A DNA stretch of 26,213 bases from IMG/VR virus record IMGVR_UViG_3300000956_000075, positions 1 to 26,213 of that record. One strand, given 5' to 3'. The notes under the pieces are model-generated. The model had not been told where the DNA came from. It saw only the letters and a list, made by a program, of their open reading frames with translations, and did no database searches. This document shows positions 1 to 26,213 of the stretch, piece after piece. Origin of the DNA: a virus. The translations under genes were made by a program, and so were the position numbers. Each line of letters starts with the position of its first letter. Position 1 is the first letter of the stretch.

Positions 1-558
1 GAACCAGTTCTTGCCCTCCGGGGTGGTGTTCCACACGCTCTCGCCCACGAAGTCCGCCAGGGTGGGCCGGATGAACCGTTGCCACACGCTCTCGCGCAGC
101 TTGGCCGCCTCGCTCATGATGACGCCGTGCAACCCCTCGCCGACCAGGCTTTCCGGGTGCGCCCCGCTCTTGCCGTGCAGGATGAACGCGCCATCCCACA
201 GGCTGACCGTCATGTTGCCCTTGGGGTCGTAGTACGTGCCAGGCTTGTCGAACGGCATGCCTTGCCGCCTGCACGCGTTGTAGAAGACGCGGAACTCCTT
301 CTCGCTGTCCGTGTAGTTAGGCCCGACAATCCAGTACTCCGCGCGGATGCCCATGTCATCCAGCATGGGCTTCATGAGGCGCGTCTGGATACACCAGGGC
401 ATGCACTCCATGCCCCCACTGAAGCTCTTCCCGGTACGCCTGCCTGCACAGTTGACGCGGTGCCGCGCGCGACTACCGTGCATCTTGGCCTGCGCGGCGT
501 TCGGTCGGTAGTTCAGCTCCGCCCACAGCTTCGGCTTGCTCAGAGTGCCCGTTTTCAC
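1..558 (-). CDS. terL: Terminase large subunit, N-terminal part (cut by window edge)
   Basis: This is the ATPase motor that packages phage DNA into the prohead; the first 186 codons are present and the gene runs off the left edge. Translated from a GTG at 558, it shows a Walker A motif AGRRTGKS (residues 38-45), a Walker B-like segment LHGVIMSEAAKL (143-154) and the coupling motif NTTPEGKN (177-184), in the order and spacing of TerL ATPase domains. The residue before the catalytic Glu150 is Ser rather than the usual Asp. The GTG overlaps the stop of the preceding 32-aa gene (GTGA), so translation is probably coupled. Another GTG lies 24 bases upstream in frame. The nuclease domain is outside the window. 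Family assignment is firm; the start is probable. Confidence 0.88.
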   Translation of the reverse strand, partial: MKTGTLSKPKLWAELNYRPNAAQAKMHGSRARHRVNCAGRRTGKSFSGGMECMPWCIQTRLMKPMLDDMGIRAEYWIVGPNYTDSEKEFRVFYNACRRQGMPFDKPGTYYDPKGNMTVSLWDGAFILHGKSGAHPESLVGEGLHGVIMSEAAKLRESVWQRFIRPTLADFVGESVWNTTPEGKNWF

Positions 559-653
559 TTCATCACGTCCCGAAAGTACCACATCAGCCACAGGTACGTG
601 CCGCTCACGCCCGCGAGTAGGCCAAGGACGACACCTACCAGAATCTCCTTCAT
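555..653 (-). CDS. 32-aa single-pass membrane peptide
   Basis: A very small gene lies between the JAMM protease and the large terminase. The predicted peptide starts MKEILVGVVLGLLAG, a hydrophobic stretch continues to about residue 25, and it ends in a short charged tail (FRDVMK), so it should be a single transmembrane helix. Its ATG overlaps the upstream stop as ATGA and its TGA overlaps the GTG of terL, so it is embedded in the operon by overlaps on both sides. That is the main support for it being real. The function is unknown; it may also act as a coupling cistron for terL translation. Confidence 0.6.
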   Translation of the reverse strand: MKEILVGVVLGLLAGVSGTYLWLMWYFRDVMK

Positions 654-1105
654 CTCTTACGCTCCATGATCTCATCCTGCACGAGGATACCCATGTCGAT
701 GCACTCCCACGCCGTCAGCTCCCAGGTCCTGCGGGAGACGTAGGGGGGGCGGGTCATGCCTGCTCTGAGCTCTGTGACCTCCGGGTACGCAATGAGGTAG
801 TGCACACCGACGTTCAGCGCGCCCTCCATGTCCGCCTCGCTCGGGTCAGGCTTCCCACCGGGGTGACTGTGATAGAAGGCCAACAGGTGGCAGTCCCGCT
901 CGGCCATCCGCCGATACGCGCGCTGCATCTCCTGATGATCTACGGCGTAGTACTTGGTCGGTTCACTGTGAATGTTCTTCAGCGGCACCACCGTCTGCAG
1001 GCTGGACGTGTTGTGCTGCCACACCATCCCGCATACCTCGAAAAGCGGGTGCTCCTCCGCCCAGGCCAGCACAGCCTTCACAGTGTCCTTCTTCAATACG
1101 AGCAT
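650..1105 (-). CDS. JAMM/MPN-domain metalloprotease
   Basis: A predicted zinc-dependent isopeptidase/protease of the JAB1-MPN (Mov34/PAD-1) family, 151 aa, essentially a single domain. The JAMM residues are complete: Glu23 in FEVCG, His79 and His81 in YHSHPGG, Ser89 and Asp92 in PSEAD, giving the H-x-H-x7-S-x2-D pattern. Family members in phages are often tail-assembly proteases (lambda gpK N-terminal domain is one example); bacterial members process sulfur carriers or ubiquitin-like proteins. Here it lies between the probable small and large terminase genes, so a structural or maturation role is possible but unproven. A good Shine-Dalgarno (AAGGGA) precedes the ATG at 1105. Directly upstream is the hairpin array described separately. 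Confidence 0.85.
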   Translation of the reverse strand: MLVLKKDTVKAVLAWAEEHPLFEVCGMVWQHNTSSLQTVVPLKNIHSEPTKYYAVDHQEMQRAYRRMAERDCHLLAFYHSHPGGKPDPSEADMEGALNVGVHYLIAYPEVTELRAGMTRPPYVSRRTWELTAWECIDMGILVQDEIMERKR

Positions 1106-1322
1106 TGCTATCCCTTCTCCAAGGCTCGACCCTGCCAGCCCGGGAGCTGCATCGTGGCGTCGTCGCTATCCCGGCACTTCTACGCCCTGGCAGGGTCGAG
1201 GGATACTGACTCGACCCCGAAGCCCCCGCGCTTTCTTTGGTGTAACGCGGTCTGTGCCTGCTTCGGGGCCGAGGTTCCACGCCCGACGTGATCGCGTTTT
1301 GGCTGGACGCCGGGTAGTGGTC
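1106..1322 (-). other. Structured intergenic array of three compound hairpins
   Basis: This 217-base stretch holds no supportable gene but has strong inverted repeats. Hairpin 3 (1125-1200) has 14-bp perfect arms, ctcgaccctgccag and its exact complement, around an inner ccggga/tcccgg stem. Hairpin 2 (1210-1273) has 14-bp arms with one mismatch, around an inner ccgcg/cgcgg stem. Hairpin 1 (1277-1320) pairs ccac/gtgg and cccg/cggg around gcgt/acgc. On the minus strand all lie in the leader of the JAMM gene. The inner arms of hairpins 2 and 3 (GGGTCGAG and CTCGACCC) are also complementary to each other, so alternative folds are possible. Candidate roles are a cis-acting leader RNA, a small RNA, or a packaging-related DNA site near the terminase genes. 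No tRNA fold was found. Confidence 0.6.
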
Positions 1323-1439
1323 TTAGCAGTGCCCGCGCCTCTTACGCAGGCCGTTACTGATGGTCGCCGCCTTCTTGACGCTGTAGCCCTTGCGGCGCAA
1401 TGCGTTGTACATCCTACGGCACTTGATGCTACTAGCCAT
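1323..1439 (-). CDS. 38-aa basic small protein
   Basis: A short gene encoding a 38-residue, strongly basic peptide (begins MASSIKCRRMYNALRRKG, ends RKRRGHC). It has a near-ideal Shine-Dalgarno (GGGAGGAG) before the ATG at 1439 and overlaps the end of the upstream Cys-rich gene by 8 bases, so I treat it as real despite its size. The pattern of a basic helix followed by KKAATISNG resembles small Lys/Arg-rich proteins often seen next to structural genes of actinobacterial phages. No function is assigned; nucleic-acid binding is plausible from the charge. It is the last gene before the hairpin array. Confidence 0.65.
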   Translation of the reverse strand: MASSIKCRRMYNALRRKGYSVKKAATISNGLRKRRGHC

Positions 1440-1755
1440 CGCTCCTCCCTGCGTCCGGATTGCAGATGGTACATCGAGCACTTACCCCGGGTCGGGCGAA
1501 GCCATCCATGACGCCGTGCATGCACACCGCCTGCTCGTAGCCCATGCGGTTCACGTACGGGTGGTTGTCCACGTACGCGCGCCCGTCGCGAGTAGCGCAG
1601 TACGGGTTGCCGTTCACACACCCTGCACAGTGGCCACACCGGTCCTCGCGCGGCTTGTCGTACCACGTACGGCCCGCCTCGAGCTCCCATCCACCGCGCA
1701 GCATGCGCTTTGTGTACCGCCTGTCATCCATCCAGTCACGCAGCCAGTTAAGCAT
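1432..1755 (-). CDS. Cys-rich, probably zinc-binding protein (unknown function)
   Basis: A 107-aa protein starting MLNWLRDWMDD. It has a cysteine cluster CGHCAGC followed by a further Cys six residues later, an isolated Cys with a nearby His, and a C-terminal CTIC pair, so one or two structural zinc sites are likely. I chose the ATG at 1755 because GGGGAG lies at a good distance upstream and the gene then overlaps the probable terS stop by 8 bases; the longer frame from 1842 would overlap it by 95. Position between the small terminase and the small basic gene suggests a packaging or head-related accessory role, or an HNH-like fold that I cannot confirm because a clear HNH His-Asn-His set is not visible. 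Confidence 0.7.
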   Translation of the reverse strand: MLNWLRDWMDDRRYTKRMLRGGWELEAGRTWYDKPREDRCGHCAGCVNGNPYCATRDGRAYVDNHPYVNRMGYEQAVCMHGVMDGFARPGVSARCTICNPDAGRSDG

Positions 1756-2455
1756 CGCTCTGCTCCCCGCTGCCCTGTCGCTCGGCATACCCTGCATATC
1801 GCCTGGCCAGGTGCTCGGGGAGGCCCGTCTGCCCCTCTTCACCCACCACGTTCAGGACCATGGCCTCCCACGGCGCAGCCTGGTTGATGCGCACGTCCTT
1901 GGGGATGCCGCCGAAGATGCGCTCCATGGCGTACTGCATCATCTTGGCGCGCGTCTCTTCCTTCAGCTGGGGCGACTGCGCCAGCTCCACATACTTGCGC
2001 GCGATACGCAGTACCTCGCTACCGAAGATCTCCTCGAACCTGCGCTGCTGCTCCCGCTGGCAGGCCAGGTGAAACTCCCGAGGGACCATCTTGCTGGGCG
2101 CACCCGTGAACGAACCGTCCGCGCTCTTCAGCCTGCCGCGCGCCAGTTCTTCCTCGTCCAGGCCCTCGACGAACTCCTGCCAGGTGTAATCGCCGCGCTT
2201 GATGGACATGACGATCTCGCTCCACCGCTTACCCAGACGAACGGTCAGGCGGCGTCTAGGATCCTCCTCATTGTCCCTAACCCCTGCTAGCGGCTTTGCG
2301 CCAGTGGTAACGCGCGGATTAGCTGCCCTTGCCTCATCCAGATTGGGCGTTGTACTGGGTACAGGTCTGCGCCTGCGGGGAGCGCGGGTCCGGGAGGGAG
2401 TGCCCTGTCCAGCGTCTCCCTCGGTGTTGCTACTGGTCTTAGGTGTCCATCCCAT
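1748..2455 (-). CDS. terS: Probable terminase small subunit
   Basis: A 235-aa protein. The first ~75 residues are low-complexity and basic (RAPRRRRPVPS), suggesting a disordered DNA-contacting arm. Residues about 130-200 form a helical block (RIARKYVELAQSP then TRAKMMQYAMERIFGGIP), which resembles the oligomerization/helical repeat seen in small terminases, where a helix pair ends in a conserved Gly-x-Pro turn. Recognition of the packaging site would be its role, with TerL as partner. Position upstream of terL supports this, although four small genes intervene. Assignment is by pattern and context, so only moderate. An ATG at 2455 follows a weak GAGGGG; a 31-nt hairpin sits just upstream. Confidence 0.5.
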   Translation of the reverse strand: MGWTPKTSSNTEGDAGQGTPSRTRAPRRRRPVPSTTPNLDEARAANPRVTTGAKPLAGVRDNEEDPRRRLTVRLGKRWSEIVMSIKRGDYTWQEFVEGLDEEELARGRLKSADGSFTGAPSKMVPREFHLACQREQQRRFEEIFGSEVLRIARKYVELAQSPQLKEETRAKMMQYAMERIFGGIPKDVRINQAAPWEAMVLNVVGEEGQTGLPEHLARRYAGYAERQGSGEQSDA

Positions 2456-2629
2456 AACCCCTCATCCTACCGGGCCTACCCCATTACGGAGCAGGCCCGG
2501 ATAGTTTCACTTATCACCCATGAAAGGCATCCTTGCAGACGGCCAGGACTTCGCCCTCAGGCTGTGTTGCCGGATGCAGGCGCGGCTCTGGAGAACCGCA
2601 TGTGGGGCATGACAACTGCTGTTTCTGGC
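2456..2629 (-). other. Gene-free leader upstream of the probable terS, with hairpin at 2470-2500
   Basis: No supportable gene is visible in these 174 bases. Positions 2470-2477 (ccgggcct) and 2493-2500 (aggcccgg) form a perfect 8-bp stem with a 15-nt loop, 15 bases before the probable terS start on the minus strand. Neither side has a T-run, so it is not a typical intrinsic terminator. It may be a leader-RNA structure, an operator palindrome or a partial terminator between the 56-aa gene and terS. The remaining sequence shows no clear promoter or RNA gene. Confidence 0.4.
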
Positions 2630-2800
2630 TCACTGCTCTTCCCCATTCACCCGCGCTCGAGCAGCCTCAACGCTGTCCGTGGGGTCCGCCGGATCCACTT
2701 TTCTCTCCAACATCGCCAGTTCCGCATTGGTCAATTCATGCGGCGGGGGCTGGATGAGACCTGAATTTCCACCGAATTCTGATCGATCATCAACTGCCAT
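2630..2800 (-). CDS. 56-aa acidic protein, unknown function
   Basis: A small protein starting MAVDDRSEFGG and ending ARARVNGEEQ, with a central proline patch (QPPPHE) and a helix-forming C-terminal half (NAELAMLERK). The ATG at 2800 is chosen because GAGGAG lies six bases upstream; the open frame continues farther upstream through the GC-alternating tract, but that part reads as Ala/Arg/Gly low complexity. It starts 26 bases after the preceding gene ends. Codon use is less GC-biased than elsewhere (EcoRI-like gaattc runs). No family recognized. Confidence 0.55.
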   Translation of the reverse strand: MAVDDRSEFGGNSGLIQPPPHELTNAELAMLERKVDPADPTDSVEAARARVNGEEQ

Positions 2801-2825
2801 GACCATCTCCTCGAGACGATTCTCA

Positions 2826-3308
2826 TCACGCGCGACGTCTGCGCCGCGCAATTCTGGGCTTAACTGATTCCGGCGAACCCTCCATATCGCCGACACCCGT
2901 AACAATTTTTGTGCTTGCGCGCCCGCGCACCCCCGCGCCCGCATGTGCCCCCGCGCTCGTGCGCGCACCCGCCCCCGTGCGCTCGCCGTGCATTTTCTCC
3001 ACTGTTTGCGCGCGATCGGGTGCGCCCGCGCTCGCCCGTGCGCGCCCGTCCCGAGCGCGTGCGCGCACATGAGCTGGGTTGATCTTGGTGTTTCCGTGCG
3101 GGTGCTCCTTGCGGTATTCGATCTTGTCCAGCACCCGATCCAGGTCGACCTGAGGCAGCAACCCCTCCCGGACCATAGTCTCGAGAATGAGAACCTTCAG
3201 CGTCTCATGCGGTCGCATGTCGGAACCCTCAACGTACTCCAGCCACGCAGCACGTTCCCACTTGTTCAGGTACGTCGATGCGTGCCCGGACTTTGTCTCT
3301 TCGGTCAT
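2826..3308 (-). CDS. Unknown protein with Arg/Ala-rich basic tail; first gene after control region R1
   Basis: A 160-aa predicted protein. Residues 1-75 look like an ordinary folded domain, with helices such as NKWERAAWLEYVEG and ETLKVLILETMVREG. From about residue 80 the sequence becomes a low-complexity basic tail (VRARARDGRARASAG onward) encoded by an alternating GC tract, and it ends RIARRRRRA. The tail could bind nucleic acid, or the tract may be primarily a DNA element that happens to stay open in this frame. The ATG at 3308 is preceded by GTGGG; a GTG nine bases upstream is an alternative. It is the promoter-proximal gene of the packaging operon, so a regulatory role is possible. Confidence 0.5.
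   Translation of the reverse strand: MTEETKSGHASTYLNKWERAAWLEYVEGSDMRPHETLKVLILETMVREGLLPQVDLDRVLDKIEYRKEHPHGNTKINPAHVRARARDGRARASAGAPDRAQTVEKMHGERTGAGARTSAGAHAGAGVRGRASTKIVTGVGDMEGSPESVKPRIARRRRRA
2915..3075. repeat. Low-complexity alternating G/C tract
   Basis: About 160 bases dominated by gcgcgc, gtgcgc and cccgcgcc steps, with long runs of alternating purine/pyrimidine that favour left-handed Z-DNA under negative supercoiling. It lies inside the 3' part of the 160-aa gene, which translates it as an Arg/Ala/Gly tail. Similar but shorter alternating tracts occur in both control modules R1 and R2, so the composition is not just coding drift. Confidence 0.6.
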
Positions 3309-3317
3309 GCCACCCAC

Positions 3318-3600
3318 AATACAGAAAATTTGCGCTTAGTCTAGGTACAAAAAATGCACTTTAGTAGTTCTACCCCTAGTGTGTATGTTCTCTCTCTCTC
3401 CTCTCTCTCCTAGAGTGATCTATTAGACGTCTAGATTCTACCGGGGTAGCGCGGGCCGCCCAGGGAATTTTCGGGGCCTCGCGCGCGCCCGTGCGCATAG
3501 TGCATTTTGCTTGGTGTTTATTGTTAGCCCCTCCAGCTGGACTTCGGGAATTTTTGCCCAGGGGGTAGCGCCAACCGAGGGGAGTCTAGACGACCCTTTA
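3318..3600 (-). promoter_or_regulatory. Noncoding control region upstream of the packaging operon
   Basis: No gene is supportable in this interval between the resolvase gene and the 160-aa gene. It contains an AT-richer stretch (3318-3380) next to the start of the leftward operon, a 22-base pyrimidine tract with mirror symmetry (3389-3410, ctctctctc on either side of a centre) that could form triplex DNA, and the R1 module listed separately. I looked for -35/-10 pairs and saw no convincing consensus promoter. Its position after a long operon and before another argues for a promoter/operator region. Confidence 0.5.
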
Positions 3601-3631
3601 TTAGGACCCACTAATCCTGGTCCGCAATTCC
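3430..3631 (-). promoter_or_regulatory. Control module R1 (TCTAGA-bracketed, paired with R2)
   Basis: Reading the plus strand, the module runs: TCTAGA (3430-3435), ACCGGGGT, direct repeat ggggtagcgc (3443-3452), a gggaatttt block, alternating gcgcgcgc/gtgcgca (3481-3497), a second gggaattttt block, a second exact ggggtagcgc (3562-3571), TCTAGAC (3585-3591) and ccgcaattcc (3622-3631, inside the end of the resolvase gene). The same elements in the same order occur in R2, 18.5 kb away. Such ordered repeats fit an operator array, a phage-specific promoter, or a replication origin with iterons. Which one is not decided by the sequence. Confidence 0.55.
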
Positions 3632-4131
3632 GGCTGCGAGGCATACCTCCTCAGGAACAACAAACCATGCCGCTGCGCGTCACGACCGTGCGCCGTACCC
3701 GCCTGATACAGCCCCCACGACTTGAGCCGCACATCCGTGATGGTCTTCTTGGCTTCACTCGCTCCCTGCACCTCCACCCCCACCCCCGTCCCCCGCAGTC
3801 TGTCCTTCAGCACCGCGAGAAACCGCACCGGCTCCAGCAACCAATGATCCGTACTGTTCATCATCAGCGTGAAGCCCTCGCACCCGAACACCACGACATC
3901 CTCCTCCTCGCTCTTCTCCCACACTGCCCGACACAGATTGAGATACGAGTCGACCGACGCCGAGGTAGAGCTCCCCGTGAACTGACCCACCCGCCACCAC
4001 ATCCTCGAGACCGCCCCCACCTGCCCGCGTGCGAGGAGCTCCGAGATGTTGACGCGATGCACACTCCAGCCCGTCGTCTTCCCCGGGTCCGCCCACACCA
4101 CCACCAACGCAGGACCACCCATGACCGGCAT
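3601..4131 (-). CDS. RuvC-like Holliday junction resolvase
   Basis: A 176-aa protein of the RNase H-fold resolvase family, expected to cut four-way junctions formed by recombination and replication before packaging. The first strand carries VVWADPGKTTGWSV with Asp15 in the family's DPG-x-TTGW signature; Glu85 follows in VVFGCEGF; the C-terminal acidic site is likely the H-x2-D in TAHGRDAQRHG (His148, Asp151). Length matches phage RuvC-like proteins. The ATG at 4131 has a strong GGGGAGAAGG ribosome site; an upstream ATG at 4176 would add 15 unconserved residues. It is the last gene of the replication operon, just before control region R1, and its 3' end contributes the ccgcaattcc element of R1. 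Confidence 0.8.
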   Translation of the reverse strand: MPVMGGPALVVVWADPGKTTGWSVHRVNISELLARGQVGAVSRMWWRVGQFTGSSTSASVDSYLNLCRAVWEKSEEEDVVVFGCEGFTLMMNSTDHWLLEPVRFLAVLKDRLRGTGVGVEVQGASEAKKTITDVRLKSWGLYQAGTAHGRDAQRHGLLFLRRYASQPELRTRISGS

Positions 4132-4200
4132 ACCTTCTCCCCCTCCAGACCAACTCAAAGCCATTCTGCGCACCACACCTATACCGGGCCAGCCGAAGCC

Positions 4201-4491
4201 CTATCGCACACGCCTACGGGCAAACCAGGGCCGATTACTCCCCCATCTAAACCACCGCCACCCCCACCTACCCCGCCTATCCCACCACTCAACGGGTCTG
4301 GCCGCCGAGGGAGGCGCTGGATCCCGCCGCCACACGGACTCCAACCCGACCGGCGTCCAGCCCCCATCACCACCGCGCATCACCACCACGACGGCTCTCC
4401 CGCAGGCCCACATCTCCGCCTCCGCCCGAAAGGCCGAAGGGCCGTCAGCGCAGAGATGCACCAACGACCCTTCCGCAACTCCCCACTCCAC
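4201..4491 (-). CDS. Unknown 96-aa protein with Trp/Arg-rich C-terminus
   Basis: The GTG start at 4491 overlaps the preceding stop by one base (TAGTG). The protein begins with EWGVAEGSLVHLCADGPSAF, has a strand-like VVVVM core, and ends in a strikingly aromatic, basic stretch (EWWDRRGRWGWRWFRW). The open frame extends upstream to 4554, but that extension lies within the previous gene. No family is recognized. The C-terminus might bind nucleic acid or membranes, but the low-complexity character makes any guess weak. Confidence 0.5.
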   Translation of the reverse strand: MEWGVAEGSLVHLCADGPSAFRAEAEMWACGRAVVVVMRGGDGGWTPVGLESVWRRDPAPPSAARPVEWWDRRGRWGWRWFRWGSNRPWFARRRVR

Positions 4492-5090
4492 TACGACCGG
4501 TCCACCAGTTCGGCGCACACCGTCTCGAGGGGCATACCCAGCGCCCACCCCCAAGTGAGCAGAGCCACCCGCCAGCCCGCACCGGCGGGTCGACTGACCA
4601 CCAGCGAGTAGTCCTGCTCGAGGCCGTCGAGGGCGCTCAGCGCCTGACCCAACCGCAACGAGCTGCCGTTGTCCGGGATGAGGAACTTACGCACCGGCCA
4701 CGGGCCGTACGTCAGCTCGATGTCCGCAGCCTCCAGCCACGCCACCGCCCGCTCGGCCTCCGAACCCAACGGCACATCCGGAGCGGCACCAACCGTCATG
4801 TCCGGGCCGGGCTTCTGCGCCTCGAGCGGCTGCTCGCCGCCCGGGAACCAGGCGTACTCATCGGCGTCCATCTTGAGCGCGTCCTTGAGCTGCGGCGGGA
4901 GGTTGACGGTAATGCCCGCGCCCTCCGGGGAGTCCCCGCCGTACAGCGGGAGCTCCACCGCCACGGCCTCCGCTTCGGGCTGCCAGTGCCATTCGCTGGT
5001 CCGAGGGAGGGCGCACCGCGTCACCCCGCCGAAGTTCTCCGCGCACAGCCCGTTCTCACCACCCGGGAGAAACGCATGCACGTTTGTCAT
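4491..5090 (-). CDS. Unknown 199-aa protein with N-terminal His/Cys motif
   Basis: An acidic protein of unrecognized family. The N-terminus contains His5, Cys16, Cys26 and His35 in the arrangement H-x10-C-x9-C-A-L-P-R-x5-H, which matches a His/Cys motif also present twice in the ThyX extension and once in the Nmad1-like protein of this window, so a small zinc site is likely. The remainder has strands and helices without a catalytic signature. Its ATG overlaps the upstream stop (ATGA). It lies in the replication/nucleotide operon between two unknown genes. Confidence 0.65.
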   Translation of the reverse strand: MTNVHAFLPGGENGLCAENFGGVTRCALPRTSEWHWQPEAEAVAVELPLYGGDSPEGAGITVNLPPQLKDALKMDADEYAWFPGGEQPLEAQKPGPDMTVGAAPDVPLGSEAERAVAWLEAADIELTYGPWPVRKFLIPDNGSSLRLGQALSALDGLEQDYSLVVSRPAGAGWRVALLTWGWALGMPLETVCAELVDRS

Positions 5091-5308
5091 TTGAGCCTCC
5101 GAGCCTCGGTGTTCTGTACTCCGGCGTTCATGATGCGCGCAGCCGCTACGGCGGCCGAGGTAGCTGTCTCGATAACCCCCACAGCACCCGGGCGGGTAGA
5201 GGAGCCAGCGGCCGTACGCGTCACGGAGTACTCCGCCACCGTCCCACCCTCGTCACTCCGCAGGGTCACCGACACGGTCACCTCTGCGATGTAGCCCTCA
5301 ATCTTCAT
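5087..5308 (-). CDS. Unknown 73-aa small protein
   Basis: Starts MKIEGYIAEVTVSVTLRSDEGG, with an alternating beta-strand pattern (EGYIAEVTVSVTL, GTVAEYSVT) followed by a helix (SAAVAAARIMNAG). I chose the ATG at 5308, which is preceded by GGCGGG and overlaps the upstream gene by 11 bases; the longer frame to 5443 lies inside that gene. It resembles small phage accessory proteins with a beta-beta-alpha layout, but no family can be named. Confidence 0.6.
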   Translation of the reverse strand: MKIEGYIAEVTVSVTLRSDEGGTVAEYSVTRTAAGSSTRPGAVGVIETATSAAVAAARIMNAGVQNTEARRLK

Positions 5309-5747
5309 CAACCCGCCTACCGATCTCCCCGTTGATGGGCTGCACCGGAGCCGGGCCGAGCCCGGCCAGCGGGATAGGCGAGGGGTTGGCAGCGCCCAGC
5401 ACCGGCAGTAGACCGGCCTGTCCGCGCAGCTCCCGGGGCGCATACCCGTTGCGCTCCGCCATCGGCCGAGGGTCGAAGCCGCCCTGGGGGACCTCCACCA
5501 CGTCGACCTCGTCGACCAGCAGGTACAGCGCGGCTGCGCCAGCCGTCTTCAGCAAGGACTCCATCTCCTTGGAGTAGCTGGGCTGCCGCCTGCTCCTCGG
5601 AGTGGCGACCAACTGGTCCACTCGCTCCACCGCTCGGAACAGTTCGCGGAAGACGACCCCCGCCTCAGTAGCCCGTACCTCCTCGTGCGGCTGCTCCCAG
5701 GACCGCACCCGGCAGAGGAGGGCCTCGAGGGCCTGCTGCTTGTTCAT
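5298..5747 (-). CDS. Unknown 149-aa helical protein
   Basis: Starts MNKQQALEALLCRVRSWEQ at the ATG at 5747, which overlaps the preceding stop (ATGA). The first 85 residues are helical and the segment AAALYLLVDEVDVVEV is the most hydrophobic. The tail after residue 100 is Pro/Gly-rich (NPSPIPLAGLGPAPVQP) and probably disordered. The overlap with its neighbours on both sides puts it firmly in the operon. No function assigned. Confidence 0.6.
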   Translation of the reverse strand: MNKQQALEALLCRVRSWEQPHEEVRATEAGVVFRELFRAVERVDQLVATPRSRRQPSYSKEMESLLKTAGAAALYLLVDEVDVVEVPQGGFDPRPMAERNGYAPRELRGQAGLLPVLGAANPSPIPLAGLGPAPVQPINGEIGRRVDED

Positions 5748-5968
5748 GAGTCCCGCACCACCGTCAGGTGTGCGACCGCCTTGTCCATGGCGTCCTCCAC
5801 CGTGTCCGCCCGCAGCACGAGGTTGACCACCTCGTCGGTCTGCCGGTCGTGCATCATGGTCCCGATGCCGTTGCCGACCTGATAGGGCGGGACGACCTCC
5901 ACCACCTTGACCATCACGGTGTACCTCGGGTCGGGCTTCTTGTTGCGCTCCTCGTAACCGGTAGCCAT
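5744..5968 (-). CDS. Unknown 74-aa small protein following ThyX
   Basis: Starts MATGYEERNKKPDPRYTV. A strand-rich beginning (YTVMVKVVEVV) and a helix (TVEDAMDKAVAHLTV) give an alpha/beta mini-domain. The ATG at 5968 overlaps the ThyX stop by one base (TGATG) and is directly preceded by GGAGGAG, a strong ribosome site inside the end of thyX. Coupling to ThyX suggests a nucleotide-metabolism accessory role, but there is no motif to support a specific function. Confidence 0.6.
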   Translation of the reverse strand: MATGYEERNKKPDPRYTVMVKVVEVVPPYQVGNGIGTMMHDRQTDEVVNLVLRADTVEDAMDKAVAHLTVVRDS

Positions 5969-7383
5969 CACTCCTCCTTCTTGAACACTCGTGCAGCCGA
6001 CGGGTCCGCTGCCCACTCGCGGGGGTCGATAGCCCCCACGAACAACGGCGTAGTGCCGTCTCGGTCCACGACGACGCTCTTCGGGCCGACACCCACCACG
6101 ACCTCCTCTGGCGGTACCACGTCGTACTCGGTGCTCCACTCGCTGCTCGGCCGCCCGAGCCGCTCGTTGGCATCCACCCGAGCCCGGATGGTGCAGCCTC
6201 GGTCGAACTTGGCCATGAACCCGCACCCACCCTGCTGGTAGCACACCGGCCGGATGAGCCCAGCGAACGCCTCGTACTGCCACACATCAGTTCGCTTCCA
6301 GGGGTGTGGATCGTTATCCCCCGTCAGACCTCCCTGGATGACGTACTGGCCTTCCCCATGATCCCTCTGGCGGAACGCCTTAGCTACCCCCGCGAACGCC
6401 TGACGCCAGTGGAACTGCGCCTGCGTGCACGTGCGCTTACCGGCCTCCTGCAGCAGGGTACGCAGCGACACCGTCCAGTAGTACCGCGTCGTGATGGCGT
6501 GCACCAGCACATCCCGCGCTTCCTCCGCAGGCATGCCGAGTGCCACCAACGTGGCGTAGTTGTCCTCGCTCTGATTCATGGCCTTGCGCCACACGCCGAC
6601 TCCGGCATCCCCGTCGCCGCGCCCTGCGAGGGAGGGCGGGAGGGGGACTTCCTGCGCCCAGTCCTCCGCCACCGCAAAGCGCAACGACTCCTGCGCAAAG
6701 AAGCTGAACCGGTTGCGTACGGCCTGATGCGTGAAGGACCGCGACACGCCCTCGAGCAGGAACGTGAACTGAATAGCCTCGAGAGGCCCGTCCAGAACGG
6801 TTGCCTGCATGTCCGCCAGCATCGCGCGGCGTTCCTCGTCGGTCACCTCGGCCTTGGACCGCGCGACCTTGCCGCTGTAGATGCCACCGATGACGGCCAG
6901 GGTGCCCAGTGGGTCCACCGGCGCGTCAATCAAGGTGACCACAATCCCGCTGCGCGCCGCGTCCGGCATCGGCTGCCGCGCGTACTCCGCCACGTCGGCC
7001 ACCCGCACCACCGCGCTGGTATGCCCGTGAACGTCACACCTGGCGGGGTCTTGGCACGGCTCATCTCGCGCCTGCACTCGGCTGGGCACCCTGTGCTCGG
7101 AACGGGGGTACCCGCACACCCGCCACACACCGCCCTTGGTTGGGTCGGTCTCGCCCTGCGTTGTGCTGGCGTACGTGCAGTGGTCGCCACCCTCCGGCCC
7201 GACCAGGAAGTCATGCGGGTACCGCTTGACAAAGTGCTCCACCACACCCGGGTCAGCATGCAGGCTGCGGGGGTATCCGCAGTTAGTCGGGCCATCTGGA
7301 GACCGCACTGGCTTCTCGCAGGGACCGGAGCCCTGGTCGTCACCCCAGTACATGTGCCCGGTGATGTATTCGGGTTCGCTCAC
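5968..7383 (-). CDS. thyX: Flavin-dependent thymidylate synthase (ThyX) with N-terminal His/Cys extension
   Basis: Makes dTMP from dUMP with methylene-tetrahydrofolate, FAD and NADPH. The ThyX core starts near residue 146; the family segment is FTFLLEGVSRSFTHQAVRNR and continues to QESLRF. The RHR-x7-S signature is present as R223-N-R-x7-S233, with Asn in place of His. TTRYYWTVSLRTLLQ is the usual C-terminal helix. At 471 aa it is about twice the usual ~220-250. The extra ~145 N-terminal residues hold two repeats of H-x11-C-xn-CGYPRS-x-H (His10/Cys22/Cys35/His42 and His57/Cys69/Cys90/His97), probably zinc sites, plus a DEPC...RCDVHGH cluster. The GTG at 7383 overlaps the preceding stop (GTGA). 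It supplies dTTP for phage DNA together with the dCTP deaminase encoded in the same operon. Confidence 0.88.
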   Translation of the reverse strand: MSEPEYITGHMYWGDDQGSGPCEKPVRSPDGPTNCGYPRSLHADPGVVEHFVKRYPHDFLVGPEGGDHCTYASTTQGETDPTKGGVWRVCGYPRSEHRVPSRVQARDEPCQDPARCDVHGHTSAVVRVADVAEYARQPMPDAARSGIVVTLIDAPVDPLGTLAVIGGIYSGKVARSKAEVTDEERRAMLADMQATVLDGPLEAIQFTFLLEGVSRSFTHQAVRNRFSFFAQESLRFAVAEDWAQEVPLPPSLAGRGDGDAGVGVWRKAMNQSEDNYATLVALGMPAEEARDVLVHAITTRYYWTVSLRTLLQEAGKRTCTQAQFHWRQAFAGVAKAFRQRDHGEGQYVIQGGLTGDNDPHPWKRTDVWQYEAFAGLIRPVCYQQGGCGFMAKFDRGCTIRARVDANERLGRPSSEWSTEYDVVPPEEVVVGVGPKSVVVDRDGTTPLFVGAIDPREWAADPSAARVFKKEE

Positions 7384-7514
7384 TTCTTGCCCCTCTTGGG
7401 TGGCTTGGCGGTCTTCTTGGGTGTGTACTTCGGCTTCTGCGGCTGCATCGGCGGAGTGGTGCTGCGCCCGCCCTTGTCCGGGCTACGCCCGAAGAGCTTG
7501 TCGATCCATTTCAT
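7380..7514 (-). CDS. 44-aa Lys/Pro-rich basic peptide
   Basis: A very small gene between the MazG-like gene and thyX: begins MKWIDKLFGRSPDKGG and ends in a Lys/Pro-rich tail (TPKKTAKPPKRGKK). The stop overlaps the thyX GTG. Only two bases separate it from the preceding stop, so reinitiation is likely; the upstream ribosome site is weak. Extreme basicity suggests nucleic-acid binding or a disordered linker function. Supported mainly by perfect operon packing. Confidence 0.5.
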   Translation of the reverse strand: MKWIDKLFGRSPDKGGRSTTPPMQPQKPKYTPKKTAKPPKRGKK

Positions 7515-7516
7515 GG

Positions 7517-8044
7517 CTACAGCTTCTTGCCTCCGTGCCGGTGTTCCCGGCTCTCGTTGTACTTGGCCTTAGCCAGCATGGCAGCTTCGATGTCGATGCC
7601 ATAGTGCCCGCACATGTCCAGTACACGAATGATGATGTCGGCAAGCTCCACCGGGATACCGTGGGGCTTAGCCTCGAACCCGTACTCCGCCGCGTTGAGC
7701 GCCGTGATGCGCACCCGGCCAGCCCCGTCGTACAGGTCTGCCCAGACATCGCGACCCTGGTGCACGACCCGCTCCACCCGCGCGCCACCTGGGCGAGCGA
7801 TGAACTGCCACCGGATCTCCCGGGGGTTCATGCCACCCCGGTAGTCCTCGAGCGCCTCAGACGCTTCACTGTGCACCAGCGCAATGAGGTCCGAGAAGGT
7901 TCTGTCCACCATGGCGGTAACCGGCCTGCCGTGCAACGGCAGTGCCACGATGCGTTCCTGCGGCTCCCACCAGCCCTTCTCCTCCGCAGTACGGTGCACC
8001 GCGTCACGGGCCAGGTTGAAGCCTTCAAACTGATACTCGGTCAC
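7517..8044 (-). CDS. MazG-like nucleotide pyrophosphohydrolase
   Basis: A 175-aa all-alpha NTP pyrophosphohydrolase, expected to hydrolyse (d)NTPs to monophosphates and pyrophosphate. The metal-binding pattern is visible as SEASEALEDYRGG in the first helix pair and GIPVELADIIIRVLDMC in the second, the E-x2-E ... E-x2-D arrangement of the MazG/dUTPase-2 superfamily. The C-terminus (AKAKYNESREHRHGGKK) is typical of single-domain phage members. The GTG start at 8044 overlaps the upstream stop (GTGA). With ThyX and dCTP deaminase it fits a dNTP-pool module; other phage MazG proteins have been linked to (p)ppGpp levels, so the true substrate is open. Confidence 0.75.
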   Translation of the reverse strand: MTEYQFEGFNLARDAVHRTAEEKGWWEPQERIVALPLHGRPVTAMVDRTFSDLIALVHSEASEALEDYRGGMNPREIRWQFIARPGGARVERVVHQGRDVWADLYDGAGRVRITALNAAEYGFEAKPHGIPVELADIIIRVLDMCGHYGIDIEAAMLAKAKYNESREHRHGGKKL

Positions 8045-8298
8045 GACACAATCTCCTTAAGGGCGTACACGAGGCCGCCCACAGCCATACCGCCTACCAC
8101 CAACACATCCAAGCAACCGTCCTTGGCATGCTTGCCACCCTTGCCGAGATGCTTCCCTCCCTTCTGCACGCTGTTCGGGGATGGCTTAGCCTTGCCGATG
8201 TAACCCAACTCTGTGGCCTCCCGGCCTAGTACGCCAGCCCCTTTGCCAGCGTTGAGTGCCCCGATGCCGATCTGTGAGCGCACACCGGGGCGAGCCAA
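8041..8298 (-). CDS. Small membrane protein with Gly/Lys repeats, unknown
   Basis: Up to 85 aa. The frame opens with TTG at 8298 directly after the upstream stop (TAGTTG); an in-frame GTG at 8283 is an alternative start. The N-terminal half is Gly/Lys-rich and contains a short repeat (KGGKHLGKGGKH). The C-terminal third is a predicted transmembrane helix (CLDVLVVGGMAVGGLVYAL). It directly follows a secreted-protein gene, so the two may act together at the cell envelope, which is inference. Confidence 0.5.
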   Translation of the reverse strand: MARPGVRSQIGIGALNAGKGAGVLGREATELGYIGKAKPSPNSVQKGGKHLGKGGKHAKDGCLDVLVVGGMAVGGLVYALKEIVS

Positions 8299-8754
8299 CT
8301 ACAGCAGGCGAACGGAGATGCTGTTCGCGACGTTGCTCACGTTGCCCCACGAGGTTGTTCGTAGGTCCGGGTCGGAGTACTCGACGTCGGCCCAGTACCA
8401 CGGGACCGGTGTTCCGACGCAGCCGTCGTTGGGCCACAGCTTGACCGTGAAGCTGTCCATGGCCGTCTCGCCGTACGTGGTCGGGTTGACGACGATGCTA
8501 CTGATGCGGTTGATCTGCGATGACGGCAGGGTGTAACACCCGTTACTCTGCTCGGCGATCCAGATCATGTCGAACTGCGTCCACCAGTACGTCCCGTAGT
8601 CCGTCCCGTCGAAGACGCAGACCATGCCGTAGCCGCTGTAGCTGGCGCTGTCCGCACAGCCGTGAATGGTGTTGGCCTGTGCCGGGCTGGACGCTGTGAA
8701 GCTGGCTACGAGCAACGCGATGAGCGTGCCCAGAGTAACAAACGCTCTCTTCAT
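8299..8754 (-). CDS. Secreted crystallin-like protein (peptidase inhibitor I36-like)
   Basis: A 151-aa exported protein. It begins MKRAFVTLGTLIALLVASF, a Sec signal peptide with a likely cleavage after SSPAQA (about residue 27). The mature part contains two sequence halves resembling beta/gamma-crystallin motifs: CVFDGTDYGTYWW followed by INRISSIVV, and a second half ending VANSISVRLL. This is the pattern of Streptomyces I36-type inhibitors, with conserved aromatic-Gly-aromatic turns and paired cysteines. The ATG at 8754 has GGGAG upstream. A secreted protein inside a replication operon is unusual and suggests a moron-type cargo gene acting on host envelope proteases or on competitors; the family match is moderate. 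Confidence 0.65.
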   Translation of the reverse strand: MKRAFVTLGTLIALLVASFTASSPAQANTIHGCADSASYSGYGMVCVFDGTDYGTYWWTQFDMIWIAEQSNGCYTLPSSQINRISSIVVNPTTYGETAMDSFTVKLWPNDGCVGTPVPWYWADVEYSDPDLRTTSWGNVSNVANSISVRLL

Positions 8755-8850
8755 GAGCTCCCTTTCTGCCGGGTACCTCCCGGCTATCGCAGAGCCAGCC
8801 AACCATGGCCATACCCCAGCGGGCAAGCCACCACAGTGTCCAGTACCCCG
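8755..8850 (-). other. Leader of the secreted-protein gene with a small hairpin
   Basis: This 96-base gap is the largest in the middle of the operon. At 8768-8784 a 6-bp gccggg/cccggc stem with a 5-nt loop lies a few bases upstream of the ribosome site of the secreted-protein gene. There is no T-run, so it is not a terminator. It may modulate translation. I see no convincing promoter, although a separate promoter for the cargo gene would be expected here if one exists. Confidence 0.35.
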
Positions 8851-9582
8851 TTAGAGTTCTCCCCCGTCATACCGAAGCAGCGCCCCGTTCAGGGCCGCAC
8901 CCGGTACCTTCAGGCCAGCCACTATCTGACGCGCCAGCGCCCACGCGGGCACCCCTTGTTCAAGGTCCTGGCCGCGCATCCGGTGCATGGGCGCACCCGC
9001 AGCGAACTGACTGCGAATGTCTTTGCTCATCGGGGTACCCTCCAGCCAGCCCGGCTCGTACCCGTACACGATGCATCCGTTGTCGCCACCCTGCGCCTCC
9101 CGGGCCTTCACTCGCAGAGCTTGGCTGAGCGCAGCCTTGCTGGCGCAGTACGCCGCCGACCCGGTACGCGGGATGACGGCACTGTTGCTGCTGATGGCCA
9201 CGTAGTGCCGCGTCTCCCCGAACAGATCCCCGTTCAGGTCGTTCACGATCCAGGACCGGTACTCCTCCAGCAGCCGCATCGGTCCCACCACATTGGCCTC
9301 GAAGTGCCGCAGGTACCAGGACGGGAGATCCATGTCGTTGTCCGCCGGGTACGGCTGATTGATGCCCATGGTGCACACGATGTGTTGCGGCTTCACCTCA
9401 CGAACGGTGGCCCGCAGGAGGGACCGGGGCGCGGTCAGGAGGTCGAGGTACTGGTCCTCTTCCCGGGATACCCCGATGCTGTACGCGGTGAAGCCAGCCT
9501 CCACGCCAGCCTTGCACACTGCCGCACCCAGGCTCCCGGCCTGAGCACCTACCACCAGGATGCACGCTCTGGTCTCCATCAT
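8851..9582 (-). CDS. Short-chain dehydrogenase/reductase family protein
   Basis: A 243-aa Rossmann-fold protein of the SDR family, which reduce or oxidize alcohol/carbonyl groups with NAD(P). It has the N-terminal dinucleotide loop VVGAQAGSLGAAV (residues 10-22), the catalytic serine region AISSNSAVIPRTGS, and the YCASK active-site Tyr-x3-Lys, all in canonical order; length fits the classical type. It starts MMET at 9582, overlapping the upstream stop (ATGA). SDRs are uncommon in phages; the gene sits beside an unknown 222-aa gene with which it overlaps. A role in modifying a sugar, nucleotide or small metabolite is possible; the substrate cannot be told. Confidence 0.8.
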   Translation of the reverse strand: MMETRACILVVGAQAGSLGAAVCKAGVEAGFTAYSIGVSREEDQYLDLLTAPRSLLRATVREVKPQHIVCTMGINQPYPADNDMDLPSWYLRHFEANVVGPMRLLEEYRSWIVNDLNGDLFGETRHYVAISSNSAVIPRTGSAAYCASKAALSQALRVKAREAQGGDNGCIVYGYEPGWLEGTPMSKDIRSQFAAGAPMHRMRGQDLEQGVPAWALARQIVAGLKVPGAALNGALLRYDGGEL

Positions 9583-10247
9583 GCGTCATCCCGAGTGTTC
9601 ACGCGCGGTTTGATGTACAGCTGTTCCCGGGCGTCCTGGTGCAGATAGTAACCGAAGTGCCCGTAGGTGCTCTGGCAGGTCTGCGCGTGTACGAAGCCCT
9701 GATTGCCCAGATGCCGGATAGCCATCGAATACGACCGGTGCTTACCCTCTGCACCTTGGATGTTCGTAGCCTTGAAGCTCAGGTGAGGGACGGGGAAGAG
9801 ATGGCTGCCCGACGAGTACGGCCGCTCACCGTCAGGCCACAGTGACGCGTGCAGTGGGCTGAAGCCGGGGCGCATGTCCTCCTCGCCCTCGCTCATAATC
9901 ATGACCTCCAGGCGGTACCGCTTCTTGGGGTGGCGCAGGAACATGTACGCCACGAAGTACCGGGTGCCGAACGGGTTGGTGTACACGAGGTCTTCGGCCT
10001 CATTGAACACCTGCCAACCGGCCACCTCCAGCGCCTCCACCAGGCGTGCCCGGTGGAACAGACTGGGCACCATGATGGCCGCCTCGTCGAAGTTGCAGCC
10101 GTACGGCAGGTCGCCGGTGTAGCGCGCGAACCTGGCCTCCAGCTTCAGGATGTTCTCCTCCACCGCCTCCCGCATGTTCCAGCAGAACGGCTGGCTGGCG
10201 TTCGGTACGCCCTCCGCCACTCCGTTCAATGTGTCCGGGATACCCAT
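9579..10247 (-). CDS. Unknown 222-aa protein
   Basis: No family recognized. The N-terminal half has helices (MREAVEENILKLEARF) and an alpha/beta segment (ARLVEALEVAGWQVFN); the C-terminal half is rich in His, Tyr and Gln (QTCQSTYGHFGYYLHQ). The RLEVMIMSEGEED stretch looks like a strand leading into an acidic loop. The ATG at 10247 overlaps the polymerase stop by one base (TGATG) and its own stop overlaps the SDR start, so it is translated between DNA polymerase and SDR. Possible partner of the SDR by context only. Confidence 0.65.
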   Translation of the reverse strand: MGIPDTLNGVAEGVPNASQPFCWNMREAVEENILKLEARFARYTGDLPYGCNFDEAAIMVPSLFHRARLVEALEVAGWQVFNEAEDLVYTNPFGTRYFVAYMFLRHPKKRYRLEVMIMSEGEEDMRPGFSPLHASLWPDGERPYSSGSHLFPVPHLSFKATNIQGAEGKHRSYSMAIRHLGNQGFVHAQTCQSTYGHFGYYLHQDAREQLYIKPRVNTRDDA

Positions 10248-12583
10248 CAGTTGCTCTCCTTAGGTGTCAACACGTACAGCTCCGTTGCGTAGATGGCCCG
10301 CCGATACTCGCTGCGCTTGTACCCGCGAACCAACAGCAGGTCCTTCTTGGGATCCATGTCCCAGATGTCCTCCTTGAACTTCTCGTACAGACCGCCGTAC
10401 CTGTGCACCGTCACGACCAGCGGTCCCGTCTCATCCTCCCCGGTGATGACCACGTAGTTGACGTACTGCGGTTCCTTGACCTTCTTGGGGTCAAGCTCTT
10501 CACCGGTGCGCGACCGGTGCAGCTCGTAGATGTCCTTGAGGTTGCGGTTGACCACCCGACCCACCCACACGTGCTCGCCGGGCTTCGCCTCGTACGGCAC
10601 GTCCTCACTGCGAGAGGCGGGGAAGGGGAGGTGTGCCCGGTCGCCGTTCTTGCCGATCCACCAACGGATAGCCGCGAGCTGCCGCGCCAGCGTATACACC
10701 CCGAACGGGTCGTCCTGCGCGCAGAACTCCGTCACCTTCTTGATGGTCCCGGGGCCGATGCCCTTGACCTCCAGATAGTCTTCCCACTCCACCCGGGTGT
10801 CCAGCGCGGTGCGTTGCACCTCCTCGCGCCACGCCAGCATCGCCTCGGCCGTAGTGGCCCCGATGCCGGGCACCTGCACCAGGCCCGCGAGTAGCGCGTC
10901 ACCCTTGATGGACCACTGCGCACTACTCTCCAACGGGTGCGGCGGCAGGACCTTGATGCCCTTAGCCGCGCACTCCTTGAGAATGTCCAGCGCCTTCTCC
11001 TTATGGTTCGGCCCGCTGAACTTCTGGAGAGACGCACAGTAGAACGCTAACGGGTGGTTCTGTTTCAGCCACATGCACCAGTAGGCCAGCATCCCGTAAG
11101 AGACACAGTGGGCAGCATTGAAGGCGTACGCACCAGCCGTGACCAGTTGTTTCCAGACCTTGGCCGCAACAGTCTCGCGTACGCCGAGGGTAGAAGCCCC
11201 ATCCATGAACTTCGACTGCAACCGGTTGAACGCCTGCTCGCCTTGCTTCTTGCTGATTAGCTTGCGGACCAGCGCGGCTTCTTCCCAACTGAACCCTCCC
11301 AGCTCCCGCACCACTCGCAGGATCTGTTCCTGGTACACAATCTGACCGTTAGTGTGCGCCGTGATGTCACTGACCACGGGGTGTAGTTGTTCTACGATCT
11401 TCTTCCCGTGCTTGGCCATGATGTACTCAGCCGCAGCACCGGAGTGTAGCGGACCCGGTCGCGCCAACGCATTGATATCGCAAACTTCAGCGAACGTATC
11501 GGGCTTGACCTCACGGTTAACACTGCGCATAGCCCGGCCATCGAACTGGAAAATGCCAATGACTTCGTTACGTCGGAACCCCTCGTATACCTTTTGGTCG
11601 TCCAGCGGTACTGCATACAGCTCCTCGAGGGTCATGCCGATGATGCCCAGCGCGATACGTATGAGACCCATGGTGGTAAGGCCCAGAGCATCAATCTTGA
11701 GAACGTTGAGGTACTCAGCGTCATACTTGTCGATACTCAGGGCCGTACCGATGAGCTTACCGGTGCCGTCCTTGCTGGGCTCTCGGCGCGTGTATACGGC
11801 TAGGTTGTCTGTCAGTTTTCCATTTGCCACCACCAATCCGGCTGCGTGCACCGAGAAGCCCTTGAGGTTACCCTCGAGGCGCTGGGCGTTCTCCAGGTCC
11901 GGGTACCGGTGGAATACCGCCTCGACCTTAGGGAACAGTGACCGGGAGTCCTCAATGGTCTGGCCGTACCGCAGGTCGCCAGAGGAACGCTCGAGTAGCC
12001 CTCCCTTGATCTCCTCCACCGCAGATACCGGCACGTTGTACACCCGTGCCACATCATCGAGACTGTTCTTGCCTCGGTACATGGTGAACGTACCGATGTT
12101 ACCTACCCGCTCCGCGCCGTACTTGCCGACCAGATACTCCCGCACCCGGTAGCGCAGGTCGTCGTCGAAGTCCAGGTCAACGTCCGGCAGGTCGTGCCGG
12201 TTGATGTCGATGAACCGCTCGAAGATGAGGTTGGGAAACAGCATCGGGTTTACCTCGGTGATGCGCAGCAGCCAGCACACCAACGACGCTGCGGCCGAAC
12301 CACGGGCCGGGCCGACCGGGATGCCGTTGTCCTTGCTCCAGCGCACCATGTCCGAGATGACAAGGAAGTAGTCCTCGAAGCCCTTGAGCAGGATGAGCTC
12401 GAGCTCGTACTTGACGCGGGTCAGGTACTTCTCCCGCTCTTCGCCCCGCAGCCGACCGAGGCCTCGGTACTTCCACCCCTGTCGCACCCACGAGTTCAGC
12501 AGGGTCCGGCTGTCTACTCTGCGGGGAGGGTGTGACAGGGAGGTAGATCCGTTACGCCGTCTGCGAAGCGCTGTCTTCGTCAT
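10247..12583 (-). CDS. dnaE: DNA polymerase III alpha subunit, polymerase part (no PHP domain)
   Basis: The C-family replicative polymerase core, 778 aa, without the usual N-terminal PHP domain. It carries GPARGSAAASLVCW (residues 91-104), the catalytic pair in PDVDLDF (Asp136, Asp138) and the third aspartate in LKIDALGL (Asp298), so it should be active. Thumb and fingers follow (INALARPGPLHSGAA; YGMLAYWCMWLKQNHP), then a helix-hairpin-helix segment (LEVKGIGPGTIKKV near 640) and an OB-like C-terminal domain. It is shorter than bacterial DnaE after PHP removal, lacking an obvious tau-binding region. The ATG overlaps the 49-aa gene (ATGA). The PHP domain is the separate gene at 12726-13640, so the enzyme is encoded in two pieces that presumably assemble. 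Confidence 0.92.
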   Translation of the reverse strand: MTKTALRRRRNGSTSLSHPPRRVDSRTLLNSWVRQGWKYRGLGRLRGEEREKYLTRVKYELELILLKGFEDYFLVISDMVRWSKDNGIPVGPARGSAAASLVCWLLRITEVNPMLFPNLIFERFIDINRHDLPDVDLDFDDDLRYRVREYLVGKYGAERVGNIGTFTMYRGKNSLDDVARVYNVPVSAVEEIKGGLLERSSGDLRYGQTIEDSRSLFPKVEAVFHRYPDLENAQRLEGNLKGFSVHAAGLVVANGKLTDNLAVYTRREPSKDGTGKLIGTALSIDKYDAEYLNVLKIDALGLTTMGLIRIALGIIGMTLEELYAVPLDDQKVYEGFRRNEVIGIFQFDGRAMRSVNREVKPDTFAEVCDINALARPGPLHSGAAAEYIMAKHGKKIVEQLHPVVSDITAHTNGQIVYQEQILRVVRELGGFSWEEAALVRKLISKKQGEQAFNRLQSKFMDGASTLGVRETVAAKVWKQLVTAGAYAFNAAHCVSYGMLAYWCMWLKQNHPLAFYCASLQKFSGPNHKEKALDILKECAAKGIKVLPPHPLESSAQWSIKGDALLAGLVQVPGIGATTAEAMLAWREEVQRTALDTRVEWEDYLEVKGIGPGTIKKVTEFCAQDDPFGVYTLARQLAAIRWWIGKNGDRAHLPFPASRSEDVPYEAKPGEHVWVGRVVNRNLKDIYELHRSRTGEELDPKKVKEPQYVNYVVITGEDETGPLVVTVHRYGGLYEKFKEDIWDMDPKKDLLLVRGYKRSEYRRAIYATELYVLTPKESN

Positions 12584-12729
12584 TCTACGGTCTCCAGGAA
12601 GTCGTGCACGAGCTTGGCAGGTTCACGGGGGTCTTCGGGGGGAACCTCCCGCATCCACTTGGCGAACTCGATCATGAGCAGCCAGCTAGGCTCGAGCGGC
12701 TCTCCCGGCTTCTTGAACTTCAACGTCAC
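12580..12729 (-). CDS. 49-aa protein encoded between the two DNA polymerase pieces
   Basis: A short acidic/helical protein (starts MTLKFKKPGEPLEPSW, ends PAKLVHDFLETVE) whose GTG at 12729 overlaps the PHP stop (GTGA) and whose TGA overlaps the polymerase ATG (ATGA). It therefore sits with no gap between the PHP and polymerase genes. It shows no homing-endonuclease or intein motifs. The helix IEFAKWMREV could contact either polymerase piece. An accessory subunit of the split enzyme is an attractive inference; the alternative is a small unrelated cistron. Confidence 0.6.
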   Translation of the reverse strand: MTLKFKKPGEPLEPSWLLMIEFAKWMREVPPEDPREPAKLVHDFLETVE

Positions 12730-13640
12730 CACGTCAGTTCATCCTCCGTGCCCGGATACACGAGATCTTTAAGCTTAGGCAGCGTGACGTCGCACCTATC
12801 GGCAATTTCCAGACTAGCAGCCAGCGCTCCTTCCGCTGTACTGCTACGTAGCCCGGTCTCCAGGAGTCCGGAGAATACGGCATCACCCGTTTGATGCGCC
12901 AGTACGATCCCGTATTCCCAGCTCTGCGCCTGAGCCTCGACCGTGTTCGAACGGCCCCCGCGATCGATGGCGTGTAGGAGCGGGTAGATATCCTGGTCAG
13001 TCTCGCGCGGGTAATGTACGTCGCCCGTTGCGACCAGTGGGATGTTAAGGCGCGATCCGATGCGCGCAACAGCCCGGTTGTACGCGCGCTGCTTGTCAAG
13101 CAATGGGTGCGCCTGAACCTCGAGATAGTATCGGTCACCGAACACCTCGCGGAACTGTGCAGCGACGCGCGCACCACTCCTAATGTCCGCCGCCTTCTCG
13201 TCTTCACCTTTCCCTCCCATCACAGCGGTGGCCAGCCTGCCTCCCAGGCACCCCGAAAGCACGATTAGCCCCTCGTGATGGTCCGTCAGGATATCCCCGG
13301 TAGTGGTTGGCTTATATCGGAAGTTCTCCCAGCTCTTACTGACCACTGCGTAAAGATTGCTCAGGCCGGTCTGGTCCATCGCTAGTACGGTCAGGTGATG
13401 CTTATACCGCCCACCCTCATCCCCCGTTTCGCAGTACAGCTCGCACCCGAAGATGGCCTTGACGCCGGTAGCCTTCGCAGCCTGCTCGGCCTTGACGTGG
13501 CTGCTGACGTTGCCGTGCTCGGTAAACGCTCGAGCCGTGATACCCATCTCTGCGCACACCTGCATGTGGTCCCCCGGCATCATGAACCCATCCCCCGGCG
13601 AGAAGGTGGTATGCGCGTGTAGCTCTGCACGCGGTCTCAC
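12726..13640 (-). CDS. PHP domain of DNA polymerase III alpha (separate gene, probable proofreading nuclease)
   Basis: A 304-aa stand-alone PHP domain matching the N-terminus of DnaE. All metal-ligand motifs are intact: ELHAHTTFS (His8, His10), TEHGN (His42), GCELY (Glu67), HHLTVLA (His82), LSGCLGG (Cys131), EVQAHP, and GDVHYPRETD (Asp207, His209). Active PHP domains with full ligand sets are 3'-5' exonucleases that proofread, whereas the E. coli copy has lost ligands; activity here is therefore likely. The protein ends TLPKLKDLVYPGTEDELTW, exactly at the PHP-to-palm linker of full-length DnaE. GTG at 13640 overlaps the upstream stop. Partner: the polymerase at 10247-12583. Confidence 0.9.
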   Translation of the reverse strand: MRPRAELHAHTTFSPGDGFMMPGDHMQVCAEMGITARAFTEHGNVSSHVKAEQAAKATGVKAIFGCELYCETGDEGGRYKHHLTVLAMDQTGLSNLYAVVSKSWENFRYKPTTTGDILTDHHEGLIVLSGCLGGRLATAVMGGKGEDEKAADIRSGARVAAQFREVFGDRYYLEVQAHPLLDKQRAYNRAVARIGSRLNIPLVATGDVHYPRETDQDIYPLLHAIDRGGRSNTVEAQAQSWEYGIVLAHQTGDAVFSGLLETGLRSSTAEGALAASLEIADRCDVTLPKLKDLVYPGTEDELTW

Positions 13641-13834
13641 TTCTCACCCTTCTTCTTGCGGATAGGCCATTGCCAGATACCCGGCGCGATGTCCTTCACC
13701 AACCGTTCGTTGGGTATCCCGGTGCCATGCTCGTGCGAGAAGTCGCACTTGCTACACACCATGACATTCCCAGGCAGCATGCCGCGCCTTCTGCCGCAGC
13801 ACACCACCTCGAAGTAACCGTCCATGCCTGCCAT
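13637..13834 (-). CDS. Small zinc-ribbon-like protein
   Basis: A 65-aa protein starting MAGMDGYFEVVCC. Cys pairs EVVCCGRR and VCSKCDFSHEH are the likely zinc ligands, giving a compact ribbon, followed by a basic end (PIRKKKGEK). The ATG at 13834 has AGAGG upstream; the frame also opens with a GTG at 13840. It lies directly after dcd and overlaps the PHP gene start. A DNA- or protein-binding accessory of the replication module is plausible, without more specific support. Confidence 0.6.
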   Translation of the reverse strand: MAGMDGYFEVVCCGRRRGMLPGNVMVCSKCDFSHEHGTGIPNERLVKDIAPGIWQWPIRKKKGEK

Positions 13835-13842
13835 TGCCACCT

Positions 13843-14352
13843 CTATTCGCGAGCGCCTTCTGCGCGCTCCTGGCCCTGATAGTGACTGTTGAGACCAGGG
13901 GTGCCGTACGGCCGGAGTACCGCCATATCCAATAGATTAAAGCTCATCTGACAGATGGGCGTACCTGCGGAAAGGACGAGGGGGAGGTGTGAAAGGTTCT
14001 TCAGCTCCAACGTGATGGTACCTTCGAATCCCGGGTCAACCAGCCCGGCTGCTTCTACCATAAGGCCACGCCGCGCCCAGGTGCTCTTCCCGTGTACCTG
14101 TCCGCAGATATGGGAAGGAAGCTTGATGCGCTCTATGGTGCTGCCCAGCATGAACTCCCCCGGGCGAATGATGGTCTGTGACAACGTCTCCCGGTGCGCC
14201 TCGTCGAACTGGTTGCGCGGCAACCGCACGAAGCTATCCGCGAGCCGCAGGTCCAGGCTGGCAGGCTGCACCTGGCTGGTCTCCGGGTGCGGGACTACTT
14301 GGATGTCCCCGCTGGCAAGCAGGTCCACATATGTTCGGTCGCTGAGCATCAT
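13843..14352 (-). CDS. dcd: dCTP deaminase, possibly bifunctional with dUTPase activity
   Basis: A 169-aa trimeric-fold nucleotide enzyme. It has QPASLDLRL (residues 29-37), VHGKSTWARRGLMVE (86-100), AGLVDPGFEG (102-111) and the catalytic ITLELKN with Glu116, then a C-terminal SHYQGQ, which matches the actinobacterial bifunctional dCTP deaminase/dUTPase type (which end in YQGQ-like tails). It converts dCTP to dUTP, or directly to dUMP if bifunctional, supplying the substrate for ThyX encoded downstream. The ATG-ATG start at 14352 has AGGA at proper distance. A gap of nine bases separates it from the UDG gene. Confidence 0.88.
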   Translation of the reverse strand: MMLSDRTYVDLLASGDIQVVPHPETSQVQPASLDLRLADSFVRLPRNQFDEAHRETLSQTIIRPGEFMLGSTIERIKLPSHICGQVHGKSTWARRGLMVEAAGLVDPGFEGTITLELKNLSHLPLVLSAGTPICQMSFNLLDMAVLRPYGTPGLNSHYQGQERAEGARE

Positions 14353-14361
14353 GGCGCGTTC

Positions 14362-14988
14362 CTAGGGGTGCAGGGTGGGCGGGGTGAGCACTGCTTTGAA
14401 CATGTCCAACAGCAGGGGGCGGTTGGCCTGCTGATAGATGGCGTACGCCGGGTGATACAGCGGGAGCATCGGTACGCCCAGCGTGGTGGTCCACTCACCG
14501 AGCTTCATGTGCAGCTCCGGTGCCCCGAGGCGCAGGCTGCGCTGGTCCAGGCGAGCCGCCGCGTGCCGCGCGTGCTTCCCGAGCAGCACCATGGGCGGCG
14601 ACCCTAGGATGGCGTGCTCCTTACGCAGGTACCAGATGCTGGCGAATACCTCACGGTCCGTGGGTGGCCGGTTGCGGTTCGTGCCCGGTGCGACCGGGCG
14701 GTACTTGACAGCGTTGGTGATGAACACCTCCTCACGGTTCAGGTTCACGCTGCACAGCATCTCATCCAGGAACCGGCCGGAGGCACCGATGAATGGCTTA
14801 CCTGCCTTGTCCTCGTGTCGGCCGGGGGCCTCGCCCACGAACATCAGGCGGGGGGCTGTAGAGCCGTCACCGTGCACAACGGCCCGCGCTCCGGCCCGGA
14901 GTACCGCGAAGGCATCATCTTCGGCGTACGTGGCGTACAGGCGGCGCAGCATGGTCCTACGCCCGACGGTGGTGGTGGCGCTAACCAT
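14362..14988 (-). CDS. Family-4-type uracil-DNA glycosylase lacking Fe-S cysteines
   Basis: A 208-aa member of the UDG superfamily that excises uracil from DNA. Motif 1 is GEAPGRHED (52-60) followed by KPFIGASGRFLDEML; the segment FITNAVKYRP and the C-terminal PLYHPAYAIYQQ (motif 2 region) match family 4/5-like enzymes. In classical family 4 enzymes four cysteines bind a 4Fe-4S cluster; the N-terminal pair is absent here and the KCRP cysteine is Tyr in VKYRP, so no cluster is expected. With dCTP deaminase raising dUTP, a glycosylase that clears uracil makes sense. ATG at 14988 overlaps the upstream gene by 8 bases. Confidence 0.8.
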   Translation of the reverse strand: MVSATTTVGRRTMLRRLYATYAEDDAFAVLRAGARAVVHGDGSTAPRLMFVGEAPGRHEDKAGKPFIGASGRFLDEMLCSVNLNREEVFITNAVKYRPVAPGTNRNRPPTDREVFASIWYLRKEHAILGSPPMVLLGKHARHAAARLDQRSLRLGAPELHMKLGEWTTTLGVPMLPLYHPAYAIYQQANRPLLLDMFKAVLTPPTLHP

Positions 14989-15349
14989 CGCTGCCCACCT
15001 GCCGGGGGAGTGAGCGCTCGAAGATGGGGTACACGCGGTCCCTGTCCCCCGCCCGCACCCGCAGAGCCACCCGAGCGTGCTCGCTGTTCATGGCATCTAC
15101 GATGGCACCCAGACCACGTTCCCCGATGAGCCTCAGTATGCCCTGGTGGGAGACATGCCCACCGTTCGCACCGAACGCCTTCAGGGGTACCCGCACCGTC
15201 AGCTCCACGAACGGCTCGAGGACCGGCACCCCGTCACAATGCGAACCCTTCAGGGTGCCCGGCTCGGTGTTGAGGTGCATGTCGTGTGGCTGCTGGTCCG
15301 AGCAGTGCTGGCTCGGGCCTTGCGGGATGACCTCCCTTACTTGCCCCAT
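14981..15349 (-). CDS. Unknown 122-aa protein
   Basis: Starts MGQVREVIPQGPSQH at 15349 with GGGGAA upstream and overlaps the preceding stop by 13 bases. Residues 1-45 are polar and His/Pro-rich; the C-terminal two-thirds alternates strands and helices (FVELTVRVPLKAF, GILRLIGERGLGAIVDAM, ARVALRVRAG), a compact alpha/beta domain. It is placed between the Nmad1-like gene and UDG. No family assigned. Confidence 0.6.
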   Translation of the reverse strand: MGQVREVIPQGPSQHCSDQQPHDMHLNTEPGTLKGSHCDGVPVLEPFVELTVRVPLKAFGANGGHVSHQGILRLIGERGLGAIVDAMNSEHARVALRVRAGDRDRVYPIFERSLPRQVGSDG

Positions 15350-15852
15350 CGGTTCCCCTCCTCGATGTTAGCCACCAGGAACGCGCACAGCGCACCAAGG
15401 TCCACCAGCGTGTCCGCTACCGCCTCGGTCTCTTCAGCACTCTCTTCTCCCCCAGTACCAAGCCACGCCTTCTCTCGCCACAGCATGTTCTTGAGGCGCG
15501 CCGCCTTGCTGAGCACGCGGGCGAGGTTGCCCATGTAGCCCTGCGCCTGCCAGGCATCCCCGTACCCCACGCTCTTACGGGCGATGGTGTCCCGGACCTG
15601 CGCGGCATAGGCATCCCACGCCGCCAGCGCCTCGTTCTGGTCTGGGCCGGTGTCCGGCGTCGGAGCTTCCTGCACCGGGGCGTTGACCTCCACGGTGGTG
15701 GGGTCCACCGGCAACCACACCGGCTTCAGCCACTCGTGGATCTGATGGCCTCGTGGCAAACCACATCCAGTACGACACATCGCATTGGGGTCGCTGGCCT
15801 CTGCCTGCACCAGCACCGGAGCATGAGGGCGCATGTTGCCGTTCTCATCCAT
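15337..15852 (-). CDS. Nmad1/DUF1599-like nucleotide-associated protein with N-terminal His/Cys motif
   Basis: A 171-aa protein. The C-terminal half (residues ~85-171) reads KSVGYGDAWQAQGYMGNLAR ... KAARLKNML ... AVADTLVDLGALCAFL, which resembles the DUF1599 / nucleotide modification-associated domain 1 family, a MazG-related all-alpha fold found with nucleotide enzymes in phages. The N-terminus carries MCRTGCGLPRGHQIH, a compact form of the C...C-x-x-PR...H motif seen in ThyX and in the 199-aa protein. The ATG at 15852 overlaps the upstream stop (TGATG). Likely role in nucleotide or modified-base metabolism; substrate unknown. Confidence 0.6.
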   Translation of the reverse strand: MDENGNMRPHAPVLVQAEASDPNAMCRTGCGLPRGHQIHEWLKPVWLPVDPTTVEVNAPVQEAPTPDTGPDQNEALAAWDAYAAQVRDTIARKSVGYGDAWQAQGYMGNLARVLSKAARLKNMLWREKAWLGTGGEESAEETEAVADTLVDLGALCAFLVANIEEGNRWGK

Positions 15853-16340
15853 CAGAGAGTAATTACCCACAGCATTCCCTTCACGAACATCACGGTCGCG
15901 CACACGGTGAACGACCACATGAGGAAGGTCCCGGCGGTCTGCCGGGCACCCTCGTGCCACTCCTTGTCGTACCAGCGGTCCTTCGCCCACTCCTTGACCC
16001 GGGACCAGCGCGACGGCTTCTGCGGACCGGAGGGCGGGGCGGGCGGAACCTTCGACAGGTCCACTGTCTCCGCACTGTCTTCCTGCAGCAGTTCGGCCAG
16101 CGGTCGGCTCGGGTACTCCTGCGTGAAGCGCGAGCGAGCGCTGGCTGGCCTGCGCACCCGGTGTCGCACCGGCCCGATGAACGCCCGACCATCCTCGTCG
16201 CGGGTGACGTAGTACTCCCGCTCCCCGACCTGCTCCTTGTTCATGCCGAACTTCTCTCGGTAGTACTTGGCGGGGTTGACGGGGACCGTGAGGTACTTGT
16301 CGCTAGCAGTGAACAACTGGTCGAGGGTAACCAGGGTCAT
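15852..16340 (-). CDS. Membrane-anchored unknown protein
   Basis: A 162-aa protein starting MTLVTLDQLF at 16340 (ATGA overlap with the HAD gene). It has a soluble N-terminal part with the segment NPAKYYREKFGMN, a Pro/Ser-rich linker (KVPPAPPSGPQKPS), then a Trp/Lys-rich juxtamembrane helix (WSRVKEWAKDRWYDKEW) and a single C-terminal transmembrane helix (GTFLMWSFTVCATVMFVKG). Topology suggests a tail-anchored protein facing the cytoplasm. Function unknown; it may tether nucleotide or replication enzymes to the membrane. Confidence 0.65.
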   Translation of the reverse strand: MTLVTLDQLFTASDKYLTVPVNPAKYYREKFGMNKEQVGEREYYVTRDEDGRAFIGPVRHRVRRPASARSRFTQEYPSRPLAELLQEDSAETVDLSKVPPAPPSGPQKPSRWSRVKEWAKDRWYDKEWHEGARQTAGTFLMWSFTVCATVMFVKGMLWVITL

Positions 16341-16975
16341 TGTGCTGCCTTCCATCTAACGAGCAGGGCCTTAGCCCACTCAAGCGTGTCTTCGTGTGTC
16401 TCCAGGGCGTTCCAGTTGAACCGCTCGATACCGAGAGCCTGGTGCTGCTGAATGTTGTGCCTGCGTACCGCGAACGCAGTGGGTATGCCCAGCGAATGCG
16501 CCTGACGGCACATCTCCGGGAGGTCATCGAGAACACCGAGAACCCGTTCCTTGCCCACTAGCTTGCACAGTTCACGGTACTTGTGTTCGCCCCAAACTAT
16601 GCCCTGATGACGCGCTCCATTACGGCGACACCACTCGCGGGTAGCAGGCTCGATGCTGTCGTGGTTCAGGTATGGCCGCGTCGTGCACAGCCACACGTCG
16701 TATCCCCATTCACGCAGCCGCACGGTTAGGGCGCGCACCTGCGGATAGGGGAGAGGCAGGTCGGGCATGCTGCGCTTCATCTCGCCGCGCCGGTAAGCCA
16801 GCTTGATCTTCCGGTACCGCTCCTTGCTGACACCTAGGTACCGGTTCAGCGGCAGGCGCGCGTCGTAGCCCAGCGTGTCGTGTTCGGTGCCGAGCCACCC
16901 GTTGGCGAACCCGATGAAGTGTGGGTGATAGTCACCCAGCGTCCCGTCAATGTCCAGACCTATCACCGGGTTCAC
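16337..16975 (-). CDS. HAD-family hydrolase, deoxyribonucleotidase-like
   Basis: A 212-aa phosphatase of the haloacid dehalogenase superfamily. Motif 1 GLDIDGTLGDYHPHF has the nucleophile Asp8 and acid Asp10; motif 2 is in WLCTTRPY; a lysine-bearing segment lies near EHKYRELC; motif 4 is VLGVLDDLPE. The layout matches 5'(3')-deoxyribonucleotidase (NT5C)-type phage proteins acting on dNMPs. GTG at 16975 overlaps the upstream stop (GTGA). It probably tunes the dNMP pool alongside dCTP deaminase and ThyX, or removes a host nucleotide; substrate assignment is inference. Confidence 0.75.
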   Translation of the reverse strand: MNPVIGLDIDGTLGDYHPHFIGFANGWLGTEHDTLGYDARLPLNRYLGVSKERYRKIKLAYRRGEMKRSMPDLPLPYPQVRALTVRLREWGYDVWLCTTRPYLNHDSIEPATREWCRRNGARHQGIVWGEHKYRELCKLVGKERVLGVLDDLPEMCRQAHSLGIPTAFAVRRHNIQQHQALGIERFNWNALETHEDTLEWAKALLVRWKAAQ

Positions 16976-17853
16976 ACTTCACCCCTCGCCATCGCGGAGT
17001 AGAGGCCGGTAGGCGTACGCCACGGACCAGGCATTGCCCCCATGAGGGTCTGCCCCATCACCTGAGCGAACATCGTGTCTCCCCTGTGCAGGTTCATGGG
17101 TGTAGGGCGTACCCAGATGTCTGCTGTGCGCTCGAGGCCCATCTCCGGGAAGGCTTGCCACGCAGGCTCTTTCAACCGAGGCTCGTTCACTTCCCGCCAG
17201 TGCTTGCCTGCAAACGCGTCTCTTATCCGGTGGAACCTGTACGGCATCACGGCTTGCACGCCGTACTTGGCGCAGAGCTTCTGAACAGCCAGGCAGTTCC
17301 CTCGGTCCTCCGTCCAGTAGATGTGCCGGAGGTCGTCGATGCGCTTGGCGTCCTGGTCATAACGCACGTGCTTGCGCTCGATGCCCGGGATACCTCGCGC
17401 TCTGTCGTAGTTGCGGCTGATCCAGTTTCCGTTGATGTAGTACCCGTCGGCCTGGTCGCCAGTCAGCAGCACCTCGACGCCGTACTTGGAGGCCGTCTTT
17501 GCGATGGCGGTCATGGGTGCCATGCTCTCCACCTGCATCTTGGTCTTGTAGCCAAGACGGATGACCCTTCGCGCTGCACCCTCAAAGCCCTCCCGGGTCA
17601 TCGGGAAGTGCACCGGGATGAACGGTAGTCCCAGCTTCTCCGCGTTGTGCTTGGCGTACAGGAAGTCGGTGCTGGTATGCGTGTCCGGGGTGTAGCTCAG
17701 CACGATAGGCCGGACGCTCGCCCGCAGGCAGGCGGCCAGCAGCGTGCAGGAGTCCACCCCGCCGCTGAGGGCAATCCCGATGTTCTTACGAGGGAGATTC
17801 ACCGCCTGGTTCACCAGGGCTCTGCGCAGGTGGACAGACAGCTTTGCATTCAC
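16972..17853 (-). CDS. Asparagine-synthase-like PP-loop ATPase (no glutaminase domain)
   Basis: A 293-aa ATP pyrophosphatase that would adenylate a carboxylate or carbonyl substrate for amination or ligation. The PP-loop SGGVDS is at residues 30-35, followed by the LSYTPDTHTS strand-loop, and LLTGDQADGYYING (129-142) corresponds to the SGDGADE segment of asparagine synthetase. The N-terminal glutamine amidotransferase domain is absent, so ammonia or another amine must come from elsewhere. GTG at 17853 overlaps the FAD protein stop. Together with that FAD protein it forms a two-gene enzymatic pair inside a replication operon; a role in nucleotide or DNA modification is possible. QueC- or thiolation-type PP-loop enzymes are less likely because the cysteine pairs they need are missing. 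Confidence 0.75.
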   Translation of the reverse strand: MNAKLSVHLRRALVNQAVNLPRKNIGIALSGGVDSCTLLAACLRASVRPIVLSYTPDTHTSTDFLYAKHNAEKLGLPFIPVHFPMTREGFEGAARRVIRLGYKTKMQVESMAPMTAIAKTASKYGVEVLLTGDQADGYYINGNWISRNYDRARGIPGIERKHVRYDQDAKRIDDLRHIYWTEDRGNCLAVQKLCAKYGVQAVMPYRFHRIRDAFAGKHWREVNEPRLKEPAWQAFPEMGLERTADIWVRPTPMNLHRGDTMFAQVMGQTLMGAMPGPWRTPTGLYSAMARGEV

Positions 17854-18686
17854 GACAACACCTTCAGCGTGTCGTAGTACGCGGTGTGCACCAGCACACC
17901 CTTCTCCCACCGCCCGAACCGACCCAGTCGGTGAACGTTGTTGCGACGCGCCCGCACCCGCAGCCAGCACGTGCAATCGGTGCTCAGAGGCTTGCTGACG
18001 GGCACAACCCCTCGGATGGGTGGCTTGTTACCCCCGGGCCACTCGAGCGTGCTGTAGCCGAACACAGTCGCCGCGCGGTACCAGGAGGTATCCCGGTCGC
18101 CGTTGCACACCACCGTGTTCTCCGGCGGAGCGTACGGGAACTCCCGCTCACCCTGGTCCTGCTCCCGGGCACCCATGGCCCAGATGCGCGCACTGGAGAA
18201 CTTGTGGTTTTCCATGTCCCGACAGATGGCCGGGGCCGGGATGGTCACCAGGATTGGCCCGGGGTTTTCGAACACCGCCTGGGCCGACAGCGGGTTCAGG
18301 CTGATGGGCACGATGCGGCTACGCCAGTGGTCCCACAGCACGTCGTACACCCGGCGCAGGTCCCAGGCAGCATGGTCGCCCTCCGGGCCGTACTCATCGG
18401 CGCTGGTCGGTCCCTGGTACCCGTTTCCGTACACCTTGGCGCGGTACCCGTCCACCGGACCGACCACGTCGTACTTGACCGGCACCCAACCGTCCCGCAT
18501 CTGCCCCACGCCAGGGATGTAGGCGTGCAGGTACTGACAGCCAAACAGGTCGCTCTTGGCAGGCTTGCCGTCCTTGTCCGGCCTGCTCACCACGATGACC
18601 TCATACCCCTTGGTCATAGCGGCATGCGCGGCCAGCAGACCGGCCGGGCCAGCCCCGAGAACCATCACTCTCTTACTGCCGAACAT
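17850..18686 (-). CDS. FAD/NAD(P)-binding oxidoreductase-like protein
   Basis: A 278-aa protein with an N-terminal dinucleotide-binding fold: VMVLGAGPAGLLAAHAA (residues 8-24), then EVIVVSRPDKD at the end of the second strand. Downstream segments GPILVTIPAPAICRD and NTVVCNGDRDTSWYRAATVF resemble the substrate/FAD region of small flavoprotein oxidoreductases. It overlaps the PP-loop gene (GTGA) and is fused by a 1-base overlap to the primase-helicase (TAATG). FAD-dependent enzymes of this size occur in hypermodified-thymidine pathways of some phages, but that link here rests on context only. Confidence 0.7.
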   Translation of the reverse strand: MFGSKRVMVLGAGPAGLLAAHAAMTKGYEVIVVSRPDKDGKPAKSDLFGCQYLHAYIPGVGQMRDGWVPVKYDVVGPVDGYRAKVYGNGYQGPTSADEYGPEGDHAAWDLRRVYDVLWDHWRSRIVPISLNPLSAQAVFENPGPILVTIPAPAICRDMENHKFSSARIWAMGAREQDQGEREFPYAPPENTVVCNGDRDTSWYRAATVFGYSTLEWPGGNKPPIRGVVPVSKPLSTDCTCWLRVRARRNNVHRLGRFGRWEKGVLVHTAYYDTLKVLS

Positions 18687-21538
18687 TACTCATCCTCCAG
18701 GTCCCGCACCGTTGCGATCAACTGCGGCATCATGCTCATGTATCCCTTGCTACGTCGGCGAACCATGCCCATGCGCAGGAGCTCCGCGACTACCTGACCG
18801 GCCATGTCCTTCTCCATACCGCCGAACTCCTCGAAGTCCCGGGCTCGGAACTGCGTGTCGTTGATCACTGTCTTGAGTGCGCGCAGCACCCCGTCATGGC
18901 TGAGCAGGAACCGGCGACATGTCTCCGCGTATTCCTCGGCCGCCTGCCGCGCCCGAATCTCCTTACGACTGTGGTCAGCGTAACCGAACCACCTCTTGCC
19001 GTACACCATGTCGAGGAGCTCCACTGCGGCTGTGACGTGCTCCTGTTCTACCAACACCTTCAGGCCGGTGCCGTCGTGACTGAACAGCCGCGCAGCCACC
19101 GCCACGGCAAGCCGCGCCAGCTTCATGCGCACGTTCTCCGGCTGAATGAGCGGTGGGTCGGCTACGTACCTCCCGCCCACTTCCTCGGCGCAGGCCAACA
19201 CGTGCCGCTCTACCCCTTTGCCCCACACGATTTGCTCGGGGGTGCGACTCCAGGCCCAGGTGACCAGCGCACTGCTCAGCTCCCGGGTGGCCCGGTGCTG
19301 CGCCCGGGGAGGGGTGGCACTGTTGATGACGTTGGACTGTACGTCGTCCTGCGCAGCCACCATCGCGAAGTCAAAGCGCGCGATGTCCTCCGGGTTGGTG
19401 ATGAGCTTCGCGATGGCATCGATAGCCCCGTTGTTGGTCTCCCGGATGAACCGGCCGTCTACAGGGTTCCCGATCCAGATGGTGCGGGTGCGCGCGAACG
19501 TCTCCTGGCTGACAATCTTGCTGATCTGGGCCTTGCCGGAGCTGCGCACTGCACTCATCTGCTCGATGATGTTCTTGTCCGAGATACCGGACACCTCGTC
19601 GAGAATTACAAGTCGGCGGTCCTGTAGGGGAATCGTGCCCCAGGTGATGACCCAGTTGTTGCCGATCTGCTGTGCGCCACCAACCAGTCCAGCGAGGGTG
19701 GCTCCTTCGCAGCTCTTGAGGACGCCGCACTGATAGTGATGGCGCAGCCGCTCCGCAGCTTCACTCTTACCCGTTCGGGTGTCTCCCATGACCAGAAGCT
19801 CGAGCCAACCCTTACCGATACGCTGACCCCGGAAGGTGAAGTCCAGGACCGAGTGCCACACCAGGTCATAGGAGATGTGGAGCTCTGGTCTACCGTAGAT
19901 ATGAGTGACGTTTGCAGCCAGGTCCCGAGCCAGCTCTTGCAGCTTATCCATAGGCTTCTGCCCTGGTCTCGGCTGGAATACGCTCTCCAGAGCTCCACGC
20001 AGGTCCTCCGTCATCTCGAACACGTCGAGGCTGGTCTTAGTCTCTTCAAACCCCCAGCTCTGGAACACCACCTTGGCATCACGCGGGCTGGCTGTGCTCA
20101 CGCCGGTAAGCCGCGCCGTGGTATTGACCGGCGTCAGCTTGCCCATCTCGCTCACATTGAACACCCGGCGCAGCACGTGCTCCCCGTCGCCTTCATCCGG
20201 GTCATCTACGTTAGGCACAACCGCCAGCTCATCGATGCGCCATTGCTCCGTGAGCGTGACCTCAACGCGCGGGCATGTGCCGGGTACCTCGACGGACTTC
20301 AGGAGCTCCGCCTGCCGCTGGTCCTCAGGACGCTCCATCATCTTGAGCACCACCGGGTCGTCGGCAGGTATCTCGCCCTTGTGCGCACCGCCCCACATCA
20401 TCTCCATCGGGCACCGACCGCACTTCGGCTTCTGCCAGTCCTGCCCGCAGTGCAGTTCGTACCTGCGGGGGAGGGCGCTGGGGGTGGCGCTACGGCCGCT
20501 CACAGTGGCGACCATGCTGATGGGCTTGTCCAGCAGGCCCGGCGAGAAGGACTCCCGCATCTTGATCTCGGGTACGTCCGCGTTGGCGCGGCCGTTGCTC
20601 AGCTTGCGCTCGCGGTACGGCGGAGTGGACTTGCACAGGTCGATGAAGTTCTGCCGCCCGTAGCCCTGACTGACAAAGTAGTCCGTCATGTCGCTGCCCT
20701 TGACGCTCATGGGCCACTTCACAATGAACACCTGCTTGGCCACCGAGCGCAGCTGATTACCGACCTTCCGTGCGCCTGCCTCTCCCTGGTCATCCAGGTC
20801 GTAGCAGATGTACACGATCTTGCCGACAAACAGGCCGTTCCACTCCGGCAACCAAGTGCCCGCCCCTGCGGTGGCGGTGAGGGTCGGGAATAGGTACTGC
20901 CGACCGAGAAGCTTGTCCATCTCTCCTTCGGTCAGGAAGACCCGGGGCTGCTTCAGGGCGTCCATGCCGTACAGCGTTGCATCGCCGTACCCCGGCCAGT
21001 TCACCATCTTGTTGACCTTGGAGCCGAAGGCATACCGGCGGATGTTCACCAGTTCCTTGAGGTCGCTGTACACCGGGATGGTGATGCGCTCTCCGTCATA
21101 CCCGATGCGGTACCGCGCGAACGTGGTGCGGTTCAAGCCGCGCTTAGTCAGTAGCTCCTGCATCAGGTCGCGCTTACCCAACAGCCGGTGATGCCATTCG
21201 TTTATCTGCTCTTCATCCGGCAGTGCTACCGTCCGGCCTTGCTGACGGGCCTTGCGCTTACGCCGTTGTGCGGCCAACTGGTCTGTGCCGGTCGGGTCAA
21301 TGCGCCGCTCTGGCTGCTTACCCTGGTCCATCAGGGCTACTAGCTGGGCAATGGAGTACCCGCCGCACCGGCTGAAACACATGAACTTACCCGTGCTGAA
21401 ATTGAAACTCGCGCTCGGGGTCTTGCTGGACATGGGGTCCTCGTGCAGCGGGCAGTAAGAGCGCGTCTCGCCTTCCTGCTCCTCCCCGGTCAGCCACGCT
21501 CGGAAATTAGCGCGCCAGCCATCGCCGCGTGTGGCCAT
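18686..21538 (-). CDS. DNA primase-helicase fusion: CHC2 zinc + TOPRIM primase with MCM-like AAA+ helicase
   Basis: A 950-aa replication protein combining priming and unwinding. A CHC2-type zinc site is at Cys29, His32, Cys54, Cys58. The TOPRIM domain has TEGEMDK (Glu205) and YDLDD (Asp247, Asp249). A second zinc-like cluster (Cys364, Cys373, Cys376, Cys422) precedes the AAA+ domain, with Walker A GDTRTGKS (585-592), Walker B LVILDE (643-648), sensor Asn691 and IARFDFAMVA (719-728), which matches the arginine-finger RFD motif of MCM helicases; the following ARLAVAVAARL ... TAAVELLD block fits the MCM sensor-2 helices, and a winged-helix-like C-terminus closes the protein. This differs from DnaB-type T7 gp4 fusions. 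It starts two bases after the regulator gene stop. Confidence 0.88.
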   Translation of the reverse strand: MATRGDGWRANFRAWLTGEEQEGETRSYCPLHEDPMSSKTPSASFNFSTGKFMCFSRCGGYSIAQLVALMDQGKQPERRIDPTGTDQLAAQRRKRKARQQGRTVALPDEEQINEWHHRLLGKRDLMQELLTKRGLNRTTFARYRIGYDGERITIPVYSDLKELVNIRRYAFGSKVNKMVNWPGYGDATLYGMDALKQPRVFLTEGEMDKLLGRQYLFPTLTATAGAGTWLPEWNGLFVGKIVYICYDLDDQGEAGARKVGNQLRSVAKQVFIVKWPMSVKGSDMTDYFVSQGYGRQNFIDLCKSTPPYRERKLSNGRANADVPEIKMRESFSPGLLDKPISMVATVSGRSATPSALPRRYELHCGQDWQKPKCGRCPMEMMWGGAHKGEIPADDPVVLKMMERPEDQRQAELLKSVEVPGTCPRVEVTLTEQWRIDELAVVPNVDDPDEGDGEHVLRRVFNVSEMGKLTPVNTTARLTGVSTASPRDAKVVFQSWGFEETKTSLDVFEMTEDLRGALESVFQPRPGQKPMDKLQELARDLAANVTHIYGRPELHISYDLVWHSVLDFTFRGQRIGKGWLELLVMGDTRTGKSEAAERLRHHYQCGVLKSCEGATLAGLVGGAQQIGNNWVITWGTIPLQDRRLVILDEVSGISDKNIIEQMSAVRSSGKAQISKIVSQETFARTRTIWIGNPVDGRFIRETNNGAIDAIAKLITNPEDIARFDFAMVAAQDDVQSNVINSATPPRAQHRATRELSSALVTWAWSRTPEQIVWGKGVERHVLACAEEVGGRYVADPPLIQPENVRMKLARLAVAVAARLFSHDGTGLKVLVEQEHVTAAVELLDMVYGKRWFGYADHSRKEIRARQAAEEYAETCRRFLLSHDGVLRALKTVINDTQFRARDFEEFGGMEKDMAGQVVAELLRMGMVRRRSKGYMSMMPQLIATVRDLEDE

Positions 21539-21540
21539 AT

Positions 21541-21795
21541 TTACCGACTCTCGAACTCATTGGGCTTCCCTGCACGAATGCACTGAACGGCGTAATGGGC
21601 ATACTCTTCGATGCGCTTGTCCACCGGCCAGCCATTGGCCCGCAGGCCGTCTTGCACTACGCGGCGCACCGTGGCCATCCCGGACTCGCCGTCCTGCGCT
21701 ATCTTCGCCAGCGCAAAGCGGTCCTCCGGAGCGAGCCTGGTCTTAACGATGACGCGCTCGAAGCCGTAACCCTGCGAAAGGGTGTCGTCGGTCAT
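21541..21795 (-). CDS. Ribbon-helix-helix-like DNA-binding regulator
   Basis: An 84-aa protein starting MTDDTLSQGYG. The segment GFERVIVKTRLAPEDRFALA has a beta strand then a helix, followed by GMATVRRVVQDGLRA, giving the strand-helix-helix layout and hydrophobic spacing of Arc/CopG-type repressors; the C-terminal helices (KRIEEYAHYAVQCI) could aid dimerization. The ATG at 21795 has a strong GGAGG. It is the first gene of the replication operon and lies immediately downstream of module R2, so it may autoregulate R2 and act on R1. Confidence 0.6.
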   Translation of the reverse strand: MTDDTLSQGYGFERVIVKTRLAPEDRFALAKIAQDGESGMATVRRVVQDGLRANGWPVDKRIEEYAHYAVQCIRAGKPNEFESR

Positions 21796-22181
21796 TACCC
21801 TCCTTCCCTTACACACATACACAAGACACATCAACAGAGAGATAGTGTTCGTGTACTCGGTTGCTACCGGGCATTGGGCAGCCCGGTAACCGTACCTTGC
21901 GCAGGCCCTTGGTTTGGGTCTTTCTTGGCGTCCTTTTGATCCCCTAGGCACCGTCTAGAATCCACCGGGGTGCGCCGGGGCGGCCAGCCAAAAATTCCCG
22001 CCTCACGTGCGCGTGCGCGCACATACGGGGCCAGCTAAATTTTCCCTGGGGTAGCGGGCTGGCCGTGGTTCTTCTAGACAAAACCCGCAATTCCTGAGTT
22101 CTGAACGGGTACCCCTACGCGGGTGCCCCCTCCCATGCTCTCACCCCGCAGAGGTCATCTGAGGCCCGATTGCAGGGCATG
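21796..22181 (-). promoter_or_regulatory. 386-base noncoding control region before the replication operon
   Basis: No supportable gene. It contains, in transcription order, a segment with an inverted acccctacgcggg element (about 22110), the R2 module, a 5'-untranslated region with a hairpin at 21858-21892 (8-bp taccgggc/gcccggta plus a 5-bp outer stem across a 2-nt bulge), and the ribosome site of the regulator gene. I did not find a confident -35/-10 pair. The strong terminator at 22182-22207 insulates it from upstream transcription, so a promoter must lie here. Confidence 0.55.
21954..22094 (-). promoter_or_regulatory. Control module R2 (paired with R1)
   Basis: Reading the plus strand: TCTAGA (21954-21959), ACCGGGGTGCGCC, ggccagccaaaaattccc, a 23-base perfectly alternating purine/pyrimidine tract (22004-22026), ggccagctaaattttccc, ggggtagcgg (22048-22057), TCTAGACA (22073-22080) and ccgcaattcc (22085-22094). 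The two ggccagcyaaa-type blocks are direct repeats. Order and content parallel R1. Interpretation as operator array, promoter or origin is open. Confidence 0.55.
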
Positions 22182-22207
22182 AAAAAGAGGCTGCCCGAAG
22201 GCAGCCC
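22182..22207 (-). terminator. Intrinsic terminator after the 55-codon gene
   Basis: On the minus strand GGCTGCC-TTCG-GGCAGCC (7-bp perfect stem with the extra-stable UUCG tetraloop, 22189-22206) is followed by TCTTTTT. This is a textbook rho-independent terminator, located 15 bases after the stop of the 55-aa gene, and it separates that gene from control module R2. Confidence 0.85.
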
Positions 22208-22221
22208 CTAGGTAGGTGGTG

Positions 22222-22389
22222 TCAGTGGCCGGGCTGGTTGGTAACGTGCATGATCCAGGTGGCCATCTGCCAGAACTTGGCCGGGGTGGTAGGACGCTCC
22301 GGCCATGCGGCGACGAGCTGCTCGTTGGTCATGCCGCACTTGTGCGCGAGAGCGGCGAGCTGGCAAGCGGCGGAGTGGGGGTTGAACAT
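22222..22389 (-). CDS. 55-aa monocistronic gene, unknown function
   Basis: Starts MFNPHSAACQLAALAHKCGM with GGGAGG six bases upstream. The peptide has two helical stretches (SAACQLAALAHKCG; AKFWQMATWIMHV) around a short loop with GMTNEQLVAAWPER, which has the look of a small helix-turn-helix-like or protein-binding domain. It is flanked by a hairpin upstream and its own strong terminator downstream, so it is probably transcribed as a separate unit. A weak TTGCGT-17-TTAGTG promoter candidate lies upstream. Function unknown; such units often encode host-takeover or regulatory peptides, which here is inference. Confidence 0.55.
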   Translation of the reverse strand: MFNPHSAACQLAALAHKCGMTNEQLVAAWPERPTTPAKFWQMATWIMHVTNQPGH

Positions 22390-22457
22390 GGCTGGCCTCC
22401 CGGCTGAGTAACGAACCTTGTGTGAGAACACTAACACCTCGTCCATCACCAACGCAA

Positions 22458-22485
22458 GAGGGGCCAGCCCGTAGGCCAGCCCCTC
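22458..22485 (-). terminator. Hairpin after the SSB-like gene, likely terminator or attenuator
   Basis: A 12-bp stem with two G-U wobbles and a TACG loop (minus strand GAGGGGCTGGCC / GGCTGGCCCCTC) begins 16 bases after the SSB-like stop. The following bases are TTGCGTTGG, so the U-run is poor and termination may be partial. Confidence 0.5.
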
Positions 22486-22500
22486 CGTGTTACCTAGCTG

Positions 22501-23349
<849 letters not shown>

Positions 23350-23363
23350 TTGCTCTCCTCCTG

Positions 23364-24209
23364 CTAACTGGCGCGGCGCGCGGTACGCCGAGCCCTGGTC
23401 GTGGTGCTGCTGCCCTTGGCCGCGATAGCCGCGAGCATGCCGGGAATTGTGGGGTTCACAATACCGGCCCCGAACGCCGTAGTGCGGTCCTTGGCAATCC
23501 ACCTTGGTCCGCTACGGGTCATGAGATGCCTGTCCGTCTCGCCTTCCTCGTTCACCACTTCGCGCATGTAGCCCACCAGGCCCATCTGCGCGCAGAAGTA
23601 GCTACTGAGGTCGCCACGCTTCCGGCTACCCATCTCCGGCATGGCGAGCGTGATGGTGTCTTCGCCGTCCTCGCTCTCCCGGTCGATGTGCATCAAGTGC
23701 GCCAAGTAGATGACGTTTACCGGGGCACGGTTCAGCCGCATCAGCTCGTCGCGCAACTTGCGCCACACCACGGGATAGTCACCCTTGTTCGGCTGGTATC
23801 GGCTGGCCCGCTTCAGCTCATCGTTGACGAGCTGGCTTTGCCAGCACAGCTCCTCGAGCTCGTCCACCGTGTCCAGCACAATGAACTCGAACTCTCGGTG
23901 TGCGTCACCCCGCACGATCCAGTCGTTGTACTCGAGGAAGTCTTCCCACGAGTTGACCGGCAGCTCCTTGGCAGTGCTGCCTAGCTGGCGTGCGCTCTCG
24001 GTGCCCTCGACGTCGGTGGCCAGGAACAGGGCGTTAGGCGCTGTGCCCGCGAGAACTGTCTTGCCGACACCGCTGTTGCCGTAGACACACATATTGCGGT
24101 GTCGCGGGGCCTCTTGGTCTTGCAGGCTGACAATCGCGGTGGGCCTCCGTACGGAGGCCGGGGAGGACTGACGAGCTCCTGCGGCTCTGCCTCTCCTAGG
24201 TACTGGCAT
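23364..24209 (-). CDS. Sak4-like RecA-fold ATPase
   Basis: A 281-aa P-loop ATPase, expected to be an ssDNA-annealing/recombination ATPase. Walker A is YGNSGVGKTVLAG (residues 43-55) and Walker B is FEFIVLDTVDELEE, followed by a sensor strand VIYLAHLMHIDRES with a polar residue pattern typical of Sak4/AAA_24 phage proteins. The N-terminus (~35 residues) is basic and disordered. The ATG at 24209 has AAGGAG upstream and overlaps the Cas4-like gene by 14 bases; the farther upstream ATG at 24266 is not preferred. Works with the SSB-like and Cas4-like proteins. Confidence 0.75.
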   Translation of the reverse strand: MPVPRRGRAAGARQSSPASVRRPTAIVSLQDQEAPRHRNMCVYGNSGVGKTVLAGTAPNALFLATDVEGTESARQLGSTAKELPVNSWEDFLEYNDWIVRGDAHREFEFIVLDTVDELEELCWQSQLVNDELKRASRYQPNKGDYPVVWRKLRDELMRLNRAPVNVIYLAHLMHIDRESEDGEDTITLAMPEMGSRKRGDLSSYFCAQMGLVGYMREVVNEEGETDRHLMTRSGPRWIAKDRTTAFGAGIVNPTIPGMLAAIAAKGSSTTTRARRTARRAS

Positions 24210-25332
24210 GCTTCTCCTTCTTGACGGTGTAACCGTTGTCTTGCATGGCTTCCCGATGGTCTGCATACGGGTCGCGCTGCACCAACATCGTAGCTGCGTA
24301 CTCCTGGGCCTCGCCGCCGTCGAGCTCGTCCAGCTGACAGAAGTCGAACAACGGACACCGTACGCAGTCCTCCGTCGGATGCTTCAGAAGTGGAAGCCTA
24401 CCCCGGCGCACTAGGTCCATGTGTCTCGCTTCGGCTAGCACCTTCTGCCCCTGCCGGACACGCTGTTCGATGCCCCGATGAGTGGTGAACCGCTCGAACA
24501 GCGGGGGCGGCTGCTTGGCGCGCGGCTCACCCTTCACATCAAGGCCCGCAGCCTTAGCCATCTCCGCCAGCTTGGCCACGCCGGTCCTCGGTGCAATGGT
24601 GAGGCCGGGAACCTTTGCCAGGGCGTCCAGGAAGTGCTGGCGCTTCGGCAAGTTGTATCGGATGCCGTCCTCGGCGGTGGGCTGCGGTAGAGCCTTGCGC
24701 AGCATGTTGAACACGATGCCGTCGATGTGGTCCCTGCGCCCGATGAGACCCATGTGCCGCAACACTTCTGGCGCGACCCATAGGTAGCTGCCACCTTGGT
24801 CGTTCAGGTTGAAGAACGACCAGTCCTTCTTGAACTGCGCGCGGGTCTTGTGGTCTACCAGTCGGTACACCTTGTCCACTCGGTCCCATACCAGCAGGTC
24901 CCAGGTACCGCAGTACACCGCGATGAGCCGACCGGTGTTGGGATCCCGCACGTCAATCTGGAAGGGCTGCTCAGTGTGAATGACTTGCCACCGGGAGTCC
25001 AACCCGTAGTGCTTGACGTAGCCCTTGAGCATCTCCAGGCCCAGTTCCTTGCCGTCATGCACTTCCTCGTCGTCGAGCTCTCCGCCCTTCTCCCAGATGC
25101 GGCCGGTTTCATCACCGACGGCTTCTACGAAGGAGTCCAGCACGTCCGGCAAGCCACCACGCTTCAGACCGACCGGGTAGCGCACCTCCAGTGCCTTGTG
25201 GATGGCGGTACCAAACCAGGCCCAGGTCGGCACGGTGCGCCCCGTCAGGCCATTCACCCAGTGGTGGTACCAGTAGAACTGACAGGATTTGAAGTCACTG
25301 CGCTCCGACGTGCGGATCAGCGGGACAGCCAT
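24196..25332 (-). CDS. Cas4/RecB-like PD-(D/E)XK nuclease with probable Fe-S cluster
   Basis: A 378-aa exonuclease-like protein. The N-terminal SDFKSCQFYWYHHW holds the first cluster cysteine (Cys17); C-terminal ligands are DCVRCPLFDFC (Cys323, Cys326, Cys332), the arrangement of Cas4/AddB-type iron-sulfur nucleases. The nuclease core is at GTWDLLVW followed by YRLVDHKT, giving the D-x(n)-(D/E)-x-K signature. It would resect DNA ends to make single strands for the Sak4-like ATPase and SSB-like protein. The ATG at 25332 lies in the third copy of the 16-nt overlap junction. No CRISPR array is present, so a Cas4 role in adaptation is not implied. Confidence 0.8.
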   Translation of the reverse strand: MAVPLIRTSERSDFKSCQFYWYHHWVNGLTGRTVPTWAWFGTAIHKALEVRYPVGLKRGGLPDVLDSFVEAVGDETGRIWEKGGELDDEEVHDGKELGLEMLKGYVKHYGLDSRWQVIHTEQPFQIDVRDPNTGRLIAVYCGTWDLLVWDRVDKVYRLVDHKTRAQFKKDWSFFNLNDQGGSYLWVAPEVLRHMGLIGRRDHIDGIVFNMLRKALPQPTAEDGIRYNLPKRQHFLDALAKVPGLTIAPRTGVAKLAEMAKAAGLDVKGEPRAKQPPPLFERFTTHRGIEQRVRQGQKVLAEARHMDLVRRGRLPLLKHPTEDCVRCPLFDFCQLDELDGGEAQEYAATMLVQRDPYADHREAMQDNGYTVKKEKHAST

Positions 25333-25430
25333 TGGTGACCAGCCTCCTGCTCGTGCTCATCGCGCTTCTCCTTAGTGCGGAAGGCTTTGGAGCAACGACA
25401 GCACACGTACGCCCTCAGCCGGACAGCCAT
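25317..25430 (-). CDS. 37-aa C2H2 zinc-finger microprotein
   Basis: Begins MAVRLRAYVCCRCSKAF and continues RTKEKRDEHEQEAGHQW. The C-x2-C ... F ... H-x5-H spacing (Cys10 or Cys11, Cys13, His26, His32) is that of a single classical zinc finger. It overlaps the upstream gene by 16 bases and the downstream Cas4-like gene by 16 bases, and its last residues GHQWLSR are read from the junction repeat. Small size and repetitive junctions are a caution, but the intact finger supports a real DNA- or protein-binding peptide. Confidence 0.6.
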   Translation of the reverse strand: MAVRLRAYVCCRCSKAFRTKEKRDEHEQEAGHQWLSR

Positions 25431-25666
25431 TGGTGACCCTCCCACAACTCATCGGCGGTGGGCTGTGCGGGGTACGGAGCCTCCGGACCACAGTGAACCA
25501 CCACTCGAACCACTCGCTTGGTCTGAGCCAATGGCGGGGATACGGTGTCATACCACTTGACCAGGGCATCCTGGGGGTGAACCCACGCGACGACCATCGG
25601 GTACTCGTGCCACTTATACGCACGTATCCGACCGTCCTCGCACATGAACTTCAGCGTGACGGCCAT
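25415..25666 (-). CDS. Unknown 83-aa small protein
   Basis: Starts MAVTLKFMCEDGRIRAYKW. Beta-rich N-terminus (VTLKFMCEDGRI; PMVVAWVHP), a strand VVRVVVHCG, and a helix near the end (ADELWEGHQWLSG). Both ends overlap neighbours by 16 bases through the shared junction. No family recognized. Confidence 0.55.
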   Translation of the reverse strand: MAVTLKFMCEDGRIRAYKWHEYPMVVAWVHPQDALVKWYDTVSPPLAQTKRVVRVVVHCGPEAPYPAQPTADELWEGHQWLSG

Positions 25667-25839
25667 GTAGCCCTCACCGGGTCGTGCAGCACTCCGTGCG
25701 GCTTATCCAGGATGTAGGAACCGGTGTCATCCATACGCGGCAGAGTGCGCGCGTGCACGTGCTGGATGCTCCCGTCCGGCATAGCCATCACACCGTGCCA
25801 GGTGTCCGGGGTGTTCGGAACGACGCCAACTACTCGCAT
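25651..25839 (-). CDS. Unknown 62-aa small protein, first gene of the recombination operon
   Basis: Starts MRVVGVVPNTPDTWHGVMAM with GGAGGAG upstream of the ATG at 25839. Short strands and a His-rich middle (IQHVHARTLPRM). It ends HDPVRATWPSR, whose final codons form the first copy of the 16-nt overlap junction with the next gene. It is the first gene after the hairpin/tRNA-like region. Confidence 0.55.
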   Translation of the reverse strand: MRVVGVVPNTPDTWHGVMAMPDGSIQHVHARTLPRMDDTGSYILDKPHGVLHDPVRATWPSR

Positions 25840-26112
25840 AGCTTCTCCTCCATGCGTTAGTGGGGCCAGCAGGCCGGATCGACTCCGTGGATGACCTGCT
25901 GGCCCCGTTGTGCACCAGACGGTGGGTGCCCCCACAGACGGTCCGTGTACAGCACACCCTCGGGGGTCGAGAGGGATGTGGGGGTCCAGAGTGCCGGACA
26001 TGGCCGCTGCGTGGCGAGGGGTGGATTTGAACCACCGGCCAACTCCAAGTGAGCCCGCTCTATCCGCTGAGCTACCTCGCCGAGCCGAAGGGGTAGTCCC
26101 CCTCCGGGTGAA
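25840..26112 (-). other. Noncoding structured region with two hairpins and a tRNA-like sequence
   Basis: No gene is supportable here. On the minus strand it contains the tRNA-like element (listed separately), then a hairpin with 8-bp cccccaca/tgtggggg arms (25929-25984) enclosing ccctc/gaggg, then a hairpin with perfect 12-bp arms ggggccagcagg/cctgctggcccc (25862-25906) enclosing a 4-bp inner stem. No U-run follows either, so they resemble leader-RNA or cruciform structures more than intrinsic terminators. A promoter for the recombination operon would be expected in this region. Confidence 0.5.
26012..26081 (-). tRNA. tRNA-like gene with shortened anticodon arm
   Basis: Minus strand: acceptor GGCGAGG/CCTCGCC (7 bp), D arm GCTC-AGCGGATA-GAGC with the GG pair, and T arm GGTGG-TTCAAAT-CCACC are all perfect. 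Only 20 bases lie between the D and T stems, where 22-23 are usual. The best pairing is GGCTC/GAGTT (with two G-U pairs) leaving a 5-nt loop ACTTG; an alternative 7-nt loop CTTGGAG (would-be anticodon UGG, Pro) needs a mismatched stem and almost no variable loop. No CCA is encoded. It may be decayed, or an unusual functional tRNA or decoy. Confidence 0.55.
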
Positions 26113-26213
26113 TCAGAACGCTGCCTTGCGGCGACCGCGCGCCGGAGCGGCGGGAGCCTCGGTGGCCTCCTCGGTGGTGGCCGGAGCCGCAGCCTTCGCA
26201 CGCGAACGCCGAG
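26113..26213 (-). CDS. C-terminal end of an Ala/Arg-rich protein (cut by window edge)
   Basis: Only the last 33 codons are visible, reading RRSRAKAAAPATTEEATEAP then a tail ending RGRRKAAF. This is a disordered, basic, Ala/Pro-rich C-terminus, comparable in style to the tail of the SSB-like protein and to nucleoid-binding proteins. The identity of the protein cannot be told from the tail. Confidence 0.55.
   Translation of the reverse strand, partial: RRSRAKAAAPATTEEATEAPAAPARGRRKAAF

Follow-up and report, generated by a model that had tools for sequence, protein, structure and literature searches.

In satellite phage P4, two separate cis regions, ori and crr, carry the same repeats and are bound by the alpha protein, a primase-helicase. 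Phage SPP1 contains two origins, oriL and oriR, located 12-13 kb apart, which have a like organisation (repeats and an AT-rich unwinding element) and are both bound by gp38; the second origin is thought to stall forks and to switch replication to concatemer synthesis (PMC6316719, PMC3485210). The origins of SaPI and SCCmec elements are short repeats beside a primase-helicase or helicase gene (Rep, Cch2), and the C-terminal domain of the protein binds the repeats (PMC7581432). In actinophages of clusters EF and K, the SAS/ESAS motifs have a length of 13 bp and are found at ribosome-binding sites, about ten per genome (PMC7302621). The paper on Krampus and AnnaSerena deals with SAS/ESAS motifs and not with the arrays reported below, and no description of these arrays was found in the literature on Krampus, Krampusvirus, Wollypog and actinophage origins.

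The window analysed here is the whole virus record IMGVR_UViG_3300000956_000075 (26,213 bp), which is possibly incomplete, as are some of the contigs compared with it. It carries two non-coding sites, R1 and R2, that match the SPP1 plan in number, build and placement, as known here from sequence comparison. In both systems two distant, like-built sites combine repeats with an AT-rich element in a lytic, headful, one-strand genome; one site is tied to the replication genes, the other is intergenic on the late side, and a Holliday junction resolvase is encoded (PMC6316719, PMC3485210). There is no sequence relation to SPP1, the two sites are 16-24 kb apart across genomes rather than 12-13 kb, and their arrays are inverted. 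The first SPP1 origin lies inside the initiator gene, whereas R2 is intergenic, upstream of the primase-helicase operon, and SPP1 has a DnaB-type helicase and a separate initiator where a DnaG-MCM fusion is present here. SaPI and SCCmec also have short repeats adjoining a primase-helicase gene, but their origin is single and downstream of the gene, their helicases belong to other families and there is no second copy. P4 is alike in its two separate repeat-bearing cis regions and its primase-helicase, but differs in helicase family and is a small satellite genome. SAS/ESAS motifs are repeated and non-coding too, and occur in the same Krampus group (PMC7302621); in contrast, R1 and R2 number two per genome, measure about 100-160 bp and lie away from start codons.

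Anatomy of R1 and R2 in the window

All genes of the window are oriented leftwards, and R1 and R2 are about 18.5 kb apart (Table 1). An earlier note, made from the window alone, had described them as gene-free regions at operon boundaries sharing an ordered set of motifs. Both gaps were confirmed, but they are larger than it gave, and its R1 enters the RuvC gene by 31 bp. Each site is indeed upstream of a leftward operon, on the packaging side for R1 and of replication genes for R2.

Table 1. Features at and around R1 and R2 (window coordinates).
Feature	Position	Strand	Remarks
Small gene after R1	2826..3317	-	N-terminus looks RHH-like by eye only; matched nothing in Pfam or PHROG
AT-rich stretch beside R1	3314..3373		Highest AT content of any 60 bp in window (65%); candidate unwinding element
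R1 non-coding gap	3318..3600		Between RuvC-like gene and packaging-side operon leading to large terminase; ORF map
R1 array	3430..3590		TCTAGA-bounded; GGGGTAGCG twice, GGGAATTTT twice, GC-rich core; leave-one-out profile E 7.8e-4
RuvC-like gene	3601..4176	-	Directly upstream of R1; position common to close relatives and Wollypog
Primase-helicase fusion (DnaG-type and MCM-type) with winged-helix-like region at C-terminus	18686..21538	-	Candidate initiator
Small gene after R2	21541..21795	-	RHH-like by eye only
R2 non-coding gap	21796..22221		Upstream of replication operon; ORF map
AT-rich stretch beside R2	21808..21867		Second most AT-rich place in window (57%)
AAGACC-N22-TACGGT	21889..21922	-	Probable promoter of replication operon
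R2 array	21954..22078		TCTAGA-bounded; GGGGTGCG/GGGGTAGCG, GCCAGC/GCTGGC arms, AAAAATTCCC/AAATTTT blocks; leave-one-out profile E 4.5e-10
Alternating purine/pyrimidine tract	22004..22027		24 nt, centre of R2, longest in window
Conserved linear box GCCCCGGCATCGGGCCTCAGATGACYTCTGCGGGG..GGGAGGG	22115..22182	-	Between terminator and R2 array
Intrinsic terminator GGGGCTGCCTTCGGGCAGCCTCTTTTT	22182..22209	-	Ends gene upstream of R2; similar hairpins at same spot in relatives

The listed motifs were found at their places in both sites, and their order was correct except for CCGCAATTCC and the alternating purine/pyrimidine tract. TCTAGA occurs four times in the 26 kb (3430, 3585, 21954 and 22073) and GGGGTAGCG three times, always on the plus strand (3443, 3562 and 22048), all within R1 or R2. 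ACCGGGGT is located at 3440 and 21964, with two further matches elsewhere (857 and, reversed, 7835). The TCTAGA-to-TCTAGA spacing does differ between the sites, being 155 bases in R1 and 119 in R2 and not about 160 and 124. The alternating tract holds for R2; the one in R1 is 10 nt long and ranks 18th in the window. CCGCAATTCC was rejected as a shared element: in R1, at 3622, it belongs to the end of the RuvC coding sequence (PELRTR), it is absent from R2 of the relatives, and its presence in both sites is incidental. The aligned relatives showed no sign of the MetJ-like AGACGTCT that overlaps R1.

When R1 and R2 were aligned with each other, as the earlier note had proposed, their local alignment was the best of the window, scoring 43, and windows clear of both reached no more than 35. 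They have 22 seven-mers in common, while each of about 400 random windows had at most 16 in common with R2. An all-against-all comparison of 8-mer bins within the window alone did not rank the pair first, the method being too blunt for the window, and the case for R1 and R2 rests on the exact motifs and on conservation. No 7-mer cluster was detected at R1 or R2 by a whole-window iteron scan. R1 and R2 of the window are a nested dyad with a few repeated words. Clean short iterons are lacking in the window clade, which counts against the reading as origins with iterons. Near and distant nucleotide searches of the INPHARED phage collection, with the window and with R1 and R2, gave no match. An Rfam scan gave no family match in R1 or R2; only a tRNA gene at the right end of the window (26012-26081, minus strand) reached the gathering score.

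Conservation and co-variation of the two sites

IMG/VR contains four near relatives of 62-65 kb, whose primase-helicases are 73-75% identical to that of the window, besides numerous relatives at greater distance. Each of the four carries a like-built element both behind the RuvC-like gene and in front of the primase operon. From the outside inwards it consists of CTAG-bearing arms, GCCAGC/GCTGGC arms, an A-tract and T-tract, and a core like CCTCGCGTGCGCGCACGCGAGG. The letters of the arms vary by copy, such as GCCTCCTAGATCCCCG/CGGGGATCTAGGAGGC in R2 of genome G004 against ATTCTCTAG/CTAGAGAAT in R1 of G002, and in G001 CAGTAC replaces TCTAGA at both sites. In a leave-one-out test, the elements of four genomes were made into a profile, with which the remaining genome was searched in full. 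R1 and R2 were the two best places genome-wide in five of five genomes, with E from 4.5e-10 to 0.045, and nothing else in any of the five was below E 0.05. This result gives two copies per genome and no third, in sequences of which the window and some contigs may be incomplete. The search for further copies that the earlier note had called for ended with R1 and R2, GGGGTAGCG and TCTAGA in the window being confined to them as well.

Terminal inverted repeats around CTAG would suit two insertions of a small mobile element. Such an origin of R1 and R2 is hardly credible, since synteny disfavours it: the same two positions are occupied in all genomes, there is no third copy, and the ends differ among phages.

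Cultured phages with a replication protein at about 40% identity are the Krampus group (Microbacterium) and Wollypog (Arthrobacter). Krampus, TinyMiny, Hager and Wollypog carry unrelated-looking arrays at the same two positions. In Krampus, ATTGTGG has 14 copies in 56.7 kb, all in two clusters, one upstream of the primase-helicase gene and the other in the gap that separates the last gene from gene 1 and precedes the terminase operon. In seven genomes (Krampus, TinyMiny, Hager, Wollypog, G008, G009 and G012), 8-mers of the R2 region recur at one other place, which is the R1 position, about 10 SD above background. The recurrence is weaker in G011, and no pair was detectable in the more distant G014, G018, G017 and G005. 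The distant arrays are opposed sets of short repeats, the left set having CACAAT words and the right set ATTGTG words (CTCAG/CTGAG in G011). Several short repeats beside the helicase gene are clear in Krampus, TinyMiny, G009, G011 and G012. Wollypog also has, after the endolysin gene, a very GC-rich non-coding region of 1.3 kb rich in alternating CG words (L077:22266-23558).

The repeat words differ among phages and are common to the two sites within each phage. In 10 of 11 genomes, the 7-mer overlap of R1 is larger with the R2 of its own genome than with any other R2. Such a pattern is expected of two sites bound by one evolving protein. The genomes compared are related, so counts across them are not independent. 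The pair is kept at both positions although the letters change, which agrees with the conservation in relatives that had been put forward as a check.

Complementary arms with letters that vary among phages could also arise in a transcribed hairpin, an RNA leader or bidirectional terminator selected for base pairing, and R2 of G004 folds into an almost complete hairpin. However, the sense strand has no advantage in total fold energy across eight elements (about -545 vs -575 kcal/mol), and in ten dyads the sense-strand mismatches are A-C in 45 cases and G-T in 24, the reverse of what a sense RNA would need. The Krampus-type arrays are repeats of one short word, and a normal terminator already precedes R2. 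We consider a hairpin RNA very improbable. Exactly two sites per genome, co-variation within genomes and symmetry at the DNA level with no sense-RNA bias strongly support R1 and R2 as paired, protein-recognised DNA sites, as the earlier note had suggested from the motifs.

Sequence features and proteins beside the sites

In 9 of 13 genomes the R1 array is directly adjoined by the most AT-rich 60 bp of the genome, and in one more the adjoining stretch ranks second; at R2 the stretch ranks fifth or better in 9 of 13. Against its value as a sign of an origin, GC-rich phages in general are apt to be AT-rich in their largest non-coding gaps. In G001 neither stretch stands out. In nearly every genome, purine-pyrimidine runs (AGAGAG/TCTCTC or TCTTCTTC) are found in the AT-rich stretch after the R1 and R2 arrays. 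The strongest coding-strand GC skew over 4 kb is within 2 kb of R1 in 12 of 13 genomes, in the window around 3510. There is no sign change of the skew at R1 or R2, so it is a hint only and no proof of a bidirectional origin.

A putative promoter, AAGACC-N22-TACnGT, is present exactly once per genome in five of five window-clade genomes, always at R2. Because it is at R2 only, it is not what R1 and R2 have in common. The box between the terminator and the R2 array (GCATCGGGCCTCAGATGACYTCTGCGGGG) is conserved better than the array itself. As it has almost no compensatory pairs, we make no claim of a structured RNA.

The earlier note had left the choice between an operator/promoter system and paired origins. 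R1 and R2 may be operators of one phage regulator that switches the replication and packaging operons, with no role in initiation. Both sites are directly upstream of operons, where operators also sit and which counts against origins, and -10-like boxes are nearby; one regulator would also account for the co-variation of two sites within a genome, and in the window clade a small gene follows each site. On the other hand, R1 and R2 are unlike in how the array, the promoter-like box and the start codon are ordered and spaced, whereas the array with its AT-rich stretch is constant. At R2 the AT-rich stretch falls within the leader, downstream of the promoter-like box. No other operon start was found to carry a third array, and a symmetric array of 100-150 bp is large for an operator. 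Operators are the leading alternative, possible but rather unlikely as the sole function. Paired origins appear to be the better fit, because both copies share the array and the AT-rich stretch and the promoter-like motif is at R2 only. The two readings are not exclusive. Phage origins often overlap promoters.

The RHH protein at R2 had been named as a candidate binder. This is unsupported: neither Pfam, nor a PDB profile search, nor a confident model backs the RHH fold of the small genes beside R1 and R2. As a general binder it was rejected, since no RHH-like gene adjoins R1 or R2 in the Krampus/Wollypog group.

The primase-helicase gene comes after R2 and its small follower gene. Using an alignment profile, residues 144-307 of the protein matched DnaG (2au3, E 8.8e-14) and residues 536-691 matched MCM2 (6u0m, E 1.4e-6). 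Its predicted model matched DnaG with Z 20 over 206 residues (rmsd 3.0) and MCM with Z 15-16.5 over about 400 residues (rmsd 5-9). The AAA part of the model is poor, with pLDDT below 50 across much of 608-740, and the assignment of this region therefore rests on the sequence match. At the C-terminus the AF2 model has helices at 882-922 and a two-strand wing at 926-936 (pLDDT about 83-90). This winged-helix-like region is a plausible candidate for the DNA-binding part, judging from the model; MCM proteins have such a C-terminal DNA-binding domain anyway. Homologues of the primase-helicase at 30-75% identity are present in many phage contigs.

R1 and R2 as candidate replication origins

The best single reading of R1 and R2 is a pair of candidate replication origins with one initiator and a late role for R1, to which we give a probability of about 0.52. 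R1 and R2 would be two copies of one phage replication-initiation site in a genome that is probably circular in the cell, each with a symmetric array of binding sites and an AT-rich stretch able to melt. One phage initiator would recognise both, and as its specificity drifts both copies would change together. R2, beside the primase-helicase gene, may serve as the early (theta) origin. The role of R1, which adjoins the RuvC-like gene and precedes the packaging genes, may be that of a late origin or fork barrier that leads to concatemers for headful packaging. The initiator is probably the adjacent DnaG-MCM fusion, the likeliest candidate. A further and more doubtful proposal is that the fusion loads itself as oppositely facing hexamers on the inverted arrays at the two origins, without an ORC/Cdc6-like loader, and that its specificity has been repeatedly replaced with both origins following in step.

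The position of R1 just ahead of the terminase operon would also suit a packaging start (pac), R2 being a relic or a second packaging or partition site. The cultured relatives are lytic and circularly permuted (PMC7302621), and the latter fits pac. A pac function would not explain why a copy next to the primase gene is maintained equally well or why the AT-rich stretches are there, and no partition genes were seen; we regard it as highly unlikely.

If the reading as paired origins is right, candidate origins are located for a large group of actinobacterial phages for which none was found described, including Microbacterium phages that are tractable in the laboratory. The SPP1 two-origin plan would have a second, unrelated case. 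The phages would also provide a natural series for the co-evolution of an initiator with two distant sites, possibly with an MCM-type helicase in bacteria.

Two other features of the window were observed. The DnaE-type polymerase is split over two adjacent genes, at 10247-12583 (main part) and 12726-13640 (PHP part); the split is the same in relatives and was published for Krampus. A gene at 650-1105, kept in relatives, adjoins the large terminase gene and encodes a JAB/MPN-like protease fold with the motif HSHPGGKPDPS.
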